Shown one piece after another: positions 1 to 64,000 of a stretch of 64,000 nt of DNA. Location of the stretch: positions 1,240,001 through 1,304,000 of the forward strand of contig NC_031672.1 of the NCBI RefSeq assembly GCF_001640025.1, written 5' to 3'. How positions within the stretch are numbered: position 1 is the first letter of the stretch; every line of letters starts with the position of its first letter. Origin of the DNA: Sugiyamaella lignohabitans (Eukaryota; Ascomycota; Dipodascomycetes; Dipodascales; Trichomonascaceae). Under the pieces are notes generated by a model. That model had not been told where the DNA came from. It worked only from the letters and a program-made list of their open reading frames with translations, and did not search any database. The translations under genes were made by a program, and so were the position numbers.

Positions 1-3000
1 CGTCAAATGCCGCTGATGCTGCTGCTGCCGCAGCTGGTGGTGGTGCTAGCGAAGATGCTGATTCAGGGAAGAAGAGAAATGCCAGTCGCAGCAGGGTCGA
101 GGTTGGAGGTTCGAGATCGGGGTCGGGGTCGGGTGGTCCTGATTCTGCTGCCTCGGGTTCGAATTCTGGTGCGAACAATGGACTGGAGACCGATACTGAT
201 ACCGATGCTGATGGTGGCGAGAATGAGAGTAATAAGGGTAATGGAGACGGTAGAGGTTACAAGTCTCGTCGCCGGAAACTTCGTGGGACCAGCAATGGCG
301 GAAGTAATGGTGGAAATGGAAGTATAAGTAGAAGTAGGAGCAGCAGCAGTAGTCGGTTGGTCGACTCGTCGCTGCTGCAGACTCCCACTCGAGAGAGACC
401 GTCTGCCGGTCTAGGACCAGGGTCGGCTACTTCATATGCTTCGAGCAGCCTGGATGACGAGTATACGTCGAGCAATGCTGGCGATGAGTCGTTTGTCGAG
501 GACGATTATGACTACGAGTTCTCGGATCGGTTTACTAATAGCAGTGTTACTAGAAGCAGTGATGACGATGAAGAGGAGGAGAGCGAGTTTGAGGAGTTTG
601 CTCGTGATGGTCCTCGAAGACATACTGCCACTGATAACCATACTCCTGATTATATGTTGTCTGGATCAAGCAGTAATCATGGAGATGACGATGAAGAGGG
701 AAAGGATTTGTCTGGTAGGACCGGGTCGGATCCATCTCATGCTATTCTGGAGAACCCTTCTCTTTCGTCCATGTCGCTTGCTAATAGCAATTCGACTCTT
801 AAGATGCCTCAGATGAGGACTCCTGATGGGTCACTAGCTTCGTGGATGTCGGTTTGTGATTCTGGAGATGTGTCTAGGGGAGTTATGAAGAATAGTGGGA
901 GAAAGACAAGTTCGAGTTCTGATAAGACTGCTAATGACGGCAATGAGAGTAATGATTATAAGGTTGATAATGATGAAGCGAGTGATGATGACGATGACGA
1001 CAATGATGGCGGCTCTGATGACGAGGTCAAGTCGACTCTGGCTGAGCTGGCATTTGCAAGAGATCTGATTGTGAAGCCACTGCCTAGTAATTATCTGATT
1101 GATTTTGCTAGTAAGTTGCTTGCCGCGAGAAAGTCGAGTAAGTTGTTCTCGTCAAAGTCCGGTTCTGTCTCATCTGATAGTATTGAGGATGAAACTGGGG
1201 ATAGAACTGATATATCCGAGGAGATTACTAAAGGTACTGCTACAGATACTGCTACAGATACAGTTAAAGATAGCAGTAAGGCTAGGGCCATATCTGATCC
1301 TGTAGCTGCGGTCTATACAGAGAGACTGATACTCCCTGTCGATTCGACTATTGGCAAACATAATCTGTTCTGGACGTATCTGCGAAACTCTGTGGGTTTC
1401 CCGTATCTCAGTCGAGCTTCTAAATCACGACCTGACCGCTCGTCTTCGTCGCTGTCTCTGTCGTCGTCTTCAACAGCCAGTTCTTTAACCTCGTCTGGAG
1501 TTCTATCAAAGAGCTCGGATCTGAATATCATTGGATTCGGTACAAATGAGCTCCATGTCATGGACAACATTCGAATTCTAGCTTCTCGTTTGCGGTGGGA
1601 AGCCTCTGGTACCAGACTTCATCTCTGTTATTGCCAGCCCAAAGTAACTAGTTCGAGTGATGAGAGTGAGCATGATATCAACTCTGATTTCAAGTCGAGA
1701 TTTACTACTAAGAATTATATTGCTGACCCTCGGTACTCTTTTGGAACCACGCTTGACCCTTCTAATACGTCTTCACCTGACTTCTCATTCGACAGTATTG
1801 CTGTCATCTATTACTCGTGTGGTGAATCACATGTCAATTTCAACCCAGTCCCCATTTATAATTTGCTCGTGGAACATAATATTCCTACGATTTGTTTGTC
1901 TGACGAGATTCTAGCTCCCGTTGAAGTTGAAAGTGCCAATTGGCATTTACTGGGTTCTGAATGTGCTCCACGGTGTGCTATTCCTGTGCTGACAACTGTA
2001 AAAGCCAGTGATTCTAAAGCCACTGCTTCGACGCCAACTGTGGAATGGAAGTCTGTACCTGTTCCCAGTAGAGCACTACGGTTTATCGAGGTCTTGGATA
2101 TCCAGCACATGTTAAACACTCAAGGCAAACGGTATCCCAAGCTGCTCAAGTCGATAACCACAGAACCGCCTATCAAGGAAATCGCCCTCACTTTCAAGAG
2201 TATGTGGAAGAGAATTATTGGGTTTATTGGTTTATTGATTTTATTTATGGTATACAGCAATATTACCGCCAGTCGTGGTATACTACCCACTAATAGTATT
2301 TCCGAGATCCAACCCAGTAGTTTAGCTCCTAGTTCGACGATATTACAATGGAGTACTGGACTAGTCCCATCTACCGTTGTAACCAGTGCTTCGAAAGTAC
2401 AACCACTTGTAGTAGAGGTCACGACTACTACAGACCAGCAGTCGAAGTCAGTCGCAATGAGCTCACAGCTTAGTACTAGTGCCGAACGGTGTCAAGATAT
2501 TGTATCTCGCAATATCCACATGGCTCTGTCGTTCCCCTTTGAATACTTTGCTCAGTGCAATTCGCTACAACCGGTGAGAGAACAGGTCCAGAAACCGCTC
2601 AAGAGAGTCAAACGGGTGCGCAATGTCTGGAAGAAATTGGCTCAAGAAGAAGGACACCCCAAGACTAGAAACGATATCCAACTCCATTCATCTTCATCTG
2701 TGTCTGACATTATCATCAGCCATGCCTATTCATCCTTCAAAGCTCTTAATGAGGTGGTGTGGGATGGAATAGCTGCCTTGGAAACGTTCCTTCTTGCCCT
2801 ACGTGAAGAAGTAGATTTTTTAGTTTCCACTGCCGTCAGCACTCTGGCTGCCGGCTACAATATTGCTGCAGACCTGATGTCAAGACGCGCTTTGGAACTA
2901 AGTTCTCACAGCAAACATGGAAATACACTTGACTTTCGCAGTTTGAACCAAAAAGTCACTAGAAATGCCCGTGCTGTCACAGACTACGTATCTAGTCTAC

Positions 3001-3734
3001 TCGAACCAGTCAATTCTCAGGTTTCTGCCCAGGCTGAACGACTTCACAAATACGTTCTGGATCCTACATACATTGCAGCTCAAAGACAATACGAAGTATA
3101 TCGCAAAGCAGTGATTATCGAATACCACCAGCTTCCTACCTACATTGACAGTCTATCACATTCACTGTCCAATGCAGCAGATGTCGCGGCCGAAGCTATA
3201 TTAAATGCCAACAAAGCTGTCAACGAGTTTGTTTCCGACACATGGCATATCACCACTAGCTGGCTGGCTGAATTCGATACTGAACACTACAAGCAGAGGA
3301 TTATATCCAACAGCAAGTACTTAGTAGAACACGGACGAGAAGCCGCTGTCAGAGTAAGTTCTCGCACGAAACAAGCACTTAACTCTGGCGCTGAGAACTC
3401 CCGGCTTATTTATAAGAACCTCCATGCGAAACTGTCAAACCACAAACTTTCTGCCAACAAACAACAGTTGAAAGCACTTTCTCAGAACAGCTGTCATCTC
3501 AGGACACGAATTAATCAAGTCAAACTGAGTAAAGGAGTTGCCGACGCACGAAAGCACATCCACTGCAAATGGAAGACATTCTACTCTGAACTCCACCGCC
3601 GCAAATCCACCGATTTCAAATGGAAACACGCCCGCAAACCCCAATCTCAATCGTCAACAACCGCTACCCGCTGGTGGAACGCCAAACAAACTCCTACCAA
3701 AGACAACACCAACCGACGGCCCAGATGGTTTTAA
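1..3734 (+). CDS. Single-pass membrane protein, 5'-truncated; possible Atg32-like mitophagy receptor
   Basis: The frame is open from base 3 to the TAA at 3732-3734, with no ATG start, so the gene begins left of the window; 1243 residues are visible. The first ~500 residues are acidic and rich in Ser/Asp/Asn, as expected for a disordered cytosolic region. A W-x-x-V motif preceded by Ser (SWMSV, about residue 281) resembles an Atg8-interacting motif. Residues ~508-700 look globular, with alternating hydrophobic strands (NIIGFGTNE, SIAVIYYSCG, NIPTICLS). One membrane segment follows (about 737-755, FIGLLILFMVY), then a ~490-residue Ser/Thr-rich and helical, basic C-terminal part. The order AIM, globular domain, single membrane span matches Atg32, but the C-terminal part is much longer than in S. 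cerevisiae Atg32. Membrane protein: fairly sure. Atg32 identity: a guess from architecture only. Confidence 0.5.
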   Translation, partial: SNAADAAAAAAGGGASEDADSGKKRNASRSRVEVGGSRSGSGSGGPDSAASGSNSGANNGLETDTDTDADGGENESNKGNGDGRGYKSRRRKLRGTSNGGSNGGNGSISRSRSSSSSRLVDSSLLQTPTRERPSAGLGPGSATSYASSSLDDEYTSSNAGDESFVEDDYDYEFSDRFTNSSVTRSSDDDEEEESEFEEFARDGPRRHTATDNHTPDYMLSGSSSNHGDDDEEGKDLSGRTGSDPSHAILENPSLSSMSLANSNSTLKMPQMRTPDGSLASWMSVCDSGDVSRGVMKNSGRKTSSSSDKTANDGNESNDYKVDNDEASDDDDDDNDGGSDDEVKSTLAELAFARDLIVKPLPSNYLIDFASKLLAARKSSKLFSSKSGSVSSDSIEDETGDRTDISEEITKGTATDTATDTVKDSSKARAISDPVAAVYTERLILPVDSTIGKHNLFWTYLRNSVGFPYLSRASKSRPDRSSSSLSLSSSSTASSLTSSGVLSKSSDLNIIGFGTNELHVMDNIRILASRLRWEASGTRLHLCYCQPKVTSSSDESEHDINSDFKSRFTTKNYIADPRYSFGTTLDPSNTSSPDFSFDSIAVIYYSCGESHVNFNPVPIYNLLVEHNIPTICLSDEILAPVEVESANWHLLGSECAPRCAIPVLTTVKASDSKATASTPTVEWKSVPVPSRALRFIEVLDIQHMLNTQGKRYPKLLKSITTEPPIKEIALTFKSMWKRIIGFIGLLILFMVYSNITASRGILPTNSISEIQPSSLAPSSTILQWSTGLVPSTVVTSASKVQPLVVEVTTTTDQQSKSVAMSSQLSTSAERCQDIVSRNIHMALSFPFEYFAQCNSLQPVREQVQKPLKRVKRVRNVWKKLAQEEGHPKTRNDIQLHSSSSVSDIIISHAYSSFKALNEVVWDGIAALETFLLALREEVDFLVSTAVSTLAAGYNIAADLMSRRALELSSHSKHGNTLDFRSLNQKVTRNARAVTDYVSSLLEPVNSQVSAQAERLHKYVLDPTYIAAQRQYEVYRKAVIIEYHQLPTYIDSLSHSLSNAADVAAEAILNANKAVNEFVSDTWHITTSWLAEFDTEHYKQRIISNSKYLVEHGREAAVRVSSRTKQALNSGAENSRLIYKNLHAKLSNHKLSANKQQLKALSQNSCHLRTRINQVKLSKGVADARKHIHCKWKTFYSELHRRKSTDFKWKHARKPQSQSSTTATRWWNAKQTPTKDNTNRRPRWF

Positions 3735-4055
3735 CTAATGCCCTCAACCGACGACAACGATACCTCATGCTCTCCACCGGCTGGAGTGTCTTTTCTATAC
3801 CGACTTAACTTATTACTACTAAATTATTATTTTTATTATCTGTCCCCACTGCCTCCGGCGGCTGGGGCTCCGCCCCAGACCCTGGTTGCTCCTGCTTCGC
3901 AGGAGTTTTCGGGGTCCGTGATGGTGAGTGAGAGCAGGGTCCGGTGCCAAGTCAGATGTGTCGACCCCTGCATCACGCGGCTGTCCGAATTGCGACAATA
4001 TGAGAGGTCAGGCCGATGTCGGCGTCCATCTTGATCTCTCATAACATCTATCAAA
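3735..4055. other. Intergenic: 3' region of the membrane protein and promoter of FMP41
   Basis: This 321-bp gap lies between two genes read on the + strand. Its left part is T-rich and holds one GC-rich element (3851-3905). The last ~150 bp should contain the FMP41 promoter; no clear TATA box is seen. Confidence 0.6.
3851..3905 (+). repeat. GC-rich hairpin element, single copy, sense to the upstream gene
   Basis: The copy starts GCCTCCGGCGGC, continues with the CTGGGGC-TCC-GCCCCAG hairpin, and ends with the second hairpin CTCCTGC-TTC-GCAGGAG. It starts 117 bp after the stop codon of the membrane protein gene. Confidence 0.95.
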
Positions 4056-4760
4056 ATGTCAACTGCTTATATCCAGAGAGCTAGAAAAATCCTCTGTATC
4101 GGTCGGAACTACGTCGACCATATCAAGGAACTCGGCAATTCCGCTCCTTCGCAACCTTTTTTCTTTTTAAAGCCTACCAGCTCGGTGCTGCTTCCAGGTC
4201 AGGGTCCTATTCTGCGTCCCAAGGGAACCAAGCTCCATTATGAGTTAGAATTGGCTGTTGTGCTCAACAAGACTCTCAAGAACATCAATCCCGAGACTTT
4301 TGGCGAAAAGGAAGCCATTGATGCTATTGAAGGATACGCTCTGGCTTTAGACCTGACTGCTCGTAACGTGCAAGACGAGGCCAAGAAGAAGGGTCTTCCC
4401 TGGTCAATTGCCAAGGGTTTCGACACATTCTGCCCATTGACTCCTTTGATTCCTAAATCCCAGATACCCGACCCCCACAATGCCCATTTGAAGCTTCTTG
4501 TCAACGGCGAAGTGCGCCAATCAGACTCCACCAACCTCATGCTGTTCCGTATCCCACGTATCCTGTCGGCAGTCAGCTCGGTCATGACTCTCGAAGCTGG
4601 AGACATTATTCTCACTGGTACACCCAAGGGTGTTGGCAGCATTGTTCCCGGAGACAACATTCGAGGTGAATTGAGTGTCGACGGCAAAGTTGTTCCCGAC
4701 GGAGTCCTTGACTTCCCTGTCGAGGAGAAGCCTGGTCCCTACGAGTACCACGAGACATAA
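4056..4760 (+). CDS. FMP41: Fumarylacetoacetate hydrolase-family protein (FAHD1/Fmp41-like)
   Basis: The protein has 234 residues, the usual length for FAHD1-type enzymes, which act on acylpyruvates and on oxaloacetate (decarboxylase/tautomerase) and are usually mitochondrial. It opens with the family signature ILCIGRNYVDH, followed by PFFFLKPTSS and the metal-binding region HYELELAVVL, and contains DLTARNVQ and LTGTPKGVG near the end. The family's acidic metal ligands appear present. ATG at 4056 has AAA before it (TCAAAATG), and there is no in-frame alternative. The gene converges on DCD1, with a 170-bp gap. Which substrate it uses here cannot be told from sequence. Confidence 0.9.
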   Translation: MSTAYIQRARKILCIGRNYVDHIKELGNSAPSQPFFFLKPTSSVLLPGQGPILRPKGTKLHYELELAVVLNKTLKNINPETFGEKEAIDAIEGYALALDLTARNVQDEAKKKGLPWSIAKGFDTFCPLTPLIPKSQIPDPHNAHLKLLVNGEVRQSDSTNLMLFRIPRILSAVSSVMTLEAGDIILTGTPKGVGSIVPGDNIRGELSVDGKVVPDGVLDFPVEEKPGPYEYHET

Positions 4761-4822
4761 ATACAATTGTCAAATAAACTGACTCCTGTATACATTGACA
4801 CACGCAGTACGATCCTAGCAAT

Positions 4823-4876
4823 CTCCTGCGAAGCAGGAGCCACGGGGTCTGGGGCGGAGCCCCAGCCGCCGGAGGC
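4823..4876 (-). repeat. GC-rich hairpin element, single copy, sense to DCD1
   Basis: This copy reads CTCCTGC-GAA-GCAGGAG and then the large hairpin on the + strand. It lies 62 bp after the FMP41 stop and 54 bp from the DCD1 stop. It is in sense orientation for DCD1 and antisense for FMP41. Confidence 0.95.
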
Positions 4877-4930
4877 AGGTAGCGACCTTAACAATGTAAA
4901 GAGAATATGCTATTTTTTAGATGGTTCGTG

Positions 4931-6004
4931 CTAGCTCATGACAATGCCGTGTTTAGGAGGAGTGTACTGTCGGAGGAGGATACCACCGGCCTCGAGGACT
5001 TTGGCGGACTCGGAGTCCATGCTGTATGACTGGGAATAGACAACTTCGCGGATGCCACTTTGGACGATTTTGATGCTACAAGTGAGACAGGGGCATGTGT
5101 TACAGTAGATAATGGCCTCGAGACCAAGACGGTCTCTGCCAGCTTCGAGGATAGCGTTTTCTTCCGCATGCAAACATAGACAAGTCGAGAGACCAGCACC
5201 CGACCCCAGAGCTTGGTTACACCGTTTGCACCCGCCTTCGTTACAATTGACGAGTCCTCTTGGAGTTCCATTATAGCCAGTAGCAACTATTCTCTTTTCT
5301 TTGACAATGACACAGCCGACTCTTCGTTTCATACAATTACTTCGTAGAGCAGCCAAGTCAGCCAATTGCATGAAGTAAGCGTCCCAAGAAGGCCGTAATC
5401 TCGTTGGATCAGTCAGGTTCAATTTGCCAATATTAACGTATAACTCAGTGATGCTGTCAGTATTATTGACAATGACGACTTGAGCTTTACTGTGTAGTTG
5501 GGCTCCACTAGCAGGGCCATACAGGTACTTGTCTCCAGCAGCTATAAATTCCTGGAAAGTCAACACATGATGATAACCAGGTTTTGTTTTTTCTTGATAC
5601 CGTTCCCATCTCAGAAGAGCAGGAGCATCGACTGCTACATGGAGGAAGAAGGGTCTTTTACACAGATCATTAAATGACTTCAGATCAGAGATCTCCACTA
5701 CGTAGTTGTTTGACCAGTTTACAGTAGCGAATTCCAGTAGAAGGTCCATCGACTGAAACTGTTCAAGAGCACCATCAGCCCGTTTTTGAGTTTCTTGTTG
5801 GGTATCAGATTCAGGGGGAGTTGGCAAATCCGAGCTGTACAGAGTTTTAACTGGAGCAGGACGTTCTAGAGACCATTTATCGACGCCATTAGTAAGATCA
5901 GAATAGCTATCAGACACGGTCAAATAAGCAAATCCCATTAACTGTAAGTATTTCCTTACAGTTTTCTTTCCGGAAGAGATGTTGCCCGACACGCCAATCA
6001 GCAT
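4931..6004 (-). CDS. DCD1: Deoxycytidylate (dCMP) deaminase
   Basis: The enzyme converts dCMP to dUMP, the precursor of dTMP. The 357-residue protein has an N-terminal P-loop-like segment (GVSGNISSGKKT), a kinase-like N-terminal region also found in fungal Dcd1, and a C-terminal zinc-dependent deaminase domain. Zinc ligands are visible: His279 and Glu281 in CLHAEENAI, and Cys306 and Cys309 in CPCLTC. The motif GYNGTPRG is typical of dCMP deaminases. The ATG at 6004 is the only start in frame before the conserved N-terminus. An ACGCGT box lies 47 bp upstream, suggesting G1/S-phase transcription. Confidence 0.96.
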   Translation of the reverse strand: MLIGVSGNISSGKKTVRKYLQLMGFAYLTVSDSYSDLTNGVDKWSLERPAPVKTLYSSDLPTPPESDTQQETQKRADGALEQFQSMDLLLEFATVNWSNNYVVEISDLKSFNDLCKRPFFLHVAVDAPALLRWERYQEKTKPGYHHVLTFQEFIAAGDKYLYGPASGAQLHSKAQVVIVNNTDSITELYVNIGKLNLTDPTRLRPSWDAYFMQLADLAALRSNCMKRRVGCVIVKEKRIVATGYNGTPRGLVNCNEGGCKRCNQALGSGAGLSTCLCLHAEENAILEAGRDRLGLEAIIYCNTCPCLTCSIKIVQSGIREVVYSQSYSMDSESAKVLEAGGILLRQYTPPKHGIVMS

Positions 6005-6050
6005 TTTAGCGGTAGATATTAAGTTAGAGGTACGAAGAAATCGCGGTCAG

Positions 6051-6056
6051 ACGCGT
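6051..6056. promoter_or_regulatory. MluI cell-cycle box (ACGCGT) upstream of DCD1
   Basis: A perfect ACGCGT lies 47 bp before the DCD1 start codon. This is the binding core of the MBF factor, which drives DNA-synthesis genes at G1/S in yeasts. The match is seen directly; its function is inferred. Confidence 0.55.
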
Positions 6057-6634
6057 GTAGTTTTCGTTTCAATGCTACTTTTAATTTACAGGTGCAGATG
6101 CATGATCGGCAATCTTATCAGTGATTTTTTGGAGATTCTGGTGGGAAATGTCTTGCCCGAGATTTATCCGAGACCAGCATGATCAAAACACGAAAATCCA
6201 AGCCCTCCATGAAACAAATGCCTCAAAACAATGTCAAAATATGATAGATGTCGGAAGGGGTCTGGCATCATCCGCTTTGGAGCCCTTGCTGTAACCGTAC
6301 CGATGCAGCGATAAGTGGATGTAAGTAAATAAGAGACCGCGAATATTTGCCGTTGATATAGCCAAGAAGCAGTCGAAAATTCTTAGAATTCAGGGAACTC
6401 TATTCCCATTCAGGAAAACCCCGTGTCATTTCGAGACTTTTTTGAGAGGCATGTGACGGGTAAATTTGGTACCAGAATCCCGTACCAATAGCGGTTGTCG
6501 GCAAATTGTTTAGGCAAGACACCGACTACCCCACAAAGGTTCCCAGTGACAGTCGACAACGGACCGACCTCCGTTGCCCAGCCTCGAATCCGCAAACCAT
6601 CTACCAATTATGATTTAAAACAACCCCACAAAAA

Positions 6635-6688
6635 CTCCTGCGAAGCAGGAGCCACGGGGTCTGGGGCGGAGCCCCAGCCGCCGGAGGC
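6635..6688 (-). repeat. GC-rich hairpin element, single copy in a divergent promoter region
   Basis: This copy has the CTCCTGC-GAA-GCAGGAG hairpin. Unlike most copies it is not near a gene 3' end but between two start codons, 379 bp before the phenol hydroxylase ATG. Confidence 0.95.
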
Positions 6689-6806
6689 CTATCCCCCCTT
6701 CTCCAGACTTCCGAACCAACTCTATGAAACAGTGGACAGGTACCCGCCCAGAGTCTACCCCGCCAAGACCGTTTTAGCGGGTCGCGAGATCTAGATCGTG
6801 GCTAAT

Positions 6807-6822
6807 CGGATAATAGAATCCG
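6807..6822. promoter_or_regulatory. CGG-N10-CCG palindrome, candidate zinc-cluster activator site
   Basis: CGGAT and ATCCG form an inverted repeat 245 bp before the phenol hydroxylase ATG. Zn2Cys6 activators bind CGG triplets in this arrangement and often control catabolic genes. A single site may be chance. Confidence 0.3.
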
Positions 6823-6983
6823 TCGATTGGAACCATTTAAGCTGCAGGGAGTGTGCTTAATCGATGGCGGATATGTGCAGTTGGAGCGGGAGGTTGGCCT
6901 GAAAATGCGGGGTAATGGATTACCCCTGAATCTTCCCAGGCATCGACCGCTAATCATGACCTTATCTATGAAACGGAATCACA

Positions 6984-6990
6984 TATAAAA
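6984..6990 (+). promoter_or_regulatory. TATA box of the phenol hydroxylase gene
   Basis: TATAAAA lies 77-83 bp before the ATG at 7067, a usual yeast distance. Confidence 0.55.
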
Positions 6991-7066
6991 AGAAGAAAGG
7001 AAGTTGGCGAGCTTCCAATCACATCATTCGTTATCAAATTCGCTTATTGAATTGTCAATTATCACA

Positions 7067-9151
7067 ATGGTTATTACTAAAGAGTCTAATGTGGATGTTC
7101 TTATTATTGGAGCAGGTCCTGCAGGGTACATGCTAGCCAACTGGCTTGCAAGAACTGGCGTCACCAATGTCCGGATTATCGACAAAAGGTCGACCGAGAT
7201 TTTCACAGGTCAGGCAGACGGTCTTCAATGTCGTACTCTGGAGATCTTCCAATCGTTTGGATTCGCGGACCGTGCTTTGAAGGAGGCTAATCACATGTTG
7301 GAGATTTGTTTCTGGGAACCTGATAAGGACGGGGTTATCCATCGTTCGGGAAGAATGCCAGACACCATTATTGGAATTTCGCGGTTCCAGCAAATGGTGA
7401 TTCATCAAGGTCGTATTGAAGCGTGGTTTACTGATGCTATAAAGAAGTGGAGTAGTGGTAAACTCGCGGTCGAGCGTCCAGTGCTTCCAGAGACTTTGGC
7501 TATTGACGAGTCTAAAGTAGATGATCCCGAAGCGTATCCAGTTAGTGTTAATCTCCGTCATCTGAAAAAGGATAACGCCCTTCCGGAGCAATTTGGATCG
7601 AAGATTTCCAACGGTCTTTTCCGGGCTTATGACGATGCTGGAGATTATAAAGGAGATGCTAATGACGAGCTTGAGACAGTTCATGCCAAGTACGTTGTTG
7701 GTACCGACGGAGCGCATTCTTGGACGAGACGACAAATTGGTATTGAGTTGGAGGGAGAAGCGACTGATTATATCTGGGGAGTGTTGGATGCAGTCCCAAT
7801 TACCAATTTCCCGGATATCAGACTCAGATGCAGTATCCATTCACAGGATTCTGGAAGTATCATGATCATTCCCAGAGAGAACGGGCTAGTGCGATTGTAT
7901 TGTCAATTGAAAGAAGCGCCACGAGACGAAGGCGATGGAAGCGCTACAGCTCGTCGAATGGACCGATCCAAGATCACGCCTGAATTCATTCTCAACACCG
8001 CCAAGAAGATCTTTGCTCCGTATACTCTGGAAGTCACCGATATCAAGTGGTATACAGGATATCAAATTGGCCAGCGAGTAGCCAAGCAGTTCCAGAAGTC
8101 CAACCGAGTATTTGTCGGAGGAGATGCTACACATACCCACTCCCCCAAAGCCGGTCAGGGAATGAACACTTCCATGTGCGACACTTTCAACCTGGGATGG
8201 AAACTGGCCCATGTAATTAAAGGACTTGCCGACCCCAGTATTCTGACTACTTACGAACAAGAACGACGACAAGTGGCTCGAGACCTGATTAATTTTGACT
8301 ATAAATTCTCGCGGTTGTTTTCCGGTAAACCCAAGTCCAAAGACTCTGACGAGGGTGTCTCACTTGAAGAGTTTAAGAAGTTCTTTGAAAAGGGCAATGA
8401 GTTTGCATCTGGAACAATTGTCGACTACGACGGGTCGATGCTCATCAACAAACCCAAGGGCGTTTCAGCCTCGAACTCTGGCCATGAGGAGTTGTACCTG
8501 AATCCACTTGCCAAAGGATGTCCAATTGGCAGACGATTCGACCAAGCGCAAGTTGTGATGCAATCCGACTGTCGACCGTACTACCTGAACGACATGATGT
8601 TATCAGACGGCCGTTGGCGAGTAGTATACTTTGCCGGCGATATCAAGCGACAGACGAAACTCTACGACTTTATGCTGAAATTCGGTAATTACCTAGACGG
8701 CAAAGATACATTTGTGAAGCGATACACGCCAGCTACCGCGCAACTCGACTCTGTAATCGAAATTCTTCTCGTCCACGCCAGCGAACGAGTTTCCGTCGAA
8801 TGGGACGAGTTCCCGACCGCGTTCCGGATCCGCGACCACAAAGAACGAATGAATTACTGGAAGATATTCGCCGACGACGACTCTTACCACGAAGGTCACG
8901 GCCATGCCTATAACAACTACGGAGTCGACCCCCTCTTCGGAGCATTTGTCGTCGTACGACCCGACGGCCACGTTGCCGATGTCCAAGAACTCACCACTCA
9001 AGGAATCGACAACATCGACAAATTCTTCTCAGCATTCATGCTCCCCCAAACACCCTCCTGGACCTCTCACGGCGGATACATCCCCAGCACCGAGCCCGAG
9101 CCGGAATGGTACGGGGAACAGGACTACGGCAAACCTCTCCTTGCCGTCTAA
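7067..9151 (+). CDS. Phenol 2-monooxygenase-like FAD-dependent aromatic hydroxylase
   Basis: The family hydroxylates phenols at the ortho position using NADPH and O2. The 694-residue protein starts with the FAD dinucleotide fold (DVLIIGAGPAG), carries the DG motif (VGTDGAHS) and the GD motif with the FAD ribityl contact (VFVGGDATHTHSPKAGQG), and ends with the ~200-residue thioredoxin-like domain typical of phenol hydroxylases. Length fits the family (about 660-700). The ATG at 7067 was chosen because it is the first in-frame ATG (context CACAATGG) and directly precedes the fold. No peroxisomal tail signal is seen, so a cytosolic location is likely. A TATA box and a possible zinc-cluster site suggest induction. 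The exact substrate is unknown. Confidence 0.9.
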   Translation: MVITKESNVDVLIIGAGPAGYMLANWLARTGVTNVRIIDKRSTEIFTGQADGLQCRTLEIFQSFGFADRALKEANHMLEICFWEPDKDGVIHRSGRMPDTIIGISRFQQMVIHQGRIEAWFTDAIKKWSSGKLAVERPVLPETLAIDESKVDDPEAYPVSVNLRHLKKDNALPEQFGSKISNGLFRAYDDAGDYKGDANDELETVHAKYVVGTDGAHSWTRRQIGIELEGEATDYIWGVLDAVPITNFPDIRLRCSIHSQDSGSIMIIPRENGLVRLYCQLKEAPRDEGDGSATARRMDRSKITPEFILNTAKKIFAPYTLEVTDIKWYTGYQIGQRVAKQFQKSNRVFVGGDATHTHSPKAGQGMNTSMCDTFNLGWKLAHVIKGLADPSILTTYEQERRQVARDLINFDYKFSRLFSGKPKSKDSDEGVSLEEFKKFFEKGNEFASGTIVDYDGSMLINKPKGVSASNSGHEELYLNPLAKGCPIGRRFDQAQVVMQSDCRPYYLNDMMLSDGRWRVVYFAGDIKRQTKLYDFMLKFGNYLDGKDTFVKRYTPATAQLDSVIEILLVHASERVSVEWDEFPTAFRIRDHKERMNYWKIFADDDSYHEGHGHAYNNYGVDPLFGAFVVVRPDGHVADVQELTTQGIDNIDKFFSAFMLPQTPSWTSHGGYIPSTEPEPEWYGEQDYGKPLLAV

Positions 9152-10254
9152 CTCTTCAATAAACACTTTCTTCTTCTTTCTTTCTGCCACACTGCCCCTG
9201 GCGGCTGGGGCTCCGCCCCAGACCCCGTGGTTCCTTCTTCACAGGAGATTTCTGGGGTTATACGCTGCCTCCGGCGGCTGGGGCTCTGCCCCAGACCCCG
9301 TAGCTCCTGCTTCGCAGGAGTTGGCTGGTACCGTCGAAAAACCGACTCGAGCGGAGCGAGAGGAGCAGCGGGGTCTGGGGCGGAGCCCCAGCCGCCGGAG
9401 GCAGACCCCTGACACCCGGGAGGTCATGCAGCTGTCGTTATCGCGGCGATTGATTTTCATGTGAAACTGGATTTGCCCGTGATACGTGGACAGCCCCTGT
9501 CGGTCGGTGCTGCAGGAGCTGCTGCTGTCAAAACACGCGACTGGTATCCCAGTTGATCGGTTTTGTCGCTCGCAGCGGCAGGAAACCTTGACCAGATCGG
9601 CTGGGAAATAATTTCGACCCCCCTGGAATTTTTTTCCCGAGAAACGCGAACCGGTGACCAGAATCGAGTGGGGAAAGTGGGATTCTGGTCCTGGTTCGGT
9701 GAGTGGGTTCTGACTCGGAATTGGGGGTTTTGGGTTTAAATTCGGGGTTTGAGATTCGGGTTTGCGTGACGGGGGGGAAGCAGGAGCAGCGAGCTGTCGA
9801 GAAACTGCAGCTGCCGCTGGTGCATAAATTCCGGTCTCGATAATTGCCTCGCTTGTTACTATATAAGACAGGGCCCATCCTGGCAGATACTGCGAGAGCC
9901 CACATTACATATCAGAACTGATATCGAATCCTGGCACGAAGCCGGAGCCAGACGAGTCTATAGATCCAGTCTCGAGTGTGTCCTCACGAATAATCAGAAG
10001 AGATTTTTCAGCAAGAGAATAAAAAATTAAGCTGAAAAATAAGTGAAAAAAAAAAGTAGCTGAAAAGCTGCAGAGAAAGAATATTGAGAGAAAAGGAGAC
10101 CATAAAAGGTCGAAATTTTTGGGCTCAAGAAATCAGATCCTGCTTTGAAATCAGTTTCAGAGTAAAGAATTGTGAGAAATCACGGGTTTGATTTGTTGAT
10201 CAGAATTAAAAAACAAAAAAAAAGTGCTGGATTATTGGATCCGTTCAGTGCACC
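9152..10254. other. Intergenic: 3' region of the hydroxylase gene and long leader/promoter of PSD1
   Basis: About 1.1 kb. The left part holds three GC-rich element arms (9194-9402). A TATATAAG box sits at 9860-9867. The last ~250 bp are A-rich with homopurine runs and probably form the PSD1 5' leader. No credible ORF is seen. Confidence 0.6.
9194..9402. repeat. GC-rich element cluster: two forward arms and one reverse arm
   Basis: Forward arms occupy 9194-9248 (degenerate: GCCCCTGGCGG, second hairpin decayed) and 9267-9320 (intact, CTCCTGC-TTC-GCAGGAG). A reverse arm occupies 9342-9402 with the CTCGAGCG-G-AGCGAG variant. The cluster starts 43 bp after the hydroxylase stop. The duplicated forward arm suggests local amplification. 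Confidence 0.95.
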
Positions 10255-12162
10255 ATGTCTACACCGTCTCCTTACCTAATAGCCAAAGTGGCTAGAAATA
10301 CAGTAGCAACCGCATCGGTTTCTGCTACTACAATCACTGCTAGAGTGTTGCGATCGTCTTACTCAACGAGTACTAATGTGGTTGCCTCGACATTTGGCGA
10401 CTCGTCACATTCTACAATGTCGGCAGCTACCCCTCTGTCAGGATCAGGCTCAAGACCATTTCCTACATATAAATACCCATTTCCATCGATCCCTCGTCCC
10501 CGTCGGAACCTGTTTTACTACTACAATCCTATGCCCTCTATTAAAAGAGGGTTAAGTAGTATTCCTGACTCGAAACCTGGTAAATTTGTTCGTCGGTCGT
10601 CGGCAATTGCCTCGCGATTCAGAAGAAATAGCAGTGGTGCTCAAGACACTCTGAACGTCTCGAACACTAATGGCATGCCGAGTTACAAGACATTTTCCAA
10701 ATTCAATACTTATGGTCGAAGATTTGCTTCGTCGGCTGCAGGCGGGGCCAAGAAAGGTGGGCCTGGTTCAATTGGTTTGGCTGCTGCTCAGTCCTGGAAA
10801 TGGTGGGCTGTTCCTGCTGTAACCAGTATTATCATCTGGACGGCCTACCGTCGTAAGAAGCAACAACAACAGCAGAGAGACGATGAAACTCAACCATTAC
10901 TAGGTCAACAGGAACATGATCATAAACCTGCTAAACCCTGGCAAGTGGCTGCTTATAGCACACTTCCCCTTAAAGCCATGTCACGATTATGGGGTAAAGT
11001 CAATGATATTACACTTCCAGTGTGGATGAGAGAACCTGGATTCAAACTATATTCATACATGTTTGGAGTGAACCTCGACGAAGTCGCTGAAGATGATCTA
11101 ACTACATACCGCAACCTTGGCGAGTTCTTTTTCCGAGAACTAAAACCCGGTGTGCGTCCAATTGATCCCGACGCTGTACTTGTCAGTCCTGCTGATGGTC
11201 AAGTATTACATTTAGGAGTGATAGATGGAGGTAAAGTCGAGCAAGTCAAAGGTATAACATACTCTTTAGACGCTTTACTTGGCGGAGGGAATTATGTCTC
11301 TGCAGCTCCTTCGCACGAAGTAGACTTTGATTTGCACGAGGAGCACGCTATTATGGAGCGTCACAAGGATTTCGCTGTTGTCAATGGCATTTCTTATACA
11401 TTAGACGATCTGATAGGAGGTGGTGGCAGTCAAACTAATGTTGAGAAGCGAACCGATCAAAAAGTCGAAGATGAAGGCGATGCCACTGTTGCGTCTGTCA
11501 ACTCGTCCACAAGTTCATTTGTGAATGTTAGTAAAGATGTTCTTGCACCAGATTTCACTCCCGAGTCTGAAAAAGAGTTATTTTTCGCGGTTATCTACCT
11601 TGCACCTGGCGACTACCACCGATTCCACTCGCCCGCCAACTGGGTTGCCGAGATTCGACGTCACTTTGTCGGTGAACTATACAGTGTAGCGCCCTATTTC
11701 CAGAGTCGGTTACAGAATCTGTTTTGTCTGAACGAACGAGTGGCATTATTAGGTCGCTGGAAGCACGGGTTCTTCAGCATGACGCCCGTTGGCGCGACCA
11801 ACGTCGGCAGTATCATCATCAACTTCGATAAGAACCTGCGAACAAACACCGTATACGAGCACCCCAACATCACGCCCAACTCGTCGTCGTCCAGCATCTC
11901 CTCACTCCCCGATATCACCAGCAGCGGCGAACAAACCGCACAACGCAAGAAAGTCAAGAAAGCGACGTGCTACGAAGCCACCTACGGCAAAGCCAGCCGT
12001 CTCCTTGGCGGATACCCTATCAGTAAGGGCGAACAAATGGGCGGATTCAACCTCGGCAGCACTGTCGTGCTAGTCTTCGAGGCCCCCAAAACGTTCCACT
12101 TCAACGTCAAAGCCGGCCAAAAAGTTAAAGTCGGCCAAGCTCTCGGCACCCTGCCATCGTAG
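10255..12162 (+). CDS. PSD1: Phosphatidylserine decarboxylase proenzyme, mitochondrial
   Basis: The enzyme makes phosphatidylethanolamine from phosphatidylserine in the inner mitochondrial membrane. The 635-residue protein has a long Ser/Thr/Arg-rich N-terminus fit for import, a membrane segment around residues 178-197 (WWAVPAVTSIIIW), and the decarboxylase domain from ~240. Family motifs seen are VSPADGQV, DYHRFHSP and the self-cleavage site LGST at residues 600-603, where Ser602 would become the pyruvoyl group. A Gly/Ser-rich insertion lies around residues 390-440. No neighbour suggests a pathway link. It converges on the MFS gene with a 204-bp gap filled by an element pair. Confidence 0.97.
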   Translation: MSTPSPYLIAKVARNTVATASVSATTITARVLRSSYSTSTNVVASTFGDSSHSTMSAATPLSGSGSRPFPTYKYPFPSIPRPRRNLFYYYNPMPSIKRGLSSIPDSKPGKFVRRSSAIASRFRRNSSGAQDTLNVSNTNGMPSYKTFSKFNTYGRRFASSAAGGAKKGGPGSIGLAAAQSWKWWAVPAVTSIIIWTAYRRKKQQQQQRDDETQPLLGQQEHDHKPAKPWQVAAYSTLPLKAMSRLWGKVNDITLPVWMREPGFKLYSYMFGVNLDEVAEDDLTTYRNLGEFFFRELKPGVRPIDPDAVLVSPADGQVLHLGVIDGGKVEQVKGITYSLDALLGGGNYVSAAPSHEVDFDLHEEHAIMERHKDFAVVNGISYTLDDLIGGGGSQTNVEKRTDQKVEDEGDATVASVNSSTSSFVNVSKDVLAPDFTPESEKELFFAVIYLAPGDYHRFHSPANWVAEIRRHFVGELYSVAPYFQSRLQNLFCLNERVALLGRWKHGFFSMTPVGATNVGSIIINFDKNLRTNTVYEHPNITPNSSSSSISSLPDITSSGEQTAQRKKVKKATCYEATYGKASRLLGGYPISKGEQMGGFNLGSTVVLVFEAPKTFHFNVKAGQKVKVGQALGTLPS

Positions 12163-12200
12163 ATCTCTGAAATGTACAAACTCTACTCCAACCACCACTT

Positions 12201-12361
12201 GCCTCCGGCGGCTGGGGCTCCGCCCCAGACCCCGTGGCTCCTGCTTCGCAGGAGTTGCTGGTCCATATCGGATATTAAATTAAATACAGAACCCCGACGC
12301 CCGACTCGAGCGAAGCGAGAGGAGCAGTGGGGTCTGGGGCGCAGCCCCAGCCGCCGGAGGC
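12201..12361. repeat. Inverted pair of GC-rich elements between convergent PSD1 and MFS genes
   Basis: The forward arm (12201-12254) begins 39 bp after the PSD1 stop, and the reverse arm (12298-12361) ends 5 bp from the MFS stop codon. The arms differ in the second hairpin: CTCCTGC-TTC-GCAGGAG on the left and the CTCGAGCGAAGCGAG type on the right. Confidence 0.96.
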
Positions 12362-12366
12362 AGACC

Positions 12367-13890
12367 CTACTTCGACGGATGGAACCTGATAACTACGATC
12401 CAGGTCGCCAACATCAGCCCGAGAAGCACCACCTCGAACGGGCCGAGCACACGGGGCCCGAATTTGTTGGCCACGACACCGTTGATGAAGGGCGGAATGG
12501 CCGCTCCGGCGCCTCCTATAGCCACACAGAACCCGACTCCGCTGACGTGGAGTCGGACAGGCAGCTTTTTCATGGCAGCGACCACGATTGTCGGGAATAG
12601 CGGGCCGATGGCAACCCCAAAGAGTCCGGCGAATACAGCTGAAAGGACGAGAACAGGCACTAGCCAGATGATGAGCAGGAATCCGATACTGGCCGAAAGA
12701 AACCCGAGCACGAAATAGTCTTCTGCTCCGTAATGGCCTATGAGGAAACCTATAATCATCCGGCCAATGGTGAGTCCTGCCCAGAACCCGGTCGTCACAT
12801 ATCCCATCTTCTTCTCGATACCATGACGCACCTTGATCATGAACGTGGATATCCAGCCTCCAAATGCGACCTCGGCTCCTACGTAAAGGAAAAGGACAGC
12901 GGACAGCAGCCATACAAGTTGGTTGGTCAACACCTCTTTCATCATCGAGGTCGATTTATTTTTCGACGCATCCTGCTCGTTATTATTGCCAGATTGATTC
13001 TGGGCTTTGTCAGTTTGTAAAATGCTATCGGTGGTCATGGTCTCAATACTGGCCAGTTCCTTATCACTGTTATCAATTTTCTCTCTATAATGGGCACCAG
13101 TGTCTCCCCAGAATGCTATGCTACTGAATACTACCGAGATCACACTCATCCCGATCATTAGGAAATAGCAGTAGTTCCATTTGACCCCACTGCCAATAAT
13201 TCCTGTAAAACTGGCTGGACAGATAATACCTCCTAAACCGTAAAACCCGTGAAGAAGACCCAGGATCTGGTTGGCATGGTCCAACCCACCCATCCATGAG
13301 TTTAATGCTGATTCTAAACACCCGTTGCCAAATCCACCAATACCATATGCTATAACGAAAACTGGATACGGTGGTGCTGTACAGGCTATAATATAACAAA
13401 TCAACTGGCAGATGGTGCCCATTGTACACACTCCCCACCTGCCAAACATTCTGTGAAGCTTGTCACTCAAAAGTGCTGCCACTCCGTATCCTGTGAACGG
13501 AGTTAGAAATGCTATTGATACAACCAGGTAGTCTATCTTATAATGCTGTTCTAAACTGGGTAGTAACACTCCTATCGACGAGTCTGCCATGCCAAATACG
13601 ATAAATCCATAGTATCCAGCAATGAGTTTGATCAGATTGCGTTTTGGATAGTTCCAGTCGTCTGGTCTATTTTCGTTTTCATTTTCATTTTCATTTTCAG
13701 TTTCGTATCTCGTTTCATATCTCGATTCATCTCCTGTTTTCATTTGACTCTCTCGTCCCAGTTGCTTGTTGTCGAAATTTTCAGTCTGATCCGGCATGTG
13801 ATTATGAGCCTCGATCCTGTCTATTTTTGCAGTTTGCTCGCCAGCTGGTACCGCAGCTGTTGCCAACTCATCTGGCCAAACCACTCCCAT
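12367..13890 (-). CDS. Major facilitator superfamily transporter (Bsc6/fucose-permease-like)
   Basis: A 507-residue polytopic membrane protein with about 12 hydrophobic segments and a central cytosolic loop rich in Asn/Asp/Ser (about residues 275-315). The N-terminal ~85 residues are hydrophilic and hold an (Asn-Glu)n run coded by an ATTTTC hexamer repeat. Sequences such as GYGVAALLSDKLHRMFGR correspond to the MFS loop 2-3 signature. The start at 13890 is the first ATG; an apparent upstream extension would begin with TTG. A TATATAAA box lies 90 bp upstream. It resembles fungal transporters annotated as Bsc6-like, whose substrate is not known. Confidence 0.85.
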   Translation of the reverse strand: MGVVWPDELATAAVPAGEQTAKIDRIEAHNHMPDQTENFDNKQLGRESQMKTGDESRYETRYETENENENENENRPDDWNYPKRNLIKLIAGYYGFIVFGMADSSIGVLLPSLEQHYKIDYLVVSIAFLTPFTGYGVAALLSDKLHRMFGRWGVCTMGTICQLICYIIACTAPPYPVFVIAYGIGGFGNGCLESALNSWMGGLDHANQILGLLHGFYGLGGIICPASFTGIIGSGVKWNYCYFLMIGMSVISVVFSSIAFWGDTGAHYREKIDNSDKELASIETMTTDSILQTDKAQNQSGNNNEQDASKNKSTSMMKEVLTNQLVWLLSAVLFLYVGAEVAFGGWISTFMIKVRHGIEKKMGYVTTGFWAGLTIGRMIIGFLIGHYGAEDYFVLGFLSASIGFLLIIWLVPVLVLSAVFAGLFGVAIGPLFPTIVVAAMKKLPVRLHVSGVGFCVAIGGAGAAIPPFINGVVANKFGPRVLGPFEVVLLGLMLATWIVVIRFHPSK

Positions 13891-13979
13891 GATCCTCACT
13901 ACTAGCTCTATCAATATCTTTTTAGTACTTTTTCTGAGATGCTCGAGGTGCTACTTCATTAGTGTCGGAGATCGTGCCG

Positions 13980-13987
13980 TTTATATA
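13980..13987 (-). promoter_or_regulatory. TATA box of the MFS gene
   Basis: TATATAAA on the − strand, 90-97 bp before the ATG at 13890. Confidence 0.5.
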
Positions 13988-14371
13988 CAAGTCTTGATCG
14001 GACCCAATTTCCGATCTGTCTGTAGTAACATTACGAGGCCCTTACATAATTAGATTGACGCGCATGGCATCTTGCATTTTACAACGTTCATGCGTATGTG
14101 GGGGTTTGCAGGGGTCCACAGTCATAAATGATTCACTGATAAGCATGTCACTCATCGCGGCTAAGTCAATCCCCCCCTCTCGGGCTCTATCCGGATCCTA
14201 TCAATTCTCTTTCTTTAATACAGAACTAAGTTTAGAAGATTTCGGGGCCATTGACACTCGGTTCTGTGCTCTGTAACTGCCCAATAACTATTAAAGTTTG
14301 CCAAGAGGGGCACCCTCAGCTGCTATCGGGTATTGTCGGTAACAAGGAACCCTGGCCGTGATCCGGTCTCT

Positions 14372-14654
14372 GCCTCCGGCGGCCGGGCTCCGCCCGGACC
14401 CGTTGCTCCTCTCGCTTCGCTCGAGTCGTTTTCGGGGGGTGAGGGCATCGCACAGGTGAGCGAGGTCCAAATGTATCTCCTCTGAGGGGCACTTGTCCAT
14501 AGTCTCAAATCAGTCTCCGAGACCTGGTTCACGAGCTGTGAGCTCAATTCCCTCGCAAAGGGAACCAAACCCCCCTCGCGGCCCACCGCCCAACGCCCGA
14601 CTCGAGCGCAGCAAGAGGAGCTACGGGTCCGGGCAGAGCCCGGCTGCCGGAGGC
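14372..14654. repeat. Inverted pair of GC-rich elements, divergent CCGGGC variant
   Basis: Forward arm 14372-14428 and reverse arm 14594-14654. Both arms carry CCGGGC/GCCCGG instead of CTGGGGC/GCCCCAG in the large hairpin, so the stem is kept although its sequence changed, and both arms changed together. The reverse arm ends 82 bp from the APC1 stop and is in sense orientation for APC1. Confidence 0.93.
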
Positions 14655-14735
14655 AGATCTAGGCCCGAGACTCCCCGGCGGGGGTCTCCAGTGAGTAGGG
14701 TACATTAATTCGTTACAAGATTTCATTATTCGTTA

Positions 14736-17700
14736 CTATTTAGTGGATATAGCCTCGCGGGTCTTCCAGAGGAGGAGTTTGACGTCGTCGATAACCGACT
14801 TTGAGAGGATCTTGACGTCGGAATCGCCAGCCCATTTGTCGTCAAATGCAAAGAGCAGTCGAAGATTCCACAGGTCATCGACTGACAGCGGTGATTTGGC
14901 CATTGACTCCAGTGTCAGTTTGAGGTCGACTGCTGTGGACCGCAGTTTGTCATCAATTGGTTCGGTTGATACCAGCACGTTCTTCTGAAGTTTATCTAAG
15001 GTGGACACTGATGACAGGTTGCTGAGCAGCTGGTTCATGCCCTTGCTAGCTTTGACCCCGTGGGGGTTTCCAATCAGCGCTTCAAGAGTGGCTGAGAAGT
15101 TCGACGAATTGCCAGAATTAGTGACCATTTTGTCGCGGACAAATAGAGTACGACTGTTGATGAATGCTTTTGCTAGTGGACTGTTTTCATCGGTGAGGTC
15201 GATATTGACTTGGAAGTATTTACTGTTGTTGGTGGATATGGCCATTATTTCGTCAAGAGGAGGGAGAAGACATGGTGCCTTGCGATGAACAATCTGGTGG
15301 TTTTTGAGCCGGATCACCACGTCAATGCTCACGGGTGCTTTAGAAGTGTCGTTTCGGACTACTAAACATCTAGGTTCAGCTGCTAGCACCCAGAAATGTC
15401 GAAGTGCTTGCAAGTGAGACCTGCTGTCTACTAGATGAGTGGGCAGTAATGGATAGAATGAAACGACTAAACATGCGATAGCAAGGTTGGAATTGGATAA
15501 TGAATATTGACCACCTCCGAGAAACAACAGTCCCATTGCCATTTCATTGGCCATATTACTTCCAAATGTGACTTCTTTTGAAACACGGCCATATTGCCTA
15601 CGCAATCGTCTCAACACATCCAGATCTCCTGTACCAGCCATTACCGATGCCAGTGCAAGAGACACTACTCCCTGACAATTCATCAGACACTGTCGGGTGA
15701 CGAGACCGTCATGCTTGCTATGAGCAGATAACCCAGACAGTCGTATGAACTGGTCAAAATACCAGATGAGTGTTTCCTTTGCCTGGGTATCTGCAGTAGA
15801 TACGTATTTTAGACCCATCGCAAGACACAGTCCAGCAATCATATTATAATAGACCATCTGATCGCCATCGAGATGGCTAATATCTTCCAAATTAGACTTG
15901 ACTAGAATCTTTGGTATAGCACTATCGACCCAGTTTTTATCCTGTCCGATTGAGTCCCACAGAATTAGACTCTTTGTAAGGGTTCGAAGTAGAATGAAAT
16001 CTGGTCGAATATAAGTCAATCTCTGTTCTGTCTCTGGAATGCTTATTTTTTCCGCAACTGATTTGTTATTTGTTTTCAGGAACATGAACAACAGTGCCAT
16101 TAGTGCACCTGGAACTGATCTGTCGAAATTTTGGGTCCTCTGAATATCGCTGGTTTTTACAGCCATCTCCAAAAGCCTTTCAACCGCCTGCACATCCGAC
16201 AAGCCCTTCAAATCGTTTCCTTTGCCAATATTAATAAATCCAAGAGATATGCCTGCTGCAAGACAGTAACCCTCATCCTTTTCAACACTTTGCTGGGTGA
16301 TAGCACTAGTGTCTACTTCTGAAAGCAGAATCTCAGACATCCGACGGTGCTGACTATTGCAATAAAGAAGTCCCACACCAATTAATCCGGAACTTTGCAC
16401 AAGTGTAGAAACATTTAGATCACTAGAGCCCATTGGTAGCAATGCCGCCACATGGACAGAAAGTACTTTGGTAAGCTTGATATCACAAGATCCCATTTGA
16501 CTGGCAGCCATACCTATCAGTAGGGCAATACTAGTGGGGATATGCTTGGGTCCCAAATAATTGTAGATATGCCATTCCTTCAACTTTGTTAAATGACCGT
16601 TAAGACCCAGTCCCAATAAAAATCCTGCATGTTGCGAGTTCAGACTTGGTGGTCTATTGAATACAATCCAGCTCCCACTGATATGATTGTATTCGGTGGA
16701 AATGCTTAATCCTGCTGATACTCCGTTGTGAAAATGTGCCCATGCAAGATTTTCTTCTTGAAGAAACGACTTTGGCGTCAGTATTGTCACGTTTGAAGGA
16801 CGAATAACCACATTAAAGTTTAGTCTGGGAATGAGATACTTTTCTGTAGCCAGAGGGCGTCGGGACGAATAGAACAACGCTGCCCGTCCAAATGGAATAG
16901 CATATGTTCTTAATGCTGTTGCTTTAAATAATGCTTGCTGTTTTGCTAGCCAGTCATTTTCATTAGAGTCAGGTGGTTGAACCAATGTTGCAGTATGACC
17001 TCGGGATGATTGCAGCAATTTAGACACTTCATAGAATCTCTTGTCTTCAGAAAATATGAGTCTAGATATAGCAATTCTATCTGCCTCTGATTGACCATCC
17101 CACGCTCCAATACCCTCATGTTCACCAACATTCTGCGTGATAGTCTTTATTTCCTGTGGTTGAGTTTCCTTTGTAGAGTGGTAGCTTACGGGTTTTTCTA
17201 GCCCATTCAATGTTGATAAAAGGTCGTTTCGTTGCAATAGCATAAACGTATTGACATCTCCCTGACTGTTTATATCATCTTTTAAGCATGCAATGATCTC
17301 TAAGATTGGAATCCGAACACCTTCTGGATACGAATCCAGATCGCTGTGGCGAAGCCCAAGTTCCAGAATATGCTTTAACACACTGCTTACTGTGGCTTCT
17401 GGCTCGTTCATAGAGGAGAAGAGATCGATCATTTTATTAATTCGTGGGATAATCAGATGCTGTTTCGACTTGCTTCCAATTATATCGTCGAAAGTCAGAA
17501 ACTGAATAGCAGGTGGGAACAGATATCCTAAAAGGGTTTGAAAGATATTTGGCGGGTCATCTAGAGGCTGTTGAATTTGAATAGTTATCGCCGAGTCTGT
17601 TGGTTAGAATATATGCAAAATAAACGACAACAATAAAACTAAACTTACCAGTTATGCTTTTAAACGAAGGTGTTTCATAATAAGATACCCAGGCTGACGA

Positions 17701-19608
17701 CCAACCAGCTGATTCTACTATTGCTGATATTAGCAGCCCTAATCGATCAACTTGATTTCGCGCGTTAACATCAAGTTTAAATTCTTCTCGAATAATATGC
17801 AGGCATAATATAATATGTGGACGTACTTCTGAAAAATCAAACTCAGATCCTGTTTCTGAATTTCTCACCTGATATGCTGTTGATATTACCGACGCCAACA
17901 GCCTTTGATTTTGGCCATCTCTCAGACCAGCCAATTGTGGCCATATATGAGATTTATCTCCACCTAATTTAGACACACCAGTACTGTCCGGTCTATAGTC
18001 TGATTTGAAATTCACCAAACAACACATTACAGTTGCCATAAAGGAATACCATTCATTATCATCTGTAAGCGTCTTTAAAGAGCATGAGCTCAACCATAGA
18101 AATCGAAAAAACGAGTAGCTAACGGAATCCAATATAAGACTCAGTCCATTAAGACATCTCTTTGTTAGTTCTTCTTTTGGCTCAAAAGTAAGGAAACACT
18201 CGCGATATGCGTTATCCAAAGTTTGAACTTTTATCACATTACCATTGCTTGAAACTAAACGACTAATATCCGGCCAATGATTAGGAGTCATTAGAGGTAC
18301 GGATTTTATACTCAGCAGAGGATTGTAAAGATATAACTGGTCCTTGGGACTAAGTATTACAAGCAGCACCTCGCCGTTAGTTTCTGATTTTATCGTGGTA
18401 ATATCTTTTGCTTCTAGAACGCTGGTGCCTTCAATATTGGGAATGCCGATGGGACCATTAGATCTCCTAAAAGAGTAGTTTACCACCCTAGAGTCTTTTT
18501 TGTTTAGTATAGACACAACCTCAATATTGTCTTCTTCGTATAATACATTTTCAATTTTAATCATATTCCTCGGTGCGTTAATGTCAAAGGATGTGATTTT
18601 GGTAAGAACAATCTCCTTTCGTAAGTTTGTTGCTTCCAGTGGATAGCTTTGTGAGTCTTGTGATTCGAGTTTGCTGGGATCAAGACTGGTTCTTCTGTCA
18701 GCTGCAACTGGCGGTACCTCTAATCGAGACATTGATGATCTATCTGTCGATATGGGAGATGAAATAGACTCACGAAGTCGATCTTGTTCACTGTGTGGAT
18801 GTTTTGTGTCGTCAGTCATTCCATGGTGAAAACTTGCCGACTTCCTCTTTAGCGAGCTCCTTCGCCTTGCAACTGTGCCAGAAGTAGTTCCGATAGCTGA
18901 TCTTGACTTAGCCCTGGTTAGATGCCGAATGTGGTATATAATTAATGACGACAACGTATGCTCATTACCCGGTATGAAAGTGACACAAATAGAAGACGAG
19001 TTAGACGTAGGCGCAAAATGCATCAACTCTTCATCTGGAGAAATGGCTGAAATAGACGACGAGATGACCAAACCAAAATCGAGGATCGGATCTGTCATGG
19101 CAAAAAACTTGGGCACTGAAGGGTCGGTTTGACGACTACTTGTCAACAAACTGGAAGATGGTAGACCGGTCAATGGTTCCATCTCTCTCTCTAGAATCAA
19201 TCCTCTTTCGAATGGAAATACCTTGCTGACCGTAAAAGGCATACTTCGCGAATGTGAAATTCCATCTTTCTGATAGATATGTACCGTGTCTGCCAAAAAT
19301 ATGACTGCTGATCTCGAATCATCTTTTCCACTCGAATCATCTGATTGAACAGTACTTTCTGAGGCCGGTTCGTTCGTGCGGAACGTGGCAAACCCAGCTG
19401 CTCGAACGAAACCCTTTCCATGATAGGAGAACTTGCGGATAATGATACCTCGACGAATCCAGTAGACACTCGTTCGGTCATTATCTATATGAAGTTGCTC
19501 TGAAGAAACAGGAGACGGCAGTCCCGAATTATCATTCTCCAAACAGAATTTAGTTCCCAGAAGTGAAACAGCATCCAATCCTGTTGACGGTATAGACAAG
19601 ACCGCCAT
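14736..19608 (-). CDS. APC1: Anaphase-promoting complex subunit 1
   Basis: Scaffold of the APC/C ubiquitin ligase, which targets cyclin B and securin. Two exons: complement(join(14736..17596,17649..19608)), 1606 residues. The 52-nt intron has donor GTAAGT and ends TTCTAACCAACAG. The join makes codon GAC and leaves the frame open, linking the N-terminal WD40-like half (exon 1) to the half with the proteasome/cyclosome (PC) repeats, visible as GLGLNGHL, IGMAASQMG and SSGLIGVGLLY (about residues 960-1330). The ATG at 19608 is the only reasonable start. CACGTG lies 87 bp upstream. APC2 lies 5 kb away. Confidence 0.9.
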
Positions 19609-19694
19609 AATACTCGGTTGTATGGTGGATCAAATCGTATTGTTTACATCCTGCAAATGCATGTTATACATTATCGAGAATCAGAAATATCGGT

Positions 19695-19700
19695 CACGTG
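19695..19700. promoter_or_regulatory. CACGTG box upstream of APC1
   Basis: TCACGTGA, a Cbf1/bHLH-type E-box, 87-92 bp before the APC1 start codon. Function is inferred. Confidence 0.35.
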
Positions 19701-19901
19701 ATTTGGCCGGATATCTGATATACTTCGTGTGGAAAATATTCTTTTCTTTCTTATCCATTTCTTCTGTTACTGAAAGAGATAAAGTTCATATCTCATTAGA
19801 ATGTGACTGAGTAAATACAGATCACGCCAGAGATGCCATAGTTTATAATAAATCCCATACTATTATGCTATCCTTTATATATATATACATGAGAATGCTT
19901 T

Positions 19902-21383
19902 CTATTTTCCGTTTAAATTAACATTCTCCAAAGATTCTCGTATCTTGTATGGTAAAGCATCTCCCTTCATATCAGCCAAAATATACTCGGCTTCTCGTCT
20001 ACCTGTAGCATAGGCACCTTGAACGCATCCATTGGCATCATGGGTAGTATGTTCACCAGCAAATCTGAGGCGGTCAGCTCCATCAATAAACGGCAGGATA
20101 TTGTTATAATAATCTTGCCCAACAAGAAGAGCTGAATATGAAGCACGGAAATATTTGTTTTGTGTCCAGTCTGTGGCTAGCAAAAACGTCATTTTTGGGA
20201 GCGGCTTACTTTTGTCAACTCTGAACCCCTTCAAAGCAGGTTCAAAAAAGTCATAGACCTTATCCGGATTAGCTTCAAGATAATGCGTTAATGGAGGAGA
20301 TGTGAGAGCAAGAAGGCAATTCCTTCCAAAAAGTGGCTTGCCATTTGTGAAAACCAACGGATGAGCACCGGGAGTCAGTGATTTTAATGCATCGTTACCA
20401 AGAGAAACCATGTTATCCAGGTCTTCCGGCCAGAACACCGATTCGAATTCAAGAACAAATTTACCCAAAGCAGCAAGTTCCATCTCATGAATAACGGTTT
20501 CTAAGGGTTTTGGGAGGAGGTTGGGTGCAAATAAGTCCTGGTGAGTGTACTTCAGGGCACCTGCTGGTATAGTGACAAGAACGTATTTCGACGTATACGT
20601 TTCTCCAGACTTGGTTTTCACGGTATAAAGCCTCTCCTTATCATTAGCTCGTGAAATATTAATCACTTCGCTATTTAAATGCAGTTTTAGGTTGGTGCGG
20701 TCGATTTGCTCGTACACCGATGTGAAGATTTTATCATAGCCACTGGTGACAAAAGCGTCTCGACCGAAATGCTCAGGAATACCATACTTGGCTGATACTC
20801 TGTCCCAAGGAATAGCGTGCCATAGCTCGAGATATCTCATCATCTGAGGAGCAAGTACCTTTTGTTCCTCAGTTATCAATGGATGAGTCTGGACAAATTC
20901 TTCCGTAAACTCTTTAAGAGACTTGTCAGGTAAAGTTAAGTCCTCATACGCCAGTTGAATCTTATGTTCAGCATCAAATACAACTCTCTGAGCTTTGAGT
21001 GAATTTGGAATTCTTTCTCCTTGGTTTGTATACCAACCCCAGTCACCATCGTCGTAATATAGTTTACAACCGAGATCAATAGCATGCTCAAATAACTCGT
21101 TCTGTAAAGTATCATGTAACCACGAAGCACCTAAATCATAATGACGACCCTCATCATCTCTATAGGTTTTCAATCGACCACCAACGTGATCTTGGGCTTC
21201 GAGCATGCGTACATCAATATTCTTATTTGTCAGATCAACTGCACATTTGACTCCAGAAATGCCTGATCCGATGATTATTACCGACGAGTAGTTACTATCA
21301 TCATCAGCTTGATTTGCTGTGATAAGACTTTCATTTTTACTTCCCTGGATAGCGGAAGTAGTCTCTTCAAACGTTTTTGTCAT
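19902..21383 (-). CDS. FMS1: Polyamine oxidase / flavin amine oxidase (Fms1-like)
   Basis: Fms1-type enzymes oxidise spermine to spermidine and 3-aminopropanal, feeding beta-alanine and pantothenate synthesis. The 493-residue protein has the FAD fold at residues ~34-60 (VIIIGSGISGVKCA), the RLKTYRDDEG segment after the GG motif (VGGRL), and the C-terminal FAD-contact region FAGEHTTHDANGCVQGA. Length matches Fms1 (508). ATG at 21383. No peroxisomal tail is present (ends NLNGK), so it is probably cytosolic. An (AT)13 run lies 43-68 bp upstream and may serve as the TATA region. No GC-rich element lies near its stop, unlike most genes here. Confidence 0.88.
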   Translation of the reverse strand: MTKTFEETTSAIQGSKNESLITANQADDDSNYSSVIIIGSGISGVKCAVDLTNKNIDVRMLEAQDHVGGRLKTYRDDEGRHYDLGASWLHDTLQNELFEHAIDLGCKLYYDDGDWGWYTNQGERIPNSLKAQRVVFDAEHKIQLAYEDLTLPDKSLKEFTEEFVQTHPLITEEQKVLAPQMMRYLELWHAIPWDRVSAKYGIPEHFGRDAFVTSGYDKIFTSVYEQIDRTNLKLHLNSEVINISRANDKERLYTVKTKSGETYTSKYVLVTIPAGALKYTHQDLFAPNLLPKPLETVIHEMELAALGKFVLEFESVFWPEDLDNMVSLGNDALKSLTPGAHPLVFTNGKPLFGRNCLLALTSPPLTHYLEANPDKVYDFFEPALKGFRVDKSKPLPKMTFLLATDWTQNKYFRASYSALLVGQDYYNNILPFIDGADRLRFAGEHTTHDANGCVQGAYATGRREAEYILADMKGDALPYKIRESLENVNLNGK

Positions 21384-22152
21384 ATTCGATGCAGTCCACG
21401 GATTCTAGGGGGTCCTGTCATGTAAATATATATATATATATATATATATATCTCGGAAGCTCATCGCACGGCAGCTGGCTGATCAGTGCAGAATTTTACT
21501 GCCGATGATATTTAGCCGCTTAACGGCCTCGACTGTCAGATTCTTATCTGCATCTGCATGCAAAGATTGATGCTCACTTCTCATTCTGGTATTTATAGGC
21601 GATAAGCACCGATTGATTCTATGAGAAATTCGGGTCCAAAGGTCTCGAATTCGGGTTCCCCGCATAATGGGGGGGTAAGAGAATGAAAAGTATGGAGACT
21701 GTGACCGATGGTAGAAACAAATTGTCTCTGGTGGATTTGTGAGCACTGTACTTTTCTAGGCTCTGCTTAACGGAGTTCAATGTAGTTCGTGAGTCCACTT
21801 AAAAATCCAAAAATCCAAAAAATCCAAAAGTTCTCTTTGAGAACGTTAGCATCAACTAGATCATTCTATGATTGATTTAACGGATCTCGGTTATGGCAGA
21901 TGAACTTGTCACGAATTTTCAGCACATTTCATTTATGTGCTAATTTATCTCTCTTCAAAAACTGAGGGTAATAGCAACAGCTGTAGTTCCCATAACATGT
22001 AACATAGGATCATAAGACCAAGTCTAATATAATACTTAAAGTCAGATATTCCTTTTTCTCACTTTTTCTACTTCGTGTCCATTAGCGACAAGAAAATTGA
22101 CAATTGATACAGGATACCTGAGCCGAAATAAAGCACTCGCTAGATCTCCAGA
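21384..22152. other. Divergent intergenic region between FMS1 and the CFEM protein gene
   Basis: About 770 bp, AT-rich, with no GC-rich element. It holds the (AT)13 run and a short tandem of AATCCAAA-like units near 21800-21830. Promoters of both genes must lie here. No ORF is supported. Confidence 0.6.
21426..21451. repeat. (AT)13 microsatellite
   Basis: 26 bp of alternating AT, 43-68 bp before the FMS1 start codon, likely part of its promoter. Confidence 0.9.
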
Positions 22153-24959
22153 ATGACTCTAGTCAAATTTGTCGCAATTGCCTTTAGTGCAGTTGCAACT
22201 GTCGTGGCTACTGATCATGCGTCTCTCCTGAAGGAAATCCATCCACATTGCGTAAGTAGCGATAAAGTTTTTTGAACTAGTTCGACAGAACTGGAAGATA
22301 CTAACAGCTCAAGGCCGATGCTGCGTATATGAAATGCTTTAACATGGTTATAGCCCAGTTTGACAAGTGCCCCTCTGAAGACAATGGCTGTAAATGTAAT
22401 CTTCTATATGCCCTCAGTTCAGGATGCCCCCAACAATGTGCCAGTGCTGGTGGTCAAGTAATGAAGGAAAACAGCGCTGTTACTGAACTTTGTGGTCCTA
22501 ATGATATAAAAGCAGCAACTCTTGGATTTGGCCATTTACTCCCGTTTTTCGATGCCCGTGGAAGCTCTGGAGACGAGTACTATGACTATGGTAGTAACGA
22601 TTTCGATGATGATGACGATGATGAATGTGATAATGGAGATGATAGTGATGATGGATCTCAATGGCATCAGCCAAAGCCTCCTCCAATACCTTCTCCACTG
22701 CCTCCTCCTCCACCACCACCTCCTTCACTTCCAAATTACCATTATCCCCCAGTTGAATATATGATGCCTCACGCCTCAGATGAAGGATACCCTCCTCCTC
22801 CCCCTCCAGGATACTATGGCGCCCCACCACCTCCACCAACGCAATATTACGGTGATGCTCGGTATGGTCCACCTCCTCCACCTTCAGCCCCTTACTATGG
22901 CGAAGCTGCTTATGAAAACTATCGTGAGTACCCCAATGGTCGCCATGAGGAGCAACAAGATGATGAGGAGTGCGATGGAAGTTCAAATGAGGCCAATACT
23001 GGCTATTACGAGTTCAATAGTGAATATGAATCATGGTCTGAGCCTTGGACACAAGCCGATATTATTCCTGCCGAAATTAAGGATGTCATTGACTCGATTC
23101 ATATTGCAGGTGTCGAATCCGAACCTGTAGTTGAAGACCAAGCAATTGATGGTTTTGATAACGAGCGCATTGCCAGTGTCCAAGGAATCATCCCTGGTCT
23201 CCCTAGACTTAGAAAGTGGCTTAGAGCAAAGAAACAGAATATCGAAGAATTTACTTCTGAGGATGACAACAATGGACAATCGCAATCGATGTCAATGTCA
23301 ATGTACTCGACCATATCTATGTTGCCATCATCTACAGCTCATTCAACTGTTATGCCTGCCTCTGTTGTCGTTACTTCCTCGCCAGTTGCCACCTCATCAA
23401 TGAGTAATTCGATGACCATATCACCAGAAGAAACCTCGTCGATGACTGAGGAGTGTGACGCTGAATGTATGGCTGCCCTGAAAGCCAAAAATGAACAAAT
23501 GGCTGAAGAAAACGGTATTACTGACAGAATCCAAAATAGACTCCATGAAGACGACGACTGTGATTATGAGTGTCAAGCTCTACGGGCACAAGGTGGTGGT
23601 TGTATTGCCGGTGAGGGCTGTAATTTCTTGCCTGATTTCAAAGAAAAGTTCCATGGCAATGAAGAGGAAGACTGTGACGAAGATGGTTGTAAAGAAAATG
23701 ATAATAACAATAATTCTGACGCCACGACTGGTAGCGGACTCAGTAAAGATAGAGCTGGCATGCTTCATAAGCTCCCTAATCTCAAGGATAAATTTCACGT
23801 GTGTGATCCTGATAATGAAGATTGTATGGCTCGGGAAGCCGATGAGTCTCCTAGAGAGTCTCTAAAACAAGTTCAACCCGATGCGAAGGATAGGGCTCCG
23901 ACTCAACAGAATCAAGTCGGGGAGCAAGTGGAGGAGCCAACCCAATCCAAGGAAGAAGTTGTTGGAGAGCCTGTTCAGCAACCCGCTGAACAGGTAACAG
24001 AGCAGCCTAACGAGCATTCTAAGGGACAACCCAAAGAGCAGCCAAAGGACCAATCTAAGGAGCAACCCAAAGAGCAGTCTAAGGAACAACCCAAGGAACA
24101 ACCCAAGGAACAACCCAAGGAACAACCCAAGGAACAACCCAAGGAACAACCCAAGGAAAACCCCAAGGAACAGCCTAAGGAACAGCCTAAGGAACAGCCT
24201 AAGGAACAGCCTAAGGAACAGCCTAAGGAACAGCCCAATGAACAACTCATTGAGCAACCCCAGGAACAGCCTAAGGAGCAGCCTAAAGAGCAACCCAAGG
24301 AACAACCCAAGGAACAACTCAAAGAACAACCTAGCTCTCATACAAAAGAGCAATTCAGTTCTGTATCAAAAGAGGAATCTAAATTCGTTATGGCTACAGC
24401 TCCTCCAACACCACCCAAGTCTGCTCAAATCGTCAAGCTTATAACGTCGTCCTCCTCATTCATCCGTGCTGTACAACCATCAAGCAAACCTACTAGTATC
24501 GGAGGTATGTCCAATTCCAACAATGATTGTGAAACTGATGATTGCAACGACAATAATTCAAACAACGGTCATTCCATGCCTGGTTTATCTCACTTCAAAG
24601 AAAAGATGCCCTCTTGGCACTGTGCTCAAGATGATCCTGACTGTGAAGCTCTCGTCAAATACATTGGAGGTGATTTAAACAAAACTAACAACGTTTCTGG
24701 AAGAACGGGTGCTGCTCAACACCATTCGGCAGCTGCCTACGCCATGGCAAACAGTACAGAAAGCAGCAATTCGACTAGATTCATCTCAGTTAGCGTTATG
24801 GATGATCGTAACAGTACTTTTAACAAACTCAACGAGACTGTTAACAGCAACACAAACACTAAAAGTGCTCATGTTGGAGCGTCAATCAGTAGCTCAACTT
24901 CCATGGTCTTGAACGGGTTTACTCTTGGATTCGGTCTGCTAATTGCGGCTTGGATTTAA
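22153..24959 (+). CDS. CFEM-type GPI-anchored cell wall protein with KEQP repeats
   Basis: Two exons: join(22153..22251,22308..24959), 916 residues. The 56-nt intron runs from GTAAGT to GATACTAACAG, with branch site and acceptor fused. Exon 1 gives a signal peptide (MTLVKFVAIAFSAVATVVA). Eight cysteines follow (residues ~33-90, including CKC and GCPQQC), the count and style of a CFEM domain, often used for haem binding or wall anchoring. Next come an acidic stretch, a Pro/Tyr-rich stretch, cysteine-bearing repeats, about 25 KEQP units (24024-24335), and a hydrophobic tail (LNGFTLGFGLLIAAWI) fit for a GPI signal. Its N-terminus is missed if the intron is ignored. Function in this yeast is unknown. 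Confidence 0.85.
24024..24335 (+). repeat. 12-bp tandem repeat coding for (Pro-Lys-Glu-Gln)n
   Basis: About 25 units of AAGGAACAACCC-like 12-mers inside the CFEM gene. Units fall in two blocks with different synonymous codons (CAA CCC in the left block, CAG CCT in the right), showing block-wise amplification. Confidence 0.95.
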
Positions 24960-25083
24960 AATCCTCATTAGCTTATAAAAACTTGGAACATAACTGAAAT
25001 CAATAACACAAAATTATATATATAAAAAATATGTTCTATATAGTGCTTAAACAATAAACGTAAAACGTAAGTCCAAGAATTTC

Positions 25084-27444
25084 ATGTTGCAGAATATGAA
25101 TCAATATGTCCGCGCGCATACACCTGCAAATCATGAAATGTTGATATTCACGAACTGTATGCAGATAATCAAAACAACATATCATTCACACTTATGGTTT
25201 CAAAAAAAGATGATTTCAGCGGGTAGACTTGGCCCATCAGCTTTTGACTCGGTATTTGGTGAAAAGCCAGTTGAAAATACATATTTCCCAAATACTATTG
25301 AGGCAGTGTCTACTGCTTGGAATATTCTTGCTCAGTGGATAACTCCCAAACCAGATCTTCAAGAACCATCGCAGGAGGTATTGGCAGCTTCAGAATATCT
25401 TCCTGAATTCGAGTCACAGCTTATGGAATACTATGAGGATTCGATAAGAAAACACTTTGCTGAGCATTCGTCATTTGTGGTACTCAATTCGACACCAGCA
25501 TCACCTGAAGAAGACAGTCGCGAAATAACTCGGGTAGCGGGTACTTTGAAAGATGCACAATTTCACTATTCATATCCACTTAGCATACTTCAGTTCTCGG
25601 CTTTTGCTAGAGAATCTTTCGATAGAACGTTCAAATCATTGGTGAGGGAATATATTCCATATCATGTTTTACGAGTAAAGCTATTGAATTTTTTCCAGCA
25701 AAACCACGTCGTTGATCAGTTGGAAGTAGCTCAAGCTGTCTATGAGACATTCGTGCGATGTGGGTTAATAGATGAGTCGGAAATGATTCTTGCCGAGGCA
25801 GCAATGCGAGAAGTCAAATTCAGTTGTCGAGAACTTTACCAGGGTCAATGGGAGGAGAGTGTTCTCGAGGCATTTCGGGACTACATCAGATACAGGTTCG
25901 TGCCTTCACTAAAGCTACTGCTATTGAAGGGACGGGAGAATGAGATGAAAGATATACAACAACAAGATGAACAAGAACCTGAGTTGCTAAATTTCACAAG
26001 CTCTAGTTTGATATCTATCACTGAAGATGTATTATGTGAGCTGAGAACCGAGGAGATATTCGACATCATAGTCAAGTTTCCAAACTCTCGACCAGCTTTA
26101 AACGATTTAAAAGGGTGTCTGAAAAAGCCAGCTCAAAGAGCCTCGATAGTTAGCACTTTTCAAAAATCATGTCAAAAAAGATTACTTCAGGGCAGTGTTA
26201 ACACTGTAGACATCATATCAGCATACATTTCTACGGTTGAAGCGTTTTCTGTCCTTGATCCAAAAGGAGTTTTACTAGAAAAAGTTTCCCGGCCTATTAG
26301 AAGGTATCTCAAGGACCGAGATGATACTATTAGCGTGCTGGTTGGTGGAATGCTGCGCAGTGAAGGCTCTGAACTGGAATTCTTGTCAGATATTCTTGCC
26401 AACACTAATAAGGGTGACAAAGATATGGAGACAGTTGATGACTTGTTAGATGCCGATTGGTATCCAGATCCGATAGATGCTCCACCAGACTTTATGCGAA
26501 ACTCCAACTCAGACATGCTGGATAGTCTCATTTCCCTCTATGAAAACAAGGAGGTATTTGTTAAAGAAATCGTTGGCATCTTTGCAGACCGAATGCTGTC
26601 TAATAGAAATTCAGTGGATGAAGTGATAGCTAATGTGCAGTTGCTGAAGTTAAGGTTTGGCGATAGAGAATTACAGAACCTTGATGTCATGATCAGAGAC
26701 ATGCTGGAGAGTCAGAAGATAGAGACAGCAGTACATGAACTGGAAACTGGAACCGCAGATGATGAACAGTTCCACGCAACAATTCTGTCACGATTATTCT
26801 GGCCTTCATTCAAGACACATGAAATCAACTTGCCCCCGGCAATCGAAGAGCAATTGAAACAATTTTCCGGTTCTTATAGTCAAGTCAAGAAAAACCGAAA
26901 CCTTCAATGGTTACGAAACTTGGGTCAAGTAACCATCCAACTCGACTTTGAAGACCGAGTACGAAGTTACGATGTAACGGCATCACAAGCCGCTGCTATC
27001 TCTGTTTTTGAAAGTGGCCAACACACTATTGAGCAATTTATGGCTGCCCTGGGCATTATGGAGGAATCATTCGCATCATCACTCCTTTCATTCTGGGTTC
27101 ACAAGGGAGTTTTAGTCAAAGAAAATGGCCAGTACAGAGCCCTAGAGAGATTAGAAGGAGACCAAGAATCAGCTGGAGTTGACGAAGTGACAGTCTCATC
27201 TGTTCAATCTGCTGAGGAGCGTGCTAACGAGGAAATGAAAGTGTACTGGTCCTATATCATGGGTATGCTTACTAACCTTGGAGCGACACCCATCGCCCGA
27301 ATCCACTCGTTCCTCAAAGTGCTTGTTCCCGCCGAAATCAACTACACGAAATCCGAAGACGAGCTGGAACGTTATCTCACCCTCAAAGTCGACGAGGGCG
27401 AGCTGGATTTCATCGGCGGCAACTACAAACTTAAAAGTTCGTAG
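25084..27444 (+). CDS. APC2: Anaphase-promoting complex subunit 2 (cullin)
   Basis: Apc2 is the cullin of the APC/C and binds the RING subunit Apc11. The 786-residue protein has helical N-terminal cullin-like repeats, the cullin homology region (about 590-690, with NLQWLRNLGQVTIQL and the winged-helix part QHTIEQFMAALG), and the C-terminal APC2 winged-helix domain (718-786, MKVYWSYIMGMLTNLG ending GELDFIGGNYKL). Length is close to S. cerevisiae Apc2 (853). The ATG at 25084 is the first in frame; residues 1-42 look unlike Apc2 and translation may start at 25210 (MISAGRL). It converges on the Cdt2-like gene. Confidence 0.9.
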   Translation: MLQNMNQYVRAHTPANHEMLIFTNCMQIIKTTYHSHLWFQKKMISAGRLGPSAFDSVFGEKPVENTYFPNTIEAVSTAWNILAQWITPKPDLQEPSQEVLAASEYLPEFESQLMEYYEDSIRKHFAEHSSFVVLNSTPASPEEDSREITRVAGTLKDAQFHYSYPLSILQFSAFARESFDRTFKSLVREYIPYHVLRVKLLNFFQQNHVVDQLEVAQAVYETFVRCGLIDESEMILAEAAMREVKFSCRELYQGQWEESVLEAFRDYIRYRFVPSLKLLLLKGRENEMKDIQQQDEQEPELLNFTSSSLISITEDVLCELRTEEIFDIIVKFPNSRPALNDLKGCLKKPAQRASIVSTFQKSCQKRLLQGSVNTVDIISAYISTVEAFSVLDPKGVLLEKVSRPIRRYLKDRDDTISVLVGGMLRSEGSELEFLSDILANTNKGDKDMETVDDLLDADWYPDPIDAPPDFMRNSNSDMLDSLISLYENKEVFVKEIVGIFADRMLSNRNSVDEVIANVQLLKLRFGDRELQNLDVMIRDMLESQKIETAVHELETGTADDEQFHATILSRLFWPSFKTHEINLPPAIEEQLKQFSGSYSQVKKNRNLQWLRNLGQVTIQLDFEDRVRSYDVTASQAAAISVFESGQHTIEQFMAALGIMEESFASSLLSFWVHKGVLVKENGQYRALERLEGDQESAGVDEVTVSSVQSAEERANEEMKVYWSYIMGMLTNLGATPIARIHSFLKVLVPAEINYTKSEDELERYLTLKVDEGELDFIGGNYKLKSS

Positions 27445-27494
27445 ATATTATTTATTAATCTTTCCTATCATGAAACTTTTCGGTGAACCATACT

Positions 27495-27636
27495 GCCTCC
27501 GGCGGCTGGGGCTCTGCCCCAGACCCCGTAGTGCTCGCTTCGCGAGCGTTCTCGGCCCTGCCACGACCACCAAGCCCGACTCGAGCGAAGCGAGAGGAGC
27601 CGGGGGGTCTGGGGCGCAGCCCCAGCCGCCGGAGGC
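27495..27636. repeat. Inverted pair of GC-rich elements between APC2 and the Cdt2-like gene
   Basis: The forward arm (27495-27548), with the GCTCGC-TTC-GCGAGC hairpin, starts 50 bp after the APC2 stop. The reverse arm (27573-27636) ends 46 bp from the Cdt2-like stop. Confidence 0.96.
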
Positions 27637-27682
27637 ATGGCTCAGACCCCGCCGTAAGCGTCGTCCGATATAAATAAATTAA

Positions 27683-29149
27683 TTATACAATCTCAGTCCA
27701 GCCAGCACCGTCGCTGTTAGGGGAGTTGGACTCGAGGCCCAGTTTTTGATCGCGAAGTTGTTTGTAAAGAGTCTCGTCAGGCCGCCAGAAGCGGAGAGTC
27801 ATGTCGTCAGAGATGCTCATGAGCGAGTCCGAGCATTGCTGGTACGAAACGCCGGTGGTTTCTCTGGAATGGCCGTTTTTGAGGAGCACAGAATGGCTTG
27901 TTGATGATGCAGTGTTTGGTTTGGAGAAAAGAGTGAGTCCTCTTTCACCACCGCATGCTAGGTACTTGCCGGCGATGCGGTTGCTGTTAATGGGGTTGAT
28001 AACTGCCAGTTTGCAGTAAAAAGACGTAACAGAGAGGTCTTCAGATGCAAGTTCGTCTACCAAACCGAGCTCAGGAGCCGCCAGATGGTACGAATAGATA
28101 ACGCCGTTTCGGCATAGAGCCCAAATCTTTCTATCTTCAGGATCAGCGACAATTGAGGTGATGCCAAACTTACGGCCACTGGGAGATGGCGGGGGTTCTA
28201 CAATACAGGTAGGGGTCTGTCTGTTACGAGAAACAAGACTCCTGAGATCCCAAAATTTCAATTGAGAGTCTGCTTCGCCACCGGAAATGGCAGTGTACTC
28301 ATTATGTTCTGTCCAAGCCAGAGATGTCACACTGACATTGGATCGTTTGATCTTAGTGGCACCAGACTTGACATCATGGCACTTTCTAAGTAAAAAGCTC
28401 TGCCTGTGGCTATGCGTTTTTGTGCGAACAAGCTCTATTAAACTGTCCGTGTGATTTGTTGGTAGGCGTAAATCGTGTAATGCAATGGTTCCGAACCTGG
28501 TGGAGGTCAATAACAGGGACGAATTGGTGGGATGGAATTTGCACTGCTTGAACATTCCATCATTATGTGCTTCAATTCCATGTATCACAGAGTTCCGTTC
28601 GCAATCATAAATCTTCACAAGTGAACCAGATGTAGATGCCAGATGACTGTCGTTATGAGAAATACTCAGATCAAAAATGGAATTATTATGATGGTTTCGA
28701 GAATTCCCCAAAAATAATCCCTGGCGAGATCCAGTATCAGAGCCTAGCATGCAAAGATCACCACCCTCGAAACCAACCACTGTTAATGGTTGAGTACGAA
28801 ACGATTCAATGCAAAATGGTGCATTAGCAGGACAAAATTCAGATAGTTGTATCTTATGACTGCTTGTAGCGGGTGAGCAAAAGAGCTTGGCTTCATGACT
28901 ATAATCTAACCATCTTGACTGCCATGCTAAATTTGTCGAAGTATGACCAAGTTCGCGAAGCATTAATCGTCGAGATAGACTGAGTCCTTGATCACTTGAG
29001 TTGCCACTATGAGCTGCGAAATCTGGAGTTCCCGTCGTCAGTCGTGGACGTTTGAGAGGTCGCGTCGTGAGGCATGGCTCTGGAGCATTCAAAGTATTTG
29101 AAAGTTCACTATCAGACCGACGAGCCCGAAGTATGGTTGCCATTGTCAT
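27683..29149 (-). CDS. CDT2: WD40 protein of the Cdt2/DTL type (CRL4 ubiquitin ligase substrate receptor)
   Basis: Cdt2/DTL recruits Cdt1 and other PCNA-bound proteins to CRL4 ligases for destruction in S phase. This 488-residue protein shows WD repeats with two D-x-R endings (LHDLRLP, KFWDLRSL), as used for DDB1 contact. Several stretches follow human DTL in order: NNSIFDLSIS, SVTSLAWTEHNEYTAISGG, SGRKFGITSIVADPEDRK with VIYSYHL, and TSFYCKLAVINP. The basic N-terminus (residues 30-38) could be a nuclear signal. ATG at 29149 or 29143 (MTMATI). An inverted pair of GACGCG boxes lies ~120 bp upstream, which fits MBF control, known for fission yeast cdt2. Assigned by remembered family patterns, not alignment. 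Confidence 0.72.
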   Translation of the reverse strand: MTMATILRARRSDSELSNTLNAPEPCLTTRPLKRPRLTTGTPDFAAHSGNSSDQGLSLSRRLMLRELGHTSTNLAWQSRWLDYSHEAKLFCSPATSSHKIQLSEFCPANAPFCIESFRTQPLTVVGFEGGDLCMLGSDTGSRQGLFLGNSRNHHNNSIFDLSISHNDSHLASTSGSLVKIYDCERNSVIHGIEAHNDGMFKQCKFHPTNSSLLLTSTRFGTIALHDLRLPTNHTDSLIELVRTKTHSHRQSFLLRKCHDVKSGATKIKRSNVSVTSLAWTEHNEYTAISGGEADSQLKFWDLRSLVSRNRQTPTCIVEPPPSPSGRKFGITSIVADPEDRKIWALCRNGVIYSYHLAAPELGLVDELASEDLSVTSFYCKLAVINPINSNRIAGKYLACGGERGLTLFSKPNTASSTSHSVLLKNGHSRETTGVSYQQCSDSLMSISDDMTLRFWRPDETLYKQLRDQKLGLESNSPNSDGAGWTEIV

Positions 29150-29266
29150 CCAAAATTGTTCGTTTGACCTTTATTCTATTTTTTCTTTAATAAGCCACCA
29201 ACGAGGAAGTATGTTACTTGGTGAACCTGTAATAAATAATTTACCACTACATAATATGAGGCATGT

Positions 29267-29280
29267 CGCGTCGAGACGCG
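29267..29280. promoter_or_regulatory. Inverted pair of MCB-like GACGCG boxes upstream of the Cdt2-like gene
   Basis: CGCGTC-GA-GACGCG is a perfect 14-bp palindrome 118-131 bp before the ATG. It contains two ACGCG cores, matching the MBF target core in yeasts. Confidence 0.45.
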
Positions 29281-30409
29281 CCAGCTGTCATGTGACTGTC
29301 CCTGCATAACTTTGTCAACTGTTCTAGGTCACATTCATGAAGTGAGCTCCAAAAAATTCGAAGTTCGAATTTAAGCTATATTTCTGGAAACATCGATTCA
29401 TTGTTCAATCTGGATTTTTGAATTTGGTCTCAATAAATGAGCCCCCCTGCCCCATTCACACTCTGAGACATTTTTTGATGACCAGAACATTTCTATTACC
29501 AATTGTGATTTTGTGAAATTTAAAATAATAAAACCGTTAGAAGTCAATGAATCATGGTGGAATAATACACAATATTCAAGTTTATATGGACAGAAACAGC
29601 TATGACCTATCGGTTATTTCATACTTTTGGCCCAGAAGAAGGTAAATTAGGCTAGTTACTTTAGTTGGTCTAGCGTTTAATTCTAATTGAACAATGTAAT
29701 TCACATGAAACCGGCCAATTTGCGCCACACCAGGATTTTTATGACATAGAATAGTTGAAAAGCAACCAACTCGGGTAACAAGAAACAAAAAGAATCAATT
29801 ATTTGGTCGTCCTAGTATTTCACTCATCGAATATTCGAAAAGTCGAAAAATGCAGATGAAATAAGCTATGACGTTGTATCGACATCATGTTTAGCAAGAG
29901 AATTGCGCAATATTTTATTATGACAATGAACATCCATATGACAAGAGGAGAGAGACAACTGACGAATTCTATTCATCAAGTCTCAGGAGTTTTATTGAGA
30001 TTTGCATTCAGCGTGCTAAGCGCATTGGGTGTGCGTCATTGTTAGCTCAGAATCAGGCAACGCGGAACTGATTGAATAAGCTCATATTAAGCTCGTCACA
30101 TACATTACCTCAGTGAGCAACGGTCACGGCAAGCTTGCGCTAGTCTCCCGTATTGCTATTGTTTTGTTTTCGATTTCGGTTAGAACTACTGTCGATACGT
30201 CTCAAGTCTGAGTGCATAGTTTCCACCCATCCAGTAAGTTTGATGCTGATTACTGGGCTATGACCATCAGCTGAGCAACCCCGTACCCCTAGATTCGTGT
30301 CGAACATCTTCAATTCGAGCGATATTCACCAGTCCAGCACATTCCCACTCTATATCCCCAAAGCCAATTCCGATACCAAACCCCCAACATTGCCCATTTC
30401 CCCAAGCAA

Positions 30410-30469
30410 CGACTCGAGCGCAGCGAGAGGAGCAGCGGGGTCTGGGGCGGAGCCCCAGCCGCCGGAGGC
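30410..30469 (-). repeat. GC-rich hairpin element, single copy in a divergent promoter region
   Basis: Reverse orientation, with the CGACTCGAGCG-C-AGCGAG variant. It lies 553 bp before the hydrophilin-like ATG, not near any gene 3' end. Confidence 0.95.
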
Positions 30470-30536
30470 AATAACCCCGTCTGAACAAATTCCAGGACCC
30501 AACCCATCCTTCACGTGAAGAAATCCGGGGAAATAG

Positions 30537-30810
30537 CCCCTCAGCACCCACCAGAACAGAACCGCGGGGTTGAAAGTCAGCCCCGCCGGGAATTGTATTT
30601 GGACGAATCAGATCGGGGCAGTGAAATGATGGTTGCGGCAACTGAAAAGTCGGTCGATTCGACATTTGTGTCAGGGGTAACTGGTTTGCTTGCTGATCGG
30701 CCGGTTGTCGACGTATGCGGGCCCCACTTTTAACTATGCAAGGAAGCGATGAGCTGTGGTCCCTGCATAAGATAAGGGTTATTGCGTGATAGTACGCATG
30801 GAATCAGGGG
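30537..30810. promoter_or_regulatory. Three STRE (AGGGG/CCCCT) boxes upstream of the hydrophilin-like gene
   Basis: CCCCT at 30537-30541 and AGGGG at 30673-30677 and 30806-30810, all within 490 bp of the start codon. STREs bind Msn2/4-type stress factors in yeasts. The motif is short and also occurs by chance. Confidence 0.35.
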
Positions 30811-30915
30811 TCGCTTGCCTCGAACGAGCTAAATTGCTGCTGCAGTAACTGGCTGGGCGTTGGGTCATGACGTTAATTGAGCAACGAACTTGGTCTATAT
30901 CCAGTGAAAAAAGTC

Positions 30916-30923
30916 TATATAAA
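30916..30923 (+). promoter_or_regulatory. TATA box of the hydrophilin-like gene
   Basis: TATATAAA lies 99-106 bp before the ATG at 31022. Confidence 0.6.
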
Positions 30924-31021
30924 CCCGTCGACTTGTCCACATTTTTCAATCTCACCATCAACCAAACAAACTATCAAACAAACAATCAGAAAAAACTCAA
31001 TCGATCTATTAACTTATCACA

Positions 31022-31492
31022 ATGTCTCAAAGAAACACCAGAAGCAGTAACACCAACGAGGCTGGTACTTACCATGTCCACCCCGAATACGTCCAAGAGG
31101 TCGGCAAGTACGTCCATGAGGTTCCTATTGACGACGAAAGATTGCAAGGATCTGGTATCCAACAACAATCGTCTCTTGGATCTGGTACTGGTACTACTGG
31201 TACTACCGGTACTGGTGCCGCTGGCACTCAACACCACTCGACTCTTGGCGGAAGTCAACAATCGTCCAACTTTAACACCGGTTATAACCAAGCTGCCCAA
31301 CAAGCCAGTGCTCAACCCACCGGTCATTCGACTACGGGACAACGCTTAGACGACTCTATTCCCGGTGGTCCTCATGACACTTCTGCTCAATACAGCACCA
31401 CTGACAACAGATCCACCGGCGAGCGTATCAAGGATACCCTCACTGGAAACACCAACTCTCACACCACTTCTTCTAACAAGAAGAACTTCTAA
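31022..31492 (+). CDS. Small, very hydrophilic stress-type protein (hydrophilin-like)
   Basis: 156 residues, almost without hydrophobic amino acids and rich in Ser, Thr, Gly, Gln, Asn and His. The N-terminal third (TYHVHPEYVQEVGKYVHEVP) could form a short amphipathic helix. The middle has a Thr-Gly run (GTGTTGTTGTG), and the C-terminal part contains STGERIKDTLTG, similar in style to Hsp12/LEA-type hydrophilins. ATG at 31022 has AATCACAATG context, and a clear TATA box and STREs lie upstream. The codons are highly biased (many GGT, ACC, CAA), suggesting strong expression. No firm family is recognised; the hydrophilin label rests on composition. Confidence 0.7.
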   Translation: MSQRNTRSSNTNEAGTYHVHPEYVQEVGKYVHEVPIDDERLQGSGIQQQSSLGSGTGTTGTTGTGAAGTQHHSTLGGSQQSSNFNTGYNQAAQQASAQPTGHSTTGQRLDDSIPGGPHDTSAQYSTTDNRSTGERIKDTLTGNTNSHTTSSNKKNF

Positions 31493-31596
31493 GTCGGCTT
31501 TTTGATTTAAAGCTTGGGTCCCAAGACTAGTCTCCTTTTTTTATCTTCTATAGCTAGCTGAATTTATTATTTTATTTACATTTTGGATGGGGGTAT

Positions 31597-31660
31597 GCCT
31601 CCGGCGGCTGGGGCTTCGCCCCAGACCCCACGGCTCCTCTCGCTGCGCTCGAGTCGGGCG
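31597..31660 (+). repeat. GC-rich hairpin element, single copy, sense to the hydrophilin-like gene
   Basis: Starts 105 bp after the stop codon. The large hairpin loop is TTC instead of TCC, and the second part is the CTCGCT-G-CGCTCGAG variant ending in TCGGGCG. Confidence 0.95.
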
Positions 31661-31848
31661 TCAGGGTCCCAGCAAATGCGTGTCTCACCGGCATTTAAGT
31701 TCCCCCTGAGTGGTACCTGCATATGGCCCTGCAGGTTGAGATACCCGCGAAGCGCGCTTGTGAGGCAGATCTCTGAGATAAGAGCCAACATGAGGCACCT
31801 CTTCACATGCTCCCCAGGTCATTTCTTCAAACTTGTTGAAGCGAATAA

Positions 31849-32673
31849 ATGAGTCGACAAGCAAGTAGTCCGCTTGGCTGGGTACTGGAGTACGCCATGA
31901 CACATCCCGAACTGTCAGGAACTGAAACTGCTTTGGCTTGTGCCAATTTGGCAGGGTCTAACAGACTGGACAGTACCAAGTTAGACCGGCTCTTGGTTAT
32001 AACCTCGCAGCTTCGTTATCTGGTGAAGCATGAGTTTTTCCTGGAAAATCGCGCTGTTTGGTGTAAAGCGGTACTGGCGCTTTTAGAACTTCTAGAAGAA
32101 AAAAGATTGGCGGCCTGGACCTCGCTGGATCGCGAGATAGTTCCTACAACGGAGAACGAGATCATGAAAGAAGACCACAGCCGGCTGATATCACTATATT
32201 CCGGTATTGTTAACGATGTAATGGCTCTGGCACAAGATGATCAGACGAAATTCCCAGAATTAGTGGTGCCGAATACAAAACACGAACAGAAAATGTTGGG
32301 AATTGACGTCCGAACTTACCTTGTAGACCATCTGTATGGAAATGGCCATGCCCATGATGGAGATTCAGTTCATATGGATACCGAAGATAGAAATCAGGCC
32401 AGTAATCACGAAAACGAACAAGAAGACGAGTCAACACAATATCTTTGTGACGACCTGTCATATTCGTCTGTCGAGAGTCTGCTGGTGGTAGATGGGATCC
32501 TGAAGAGCCACCTGCACGATGAGATCCTTAAGTACGTCGACAAATCGCTAGAACGGATTCTGAGATCCAAAGAATACCGCGACCTCATTTCTGGCATCAA
32601 AGACGGCGACTTGCCAGACCCGCTGTCCAAAACAGTCCTCCACAGAATAGCCAAAGAGCAGGCCGAGACGTAG
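31849..32673 (+). CDS. Uncharacterised helical protein
   Basis: 274 residues, not recognised. The first ~110 residues are predicted by eye to be helical with regular Leu spacing (LDRLLVITSQLRYLVKHEFF, LALLELLEEKRL). Residues ~165-200 are acidic and hydrophilic with HGHAHDGD, and the C-terminal ~70 are again helical (LVVDGILKSHLHDEILKYVDK). There are no signal peptide, membrane segments or cysteine clusters. ATG at 31849 has AAT AAA before it. The coding nature is supported by length, by clean codon use compared with flanks, and by the GC-rich elements that respect its 3' end. Function: none proposed. Confidence 0.7.
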   Translation: MSRQASSPLGWVLEYAMTHPELSGTETALACANLAGSNRLDSTKLDRLLVITSQLRYLVKHEFFLENRAVWCKAVLALLELLEEKRLAAWTSLDREIVPTTENEIMKEDHSRLISLYSGIVNDVMALAQDDQTKFPELVVPNTKHEQKMLGIDVRTYLVDHLYGNGHAHDGDSVHMDTEDRNQASNHENEQEDESTQYLCDDLSYSSVESLLVVDGILKSHLHDEILKYVDKSLERILRSKEYRDLISGIKDGDLPDPLSKTVLHRIAKEQAET

Positions 32674-33169
32674 CAGAGCCTCATTACGACCACCTCTTCT
32701 CTTCTGACACCAATCGACTGTTATCCACGCGCTGTCAGCTCCATTTTTTCGCTATTTATTACCTTGCTTACCAAGTGCCCCGCTCGGAAACTCGCTCATG
32801 ACCTCGAGTCCGACGCCCGCACCTCACGAATTCTAACGATACTAAATTTTCTCATTTTCTGCCAAACCCGTGGGCCAGATGCCTCCGGCGGCTGGGCTCC
32901 GCCCAGACCTGGTTGTGCTCGCTTCGCGAGCAGCTGCTGGGGTTCCCGGAACACTGGCAGGTCAAATGCCTCCGGCGGCTGGGCTCCGCCCAGACCGGGT
33001 TGTGCTCGCTTCGCGAGCAGTTGCAGGGACCCCTCGAGCCCGACTCGAGCGAAGCGAGAGGAGCAGCGGGGTCTGGGGCGCAGCCCCAGCCGCCGGAGGC
33101 AGCGTGGCCCGTGTGTCATACTCTAATATTATTGGCGTAATATATACAGGGGTGGTGGCGCCGGGGAAG
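32674..33169. other. Convergent intergenic region between the uncharacterised gene and COQ1
   Basis: 496 bp, nearly half of it GC-rich element arms (32881-33100). The remaining sequence shows no ORF or RNA gene. Confidence 0.6.
32881..33100. repeat. GC-rich element cluster: two forward arms and one reverse arm
   Basis: Forward arms at 32881-32932 and 32968-33020 have a shortened large hairpin, CTGGGC-TCC-GCCCAG (one base pair lost on both sides), and the GCTCGC-TTC-GCGAGC second hairpin. They are tandem duplicates of each other. The reverse arm at 33038-33100 has the full-length hairpin and ends 70 bp from the COQ1 stop. Confidence 0.96.
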
Positions 33170-34570
33170 TTATTTCTTGCGGTTCAGGATGGCGAGGGTG
33201 AGGTTTTTGAGGGCCGCGAGAGAGTCGGACTCGGGCAGGATTGAGAGTTGGCGGAGGGCCTCGTCGGCGTACTGGACGGCCAGCAGTCGTGTTTTCTCAA
33301 CACCGTTGGCCTCGGCCACGTATTTTCGCGCCAGTTCGACGTCACCGGGCTCGTCGAACTTGCGGCGGATCATGTTTCCAAGCTCGGGAAACTGCTCCCA
33401 GGCATATAATACAGGTGCAGTGGCCAATCCAAGCTTCAAATCGGCGCCAGCAGGCTTGCCGAGATCTGATTCGGGGATCGTATAGTCGAGCATGTCATCG
33501 ACAATCTGGAAACACAGTCCAAGATTACGACCATAAGCGTATGCAGCCTCGACAACCTGGTCATTGGCTCCAGAAAGAACGGCAGCGGCTCGACACGACT
33601 TCGACATCAGACTGGCCGTCTTGAGATATGTCTTGTGAATGTAATACTCGAAACTGGCTCGGTTGGCTTCCATAGTAGTGTCAACAGCAGTGTTTTTCAG
33701 TTGCATGAACTCTCCCTCAACTAAATTAGCAATGGTAGTGGACAGCAATTCAATGACTTCAGCATTGCGAATTCTGGCAATAGCTACAGATGCTCGGCCA
33801 AGAAGAAAGTCACCAGCCAAAATGGCCATTTTGTTTCCAAATGCAATGTTTCCAGACGGTTGCGACCGTCTGGTAGCCGAATTGTCAATAACATCGTCGT
33901 GTAATAGAGATGCAGTATGGATCATTTCCACAATCTCGGCCAATCGTCTTTGTTTAGGTAGAATGCCATTTGATTCGGCAGGAAGTGGATCTTGTGGCCT
34001 GCTCAATGGATTGAGAATGATCTCAGGGTTGATCCCATGAAGTATTCCCAGAGGTGATAATGGGTCGTCAATGCCCTCACCCAGCATGGGTCTATGAGCC
34101 GACACGTCGTCGGTGTCTATAGTTCCTCTAGTACGCTCAGAAAGAGGGATTTCTGATAATGCTTTTGACAATAAAAGTACAATTAGTGGACGAACATGCT
34201 TGCCTTCTGATTGGAAATAGTACATAGCAACCTTGTTAAGGGTAGGGTGGCCAGATCCGAGCAGAGATCCGATGTTCTTGGCCAAGGTCGACATTTCTTT
34301 TGATACAATGGAGAAGGGGTCATTGACAGGAGTATCAGGCTCTACGAGTTTAGCAGCGTCGGTAACTGTGGTTTGAAAAGTCGAGGGTGCCGAAGAAGAT
34401 GTTGAACTAGCAGCAGCAACTGCCTCAGCCAGCAGTGATTTGCTACGGCTGGACGACGAGCTGACCAGTCGTCTATGATGAAAACGGAGTGAATTGAGCG
34501 AGCCGGATGCTGAGCTGACAGCCGTCGCTCCAGGAAATCCACGACTTCCTTTATGTAGTAGTCTTAGCAT
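33170..34570 (-). CDS. COQ1: Polyprenyl diphosphate synthase for ubiquinone (Coq1)
   Basis: Makes the polyprenyl tail of coenzyme Q by trans chain elongation in mitochondria. 466 residues, close to S. cerevisiae Coq1 (473). The N-terminal ~60 residues are Arg/Ser/Leu-rich with few acids, a typical import sequence. The two Asp-rich motifs are visible: DDVID at about residue 224 and DDMLD at about residue 357, as is GKHVRPLIVLL near the start of the domain. ATG at 34570. It is divergent from the cis-prenyltransferase gene, which uses the same building blocks. Chain length (6-10 units) cannot be told by eye. Confidence 0.95.
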   Translation of the reverse strand: MLRLLHKGSRGFPGATAVSSASGSLNSLRFHHRRLVSSSSSRSKSLLAEAVAAASSTSSSAPSTFQTTVTDAAKLVEPDTPVNDPFSIVSKEMSTLAKNIGSLLGSGHPTLNKVAMYYFQSEGKHVRPLIVLLLSKALSEIPLSERTRGTIDTDDVSAHRPMLGEGIDDPLSPLGILHGINPEIILNPLSRPQDPLPAESNGILPKQRRLAEIVEMIHTASLLHDDVIDNSATRRSQPSGNIAFGNKMAILAGDFLLGRASVAIARIRNAEVIELLSTTIANLVEGEFMQLKNTAVDTTMEANRASFEYYIHKTYLKTASLMSKSCRAAAVLSGANDQVVEAAYAYGRNLGLCFQIVDDMLDYTIPESDLGKPAGADLKLGLATAPVLYAWEQFPELGNMIRRKFDEPGDVELARKYVAEANGVEKTRLLAVQYADEALRQLSILPESDSLAALKNLTLAILNRKK

Positions 34571-36174
34571 ACTAACACTGATGTGAACTGATAGTAGAAC
34601 AAGTCGATATTAGCCAAAGAGAGGGGCAGGTGAATCAGACCAAAACAGAGAAAACCTAAAATTCAATGTCAACTGATAATAGTCGAACGACAGACAAACA
34701 CTTCGAACAGATAAAAAGTCCAAAAAAAAGACGAGATATAAACAGTTCCTGACAGAGAAAGTCCAAGACAGGGAACGAGCCAAAGAAACAATCAGTTCAA
34801 AAGAGAGAACGAGTCAAAAATACAGAATCTAAAACTCTAACAGTTTCAATGTCGCTATTAAATTAGTCAGTGGACGATAAAATCAAAGAACGGCGAGACC
34901 CGAGGTATGCAGCAGCAGTCGAGAAGCAGTCGAGAAAACAGTCGCAGATTGCGGTTTGGCCGACGAGCACGAACCGATTATCTATAAAAATCCAAAAACA
35001 AGCCAAGCCAATGAGGCAGTGAAACAAGAACGAATTCCAATGAACAACAAACAAAAAAACTTTTGATGTCCTGAATAAATCAATTCTCCCAAGAACGACC
35101 CGAGCCTGCTGTACCCTATCAGTTGCAATTGTGTGTGGCTGTTTAACCGTTACAGTTTGAGCTGATCCGTGATCTGAAAATTTCAGCAAACCACCTGCTC
35201 TCCATCTCCCACCGCAGCTCCTCCTGCTCCTGCTCCTGCTCGTATTTCCCAGCCAGCCGAGCCCATCTCGCTCCTGCACGTCACCGGTGCGGCGCTGCTC
35301 TGCTCAAACGGGTCAGTTCAGGGGGTGGGCCCTGTGCCTCCGGCGGCTGGGGCTCCGCCCCAGACCCTGGTTGCTCCTCTCGCTTCGCTCGAGTCGGGCG
35401 TGGGGCCCCTGATAGGCTCAAAACTGTGAAAAAAGCACCGAATTCGGCGAAAATGGCGGGTTTTGATCCGTTGTCGGGCTCCTACTACCGACCAACTGCC
35501 CCTGTACCTCTAGCAAAACCCTCCAAATCGCCCCTCCAAACGAACGCCAGCCGACCAGACACCCCCACGCCCGACTCAAGCGAAGCGAGAGGAGCAACCA
35601 GGGTCTGGGGCGGAGCCCCAGCCGCCGGAGGCAGACCCACCCCCTGGCCCATGATTTCGAGCCGCACCTGTGCAGCAGCAGCGTGGCCTTCGGAAGAACG
35701 ATGAGCGTGATCTATCACTTTTCACTGCAAGTACCACCAGAGAGGCAATTTATCGGATCTCGGTAGGCCTGTACGGGGTAGATTTATTTTTGCGAGCAGC
35801 AACGGACTTTGTTTAGTGCTGGTTTTGAGGACTGATAAGAAAATTATTTGTAAATTACAGGCTTGGACTCGTTTGCAACTGATTTTGCAGTTGTGATCTG
35901 TCGGATTAATCTTGTGACTGAAATTTCAGTAGTGGCTGTTTCAGGTGTGCGATTAGAAATTGCAGTGCTTTTATTGGGTTCGCACAATTGCTAGTCATTT
36001 TGGACTCGTATCAGAGAGTTTTTGAAGTGGGATATCACGAATCAGGTTTATTTGCCCACGACAAGTTAAGTGTGGTTCAAGGAGATTATTGTTCCGTGTG
36101 TCATCTTCCAAGTGAACTGAATTACAGTAGAAAACAATAGCAACTTAAAAGATCAGAAATAGATTTTTGAGAGT
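34571..36174. other. Divergent intergenic region between COQ1 and RER2-like gene
   Basis: About 1.6 kb with A-rich leaders on both sides. An element pair (35336-35632) sits in the middle, far from any stop codon. A C/T-rich tract with GCTCCTGCTCCTGCTC repeats lies at 35215-35250. No ORF is supported. Confidence 0.6.
35336..35632. repeat. Inverted pair of GC-rich elements between divergent genes
   Basis: Forward arm 35336-35402 and reverse arm 35569-35632. Both have the CTCGCT-T-CGCTCGAG type, the reverse arm with one change (CTCAAG). The inner ends TCGGGCGTG and CACGCCCGA pair as well, so the inverted repeat extends beyond the core. Confidence 0.95.
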
Positions 36175-37113
36175 ATGAATATTATATCAGGATTCCCAGG
36201 AGTCGAGTACCTGGTCAAAAGGACCAAAACGTTTCTGTGTCATGTGCTGAGGACAGGACCAGTGCCCGGTCATGTGGCTATAGTCATGGATGGCAATAGA
36301 CGGTTTGCCAAAAAACGGCATCAGGAGACATGGGAAGGACACAACGCCGGTTTTGAGACGCTGGCGAGTGTGCTGGAGTTCTGTTATGAGCTGGGTGTAC
36401 AGGCAGTTACGGTATTTGCATTTTCCATTGAGAACTTTAAAAGACCAGCATATGAGGTCGATGCATTAATGAAAATCGTCAAGGACAAACTGATCCAGGT
36501 GTGTGAGAATGGTGACCTTGCCGACCAGTACGGACTACGAATTAGAGTCATTGGCAACCGGTCGTTACTACCGCCAGATGTCATTGAAGTGGCTGAAAAG
36601 GCTGAAAAGCTGACTCGAAACAATACTAAAGCAGTTCTTAACATCTGTTTTCCATATACTTCACGAGACGACGTGACGAATTCTATACGACGGATAGTCA
36701 CAAGGGCTGAGAAAGGATTAATTGATCCCGACTCGATAGACGAAGACACCATTGCATCAAACATGTACACAGGCAGCTGTCCTCCCTTGGACATACTAAT
36801 ACGAACCAGCGGAGTCGAGCGGTTCAGCGACTTCATGCTGTGGGAGTCGCAGCATTACACCATGATCGAGTTTGTCAACATCCTGTGGCCCGATTTCAAC
36901 TGCTGGCACATGTTCAAAGCCATTCTCAAATGGGGGCTCCAAAAGGGCAATGGCCGATACAACGAGAACCTGCTCGCCAACGACGACTCCGACTACAACC
37001 TCACAGGCGACGACACCCTCGACTACGACTCGCCCTCAACCACCTTCGTCGGCGACAAAGACACCTCCACCGACTATTATGACAACGACAGCGAGGAAAC
37101 CGTAGTAGAATAG
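36175..37113 (+). CDS. RER2: cis-Prenyltransferase, dehydrodolichyl diphosphate synthase (Rer2/Srt1-like)
   Basis: Makes the long polyprenol precursor of dolichol, the glycan carrier lipid at the ER. 312 residues. The catalytic motif is IVMDGNRRFAKK (about residues 37-48), followed by VTVFAFSIENFKR, and the C-terminal substrate motif is RTSGVERFSDFMLWES. The last ~45 residues are an acidic Asp/Thr/Tyr-rich tail not seen in typical members. Whether it is the Rer2 or the Srt1 paralogue is open. The stop is followed after 25 bp by a GC-rich element pair; it converges on RPL11. Confidence 0.93.
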   Translation: MNIISGFPGVEYLVKRTKTFLCHVLRTGPVPGHVAIVMDGNRRFAKKRHQETWEGHNAGFETLASVLEFCYELGVQAVTVFAFSIENFKRPAYEVDALMKIVKDKLIQVCENGDLADQYGLRIRVIGNRSLLPPDVIEVAEKAEKLTRNNTKAVLNICFPYTSRDDVTNSIRRIVTRAEKGLIDPDSIDEDTIASNMYTGSCPPLDILIRTSGVERFSDFMLWESQHYTMIEFVNILWPDFNCWHMFKAILKWGLQKGNGRYNENLLANDDSDYNLTGDDTLDYDSPSTTFVGDKDTSTDYYDNDSEETVVE

Positions 37114-37137
37114 ACTTTTTTGCATCCGTTTCCACGT

Positions 37138-37298
37138 GCCTCCGGCGGCTGGGGCTCCGCCCCAGACCCTGGTTGCTCCTCTCGCTGCGCTCGAGTCGTT
37201 TCTTCGACGTTTCCGGCAGCGAAGGGTCCTGTACGCCCGACTCGAGCGAAGCGAGAGGAGCAACCAGCGTCTGGGGCGGAGCCCCAGCCGCCGGAGGC
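37138..37298. repeat. Inverted pair of GC-rich elements between RER2-like gene and RPL11
   Basis: Forward arm 37138-37200, 25 bp after the RER2-like stop; reverse arm 37236-37298, 77 bp from the RPL11 stop. The variable loop base differs between arms (G and A on the + strand), so this pair is not concordant. Confidence 0.96.
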
Positions 37299-37375
37299 AG
37301 ACCCCGTTCAGAAATTTTTTTAACTTTTTTTATTAAATTATTTCAAAAACATGGATAAGTTGTCGTGAAATTTTT

Positions 37376-38375
37376 TTAGGCAGAGCCGGAACCGAGGACA
37401 ATGGCGTCGTACTTTTGCTTGAACCACTTGATGGAGTCCTCCTTGGAGATCTTGTGGTGCTTGCCAATGGGAGCTTGAGCTCTCTTTCTGCGGGCAACAC
37501 GGAATCCAGGACGGCCGACAACAACGTAGAAGTCCATACCGTAGATACCAATAGAGGGGTCGTACTTGATACCCAAGTCGATGTGTTCGTTGATACCGAA
37601 ACCGAAGTTACCGGTCTCAGAGAAGTTCTTGGCCTTGAGCTCGTACTCCTTGACCTTAAGACCTCTCTCGAGGATCTCCTCAGCCTTGGGGCCTCTGACA
37701 GTGACGTGGACAGAGATCTTTTCGTTTCTTCTGATACCGAAAGTTCTGACAGTGTAACGGGCCTTGGAGTAGACGGGGGTTTGACCGGAAAGTTGCTCAA
37801 GAACCTTGGCGGCACGGGTCAATCTATCACCAGATTCACCGACGCAGATGTTGAGAACGAGCTTCTCAATCTTGAGATTGCGCATAGGGTTGGCAGTCTT
37901 GTCAGTCTGTAATGAGGTTAGTATGACGTTCTGAATTGTGTCAAGGATTAAGGGAATAGCAGTCAACTGGAGCAATCCGTACGAGAATAAGTTTTCGGTA
38001 GAAGTATTAAAAGTCGAAATACAAATGTCGAATAAATGGGCGCGAATGCATAGTGTACGCCTATCTGATTCAACATGAAAATTTTAACAATGTCGCTCTA
38101 ATCTAATCCACTTGGAGTATCAGAAGAAAAATAAAATCCACGTCGTCTGGTAAAGAAGTACTAATAAGTTTAAAATTCATCAACTTCAATAGATCCTGTC
38201 GAAATAGTCGTATCTTTCAAATCAAAAGTTGAAACAGTATCTTCACACCCTTCACTTTGTCGTAACATCCTCTCGTTCGAATAATTCCCACTTGAATCTA
38301 ATGATCTCTATCTCGTACACTTGCTCCCTGTCGCATTGCTAATCACAACTGCTGAAAGTCGTCTAAACATACCAT
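37376..38375 (-). CDS. RPL11: 60S ribosomal protein L11 (uL5)
   Basis: Two exons: complement(join(37376..37906,38373..38375)), 177 residues (174 in S. cerevisiae). The protein binds 5S rRNA and forms the central protuberance of the large subunit. The sequence [20 protein letters not shown] through [11 protein letters not shown] is unmistakable. Exon 1 is only the initiator ATG: GTATGT follows at once, and the 466-nt intron ends ATACTAACCTCATTACAG before ACT GAC AAG, giving [11 protein letters not shown]. This restores the expected N-terminal length; the unspliced frame upstream does not resemble uL5. The promoter carries TTAGGGT and CACGTG. Confidence 0.93.
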
Positions 38376-38561
38376 TTTTGCTGTGTGTTGTGTCGTCTGT
38401 CGTTCAACCTAGAGGTATTCGAGAACTTCAAAATAATCAAGCCAAGTCTGTATGGCGAACCTGTGCGTCTGAGTGTCTCCAGCCCTTTTCGCAGTCACAC
38501 TTTTCACTCTCTCCCACCAACTCAATTTCCTATTCGGGCAATACATTCTACTTTCGCGGTG

Positions 38562-38578
38562 TTAGGGTATGTCACGTG
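38562..38578. promoter_or_regulatory. Tbf1-like (TTAGGGT) and Cbf1-like (CACGTG) sites of the RPL11 promoter
   Basis: TTAGGGT (38562-38568) and CACGTG (38573-38578) lie 4 bp apart, about 190-200 bp before the RPL11 ATG. In Candida albicans, Tbf1 and Cbf1 are known to control ribosomal protein genes through such sites. Seen directly; function inferred. Confidence 0.6.
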
Positions 38579-38640
38579 AATTCGGATCGCCATGAACTTC
38601 GGTCCCTGCATTTCGGGTCCAGATCCAGGGGGTGTGCGCT

Positions 38641-38704
38641 GCCTCCGGAGGCTGGGGCTCCGCCCCAGACCCCGTGGCTCCTCTCGCTGCGCTCGAGTCA
38701 GGCG
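38641..38704 (+). repeat. GC-rich hairpin element, single copy, antisense to both flanking genes
   Basis: Begins GCCTCCGGAGGC, a change that makes the first 12 bases a perfect palindrome. It lies 339 bp past the YRB1 stop and 266 bp before the RPL11 ATG, an exception to the usual 3'-end sense placement. Confidence 0.95.
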
Positions 38705-39042
38705 ACGGGGGTCCCCAGAGACTTCCGGATAAGGAGATTTGAGCTAGCGAGCTACGCTCCTGGGAACTCGTGATCTGGTCTATTGTTCAGTATAAATACT
38801 GTAGAAGCAGTCCACAGAGCTACTTCTTTTTAGCCATATAAAGTTGTTCATTCTCTTGAGAAGAGGAACCAGCCAGCAACGGCAGTCGATCTTGTTCAAA
38901 TCAGAAGACTGAAAAAGCATTTAGTCCCTGCGTAACCAGGACTGCAAGGGTCCAACCTGCAGCAACAGCTTATCATTTTTTTGACTATTATTGTTCATTA
39001 AAAGGTACACTAACTACATGTTGGAGAAGAGGTGGGAGTAAC

Positions 39043-40034
39043 TTATTTGCTGGCCTCCTTGTTGAGGGCTTGGGCCTTGGCGAACTCCTCCTTGAAGGCA
39101 TTGGCGTTGTCGGCGTTGGCAAAACGGATGGCCAGAGTTTGGGCCTCGGGCTCACCTTCACTGATATCAGAGGCAACGTTGTACACCCAACTTCTGTCAC
39201 TGCCGACATTGGGCGACAGCTTGTATTCAGGGTGGATGTAGTGGTTGGCACAGATCTTGAGGGTCTTGTCACGACGCATCACAAGACGGACCTTACCGGT
39301 ATCCTTGTGCTTCAAGAATCTGACATCACCAGTTCCTCTCTCCTTCCACTCCTTGGTGTCCTTGTCGAAACGGAACAACTTAGAACGGCTATAAAACAGT
39401 TAGTATACGTCCGATCGGCACCTAGAATTCATGAACCAACTCCATCTCATCCACAGGGCTTATCTATCCAGTTTCTTCACCTGAGTTCAATCAGAATCAA
39501 GACAGGGATATAACAAAACACAAACAACAATCCAATTCCCTCCAATTGGCACCGCGCTCGACCCCAATCCCCACGTAACTCCCGCGAAGCGGGAGCCAAG
39601 GGGTCTGGGGCGTAGCCCCAGCCGCCGGAGGCAAAACCCCCCTCCCACCAGAAAACTTACATCTTGTAAACAACCTCTTCTTCCTCTTCGTTGGTCTTGA
39701 CCTCGACCTTCTCCATCTTGATTACAGGCTCGAAGTGCACATCGGGGGACTCAGGAGCCTCGTCCTCGTCCTCCTCATCCTTCTTCTTGTCGCTGTCAGC
39801 AGAGGTCTTAGACTCGGCATCGGCAGCAGGCTTGGCTCCACCGAACATGGAGAAAACATTGGTGGTAGCACCAGTGGTAGTGGGCTTGAAAGAGGAACCG
39901 AAAATGGAGGCGGGAGCAGCACCGTCCTTCTTGTCTTCCTCAGTCTTGGTAACAGGCTCCTCAGTCTTAGGAGCAACAGCTTCCTTGACAGCCTCGACCT
40001 TGTCTTCAACGGTCTTCTTAATCTCTTCTGACAT
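39043..40034 (-). CDS. YRB1: Ran-binding protein 1 (RanBP1/Yrb1)
   Basis: Yrb1 stimulates GTP hydrolysis on Ran and releases export complexes at the nuclear pore. Two exons: complement(join(39043..39388,39661..40034)), 239 residues. Exon 1 codes the Lys/Glu/Asp-rich N-terminus and the start of the Ran-binding domain ([12 protein letters not shown]); exon 2 continues as [19 protein letters not shown], with [12 protein letters not shown] and the VGSDRSWVY signature. The 272-nt intron runs from GTAAGT to TACTAACTGTTTTATAG; the join codon is ATC. A GC-rich element lies inside the intron, 28 nt from the donor. The frame would stop without splicing. Confidence 0.94.
39579..39632 (-). repeat. GC-rich hairpin element inside the YRB1 intron
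   Basis: Second hairpin CTCCCGC-GAA-GCGGGAG, a stem variant not seen elsewhere but fully paired. Sense orientation relative to YRB1, 28 nt from the 5' splice site. Confidence 0.96.
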
Positions 40035-41168
40035 GTCTTATGTTGTATGTGTGGTGTATGTATCAGTGCAAGTGTACCAGATCAAGAGACGAGAGTATCA
40101 CTGTTGGTTGGTAATGTTTTCCTTCCCTTTCGTTCCAGTACTGCAAAAAAATCACTGCCGTTGTTTTTTTAACCCCTTAGCTGCCATTAATATTGTGTTG
40201 TCGGGGTGATACCCTAGTCCTTGTGCGGCTTGGGTTTATGGCATCAGTCATGGGTAATTAATATTGCTAGAAAATGGTCATTTTAAGTCTGAGATGATAT
40301 CAGATGTATGAAATAAGATAGTTAGTTGTATATTAGCGATTAAATAGGCAGTTGTGGATTATTTTCTTGTATTCAGACTCGCAATGTGTGGTATTGACGC
40401 TTGCTATGTCAATATGTATAGTAGATATGACCCACAAACCAGGACTTCAAGAAGAACAGAGATAAAGTGTGAGAATACTAATATATAAATAGATAAAAGG
40501 GCAAAAATAAACTTATCAAACAGACAGAGTGAATAAATAATTATGTAATAGAGACTGCAAAATAAAATAGAAGTCTGTGTCAAGAATAAATAATAGTGTA
40601 GAACTAGTTAATTACAGATGTGCATGTACCTTACTGGCAGCTTAGTTTCGGAAATCTCAGGGGTACTGCAGCTACAGTGTCATTTTTCAGTAGGCTCTTT
40701 ATTTCAATATCAAAAAACAAAACAAAGAGATTCTGAGGTTATTTTTCAGTTTCCTTGCTCATCAGATCATGAATCATCTTCTTACAAGTGAACTCGAGCT
40801 GGGTATTTCCATTTCCACAAGTTCGTTTCACCCAGAGAGCGTGGCTGACTGTCGTTATTCCAGTGATTTCCGCACCCAAAACCTCATCTAAAATATTTGG
40901 ACCTCTCCTACACCTCTCAATCGACAACCCCACGGTCCTAGCAGCTCCGCGAAGCGGAGCACAACGGGGTCTGGGGCATAGCCCCAGCCGCCGGAGGCAG
41001 GCCCCGTTCCCCATAGTAACCCCCCTCACCCGCTGCCGCGCATGTAGCCAGTATTACCCGGCGCACATGCTGTAAGCATGGATAGCTCGAGCTGGAGAGA
41101 GTAGTGATATAATAATAAGCAGAGGACGAAGATAACGAACGACATCAATCACAAACGCCACAAACACA
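40035..41168. other. Divergent intergenic region between YRB1 and PRE2
   Basis: About 1.13 kb, AT-rich on the left. It contains one GC-rich element (40944-40998). A 96-codon ORF on the − strand (40739-41029) runs through the element and has an unrecognised 66-residue remainder; it is not called as a gene. Confidence 0.55.
40944..40998 (-). repeat. GC-rich hairpin element, single copy
   Basis: Second hairpin GCTCCGC-GAA-GCGGAGC; large hairpin loop changed to ATA (GGGGC-ATA-GCCCC). It lies between divergent genes, 171 bp before the PRE2 ATG. Confidence 0.94.
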
Positions 41169-42220
41169 ATGGATGTCATTTCACGTAAATACTCGCGGGC
41201 CCTGCCGGGTGACTCGCAGACGGGTGTAGAGTCGTATGACGAGCTCAATTCGGCTGCTCACACACTCGCCCCGTCAATTGCTGCTCCCCCAATCTCGAAT
41301 GTAAGTACCAGTCGCCACTTGGCAGTGAATGACATCAGAAGAGCGTCAATCCAGTCAATTCACGAGTTTCTTGTCATGAATCATTGGATTTAGATCTATT
41401 CAGAACTGGATTGATAGTGTCAGATATGAATGAATCCAGAATTGAGGTTAATTGGATCGATTTAGTGGCGTTGACGAGATACTAACAGGTGGACCAGCCA
41501 GCAGCGTTCCTGCGTGCTCATACGGATGATGCCACGAATCCCGACTGTAAAATCAAGATTGCTCACGGTACAACCACACTGGCATTCCGATTTCAAGGAG
41601 GAATTGTCGTTGCCGTCGATTCGCGAGCCACTGCCGGTAACTGGATTGCATCGCAGACCGTCAAGAAAGTGATTGAAATCAACCCGTTTTTACTGGGAAC
41701 AATGGCCGGTGGTGCAGCCGACTGTCAGTTCTGGGAGACCTGGCTGAATACCCAGTGTCGATTACACGAACTACGAAACAAAGAGAGAATCAGCGTGGCG
41801 GCTGCGTCGAAGATTCTCGCCAACCTGACATACAGTTATAAAGGAGCCGGTCTATCAATGGGTACCATGATTTGTGGATACACCAAACGAGAAGGACCAG
41901 CTATTTTCTACGTTGACAGTGACGGCGAGCGATTACAAGGAGATCTATTCTGTGTTGGATCTGGTCAGACTTTCGCCTACGGAGTTCTCGACAAGAACTA
42001 TAAATGGGAGCTGACGGTTGAAGAGGCGCTGGATCTCGGCAAACGAAGCATTCTCGCCGCCACCCACCGAGACGCATACAGTGGAGGCTCGGTCAACCTG
42101 TACCATGTCACCGAACAGGGCTGGGTGTACCACGGCAACTACGACGTCGGTACCGAGCTCTGGGACGCCAAAGACCGCGAGCAGTCGTTCAACCACATCG
42201 TCACCTCGATCCCCTCGTAG
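41169..42220 (+). CDS. PRE2: 20S proteasome subunit beta-5 (chymotrypsin-like), Pre2
   Basis: Two exons: join(41169..41300,41489..42220), 287 residues, the same as in S. cerevisiae. Exon 1 codes the propeptide start ([14 protein letters not shown]). The 188-nt intron runs from GTAAGT to GATACTAACAG. The propeptide ends in KIKIAHG, and the mature enzyme would begin at Thr72 (TTTLAFRFQ). Catalytic Lys and Asp lie in [10 protein letters not shown] and nearby, and [11 protein letters not shown] and [12 protein letters not shown] are conserved. The first in-frame ATG was chosen. Converges on FHL1. Confidence 0.96.
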
Positions 42221-42259
42221 ATTATCTATTTCTTATCCTTTATTCTTTTTCCCGGGTCT

Positions 42260-42412
42260 GCCTCCGGCGGCTGGGGCTCCGCCCCAGACCCTGGTTGCTC
42301 CTCTCGCTCCGCTCGAGTCGTTTCGTCGACGGTGCCTGGTTCGTGTACGCCCGACTCGAGCGGAGCGAGAGGAGCAACCAGGGTCTGGGGCGGAGCCCCA
42401 GCCGCCGGAGGC
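42260..42412. repeat. Inverted pair of GC-rich elements between PRE2 and FHL1
   Basis: Forward arm 42260-42322, 40 bp after the PRE2 stop; reverse arm 42350-42412, 106 bp from the FHL1 stop. The variable loop base is C in one arm and G in the other, so the arms match. Outside the core, CCCGGGTCT and AGACCCGGG pair too, making arms of over 70 bp. Confidence 0.97.
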
Positions 42413-42517
42413 AGACCCGGGGAGAAGGAAGAAAATAAAATAATAATTACATGTCGTGTGTCGAAGCACGTTGACAAAAATATATAGGTCATAAATTCGT
42501 TTCACTATAGGGTGGTA

Positions 42518-45500
42518 TCAGCCGCTTTTGGGCGCTTTGATGGCCGAGGTGTCGAGTGTTTCTAGGGGCTCGTCCGACGGCCGTTTGGGGAGCGAGGATG
42601 TGGTGGGGCCGGTGGCTGCAGTTGATGGTGAACTGGCAGACGTCGCATTGAGTTTGCTGGCGTGTGCTCGGAGCTGCTCGAGTGCTGCTTTCATGCTGGG
42701 AGACGGGTTGCTGATTTTGCTGGCTTGTGCCAGCAGTTGTGCAATGGTCGCAGCAGACGGTTTCGCTGCTGGTTTAGCAGGGGCAGCAGATGCCGTTGTG
42801 GCTGTTGTAGGAGCAGAAGACACGGGAGGAGCAGGTGCTGACACAGGTGTTGCAACAGCAGCAGCAGCAGCAGCAGCAACAGGGGGTTGAACTGGGGTCG
42901 TGGATGTTGGATTTTCAGCCAGACCGTTGGATAGAGTGTTGACAGAGGGGGCTGTAGATGTGTTCTGTGGAGCTGGTGACTCGAAAGGAGTCTGTGTGAG
43001 ATCCACAGATGTTGGTGGAGGAGCAGAAACCGGGACTGAAGTTACAGCAGGAATTGTTGCAGAAGAAACTGGTGTGCTCGTAGCTGGAGGTAACTGTGTG
43101 TTACTAACAGGAGCAACAGCAACAGGTGTTACAGGTACGGTATCAGCTGCAGCAGTACTGGTAGCAGTTGGTGCAACAGGTGCTGAACTGGTTGGAGCAG
43201 TAGTAGCAGTAGATGTGGCTGGTGCCGAGGGTCCAGCAGCAGGAGATTTCTTTTTAGCCATAGCTGCCAGTGCTGTTTGTAGAAGCTGAGTGAGTTGAGC
43301 AGGGTTCTTTCCATTCAACAGCGAAGAGATGCTGTTGGCTCCTCCTGTCTTTACAGCTTGTGCAATTGCTACAGCCAGGGCATTAGTCAGAAGTTGCGAG
43401 TTGGCTCCGGTGCCAATACCCATACTTTGAATCTGTGTTTGTATCTTTTGTTGTAACACTCCTAATGCCTTGATTGTGTCAGGTGCTAATGATAAACCTG
43501 CTGATTGTACTGCTGCTACTGTAGCATTGGATTTATTAGCACTCGAACCAGCATTTGCACCACCAGCAGGAACTGGAGTTGACGATATCGTCGAGTTGGA
43601 CTGACCAGCATTCCCAGCTTGATAGAATTTCGATGGTTGAACTCTCATTTGTGGTACTGATGTAGACTGTTTGAGAGATGGAGTCTGTCCAGGAGCTTGG
43701 GTGGTCATATTGACATTACCCTGTTGTTTAGGTGGTTTGGCCATTCGGAATGTATTCTGACCAGCTGCTAGAGATGGTTGTACTAATGGAGTAGTGGTAC
43801 CACTGCTAGTAGAGCTATTAGCACCACTGGAGTTGGCACCTCCTCGACTCAAGGCTGCTTGACGTTGCAGATTAGCAGCCAATTGGGCCTGAATACTATT
43901 TGGAGATGGTGAAACTGGTGCTCCTGATCCACTGGCCCTGGTATATTCTGTAAAACTGGCCTGTCTACCTTGTGTACCACCCGGTAGAATCCGTGTAGAT
44001 CCAGACAGTGGTCTATTGCCATTTCCACCAGCAGCATTGCCAGATGAGCCAATACCAAGCGATTCTCGAGTCATTTCCGAGTAATTCGCATGATACGTGC
44101 CATCACCAGTTCTATTAATCTCGATTTCTCTCGCCAGTTCAGCAATAGACTTTTGTTTTTTCGGTTGTTGTAGCTGCTGCTGTAACAACTGTAATTGTTC
44201 GTCAGTAGTCGCATTGAGGATATTATTGATTTCATTTTGCTGTTGTTGCAACTGTAATTGTTGTAATTGTAACTGTTGTTGCTGCTGTTGCTGTTGAAGC
44301 TGTTGTTGCTGTTGACGAGCTGCCTGTTGAGCAGCCTGAATAGCGGCTGCTTTGCTCTTGGCAGCAGCAGCCTTCTTTTTCTGTCGTTCTTTTTCCAAAA
44401 AGTACTCTTCATCAATACCCCACAGCCATCCCTTGCCTTCTTTCGACACTTTTCTAAACGCCTTATTCGAAGACAGGTTGTGACGCACCGAGTTCTGCCA
44501 TCCATGAGGACAGTATTCGTAGTACGGGAAGATTTCCTGAATCGCTTTATAAATATCCGACAGCGATAGTCCTGTCAGAGGAGCTCTTGACCGCAAAGCT
44601 GTTGCAATCAAATGTGAGTATGAGTGCTGGGGTTTTTCTCGATATTCTTCGGGGATTTCTTCTGGCAAGTATTCTCTCCGGACCTTTTTCTTCGACTTTC
44701 CCGTCGAACCAGACCCGTTAGTACCGCCAACTTCCCCTAACAAATCGCCCCCAGCGAGCAAGCTGCCTACAGCAGCCTCGCCAATGACTCCACTGGTAGC
44801 CTGAATAAGTTCCTGAGCAAACTGCGGGTCGATATTCGCGTCCAAACTCGCTGCCTCATCAATGGCCTTCAACTGGGCATCAATCTCCTGCCCCGTCGTC
44901 GTCTGTGGCATCGCCACTGGCGTCGCTGGCGAGCCCACACCCGACTTGCTCGCCGACTCCGCCATTTTCTCGCCCACCGGCTCCGATGTCTCTCTCACCC
45001 CATCTTCCAAAGACAGTGCTTCCGTCGCACTCGCCGCCTCATTCGCTGCACCGTCACCCTCGGCGCTCTCTCCACTGATGCCCAAAACCGACGGTAGCAC
45101 AAACGTGAACGGGATCTGGCCGATCTGGACCTTGGTTCTGTTTCTGTTAGTGACACACGCTCGGTGGGTGTGTGCCTCCGGCGGCTGGGGCTCCGCCCCA
45201 GACCCTGGCTGCTCCTCTCGCTTCGCTCGAGTCGGGCGTATACGAACCTGGCACCGTCGACGGAACGACTCGAGCGCAGCGAGAGGAGCAACCAGGGTCT
45301 GGGGCGGAGCCCCAGCCGCCGGAGGCATGCCCCCAGAAGTAACTTACCCGTCACTGAGTGGAACAGTAGACCCGGTTTCAACGAAGACATCGCCGACAAA
45401 GGCGCCGTTGCGGCCCATGACGGATAGTTCGAAGCGTTGGGTGCCGAAGTTGTAGAAGATTTTGGCGTGTTTTCGGGAAATGGCTTTGGCAGGCCCCAGG

Positions 45501-46306
45501 TGGACATCGACCATGCCGGTGCCGTTTTCTGCTCGCCGGCCAAGGATTACTTGCAGTGTTTGCACGTAGAATGTGAACGATTCGAAGTCGAGTCGTGCGT
45601 AGGCCGATACTCGGGCCGATTCATCGATGTCTAGCTCGTTATTGTTGTGGTTGTTGGTTGAATTGTCTCCGGTAGGATGTATCGTTGACCCCGTGGTAAT
45701 GGCGTTTGCCGCTGATAGTTCGGATGAGGTCGTATTCGGGTTGGTGTTAGAACCGGATTCGGTTTTCACTTGTGCTTGGCTGCTGGCAAATGTCAGTGGA
45801 AACGAGGATGGAGATCCCAGAGTCGAGAACGCTCCAGACCCAGCGGCCTCGCGGTCTCGGATGCTGCTGGGGGTTTCTGGAGGCATGGATGATGCTCGTC
45901 CTGGCAGTATTAACGTACTTCCCAGTCCGTTATTCAGACTCATGGAGTTTCCATCTAAAGATCTTTCTAAAGTAGGTTTTCGAACCTCGGTCAGTGGATC
46001 GAGCAGACTCGCTATTAGAGACGACGGCAGTGTTCTATCGTTCTTAGGTGTCGCGAATATATCCATATTCGACGCCCCACTACTAGAACTGCCACCACTG
46101 CCCGCTTGGTTCAGAATATTATTGCCTGTAAGATTCGACTCGTGACCAGATCCAGCATCTGGTGCTGCTCCGGGAGGAGGAAGCATGCCAAACGCGTCAT
46201 GTTCCAGCTTGATATTCTCATAGCCCGTAGGGGTATGGCTCATACTCCGCACAGCGTCCGAGGGATCTCGAAGAGGAGATCCCGAGCCTGGTGACGCTGT
46301 GCTCAT
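42518..46306 (-). CDS. FHL1: Forkhead transcription factor with FHA domain (Fhl1-like)
   Basis: Fhl1 binds ribosomal protein gene promoters and recruits Ifh1 or Crf1 through its FHA domain. Two exons: complement(join(42518..45143,45348..46306)), 1194 residues. The FHA domain spans the junction (about 228-350): YVQTLQVILGRR, ISRKHAKIFYN and GRNGAFV in exon 1, then QIGQIPFTFVLP in exon 2. The forkhead is at ~488-575 (HSYSHLIATALRSR, WQNSVRHNLSSNKAF), followed by a Gln-rich stretch (~586-634) and a long Ala/Ser/Thr/Pro C-terminus. The 204-nt intron ends CACTAACAG and holds an element pair. Confidence 0.9.
45174..45326. repeat. Inverted pair of GC-rich elements inside the FHL1 intron
   Basis: Forward arm 45174-45239, reverse arm 45266-45326, 21 nt from the 5' splice site and 30 nt from the acceptor. 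Removing the pair would leave an intron of 51 nt, the size of the element-free short introns here. Confidence 0.97.
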
Positions 46307-47295
46307 AACCCAAAGAGTTTTTGTGTGTCAGTGAGAGCGCAAACCTGCGAAGCAATGTGTGCTGCTGCTGCTAAACAAACCAGAACACAAACACAGTTGC
46401 AAAACGCCAAAAACAGAGGTGGTTTCTGATATAAATAATTACCGTGGCTGTCACCAAACAGGTACGACAGTCAAATCAGTCTTGAAATACGGACTCTTGA
46501 TATCTGAGATTGTGTCTTTGTGAACTTTCATGGAACGCGTTCCACAGTGGTTCGATCAAGTGGTGAGCTCACTTCAAACTGCACAATAATTAATTTCGCG
46601 AGTCAACTGGAACCTGTGATTATACCAGTAATATCCAGTCAGTACACACCGGTTCACAGCTTATCCAAAAGTCCCAAAAAGAACCACAAAAACAATCCGT
46701 CTCCAACTGCGTCGGACGTCGATGCTATTTATTTCCGTCTCAAACGAGCCGCCTCGCTGCCAATATATGCACATATAATCCTCCTCAGATATATATTTTC
46801 ATGATTATCAACCCGGCATTTCTCCGCCCCACCGTTTTCACACTTATGCACACGCGCACGCGGCTGTCCCACCAGGGTCCAACAGGGTTCACAGACCCTG
46901 CCTCCGGCTCAGGGGGTGGTTTTCGGGGGTTTGGTGCTGCCTCCGGCGGCTGGGGCGCTGCCCCAGACCCCGCTGTGCTTGCTTCGCAAGCGGTTTGGGG
47001 GATGGGGATGTGGCCTCCGGCGGCTGGGGCTCCGCCCCAGACCCCGTTGTGCTTGCTTCGCAAGCAATTGAGACTCGGGGGCTTGTGTCTATTGGGGAAT
47101 ATCACTCAGGAGTCACTCACTGGGGCCTGTGTCTTTTGGGGAATAAAACCCAGGGGTCACTCACTGGATCCAGCCTGTCCCGGGTCCCCACGCCCGACTC
47201 GAGCGAAGCGAGAGGAGCAGCGGGGTCTGGGGCGGAGCCCCAGCCGCCGGAGGCAGTCCGCCTCCCCCAGAAAGAAAGAAGAAAGAATAAATAAT
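46307..47295. other. Intergenic between FHL1 start and kinase stop
   Basis: About 990 bp. The left half should contain the FHL1 promoter. The right half holds a cluster of GC-rich arms (46939-47254) and a direct repeat of ~35 bp sharing CACTGGGGCCTGTGTCTTTTGG-like text at 47095-47165. No ORF is supported. Confidence 0.55.
46900..47254. repeat. GC-rich element cluster: a fragment, two forward arms and one reverse arm
   Basis: Fragment 46900-46910 (only GCCTCCGGCTC). Forward arms 46939-46991 and 47013-47065 have the GCTTGC-TTC-GCAAGC hairpin; the reverse arm 47191-47254 has the CTCGAGCGAAGCGAG type and ends 42 bp from the kinase stop. The first forward arm has the loop GCT in the large hairpin. 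Confidence 0.95.
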
Positions 47296-48858
47296 TTACA
47301 GAGAGCAGAGCGAGGCCTTGATTTCGGCGAGCGGTGCACGGGTAACGAGGAAGGAGGTCAGGGTCGGTCGGATGGTGGTGAGTCGGAGGTTGTCTTCGGG
47401 GGAACAGGCTTGGAGGGCAGCGCCTTTGCGAGCCCACATTAGTTTTTGGGTGACGTGTTTGACGGCGCTGCTGAATGGTTCGCTGCCCGTAGCGAAGTTG
47501 AGGAGTGTGAGGCCGAGGGAGTAGGCATCGGTTGAGAAGTTGGGCATGCTGAGGTCGGGTGAGTTCGGCGGTTGAAGCAGTTCGGGCGCTGAGAATTGCA
47601 TGGCAAAGGCGCCAAATGAAAGGCTTTTATGAGTGGTTGGACTGGAGTTGGAGTTGTAGTCGCTGGTCTGGATTGACGAGGTAGCAGTGGTGGTGGAGGA
47701 GTTGAGTTCGCTGTCGGTTTGGGCTGATGAAAAGTCTCCGATATGTGCATTCAGGTTCTCGTCGAGAAGGATGTTGTCTGGTTTGATGTCGCAATGGACA
47801 ATCTGTTTGGATTGAAGAAACAGAAGCCCGTCGATGAGTTGTGATGCCCATTTCTTCCATAATGCGAATCCGATAAACGGATCGGTAAACGAAATGAATG
47901 ACGATGCTTCGCTAGAAGTATTAATATTATTAGAGGGCGAAAATGGATCGAAGGTCGACAGAAACGTTTGACAGGTTTGTTGGTATACTTTCATAGCTAT
48001 GCCGGTGAGAGACACATCGTCCAGTGTGGTCTCGACTATTCCGTAGAAGGATATGATTCCTGGAATTGACGTGGATGTGTCTTCATAGACAAGTGAGAGA
48101 ATGGCTGCCTCGTGCCGTATTAGAGCGCCTTGAGCATTGTTTTTGGGAATTTTCACAGCAAAAACTTGGCCAGTTACTGGGTCAGGTTGAGATAAGACCG
48201 TTTTACAGAAGTTTCCGGTTCCAAGCAGGTTGATTTCAGCAGACCCACCAGGATTGTTGACCTGTGCTGGATATGTGCTTCCAAACGCACTGATATCCAG
48301 TACTCGAGGGTATGTGATTAATGGAGCAGTAGGTTCGTATGGCAATGAGAGGTTGAACAAACCCGAATCTACTGGTACATCGGCCATAGACACTTTGGGC
48401 TGGATATGTACATTATGCGAAGAGCGTTGTGACGATGTTCGAGACAGAGTTGATTTTGAAAACGGGAGGGGTATTAAGTCGTCATGGTCGTTATATAAGG
48501 GGCTGGACAGTATTAATGGAATTGGGTCGTGGTTTCGGAAATGTGAACTTGAGTTTGGGGTCACTGGAGACTCTGGACCTGGCGAAGAGTTGGAGTTTGG
48601 TGACCCGGGTGAAAATGGTGGAGACGATTTACTGCGAAAAGGCGGTGTTCTTGGTGTTTCTAATCGAAGAGGCGATGTGCTTTTAACGTAGACCGAACTA
48701 CTACCAGTGCTACCAGTAGTGCTACTAGTAGAACTAGGTACCGTTTGTACATCAATAGACGGTCTCATGTTGATAGGTACACTAGTCTCTGCTTCTAGTT
48801 GGTCTTCCCGACCAGTATTTGGGCCATTTGAGCCAGTCGTGGTCTTGTATTCTGACAT
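47296..48858 (-). CDS. Protein kinase with non-canonical HCD and DFS motifs
   Basis: 520 residues. The N-terminal ~190 residues are Ser/Pro/Thr-rich and probably disordered. The kinase domain starts with LLGTGNFCKTVLS (Gly-rich loop), then FAVKIPK (catalytic Lys). The catalytic loop reads IVHCDIKPDNILL, with Cys in place of the Arg of HRD, and the Mg motif is GDFSSAQ, with Ser in place of the Gly of DFG. A Ser/Asn-rich insertion of ~35 residues follows. APE is replaced by SAPELL. The catalytic Lys, Asp and Mg-Asp are all present, so activity is plausible. Subfamily uncertain; it recalls the Isr1 group. ATG at 48858. Confidence 0.8.
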   Translation of the reverse strand: MSEYKTTTGSNGPNTGREDQLEAETSVPINMRPSIDVQTVPSSTSSTTGSTGSSSVYVKSTSPLRLETPRTPPFRSKSSPPFSPGSPNSNSSPGPESPVTPNSSSHFRNHDPIPLILSSPLYNDHDDLIPLPFSKSTLSRTSSQRSSHNVHIQPKVSMADVPVDSGLFNLSLPYEPTAPLITYPRVLDISAFGSTYPAQVNNPGGSAEINLLGTGNFCKTVLSQPDPVTGQVFAVKIPKNNAQGALIRHEAAILSLVYEDTSTSIPGIISFYGIVETTLDDVSLTGIAMKVYQQTCQTFLSTFDPFSPSNNINTSSEASSFISFTDPFIGFALWKKWASQLIDGLLFLQSKQIVHCDIKPDNILLDENLNAHIGDFSSAQTDSELNSSTTTATSSIQTSDYNSNSSPTTHKSLSFGAFAMQFSAPELLQPPNSPDLSMPNFSTDAYSLGLTLLNFATGSEPFSSAVKHVTQKLMWARKGAALQACSPEDNLRLTTIRPTLTSFLVTRAPLAEIKASLCSL

Positions 48859-50037
48859 CTTAATCCGAATTATTCTTTCGTTATTGAAGTTAACCTTGGT
48901 CTCAAACAGAGTCTAATATGTAGTATAAACCACCTGAATCCACTAGTGATTTAACAGGCTAGACCTCTAGACCAGAATATTTCAGCTAGAGCTAGTGTCA
49001 CCAAACCAAGGCGAAAGGACTAATAGGATCGATGTAACCGGTAAATATTTTTGAATAGACGGACCAGTCCGGAGTTGAAATTATAATCTCAGTGAATAAT
49101 ATCAGATCTAATCAACAAGTCAAAATATACAAGCTAAGATTACAGAGCTGAATCCAGGTTACCAGTTTTACTGGCTTTACCAGCTTGTACCGGTTTTATA
49201 CTCAGTCTGATAGTCAGAAAGTCAATTTGAAACCCAGTCTGACACCAGTGTCTGTCCTCTTCAGTTAGTCTATTTAAATAATAAACCATCTCAGAACACC
49301 AAACTTACTCCACAATAAAAAACACACTACTAAACTTCAGAGAAAGCAAATATTTCTCCCAGTACCTAACTCACCTGAGTCACTTGTCGCTAGCACCAGA
49401 CAGAAGGCACGCGTGGATCTAATACCTCTGATCTTTCCCAGACAACGACGAAGTTTGAATTTCACCCCACTCTGACACACTGTGATATATCTCTGAAAAA
49501 CTGTAACACTAGCAGTTTGCCCCAAAAGCAACGCAACGATCTTTTATACTGGAATGACCAATACCAGATCTACTAAGACTAAACCCAAGTACTAACCAAC
49601 TAAGAAAAAAAATTTAGTTAGCGTAGTTTGTGTCGATGGATGGATGCATCGACCCAACCGGCAGATGATATACTTTTTTTTGGCCTGCCTGCCTGACGCT
49701 CCGACAGACGCTCGACTACTGATAATTCCTTCTAAGGCATATTCCATACCTGTAAAAGACCACTTGCAGCTGCACCTGGAGTTTAACCTCCCAATCTCAG
49801 TCCCACTTGCATGCTTCCTTACAACCTTTTAACATTGGGTCTGCAGAAACCCACCTCTGATATGCGAGCTTGACCTACTTTTCTCTGCACCACCGTGCAT
49901 CCTCCCAAACCAATCCCCCCAAACCTCGCTGTCCGTGCACCGCTTTATCGTGCATCTCCTCAAAATCGTGCATCTGCTGCTTCTCAAATTCCCTGCTTGG
50001 AATGTGCGACCGTGCGGTGCCGTGGGGGACCGGTGCT

Positions 50038-50102
50038 GCCTCCGGCGGCTGGGGCTCCGCCCCAGACCCTGGTTGCTCCTCTCGCTTCGCTCGAGTCGGG
50101 CG
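50038..50102 (+). repeat. GC-rich hairpin element, forward, single
   Basis: CTCGCT-T-CGCTCGAG type ending TCGGGCG. Lies over 1 kb from either start codon and near no gene 3' end. Confidence 0.95.
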
Positions 50103-50535
50103 TACACGGCCTGGTTAGCTTGCCAAACTGTTAGGAAGCAGCCGGTGGGGTAGTTTGGCTCTCCACAGACCGGTCAGGGGGCAGCTGGTGGGGTGGATTT
50201 TAGATCTGGTCGGAATCTGGTCGGGATCTGGTTAAAAACCACCCGCTCGAGTCTTCGAAACGATAGCTTTGAGCCCTTGAAACTGGTAGCTAACGCCAGA
50301 TTGAGCTACTTGCAATGGATGCAACCTGTTTGGGTAAATGGGACCATTGGAAATGAACCGCACCGCAACACCGCATAAAAGTTGGCTGGCTCGTCAGCTG
50401 CAATCGGAATCTACAGCTGAGTGGGGTAATTGGGAGCAATGGATTAGGAGCAATAGATTTGGAGCAATGGCTGCTGTTGGCCGCACAAGTCCGTGCTGGA
50501 TCTGCTGTTACATCTGCTCCTACTGGCTGGTTAAT

Positions 50536-50604
<69 letters not shown>
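50536..50604. repeat. (TAC)23 microsatellite
   Basis: 69 bp of uninterrupted TAC units between the two elements of this gap. Non-coding; the Thr, Tyr and Val runs it gives in the three frames are artefacts. Confidence 0.98.
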
Positions 50605-50755
50605 CACAGCGGTACCTGTCAATATTCATATAGCACCATTAAGGAGACGTATACCACCCCTTAAGTACTCAAGAACCCCTAAATTTTTATTTTATTTTAT
50701 TACAGTTTCCACAGCACACACGACACCAGCAACAGGCTCCTGGTACCCCCCAGTC

Positions 50756-50808
50756 GCTCGCGAAGCGAGCACAACGGGGTCTGGGGCAGCGCCCCAGCCG
50801 CCGGAGGC
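50756..50808 (-). repeat. GC-rich hairpin element, reverse, single
   Basis: Second hairpin GCTCGC-GAA-GCGAGC; large hairpin GGGGC-AGC-GCCCC. 315 bp before the PBI2 ATG. Confidence 0.94.
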
Positions 50809-51122
50809 ACAATGCCCTCCCCCGCCAGCCAGCCCCTCCCAGGCGGGTCGACGTCAGATAGCGGGATCGGGGGCTGCTGCTGCGTGATAAGATTGCTGCT
50901 GGCGCCGTGCCTGATTACGCACTTCAGATTGCCCTGGCGCCACCGCCATCCACATTTACTACTATATTAGGTAGCCGAGCTACATCTTATCTTGATCACT
51001 CACTACTACCTTATTATATTATACATAGTAAATTAGTATCCACTATTACTATTACTTCGATTAGTACTACCAGCAAACTCGTTTCACGGCTATTTCATAT
51101 ACAAACAAACAAACAAATCAAA

Positions 51123-51651
51123 ATGGGTTTTGATACTTATATTGTAAGTCAATTGCGTGAATTTGAATCGCCACATTTGTAGTAGTTGGGTCTGGTCAGA
51201 GTACCAGTTCCAGTGCTAGAAGCGACAGAGAGAGCCACCACTGGTGGATCACATCATAGATTATTGAGATCTTCGTGGGAATTATAGCAGTGAAAGTGAA
51301 TGATCTGATGGAGATTATAAGCTTGTAGCGATAAAAGCGATCTAGCTATGATATCATATGATATCATATGATATACACGACGCTAGCTATGTAGCTAAAT
51401 GGCTACAAAGTAGATGTAACGATGCGACTAGGTACTAACGACATCAACAGGTTAGATTCAAGGACGGCATTGCCGACAGCGACTTCAAGAAGGCCATTGA
51501 GCAAGTCAAGTCGTCTGGTGGCAAGATTGTGCACGAGCACACCCTGTTCAAGGGCTTCACCGCCAGTCTTCCCAGCGACCATGTCTCTGCCCTCAGCTCC
51601 CACCCCGAGCTCGACGGCATCGAGAAGGACCAGACCGTCCACACTCAATAG
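51123..51651 (+). CDS. PBI2: Proteinase B inhibitor (Pbi2/LMA1-type, inhibitor I9)
   Basis: Two exons: join(51123..51143,51451..51651), 73 residues, matching the family (75 in S. cerevisiae). Pbi2 inhibits the vacuolar protease B and, with thioredoxin, forms LMA1, needed for vacuole fusion. Exon 1 codes only MGFDTYI. The 307-nt intron runs from GTAAGT to TACTAACGACATCAACAG. Exon 2 codes VRFKDGIADSDFKKAIEQV, then SGGKIVHEHTLFKGFTASLP and the end KDQTVHTQ, which follow the I9 propeptide-like fold (compare GGSIVHKF and DKEVHTN). The small first exon makes the gene easy to miss. Confidence 0.88.
51348..51374. repeat. Palindromic tandem ATGATATCAT units in the PBI2 intron
   Basis: ATGATATCAT repeated about 2.5 times, each unit self-complementary. 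No function proposed. Confidence 0.8.
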
Positions 51652-51739
51652 ACACTGACCTATAGAGCACGCCGTCTCCCCGGCCTCTTCATACTACCTA
51701 TATATTATAATAGTACATGTTACTAGCAACCGGGGTGCT

Positions 51740-51996
51740 GCCTCCGGCGGCTGGGGCTCCGCCCCAGACCCCGCTGCTCCTCTCGCTACGCTCGAGTCGG
51801 GCGTCTACGGTCCCTCTTTCTCATACAATACACAATGGTACTGCACAATGGTACTGTTTCGGTGGGTTTTTGAATTGTGATTCGTGAAAGTAGCCTGACC
51901 GAGCAAGTAAACACGCGAGCTGGGCCCGTAGACGCCCGACTCGAGCGTAGCGAGAGGAGCAGCGGGGTCTGGGGCGGAGCCCCAGCCGCCGGAGGC
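51740..51996. repeat. Inverted pair of GC-rich elements between PBI2 and chitinase
   Basis: Forward arm 51740-51803, 88 bp after the PBI2 stop; reverse arm 51933-51996, 100 bp from the chitinase stop. The variable base is A in one arm and T in the other, a unique variant shared by both arms. Confidence 0.97.
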
Positions 51997-52096
51997 AGTC
52001 ACCCAGTCGGAGAGTGTATGTGTGAAGGTGAATTAATTAATTAATATACAGAAAGCAAGAATGTCATAAATAAGAAAATGGGTCGTTCGTGAAGTG

Positions 52097-53983
52097 TTAG
52101 GCAGCCACGGTGACGATGGCGGTGCCCGTGGTCCAGGTTTGCACCAGGGTGCTGTATTGGTTGGGGTTGTAGTGGGTAACGATCTCCATGACCTCGCCGT
52201 TGGTGGTGAGGTAGTAGGTGACATCGTGGGGCACCGAGTCCAGGGAGCCGTCAGGGCCAATGGCCGAGAAGTAGGTCGGTGGCTGTGGTGTCACGATTGC
52301 GGTGCTCGATGTAGTGGTGGAGCTGGGTGTAGCAGCCAGCACGAGGTTGGCAGGTGAGGTGGTCAATGCAGCGACAGATGAGGGACTGGCAGTCGGACTG
52401 GCAGATTGAATTGAGGAAACAGCCGGGCTGGATGTGCTGGCGATGACAGAAGCTGGTGCTGAAGATGGAGTACTCGACGATTCCTGTTCAGAGCCGAGAG
52501 CGATAGAAGAGGAGGATACGGGAAGAGCAGAGGAGATGGGGGTAGAGCTGATTTCGGCATTGTTGCTGCTTAGAACCGACGAAGGCACAGAAGAAACAGG
52601 AGCGGAGGAAGCAGGAGATGAAGTGACAGCAGAAGAGAGTGGCACGCTTGACAGAGAGCTGACCACAGACGATAGAAAGGACGAGCTGGCCTCGACGGGA
52701 CTGGACGAGGGAGTGGATGCTGGCACAGAGCTGCTGCTGACGGCTGAAGGGGTCCACCAGACAGTTGAGGAAGAGGAAGTAGATGACGAGGAAGGTGCCT
52801 CGACAGGAGTTGACGAAGGGAGTTCTAGCGAGGAGGACGAGGACAATGGAACTGAAGAGGAGACAGCAATTGATGAGGAGACTGCAATTGGAGTTGATGA
52901 ACTGACAGCTGGAGGAGTCCACCAGACAATTGTGCTGGTTGAAGTGGTGGCAGATGAGATGGGTGAAGAAGCTGGGGAAACAGCAGGGGGAGGAGGTGCA
53001 CTAGCACCTCCTTGAAGAGCGGCCTTGGCTCCTTGAGCGAAATTATTTCCATCACTACCAACATTAGCCCATGCTTGTGAAGCATCCCACATCATGATAC
53101 CACCGAATGTGCTGTAGGTAGATTGAAGGTATTTAGCAGCACTGGAAACGACGTCAATAGGTTGGTATCCGGAGCCAGCAGCAGATGCAGAGGCAGGAAC
53201 TCCCAAGTAGATCTTGGCATTTTTGTTGAAGGATTGAGTCTTGACAAAGGTGTCCCAGCTGTCGTAGTTGAAATTAGCACCGGGAGTAGACCCTTGCCAA
53301 TTTTGCATTCCGCAGAAATTGTTGTAGAATTGAACGAAAACAAAGTCAAAGTCAGAGGTGGTAAGAGCAGTGTTGAGTCCAGCATCAGGAATTGGGCATT
53401 GAGGAGCACCACTGATGTAGTATTGCTTAGAAGTGTCAGAACTGTAGTGAGATCTCATTTGAGTGACGAATGCACCATATCCTACAGGATTATTGTTCTC
53501 AATATCCAAATCGAAACCATCAACAACAGAGTCACCAAAAGGTCTGGTGTCGGAAGATCCTCCTCCAAACACATTCCACAGAGTATCAGCAAATTCTTCA
53601 CCCTGAGAATCGGAAGTAAATCCATATGAACCAGAAGCACCGCCCAAGGATAGCAACACTTTCTTGCCGAGTCCTTGACAAGTTTTAATATCAGTTGCAA
53701 TTTGGTCGCATTGAAACAAGCCAGTACCAGGGAAAGAAGGACCAGTGCAAGCACCAGCAAAGTTCACCTCAGGAAGACCATCAGTACCAAAAAAGGTGGT
53801 AAGGAATGACAAAACGACGACATCAGTAGCTTCATATTGACAGTAGTAAGCAAGACTTTCTTGGGTATTCTGGCCACCAGCGGAATTTTGGCCCCAATAA
53901 ACAACCACATTATCATTTCCAGCAGCATCAAAGGCTGTAGCCACTGCCGCTAGCAGGGTAGATAATATTAGCACCGACAGCAT
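52097..53983 (-). CDS. CTS1: Secreted GH18 chitinase, class III type (Cts1-like)
   Basis: Cleaves chitin, typically for cell separation or wall remodelling. 628 residues. Signal peptide at 1-17 (MLSVLILSTLLAAVATA). The GH18 catalytic domain covers ~20-310: VVYWGQNSAGG at the start, SLGGASGSYGF, and the catalytic motif DGFDLDIE with Glu162 as acid. The rest (~320-580) is Ser/Thr/Val-rich, expected to be O-mannosylated, with two TIVWWTPPAVSSS-type repeats. The last ~60 residues (YYLTTNGEVMEIVTHYNP) form a small terminal domain. No GPI tail is seen. ATG at 53983. Confidence 0.94.
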   Translation of the reverse strand: MLSVLILSTLLAAVATAFDAAGNDNVVVYWGQNSAGGQNTQESLAYYCQYEATDVVVLSFLTTFFGTDGLPEVNFAGACTGPSFPGTGLFQCDQIATDIKTCQGLGKKVLLSLGGASGSYGFTSDSQGEEFADTLWNVFGGGSSDTRPFGDSVVDGFDLDIENNNPVGYGAFVTQMRSHYSSDTSKQYYISGAPQCPIPDAGLNTALTTSDFDFVFVQFYNNFCGMQNWQGSTPGANFNYDSWDTFVKTQSFNKNAKIYLGVPASASAAGSGYQPIDVVSSAAKYLQSTYSTFGGIMMWDASQAWANVGSDGNNFAQGAKAALQGGASAPPPPAVSPASSPISSATTSTSTIVWWTPPAVSSSTPIAVSSSIAVSSSVPLSSSSSLELPSSTPVEAPSSSSTSSSSTVWWTPSAVSSSSVPASTPSSSPVEASSSFLSSVVSSLSSVPLSSAVTSSPASSAPVSSVPSSVLSSNNAEISSTPISSALPVSSSSIALGSEQESSSTPSSAPASVIASTSSPAVSSIQSASPTASPSSVAALTTSPANLVLAATPSSTTTSSTAIVTPQPPTYFSAIGPDGSLDSVPHDVTYYLTTNGEVMEIVTHYNPNQYSTLVQTWTTGTAIVTVAA

Positions 53984-55682
53984 TATTTATATACTAAAAA
54001 GAATGAACAGCAACGAACCGTGCTAAGTGAACAAATGAATGACAAACGAACGATAAACGAACGATAAACGAAAGACTGGTGCTTTAAAGCTGTTGACTAC
54101 TAGTGATTATTCAAGTTGAGATGGGGTGTTGGTCGCTAATTTATATAACTCATTGGCAATGACAAAAACCCGTGCAAAAGAAACTTGACTGCGCCATCTC
54201 CGGAGATCATCATCGGGTACGTGCTTGCGAATATCCGGAGAGCAAAATAACTGCAAGGGATTTTCTCGGCACATCATCCCGACAATCATATCAGGCGGGA
54301 GTATTCTTTGTTTAACGACAGGTATTTAAAATGAATTTTTCCACTTCAGGGTGAGATCCACGAGCATGGCTGGCATCTCGTCTCCCTTCACGTACATGAA
54401 GATGTGCACATGTTCCTGCATGCAAGCGAGATTCAATATGCACACCAGAGACCTAACTATACACACATACTATGAAAAATACCACAGCAGTCGGATTTCG
54501 GTCGTAAGGGGACCACTGAAAGATGTCGGGTTGTGTACAACCCCTGGATGATCCGGGGAGACAATCGTACCCGATAAGGTGAGTTTCTGCTTGAATAGTA
54601 GCTGAGACAGCCAGGTTGACATATACTCATCATACACATCTCATCATGAGAGTCATTCCTGTACAAGGCGTCTCGCCGAAGTTTGCGAAGCGTGATTTTC
54701 GAAAAAATCCGTGTACGTACCCGAGCAATGGAAATGTGGCCTGTGTCCATAACCAACTTAAGGTTCCATCTGACAGAGTCTAATTAAAAGGGTCTCTGTT
54801 CACCAAAGTTAACGCTAACCAGAATTAGCTGGCAACAGCCGTTGTTTTTCAAAGCAAATGACCCCAATTAGCAACATAGGCTCTGTTTACGGTTACTACA
54901 GTACTACAGTTTTGGTTTAATTACGGCGAGAAAAAAGTGTATATCCCCATTACTCTTTCAAGCGAGAGGAAAAATGACCTCGCTACCAGCCACCGTTGAA
55001 ATGCATGTACTTATGCAGAAGCTTAAACCTGCCACTTTACTTGATCCGGGGGAGATCGGCACTTATTAGTCTGTTAGGGATGCATACATGCACAATCTGA
55101 TCTCGCTAAAATTACTAGTTTCCTAATTAGTTGACAAGTTCGTGAAGTCCAGTACCAGCCCTCCATTTAAAAAACCGGGCAGTGACTAGCACTGACTGAG
55201 CAAAATTATTAATACGTAAATGTAACCTTGTCGTTTCCTCAACTGGTCCATGTTTAGAACCGTATGAGCAAACCTGGTGGTCCAAGCTTCTAACGGCTCC
55301 ATGAAGCAGTGGTCTAAATTTGACTAGGTGCTGAATAAAGAACCCATTATTAGTATTAATATACTGTATATTTAGCCAGTAATACTAGCAATGGTTCCCA
55401 TCCAGATCAACACATCTTCGGAGACGCCTCAGATGCTCCGGCTCTAGCGGCAACGGCCTTCAGATGAGACATACTAAGCGGAGTTCAAATCCCCCTCAGA
55501 TCGGAAATATCAGGTGGGTCCATCTGATATGATCTTCGATCGCATGATGTGAGGTGGTGTGAAGGTGGTGTTCAAAAAAACTACTATTACAGTTACATAA
55601 ATAAATAAATAATAATAAATATGAGAGCGAATCATCCCATAGTGACATCATTCGCCCGCCACGGACCTCGTCTTGAACGCCG
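53984..55682. other. Intergenic: chitinase promoter and EME1 3' region
   Basis: About 1.7 kb without any GC-rich element. It contains a 16-bp palindrome GGGTTGT-GT-ACAACCC (54528-54543) and a 7-bp-stem hairpin (55507-55530). A tRNA-like T-loop word at 55481-55495 has no matching stems. No ORF is supported. Confidence 0.55.
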
Positions 55683-57799
55683 TCACAGCTGCAAATACTG
55701 ATCAGGGTCTTTACTTTGCAATATTTTACATATTGACTTGGCTAAGGATGATCCTACTACTTTAGTAGACCGTGTTCCCGATTCCTTTCGCAGGCCTTCC
55801 AATGCCTCGGTTCCTCGTTTGTCAATCGATTCCATCAATCCAAACATGTTGTTGTACACACTGGCTACTGATTTAGAAACGACTGGTGTTACGTACTTGA
55901 TCTGTTCAAGAGATTTCGAGAGGGTATCCTGAATAGATGTGCCAGATCTAACTGTACCAATCATATCAAGAGTCTCACTAGCAAGCAGTTCCCTTGCCTT
56001 GTAATGGCGACTGCCAATATCCATGGCAAATCCAAGTATCATTTCTGCCGATTCTTCTCTCGACTTTGTATGACATAGTCTACAGTTTTTCGTAATCTCT
56101 AATTCAATTAAAGAGTCCCAAGCTATTTTGCTTGGCCGATCAGAGATGATATTTGTAGTTGCCTCGACTGCGGTGGCTTGACCAGCTACTAATTGACGAA
56201 CTCGGTCGGCAAATTTCTTGTCCAACTCTAGATCCGCCTTTTTCAACTGAGCATGAAGTCCTTCTATGATATAAAGCACTTGGTATTCGCGGTAAGCAGC
56301 ATCTATTGTTTCTAGATGTTGCTTTTTCTTGTCAGTATTGAGAAATATGTCTACCGCTTTCTTGCCTTCCATATATATAACCACCACATTCTCGGGTTTT
56401 ATTTCCAATGGTATAGGGACGTACATATCTTGCTCAGGATCAAATCTGTTTGTCACTTTTCTGTCGAATGTAATTGAATAATATATGCCATTTTCGCTTT
56501 CTTCCGCCCTGTCTACTTCCTTGATATCACAACCAAGCTCTTCTGACTGTTGCTTTATCACCGACCCGAGTTCTGACTTGGCAAAGTCCTTGCCGAATTT
56601 GATAATAATTTCTTTAGCACAAGAACTTCGCGAACTTTTCTTCCTGTTGGCCTCGTCCAGTTCCTTCTTCCTCTTTTTCTCGGCCTCGGCAGCCATCTTA
56701 GATGCCAATCTCTCAGCCTTTTTACGCTCAGCAGCTTCTTTTTTCTGAAGCTTCGCAGCAGCAGACTTGGTCATCTTAGCAGATCTAGGTTCAGGTTCTT
56801 CCTCTGTACCTAATTCCCTGGTCTCACCCAGGCAATCTCCAGAGTTACTCTCCTTCATCTTTGTCTTTTCTTTGCTGGATTTGCTTGTAGAGGAAGCAGT
56901 AGCATTAGCAGCTACATTTCTAGCTCCTTTTCGGATAATAGAACTGCTGTCATCTTCCGTATCGCTATCTATTGAGAAATTCTGTCCAGTCAGTATTGAC
57001 CCTTACAAACTCAGCACCCACAGCAATCCACTCCTACACACTTACCCCTGTAAACTTATACCGCTGATTTCGAACCACAGCAGTTGGCGAGCTCGAACCA
57101 GATATCGACAGCCTTCGAGCCTTTGCAACAGTCACATCCTGGAACCCTCCACTGCTCAAAACATCGTCAAAATTGCTCTTCTTCAACCCTACCGGTAAAC
57201 TCATCGTATTCCCTGCTTTCTTGCCTTTCACAGAACCAAAATTCGGACTAGAGCTCGGTCCATCTGCAAACACATCACCAAAATCACTGCTTGGCAAGAA
57301 CCTGCTTCTGACATTGGCGCTCTGTGGGGTTCTAGTGTTTAACCCATGCACAGATGGACTGCTTCTAATCACCTCAGCATTCGGACTATTGCTCACTCCC
57401 TTTTCACTAATTCGATTCTCGCCATTAATAAACTCTTTATTATTCGACTGTTGAGACGACGACAAAGCAAAATAGTCGGGACTGCCCTCTGGCAAAGTCG
57501 GTGGTCCTCTCTGTGGAGTGGATCTAAGCGATCTCGTCCGAGAAAGTATAGGAGACGAAGCAAGATTGATTCTCACCGGCACCGACACACCGCGAGACTC
57601 GTCAGGACCACCACTGCCACTCAAAATATCACTAACTTCCCGCGAAGATTCGTCGTCAATAACGATCACCGATTCACTACCAACCGTTAGTCTCAGTCCT
57701 AATTCAGCGAAGTAACCATAAAACTCACCTGACCGAGCCGTCCACATCATCGCTCTCAATCACGATAATCTCCGAGCTGGCTCTCACAGCCCTCGACAT
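55683..57799 (-). CDS. EME1: Structure-specific endonuclease subunit Eme1/Mms4
   Basis: Non-catalytic partner of Mus81, which cuts branched recombination intermediates. Three exons: complement(join(55683..56981,57046..57676,57729..57799)), 666 residues. Intron 1 (52 nt) ends GACTAACGGTTGGTAG; intron 2 (64 nt) ends TACTGACTGGACAG; all joins keep the frame. The N-terminus has two SUMO-interacting-like patches (IIVIESDD, VIVIDDES) and is Ser-rich. A Lys/Glu/Ala-rich coiled stretch (~255-315) precedes the ERCC4-type domain (EIIIKFGKDFA, YYSITFDRKV, VLYIIEGLHAQL) and C-terminal helices. The nuclease motif ERKxxxD is absent, as expected for Eme1. CACGTG lies 101 bp upstream. Confidence 0.87.
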
Positions 57800-57899
57800 C
57801 CTTATCTCTGCCGTCCTTCACAAAACTACCCTCGGAAAATGGGTGAGCAGCGAAATCAACTTCTTCAGCTGCAGCATGCAATAAAATAAACAAACCGTT

Positions 57900-57905
57900 C
57901 ACGTG
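57900..57905. promoter_or_regulatory. CACGTG box upstream of EME1
   Basis: TCACGTGA core, 101-106 bp before the EME1 ATG. Function is inferred. Confidence 0.35.
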
Positions 57906-57929
57906 ACTGTATCTTCGCCAGGGTCCCCT

Positions 57930-58147
57930 GCCTCCGGCGGCTGGGGCTCTGCCCCAGACCCCGTGGCTCCTCTCGCTTCGCTCGAGTCGGGCATCGGGGG
58001 TGCCAGACAAATGAAAAAATAGTCGGGATTTTTTTATCCCCAGAAATCCGAGTTTTGCGAGCCCCGCGAAACAGGGACCCCGATGCCCGACTCGAGCGAA
58101 GCGAGAGGAGCCACGGGGTCTGGGGCGGAGCCCCAGCCGCCGGAGGC
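57930..58147. repeat. Near-perfect inverted pair of GC-rich elements upstream of the SEC8 stop
   Basis: Arms 57930-57999 and 58078-58147 are reverse complements over about 70 bp with one mismatch (loop TCT against TCC). The inner ends GGGCATCGGGG and CCCCGATGCCC also pair. The reverse arm ends 56 bp from the SEC8 stop, in sense orientation. Confidence 0.97.
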
Positions 58148-58202
58148 AGAGGATGGCGGTCGTGAAAAGATACAATAAATAACTAGAAAGATTCCCAGGT
58201 GG

Positions 58203-61200
58203 CTACTCTTTGACGGCGATGCGGTCTGATCCCCAGAAGATCTGGTGGATCTCCTTGATTTGGGCGTCCATTTGTCGTTTGGCCTGGCTGGCAGCTTCGC
58301 GACGACTGGCTTGCTCGTGCTTGTAAATGATGTCATTGTGGAGGAGACGGCAGATGATTTTGGCCTCGTCGGAGCCGATGTTGGTGTCGTTTTTGCGCAG
58401 TCGCTCAATGAGAACGCCTGGTGACTGGTTGAGATGGCCGTAGAATTCCATGGCCAACGAGAAATCAACGTCTTTCGGGTCGACAGCCACTGATTTCAGC
58501 ATCTGCTGGAGGACGAGGATGTTGCAGTACATCTTGTTCACGCCGTTGCTGTTGATTTTGCGCAGGCTGTCTGCTCCATATATGAGCAGAGCGTTCAATG
58601 TTTTAGCAAGCCCTCTGATAACGGCATCACGGTCTTTTCGTACGAGTGCTTCGCCAATTGCTTCGTCGCAGCTGACAATACTGGTATCGAGAAGGCCAAT
58701 AAAGGCATCCCGTTCTTCGACATCGGATTCCAGGTAATAGTCACCTTCGACCATCGTTCGATCAATGAAGTAAACCGACCGGAATCGCAGATCAAACCGT
58801 AGAGTAACTACACATGTTTCGGCCAGGGTACCAAGGGCAGAGATGGAGTTGTCGAAATCTTGAACTGATTTTCCTGCCAAAGTGAGATACTCGGTATCGT
58901 CACTAAACGACTGACCAACGTGGTTGGCTTCCAGTAGAGTCCATCTCTTCTTGATCCGTGCTTGCAAAGTAGCACTGGAGTCCAGTCCATCGCCGTCTTC
59001 GTTTTCGGGATCGGTCTCAACATCAGTCACTTTACGCATTTTTTCCAGCTCTAGTACAATCCATCTAATACTCGTTGTCATTACGGATAGGAATCGATAA
59101 CTTTCAATCTCAAGTAGGTCGTTCTGCATCACCCGACGCCTTGTTCTGTCATCAGTACTTGTCTGACTAATTCTCCGTCTTAAAAACACTCCGATTTCAT
59201 CGGCAATGCTCTGCTCTGATTCATCGGTATGAGGCACCGAATGCATAATAGTCAACGCCAGATTCCTTGCAACAGCGTCGTTAGCTAGCTCAGCAGCCAT
59301 TTTCTTTGGAACTACGTTGGTTCCGGCTGGCACTTCTTCATAATGACCCTCGACAAACTCGTTATAACGACTGGTATAGAAATTGGTCAACCACCCAATC
59401 GCAGAAATGATCAGTGAAGCATATTTCTCTCTGTACATGTATCCTGTGTTGAGCAGTTTACAGGTCATTTTAATCAGTCTAATAAATGAAATAGCTCCTT
59501 GTAATACCGGTCTTTTAGCTACCTTAGACCAGTGGGGGTCGATTTGTGTTGACAGGGGGTCAAGCATGATGTTTTGGAATGAACTTAGAAGCGAGTTTTC
59601 AAGCTGGGGAAGATACGAGTTGGTCAAGAAATCGTCCAAAAGACGAGTGGATGATTTATTCAGCGCTTGCTGTTGTTTTCTGTCAGCATATGGATGGACT
59701 ACCTTTGCCCTTTGAAGGAATACTACTGTTGGTTCTAACAGTGCCCGTACATTTAGCACATTTGGAGCAATCAGTAATGAATGGTTCAGGGTTTTGTCGG
59801 TAGGAGCATATGGCATAACGGCTTGTTTCAGACTTAGGTTGTTTCCAGTATCGTTAAGAACAAGGCCAGGAACGGTGTTTTCTAGTTTCTTTTTCAAAAG
59901 ATCATATTGCTCTTTGATCTCAAAATTATCAATATCCGAACTGGCAAACTTGAAAACTGATCGGGTTTTTTGTTGTGACTTGAAAATCGACATTTGTCTT
60001 TTGAAAGTTGGTGGTGCTTTAGGTGTATCCGGTCGAATGGTTCGTTTTGTTGTGATATATGCCTTCATTAGTTGAATGATCTCGGTTTCTATGCTGCTAA
60101 CAACTGCAAAATAGTCATAACTGAGCAGTGCACTTTGGCCCTGTCCAGATAATCTGCTTGAAATAGCTGCCACAACTTCATACACAACACGGTGTCCTTG
60201 TAAAATAGCTATAAACTTCGAGTATAATGTCCATGCCAAATCTTTAAGAACAGCCAGACGGGCTTCAATTTGAGGGTTTTCCAGCTCAGAAAACAACTCA
60301 GCAGCCCCTCCAACCACGGTTCCAGAACCATCTTTGCTGGCTGCACTGAGTCTATTACTGGCACCTCCAGCACTGGAACCATTCACCACACTAGTTGCCC
60401 CAGAAGTTGTACTACTTCGACTTCTAGTAGCACCTACAAGAACCTGACCAGTTTGTAATGTACCTCCATTGGCCACAACCCTAGGGTCGTCGTCAAATCC
60501 CTCTGGTGTATCTTCCAAAATAAGACTCTTAGGAGCACCTTGGCGCACTTCAGACACCGTCTTATCAATGACTTTACTCAATTCTAATGGCAGTCGTTGA
60601 TGTAGCAAATCAAATGCATTTGGCAGTTTATTCAAACGACCCAAAGTCTCCACAACCAACCGGATATAGTTGAAAGAACCTACCTCACTAATCTGGTTCT
60701 CTGCCGACAACTGTGTCGTCCTATCAAAATTACTGAGAAATTCATCCAATAAAGCCGATCCTGAAAATGACAACGACTCTTCACTCATATCAAACTTGAC
60801 TTTATCTTCTATTAACTGCTCAATACTTGACACTTGATCTCCACCTTGAGAGTATGAGCTCCATCTGGTGTCACAATATGGTGATTTCAAATATAGATGA
60901 TTTGACAGCTCTTCAATCAGAATGCTAAATAACGACGATTCCTGAGACGACAAGTATGCTTGTAATGGCTGTAAACCGCCAACTTTAGCCAGATCTTCAT
61001 TATCAATTGTCCTCAGTGCAGTTGATAGCGTGTCATGAGCAGACAGAAACTGTTTCTGTGCAATCTCAAGCTCGAGTCTATCCGGAACAGACCTCAATTC
61101 TTCGATCAGATCAAGAATCTTGATCATATGATCGTATTTCAACGAACTGGCTCGCAACTCTTTTAATATCGGTCTTCTCGTAGAAAGATCCTGTCTGGCC

Positions 61201-61671
61201 TTGAGAATCAGCTGTTTCGTCGAGTCGATGTTGTTCTGCGAATTGGTCACACTCTGTACAATCGTCCGGTACGAACCAATTGAGCTGTTGAAACCCTGAT
61301 AATTAGCTATAATCCTGTTAGAACCCATCCCTCCAATTCATCTCAACCCCCTTCAATCCACTACACAATCTCCCTCTCAACAAAAACCTACCATCAACGT
61401 GACTCTTGAGCGCATTCTGCAATGCCTCTTTAACTGAGTCAAACTCGTCATGAAACCGGGCTTTACCAATGGAACTGGTATCCATCAGCGCCAATGCCGT
61501 CTCCAGAGTATTGGCATTCTCCTGAAGCAGCTCCCGAAAGTGAACGCCCACCTCCTCCAGCAGACTGTCCATATTCGACTCCTTCCGAGCACTCCGGGGC
61601 TTGGCCATTGACAGCCGCCGCGAAATATTCGCGCCCTGACCAGTCCCTGCCGTCAAATAACTCGCGTCCAT
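58203..61671 (-). CDS. SEC8: Exocyst complex subunit Sec8
   Basis: Part of the exocyst, which tethers secretory vesicles at the plasma membrane. Proposed: complement(join(58203..61306,61392..61671)), 1127 residues (1065 in S. cerevisiae). Exon 1 contains the conserved coiled N-terminus (LLEEVGVHFRELLQENANTLE, ALALMDTSSIG), exon 2 continues as NYQGFNSSIGSYRTI and the long helical body. The 85-nt intron has donor GTAGGT, branch TTCTAAC and acceptor ATTATAG; the fused CTAACAG nearby would give a stop at once. The frame is open upstream of the ATG at 61671 to about 61872 without another ATG, and EWLERHTPGQGRLS just upstream resembles the start of yeast Sec8, so a further 5' exon or a non-ATG start is possible. 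Confidence 0.85.
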
Positions 61672-61778
61672 ACTCAAACGACCCTGTCCCGGTGTATGTC
61701 TCTCCAACCACTCCACTTCACCAGGGTCTCTGGCATAACCGAAACCTGACGCCGCGCGAGCCGCTCGGACGGAGTTCT

Positions 61779-62062
61779 GCCTCCGGCGGCTGGGGCTCCG
61801 CCCCAGACCCTGGTTGCTCCTCTCGCTTCGCTCGAGTCGGGCTTGTGGGCCCCGGAGTTTACTAGTTGGGGTTAATGGAGGAATTCGAGTGGTTTATTGC
61901 TCGGTTTAAGGTACCAGAGCTCTTCTCACACTTCCTTATATCAGCTCACCACGAACATGTGCATCCCTATAAGAGGACACTCAGCCAGGAACCCCCGAGC
62001 CCGACTCGAGCGAAGCGAGAGGAGCAACCAGGGTCTGGGGCGGAGCCCCAGCCGCCGGAGGC
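61779..62062. repeat. Inverted pair of GC-rich elements between VPS15 and SEC8
   Basis: Forward arm 61779-61842 and reverse arm 62000-62062, 39 bp from the VPS15 stop and in sense orientation for VPS15. The forward arm lies 108 bp before the proposed SEC8 ATG and may be inside its leader or a 5' intron. Confidence 0.95.
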
Positions 62063-62100
62063 AACGTGGCACCCGGGTCATAAGTCGTGAATTCGTGTAG

Positions 62101-64000
62101 CTAAATATATACTTTGATGGTACCGAGTCGGTCGGCCGAGACGACCATTTCGAAGGGTTTGAGGAGAAGAGCGACGGCCAAGACCGAGGATTGGTGGTTC
62201 CGGCTAAGGTCGAGCTGTTCGCATGCGATTATGGTGGATCGAGGTGGTCGGTCGGATTTGGACGGTTTTTTGGATGACGATGATTTGTGAGACTGGCTGG
62301 ATGACGAGGAGACGGAGGATACGAGCCGTTCGGTGACAAGCCGAGTGTTCGGCTCGGGGTATGAGAGGACGTATGACGGTTGGTAGGTGGCTTCGGCTTT
62401 GATTCCGCTGATAATTGTTGAGTGGTCAAGGGCGTTGAGATCCCAGAATCGCACAATTCGGTCAGTACCACCAGATAAAAGGTATCCTCGACGGTTGGGT
62501 CCAGTTGCGGTATGGTCGATACTGTAGCCAGAGGAGAGTGAGAGGATAGAATCTGCTCGGGGTGGTTCGTCGTGTTGCGATGGACGTTCGGTCTGGGTGT
62601 CGTCGTTGTGTCGCTGCTCTTCCTGGTCTGTTTGTAGTTTTAGTTGCGAGAGTAAAATGGATAAAGTTGGTGGTCCATTATTATTGCCATTGACCATGCT
62701 CTTGTCCACATCAACTGGTGAATAGTTGGCAGTAGGAGTTGGTTCTCGTCTCGAGGAGGATTCCCCATGACGGTGACGATGCGAGCTTAGTTGAGGTGTA
62801 GTTCGATATATTTCTCGACACTGGACGGTTTCAATGTCCCATACAGTGATCTCGCATTCTTTGGTACCACCAGAAACACATACCCATTTGCCCTCTGCTT
62901 TTGGATTCATGTAAAGGGATAGAGAGTTTATGGGCTGGCCGCCTGGAATACCCCAGGACCGGATGTGTACTTGGAATCGGGTGTCCCACAGGTCAAGGAT
63001 ACCTCGAGAGGTGCCTACTAGAACCCAGTTTTTGTGTTTATCCAGCACGAAACACGTCGGTATGCCATGACTAGACGGGTTCTCCATAACAGCCACTTGT
63101 TTCTTCGCAATCAAGTCAAATACCACAATACGAGAATCAGTGGTTAGAACATATAATAAAGATGATGAACTGGTTTGGCCATGACTAAGAGCTATGGCGT
63201 ATTCACCGCTGTTCAATTTGAACCCGTTCAGTTTGACTACTGGTTTGTATCGTGGTCCAGACAACGAGGAGCTTTGGTTGACCGTTTCTACTCGAATGAG
63301 ATTCACACTTCCATCAGTAGTTCCACAGGCAAGTGAATAAGTGTTTTCAATAAAACAGATACATTTGACTTGGTTTGGTTTCTCCTGCTCGGCTTTGAAA
63401 TGAACTGTCTTGGCTGCTCGGTTAATGACATTCTTTTCGAGTCGAAAACTATCCCAAATTTTCACTGTTCCATCGTCAGATCCAGTCACGAAGAAACTGT
63501 GGTCAGGTGCGACTGCAATAGCATTAACTGGTCCTGCGTGTTCTTCATAATTCGCTGCCAAAATCCCCATCTTCCCTTTACGCTTTTTAGTGATGTTTTC
63601 TGGTTTCATACTACCTGTATATGGAGAGCAGCGAGGGCCAAACTCTGGTGATTCAAATGTCACACTGTCTTTATAAACAGATCCCAGCATTCTCCAGATA
63701 TACGGATCATCTCCAGTGTAACTCGAATATTTCAGAGTCTCCTTAGATGGGGTGATACCGCTACCACCATCTAAAAGCTGTGAGTCACGCAGTTGTGAAT
63801 CCAGTTCTCCATACACATCGGTAAACACAGTTCCAGTTACTGGATGGGCCATTATCAGTTCTCGCCATTTCGAGTCACTGTTACTTCCTCCAAGTCTCCC
63901 TGACCCCCCTGCACTATCAGTTTCATCAACATCAGCTGCTAACAGTCTTGTGGCTTCAAAATGCTCATCGACAAATACTGGAGACGAGGTCTTGCTATTA
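62101..64000 (-). CDS. VPS15: Vps15, regulatory subunit of phosphatidylinositol 3-kinase (C-terminal part)
   Basis: Vps15 is a pseudokinase-like protein that holds the Vps34 complexes for endosomal sorting and autophagy. The frame is open to the right end of the window, so the start and kinase domain lie beyond; 632 C-terminal residues are seen. They form the WD40 propeller: EHAGPVNAIAVAPDHSFFVTG and SDDGTVKIWDSFRLEKNV are near-identical to Vps15 family text, followed by VLVGTSRGILDLWDTRF, FHVRSWGIP-like QVHIRSWGIPGG, and RGYLLSGGTDRIVRFWDL. A Ser/Glu-rich loop (~residues 420-500 of the visible part) breaks two blades. The end is GTIKVYI. An ATG at 63852 is internal, not the start. Confidence 0.93.
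   Translation of the reverse strand, partial: NSKTSSPVFVDEHFEATRLLAADVDETDSAGGSGRLGGSNSDSKWRELIMAHPVTGTVFTDVYGELDSQLRDSQLLDGGSGITPSKETLKYSSYTGDDPYIWRMLGSVYKDSVTFESPEFGPRCSPYTGSMKPENITKKRKGKMGILAANYEEHAGPVNAIAVAPDHSFFVTGSDDGTVKIWDSFRLEKNVINRAAKTVHFKAEQEKPNQVKCICFIENTYSLACGTTDGSVNLIRVETVNQSSSLSGPRYKPVVKLNGFKLNSGEYAIALSHGQTSSSSLLYVLTTDSRIVVFDLIAKKQVAVMENPSSHGIPTCFVLDKHKNWVLVGTSRGILDLWDTRFQVHIRSWGIPGGQPINSLSLYMNPKAEGKWVCVSGGTKECEITVWDIETVQCREIYRTTPQLSSHRHRHGESSSRREPTPTANYSPVDVDKSMVNGNNNGPPTLSILLSQLKLQTDQEEQRHNDDTQTERPSQHDEPPRADSILSLSSGYSIDHTATGPNRRGYLLSGGTDRIVRFWDLNALDHSTIISGIKAEATYQPSYVLSYPEPNTRLVTERLVSSVSSSSSQSHKSSSSKKPSKSDRPPRSTIIACEQLDLSRNHQSSVLAVALLLKPFEMVVSADRLGTIKVYI

What the first reader, a model, noticed from the sequence alone, without database searches (positions are those of the whole stretch)
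3851..62062. A GC-rich element sits in sense orientation at the 3' ends of 20 of 25 genes
Counting every copy (forward GCCTCCGGCGGC, reverse GCCGCCGGAGGC) gives about 21 forward and 19 reverse arms plus a fragment. Twenty genes have a copy within ~210 bp of the stop that would read forward in their own transcript; exceptions are FMP41 (antisense only), FMS1, the CFEM gene, YRB1 and EME1. None interrupts a confidently assigned coding exon. Caution: arms in pairs always face each other, so the copy nearest to a 3' end is automatically sense; only the single copies at 3851, 4823 and 31597 test orientation independently. Possible roles: transcription termination, 3' end processing, mRNA stability, insulation between convergent genes, or simply a targeting preference of a mobile element.
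Basis: partly seen in the sequence, partly recalled or inferred. Interest (0 to 1): 0.88.

Follow-up and report, generated by a model that had tools for sequence, protein, structure and literature searches.

The report
REP-like hairpin element in yeast
A yeast genome carries about 6,900 copies of a short hairpin-forming DNA element that is concentrated just past the ends of genes, and the same leading sequence, hairpin and position turn up in scattered bacteria; it looks more like a mobile element than a stop signal for transcription.

Summary
The window is from Sugiyamaella lignohabitans, contig C1. It has 39 arms; 20 of 27 ORFs chosen as genes have a sense copy within 210 nt of the stop. In an unselected 200 kb of another contig, 19 of 63 ORFs have a head within 150 nt downstream (nearest sense in all 19), 6 of 63 upstream. 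The exact 12-mer occurs 6,232 times genome-wide.

An arm is a 13-nt head, a GC hairpin, GACCC and a second hairpin; 132 of 191 arms have a facing neighbour within 400 bp. Common units of about 137 bp join two unlike arms. No target duplication or Y1 transposase was found.

Termination or processing is disfavoured: six arms or pairs lie in likely introns, including a lone sense copy in a RanBP1-domain gene. I favour a REPIN-like, non-autonomous hairpin element landing on, or kept in, DNA just beyond coding sequence.

Unexpectedly, head, hairpin and GACCC recur at high copy in scattered bacteria (Desulfoluna, Solidesulfovibrio, Oscillibacter and others), again sense behind stops and in facing pairs. 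I found no description in the literature searches made. Common origin or convergence is open.

The parts
3851..3908 (+). single arm, 117 nt after stop of ORF 654-3734, sense
4819..4876 (-). single arm between convergent genes (sense to deaminase gene, antisense to FAA_hydrolase gene)
6631..6688 (-). single arm, no ORF stop close by
9194..9402 (.). cluster + + -: decayed arm 9194, then A/B unit 9267-9402 (136 bp)
12201..12361 (.). facing pair (A/B) between convergent genes
14372..14654 (.). facing pair of the short-stem variant (CGGGC...GCCCG), right arm with a changed head
27495..27636 (.). facing pair (C/B) between convergent ANAPC2 and WD40 genes, 51 and 47 nt after their stops
30412..30469 (-). 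single arm
31597..31654 (+). single arm, 105 nt after stop of ORF 31022-31492, sense (that ORF has no Pfam match)
32881..33100 (.). cluster + + -, two left arms with short stem GGGC...GCCC
35336..35632 (.). facing pair, B/B, 297 bp span
37138..37298 (.). facing pair, B/B, between convergent cis-prenyltransferase and ribosomal protein genes
38641..38698 (+). single arm with one mismatch in the head
39575..39632 (-). single sense arm inside a likely intron of the RanBP1-domain (YRB1-like) gene
39389..39660 (-). likely intron that holds the previous arm: donor GTAAGT, branch point TACTAAC, 272 nt
40941..40998 (-). single arm
42260..42412 (.). facing pair, B/B, 40 nt after the stop of a proteasome subunit gene
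45174..45326 (.). facing pair, B/B, inside a likely intron between the FHA part and the forkhead part of one gene
45138..45347 (-). likely intron that holds the previous pair: donor GTAAGT, branch point CACTAAC, 210 nt
46939..47254 (.). cluster + + -
50038..50095 (+). single arm
50751..50808 (-). single arm
51740..51996 (.). facing pair, B/B, both with rare loop letter A
57930..58147 (.). facing pair, B/B
61779..62062 (.). facing pair, B/B

Best explanation
This is a very high-copy, non-coding, non-autonomous mobile element whose ends are hairpins. One arm is T-GCCTCCGGCGGC (head), hairpin 1 (TGGGGC-nnn-GCCCCA), GACCC, hairpin 2. The unit is two arms facing each other, like a bacterial REPIN. 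The commonest unit is about 137 bp: one A arm, a short shared centre, one B arm. The position bias arises because units land on, or survive in, non-coding DNA just beyond coding sequence: behind the stop and its A/T-rich 3' region, and inside introns between donor and branch point. Insertions in exons are lost. Because heads point outwards in a unit, the head next to a gene end is automatically in sense. Shown: anatomy, copy number, facing pairs, two arm types, no target duplication, location, copies in likely introns. Inferred: mobility, a hairpin (single-strand) intermediate, selection against other sites. Unknown: the enzyme, and why lone copies also lean to sense.
For: 6,232 exact heads; 6,882 matches of head-NN-GGG with up to one mismatch. 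1,175 facing against 10 back-to-back pairs with both heads exact and span 119-149. Of 37 sample pairs of span <=150, 24 had both arms typed: A/B 22, B/C 2, A/A 0, B/B 0. A decayed minority: of 191 profile hits at E <1e-3, 159 have an exact head and 32 do not. Compensatory stem 2 variants, e.g. CTCCTGC/GCAGGAG, GCTTGC/GCAAGC, CTCCCGC/GCGGGAG. No target duplication. Few copies in ORFs: 0.03 per kb. Six arms or pairs in likely introns. The A/B unit meets a gene end either way round: of 14 short pairs near a stop, A proximal 8, B proximal 6.
Against: No empty site was seen; no relative or second strain is held. No enzyme: Y1_Tnp not found; Helitron N and hAT not found, but their controls did not ring; DDE_1 gives two hits, not examined. 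Arms of unit-span pairs are not better conserved than lone arms (P 0.24), unlike REPINs. The lean of lone copies to sense (C2 5:0; all sample 9:2) is not explained by geometry. Density after stops is 3.8 times that of other non-coding DNA (3.35 against 0.88 arms per kb), more than mere tolerance easily gives, while the 150 nt before starts is only about twofold poorer than other non-coding DNA (0.42).
Confidence: 0.6

Rival explanations
1. A functional 3'-end element: the sense head and hairpin 1, transcribed in the 3' UTR, help cleavage, termination or protection of the mRNA.
For: 30 of 51 first heads at 36-75 nt after the stop; nearest copy sense in 19 of 19 (C2) and 16 of 17 (window) ORFs; lone copies 9 sense, 2 anti; bacterial twins also lean to sense right after stops; TATATA is rarer between stop and head than in the first 60 nt of genes without a head, 11% against 27%, as if the element replaced part of the signal; short A/T inverted repeats near poly(A) sites are known in S. 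cerevisiae (PMC6420913, abstract).
Against: Sense copies inside likely introns. 44 of 63 C2 ORFs lack a copy within 150 nt. An A/T-rich tract is still present 20-50 nt before the head. The unit is placed either way round.
Confidence: 0.2
2. A classical foldback MITE moved by a DDE transposase (cut and paste with target duplication).
For: Terminal inverted repeats, high copy, two DDE_1 matches in the genome.
Against: No target duplication in 66 pairs; arms contain internal hairpins and are also found alone and in tandem.
Confidence: 0.1
3. On the separate question of the bacterial twins: the likeness is convergence; head and hairpins are simply a very stable or enzyme-friendly fold reached independently.
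For: Bacterial stems differ from the yeast stem and from each other (47 distinct stems in 181 heads); of 235 bacterial heads none is followed within 70 nt by a yeast-type hairpin 2.
Against: A 12-letter head, facing pairs and sense position behind stops agree; folding alone does not fix the head letters.
Confidence: 0.5

Closest known systems
REPINs (REP doublets forming hairpins) with RAYT transposases, bacteria
   Same: Tagged hairpin arms, inverted doublets with preferred spacing, singlets and clusters, non-coding location.
   Different: Eukaryotic nuclear genome; no Y1_Tnp match; head GCCTCCGGCGGC, not GTAG; two hairpins per arm; strong position bias after stops where REPINs are described as randomly placed in extragenic space; doublets not better conserved than singlets.
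CGTC-tagged REPs (prokaryotes)
   Same: Tagged hairpin repeats that apparently lack a dedicated transposase; homo- and heterodimers.
   Different: Different tag; neither CGGCGGC nor GCCTCC is printed in that paper's main text.
BoxC / PIT intrastrand triplex motifs of enterobacteria
   Same: G/C-rich repeats able to form triplex-like folds (here GGGGTCTGGGGCnnnGCCCC on one strand), sometimes in inverted pairs.
Short inverted repeats at S. cerevisiae poly(A) sites
   Same: Inverted repeats at yeast gene ends.
   Different: Those are short ApT/TpA-rich or A/T-tract sequences (abstract), not a G/C-rich repeat family.
MITEs / foldback elements and introners (recalled)
   Same: Short non-autonomous inverted-repeat elements; copies in introns.
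   Different: No target duplication; splice signals lie outside the element, so it does not make the introns.
Double-hairpin elements of fungal mitochondria (recalled)
   Same: G/C-rich double hairpins dispersed by insertion.
   Different: Mitochondrial, other sequences; not compared here.

Membership tests
REPIN (REP doublet + RAYT) | Inverted doublet with preferred spacing is the unit | tested here: met
   1,175 facing vs 10 back-to-back at span 119-149; many sample spans at 133-148
REPIN (REP doublet + RAYT) | Associated Y1 (RAYT) transposase in the genome | tested here: not met
   PF01797: 0 matches in the yeast, control rang in 5 of 14 genomes
REPIN (REP doublet + RAYT) | Doublets more conserved than singlets | tested here: not met
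   Mean 51.0 vs 48.1 bits, P 0.24; exact heads 61/76 in unit-span arms vs 31/35 in lone arms
REPIN (REP doublet + RAYT) | Random placement in extragenic space | tested here: not met
   3.35 arms per kb in 150 nt after stops vs 0.88 in other non-coding DNA
GTAG or CGTC REP | GTAG or CGTC tag next to the stem | tested here: not met
   Conserved head is TGCCTCCGGCGGC
MITE (DDE) | Terminal inverted repeats | tested here: met
MITE (DDE) | Target site duplication | tested here: not met
   66 pairs, lengths 2-10, two alignments of the ends: near chance throughout; largest excesses 4 vs 1.4 (2 nt) and 1 vs 0.14 (4 nt), both in long pairs
BoxC/PIT triplex motif | Triplex stem >= 6 nt with published consensus | tested here: not met
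   G-run read with a 3-5 pattern; consensus in PMC4666352 differs
Intrinsic terminator / poly(A) element | Ends transcripts when transcribed in sense | tested here: inconclusive
   Indirect: sense copies inside likely introns; no RNA data
Introner | Element supplies splice signals and creates the intron | tested here: not met
   In the six cases donor before the head and branch point after the arm or unit, both outside it
Rfam family | Match at gathering score | tested here: not met
   0 in window, 0 in ten bacterial loci

The most novel reading that the evidence does not exclude
One family of hairpin-ended elements, marked by the head GCCTCCGGCGGC, a following G/C hairpin and GACCC, lives both in bacteria of several phyla and in the nuclear genome of a yeast, and in both it is tied to transcript 3' ends in sense orientation. 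It would then be a REP-like element that crossed domains, or whose hidden enzyme recognises the same end in both, and whose insertion is coupled to transcription or its end.
Probability: 0.25. Interest if true: 0.93.

Novelty: new variant of a known kind. Interest (0 to 1): 0.74.

Why it matters
REP/REPIN-type repeats are described as prokaryotic in the papers seen here (abstracts and passages). A yeast nuclear genome with about as many copies as genes, organised the same way, would give an experimentally tractable eukaryotic case for how such elements spread without a visible transposase. The bacterial twins, with the same head and the same lean to sense behind stops, make the old question of why such repeats sit at gene ends testable across domains. 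It also bears on annotation: these hairpins fill introns and 3' regions and could mislead gene and terminator prediction.

Tried and rejected
Outer stem between the G-rich left flank and the GACCC tail: no covariation with the arm's own tail (P 0.46), though the flank is more complementary than its own shuffled letters (3.61 against 2.96); dropped. Y1_Tnp in the yeast: none. Helitron and hAT: none, but their controls did not ring, so absence is not shown. RVT_1: 13 matches, and DDE_1: two, neither examined further. Plasmid collection, 170-bp query: no match. Viral contigs: 5 stretches with the head-hairpin-GACCC pattern, not followed. A codon model for gene finding was too weak and was replaced by plain ORFs >=200 aa, which misses small and spliced genes and leaves many arms without an assigned gene. 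A first density count by units (2.7 against 0.38 per kb) assigned a unit to the stop side if any of its heads lay there, which favours the stop side; I use the plain arm count instead. In bacterial loci 49 of 137 hairpin-bearing heads fell inside ORFs >=150 aa; I suspect shadow ORFs of G/C-rich DNA, but did not check. Folding energies with DNA parameters do not favour one strand of the B hairpin (top -2.2, bottom -2.4; RNA -2.1 and -5.3), so the idea that the strand with GNA loops and tandem G.A pairs is the working one rests on sequence pattern and recalled chemistry only.
Full report
Source. The window is bases 1,240,001-1,304,000 of contig C1 of a 15.93-Mb genome in 4 contigs. C1 is 5,930,846 bases long, the length of the contig that carries a protein named Cts1p [Sugiyamaella lignohabitans]. 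A review lists S. lignohabitans CBS 10342 with 16.0 Mb, 4 chromosomes, 6,820 genes, 5% of them with introns (PMC5499181, passages). I take the species as settled.

Observation. The core GCCTCCGGCGGC occurs 18 + 18 times exactly in the window and 3,117 + 3,115 times in the genome, against 1 and 0 for the reversed pattern. A profile built from the exact copies finds 191 arms of E <1e-3 in the 322 kb at hand: 39 in the window, 89 in C2 and 63 in C1 pieces. The C1 pieces were fetched because they hold a head, so their density is biased; the 200 kb of C2 is unselected. In C2, 19 of 63 ORFs of at least 200 aa have a head within 150 nt after the stop, nearest head sense in all 19, and 6 of 63 have one within 150 nt before the start (Fisher P 0.007); in the window 17 of 23 and 0 of 23, nearest sense in 16 of 17. 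Over all sequence, 36 sense and 0 antisense exact heads lie in the first 100 nt after stops, 0 and 1 in the first 100 nt before starts. Arms per kb in W + C2 are 3.35 in the 150 nt after stops, 0.42 in the 150 nt before starts, 0.88 in other non-coding DNA and 0.03 in ORFs; 36 of 128 arms lie in the first class. Of 51 first heads within 300 nt, 30 lie at 36-75 nt. With 27 hand-chosen ORFs of the window, 20 have a sense head within 210 nt.

Is the sense bias more than geometry? Heads point outwards in a pair, so the nearest is sense automatically. Lone arms (no other arm within 420 bp) within 400 nt of a stop in C2 are 5 sense, 0 antisense; in the window one is clear (3,851, sense) and one ambiguous (4,876). 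With a 400-bp rule and 500 nt over all sequence, 9 sense and 2 antisense; one of each is probably a wide pair (72,443 and 72,853 in C2) and one is the ambiguous 4,876. This supports a bias but the numbers are small. Of 34 lone arms examined, 23 lie elsewhere, partly because small and spliced genes were not annotated; among those nearest to a start, antisense outnumber sense 11 to 3, which I cannot explain.

Anatomy. Aligned copies show T, the 12-letter head, hairpin 1 (TGGGGC-nnn-GCCCCA; shorter variants CGGGC...GCCCG and GGGC...GCCC), GACCC, a short linker and hairpin 2. T precedes the head in 93% of 191 arms. Hairpin 2 comes as A (CTCCTGC...GCAGGAG), B (CTCCTCTCGC-TNC-GCTCGAGTCG) and C (GTGCTCGC...GCGAGC) types, with further compensatory stems (more in the letters printed). 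Of 172 arms with a GCnnnGC loop, 167 read TNC, which is GNA on the other strand; hairpin 1 loops read TNC in 121 of 181. The middle letter is nearly free in B arms (T 45, G 24, C 9, A 7) and fixed in A arms (T 42, C 1). In 88 arms the B stem keeps the same T.C mismatches beside the loop; on the other strand they would be tandem G.A pairs. That GNA minihairpins and tandem G.A pairs are unusually stable in DNA is recalled, and energy calculation did not show it for DNA.

The unit. Neighbouring arms within 400 bp are +- 66, -+ 10, ++ 8, -- 4; 132 of 191 arms have a facing neighbour. Genome-wide, with both heads exact and a span of 119-149, 1,175 pairs face each other and 10 stand back to back. 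Of 37 short pairs, the 24 with both arms typed are A/B in 22 cases and B/C in 2, never A/A or B/B. Their centres look alike (by eye). Long pairs are mostly B/B with unlike spacers, and their two arms match each other more than chance: hairpin 1 loop 18 of 26 (11.9 expected), tail letter 18 of 21 (10.2), loop letter 8 of 11 (4.0); in short pairs the tail matches (26 of 33, 16.5 expected) but the hairpin 1 loop hardly does (14 of 34, 11.8). So arms are copied or converted as pairs. No target duplication was found in 36 short and 30 long pairs; the largest excesses are 4 against 1.4 (2 nt) and 1 against 0.14 (4 nt), in long pairs. The A/B unit meets a gene end with either arm (8 A, 6 B), so only the part common to both arms could matter for any role at the gene end.

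Introns. A donor GTRAGT stands within 45 nt before 9 of 173 outer arms; 2.3 are expected from the background, 4.3 from letter-shuffled flanks, and 2 occur on the opposite strand. Six of the nine continue into a likely intron, 187-272 nt long: branch point CTAAC shortly after the arm or unit and an acceptor. In four of the six the frame stays open for at least 70 codons across the splice; in the other two it closes after 40 and 18 codons, so those two are weaker. The four include a lone sense arm in the RanBP1-domain gene (window 39,389-39,660, branch point TACTAAC) and a pair between the FHA and forkhead parts of one gene (45,138-45,347); domains. In a rough intron scan, 9 of 24 candidate introns hold an arm; some candidates are surely false, and one arm is antisense in its intron. 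A sense arm in an intron that must be transcribed through argues against a strong terminator or poly(A) signal.

Enzyme. Y1_Tnp is not found in the yeast while the control rang. Helitron N and hAT are not found, but no control rang. Reverse transcriptase has 13 matches and DDE_1 two; neither was examined for a tie to the element.

Bacterial twins. Exact heads per genome, both strands, with reversed control: Desulfoluna limicola 1,558 (0), D. spongiiphila 1,252 (6), Oscillibacter 403 (11), Solidesulfovibrio aerotolerans 318 (1), a Myxococcota 193 (43); the lowest of the 12 genomes asked has 15 (1). The family is patchy: 20 of 297 genomes drawn from the phylum of S. aerotolerans have a match to head-NN-GGGG, and 4 have 17 or more. 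Of 228 heads in the fetched loci, 181 are followed at once by a perfect stem of at least 6 bp (2 in shuffled controls), with 47 different stems. Of the 228, 132 match the search pattern itself; among the other 96, 51 have such a stem, with tails mostly GAAAG (20) or GAATC (13) and GACCC in only 5. So the head is constant while hairpin and, beyond the searched form, the tail vary. None of 235 heads carries a yeast-type hairpin 2 within 70 nt. Position: within 150 nt after stops of ORFs >=200 aa, lone heads are 50 sense and 14 antisense (two-sided P 7e-6); of 83 sense distances, 57 lie at 5-40 nt. Within 150 nt before starts lone heads are 11 sense and 14 antisense, so that side is poorer but not empty. 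Neighbouring heads within 400 bp: +- 37, -+ 4, ++ 3, -- 4. These loci were chosen by the yeast pattern, so the GACCC and GGGG parts are not independent evidence, but position, orientation and pairing are. Y1_Tnp is found in 5 of the 12 genomes, so it does not explain the family either.

What is known. REPINs (PMC3116915, passages) are inverted REP doublets linked to RAYT transposases; GTAG- and CGTC-tagged REPs (PMC3733652, passages) carry other tags, and the CGTC type apparently lacks a dedicated enzyme. BoxC/PIT triplex motifs (PMC4666352, abstract, parts of named sections and passages) differ in sequence and show no strand bias. Short A/T inverted repeats sit near poly(A) sites in S. cerevisiae (PMC6420913, abstract). 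The RepRanger paper was seen as abstract only. Searches for the core and related strings listed 2 and 31 papers, none relevant by title; I opened none of them. Searches on Sugiyamaella, on G/C-rich or palindromic repeats in yeast, on bacterial names with palindromic repeats and on REPs in fungal genomes listed no description of this element that I recognised from titles and abstract openings. The genome paper of S. lignohabitans did not appear in the listings and was not read, so it may mention the repeat.

Judgement. The position bias is real and large, though most arms are not within 150 nt of an annotated stop. The element is best seen as REPIN-like by organisation, not as a member of that family because the Y1 enzyme, tag, conservation pattern and random placement fail. 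Its place behind stops and in likely introns fits insertion or survival in transcribed non-coding DNA. The residual sense bias of lone copies in yeast and, more strongly, in bacteria leaves room for coupling to transcription. Whether yeast and bacterial elements share origin cannot be decided with the genomes held here.

Noticed in passing
L051-L170 (bacterial loci): The same 12-letter head precedes other hairpins too, e.g. CAAAGGG stems and GAGGTG or AAGGTG stems (tails of non-anchor heads mostly GAAAG or GAATC), and in Desulfoluna a longer CCTGCCGGGGGCC... form.
   Followed up: partly
L171-L175: Five viral contigs hold one head-hairpin-GACCC copy each.
   Followed up: no
window 45138-46306: FHA and forkhead domains lie in adjacent reading frames separated by a likely intron that is mostly filled by an element pair.
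   Followed up: partly
G000:C1:207958-223540: A 15.6-kb stretch of C1 with 29 arms, denser than the other sampled stretches of similar or larger size.
   Followed up: no
G000: 13 reverse transcriptase matches, several with equal scores in open frames of about 1,100 aa, and two DDE_1 frames at C2:1705346 and C1:5904871.
   Followed up: no
window 23928-24379: A 12-nt period tandem repeat inside ORF 22329-24959.
   Followed up: no
window 47078-47165: A 44-nt direct repeat inside the spacer of the cluster 46939-47254.
   Followed up: no
L031-L050 and window, lone arms: Lone arms whose nearest feature is a start codon are mostly antisense to that gene (11 of 14).
   Followed up: no
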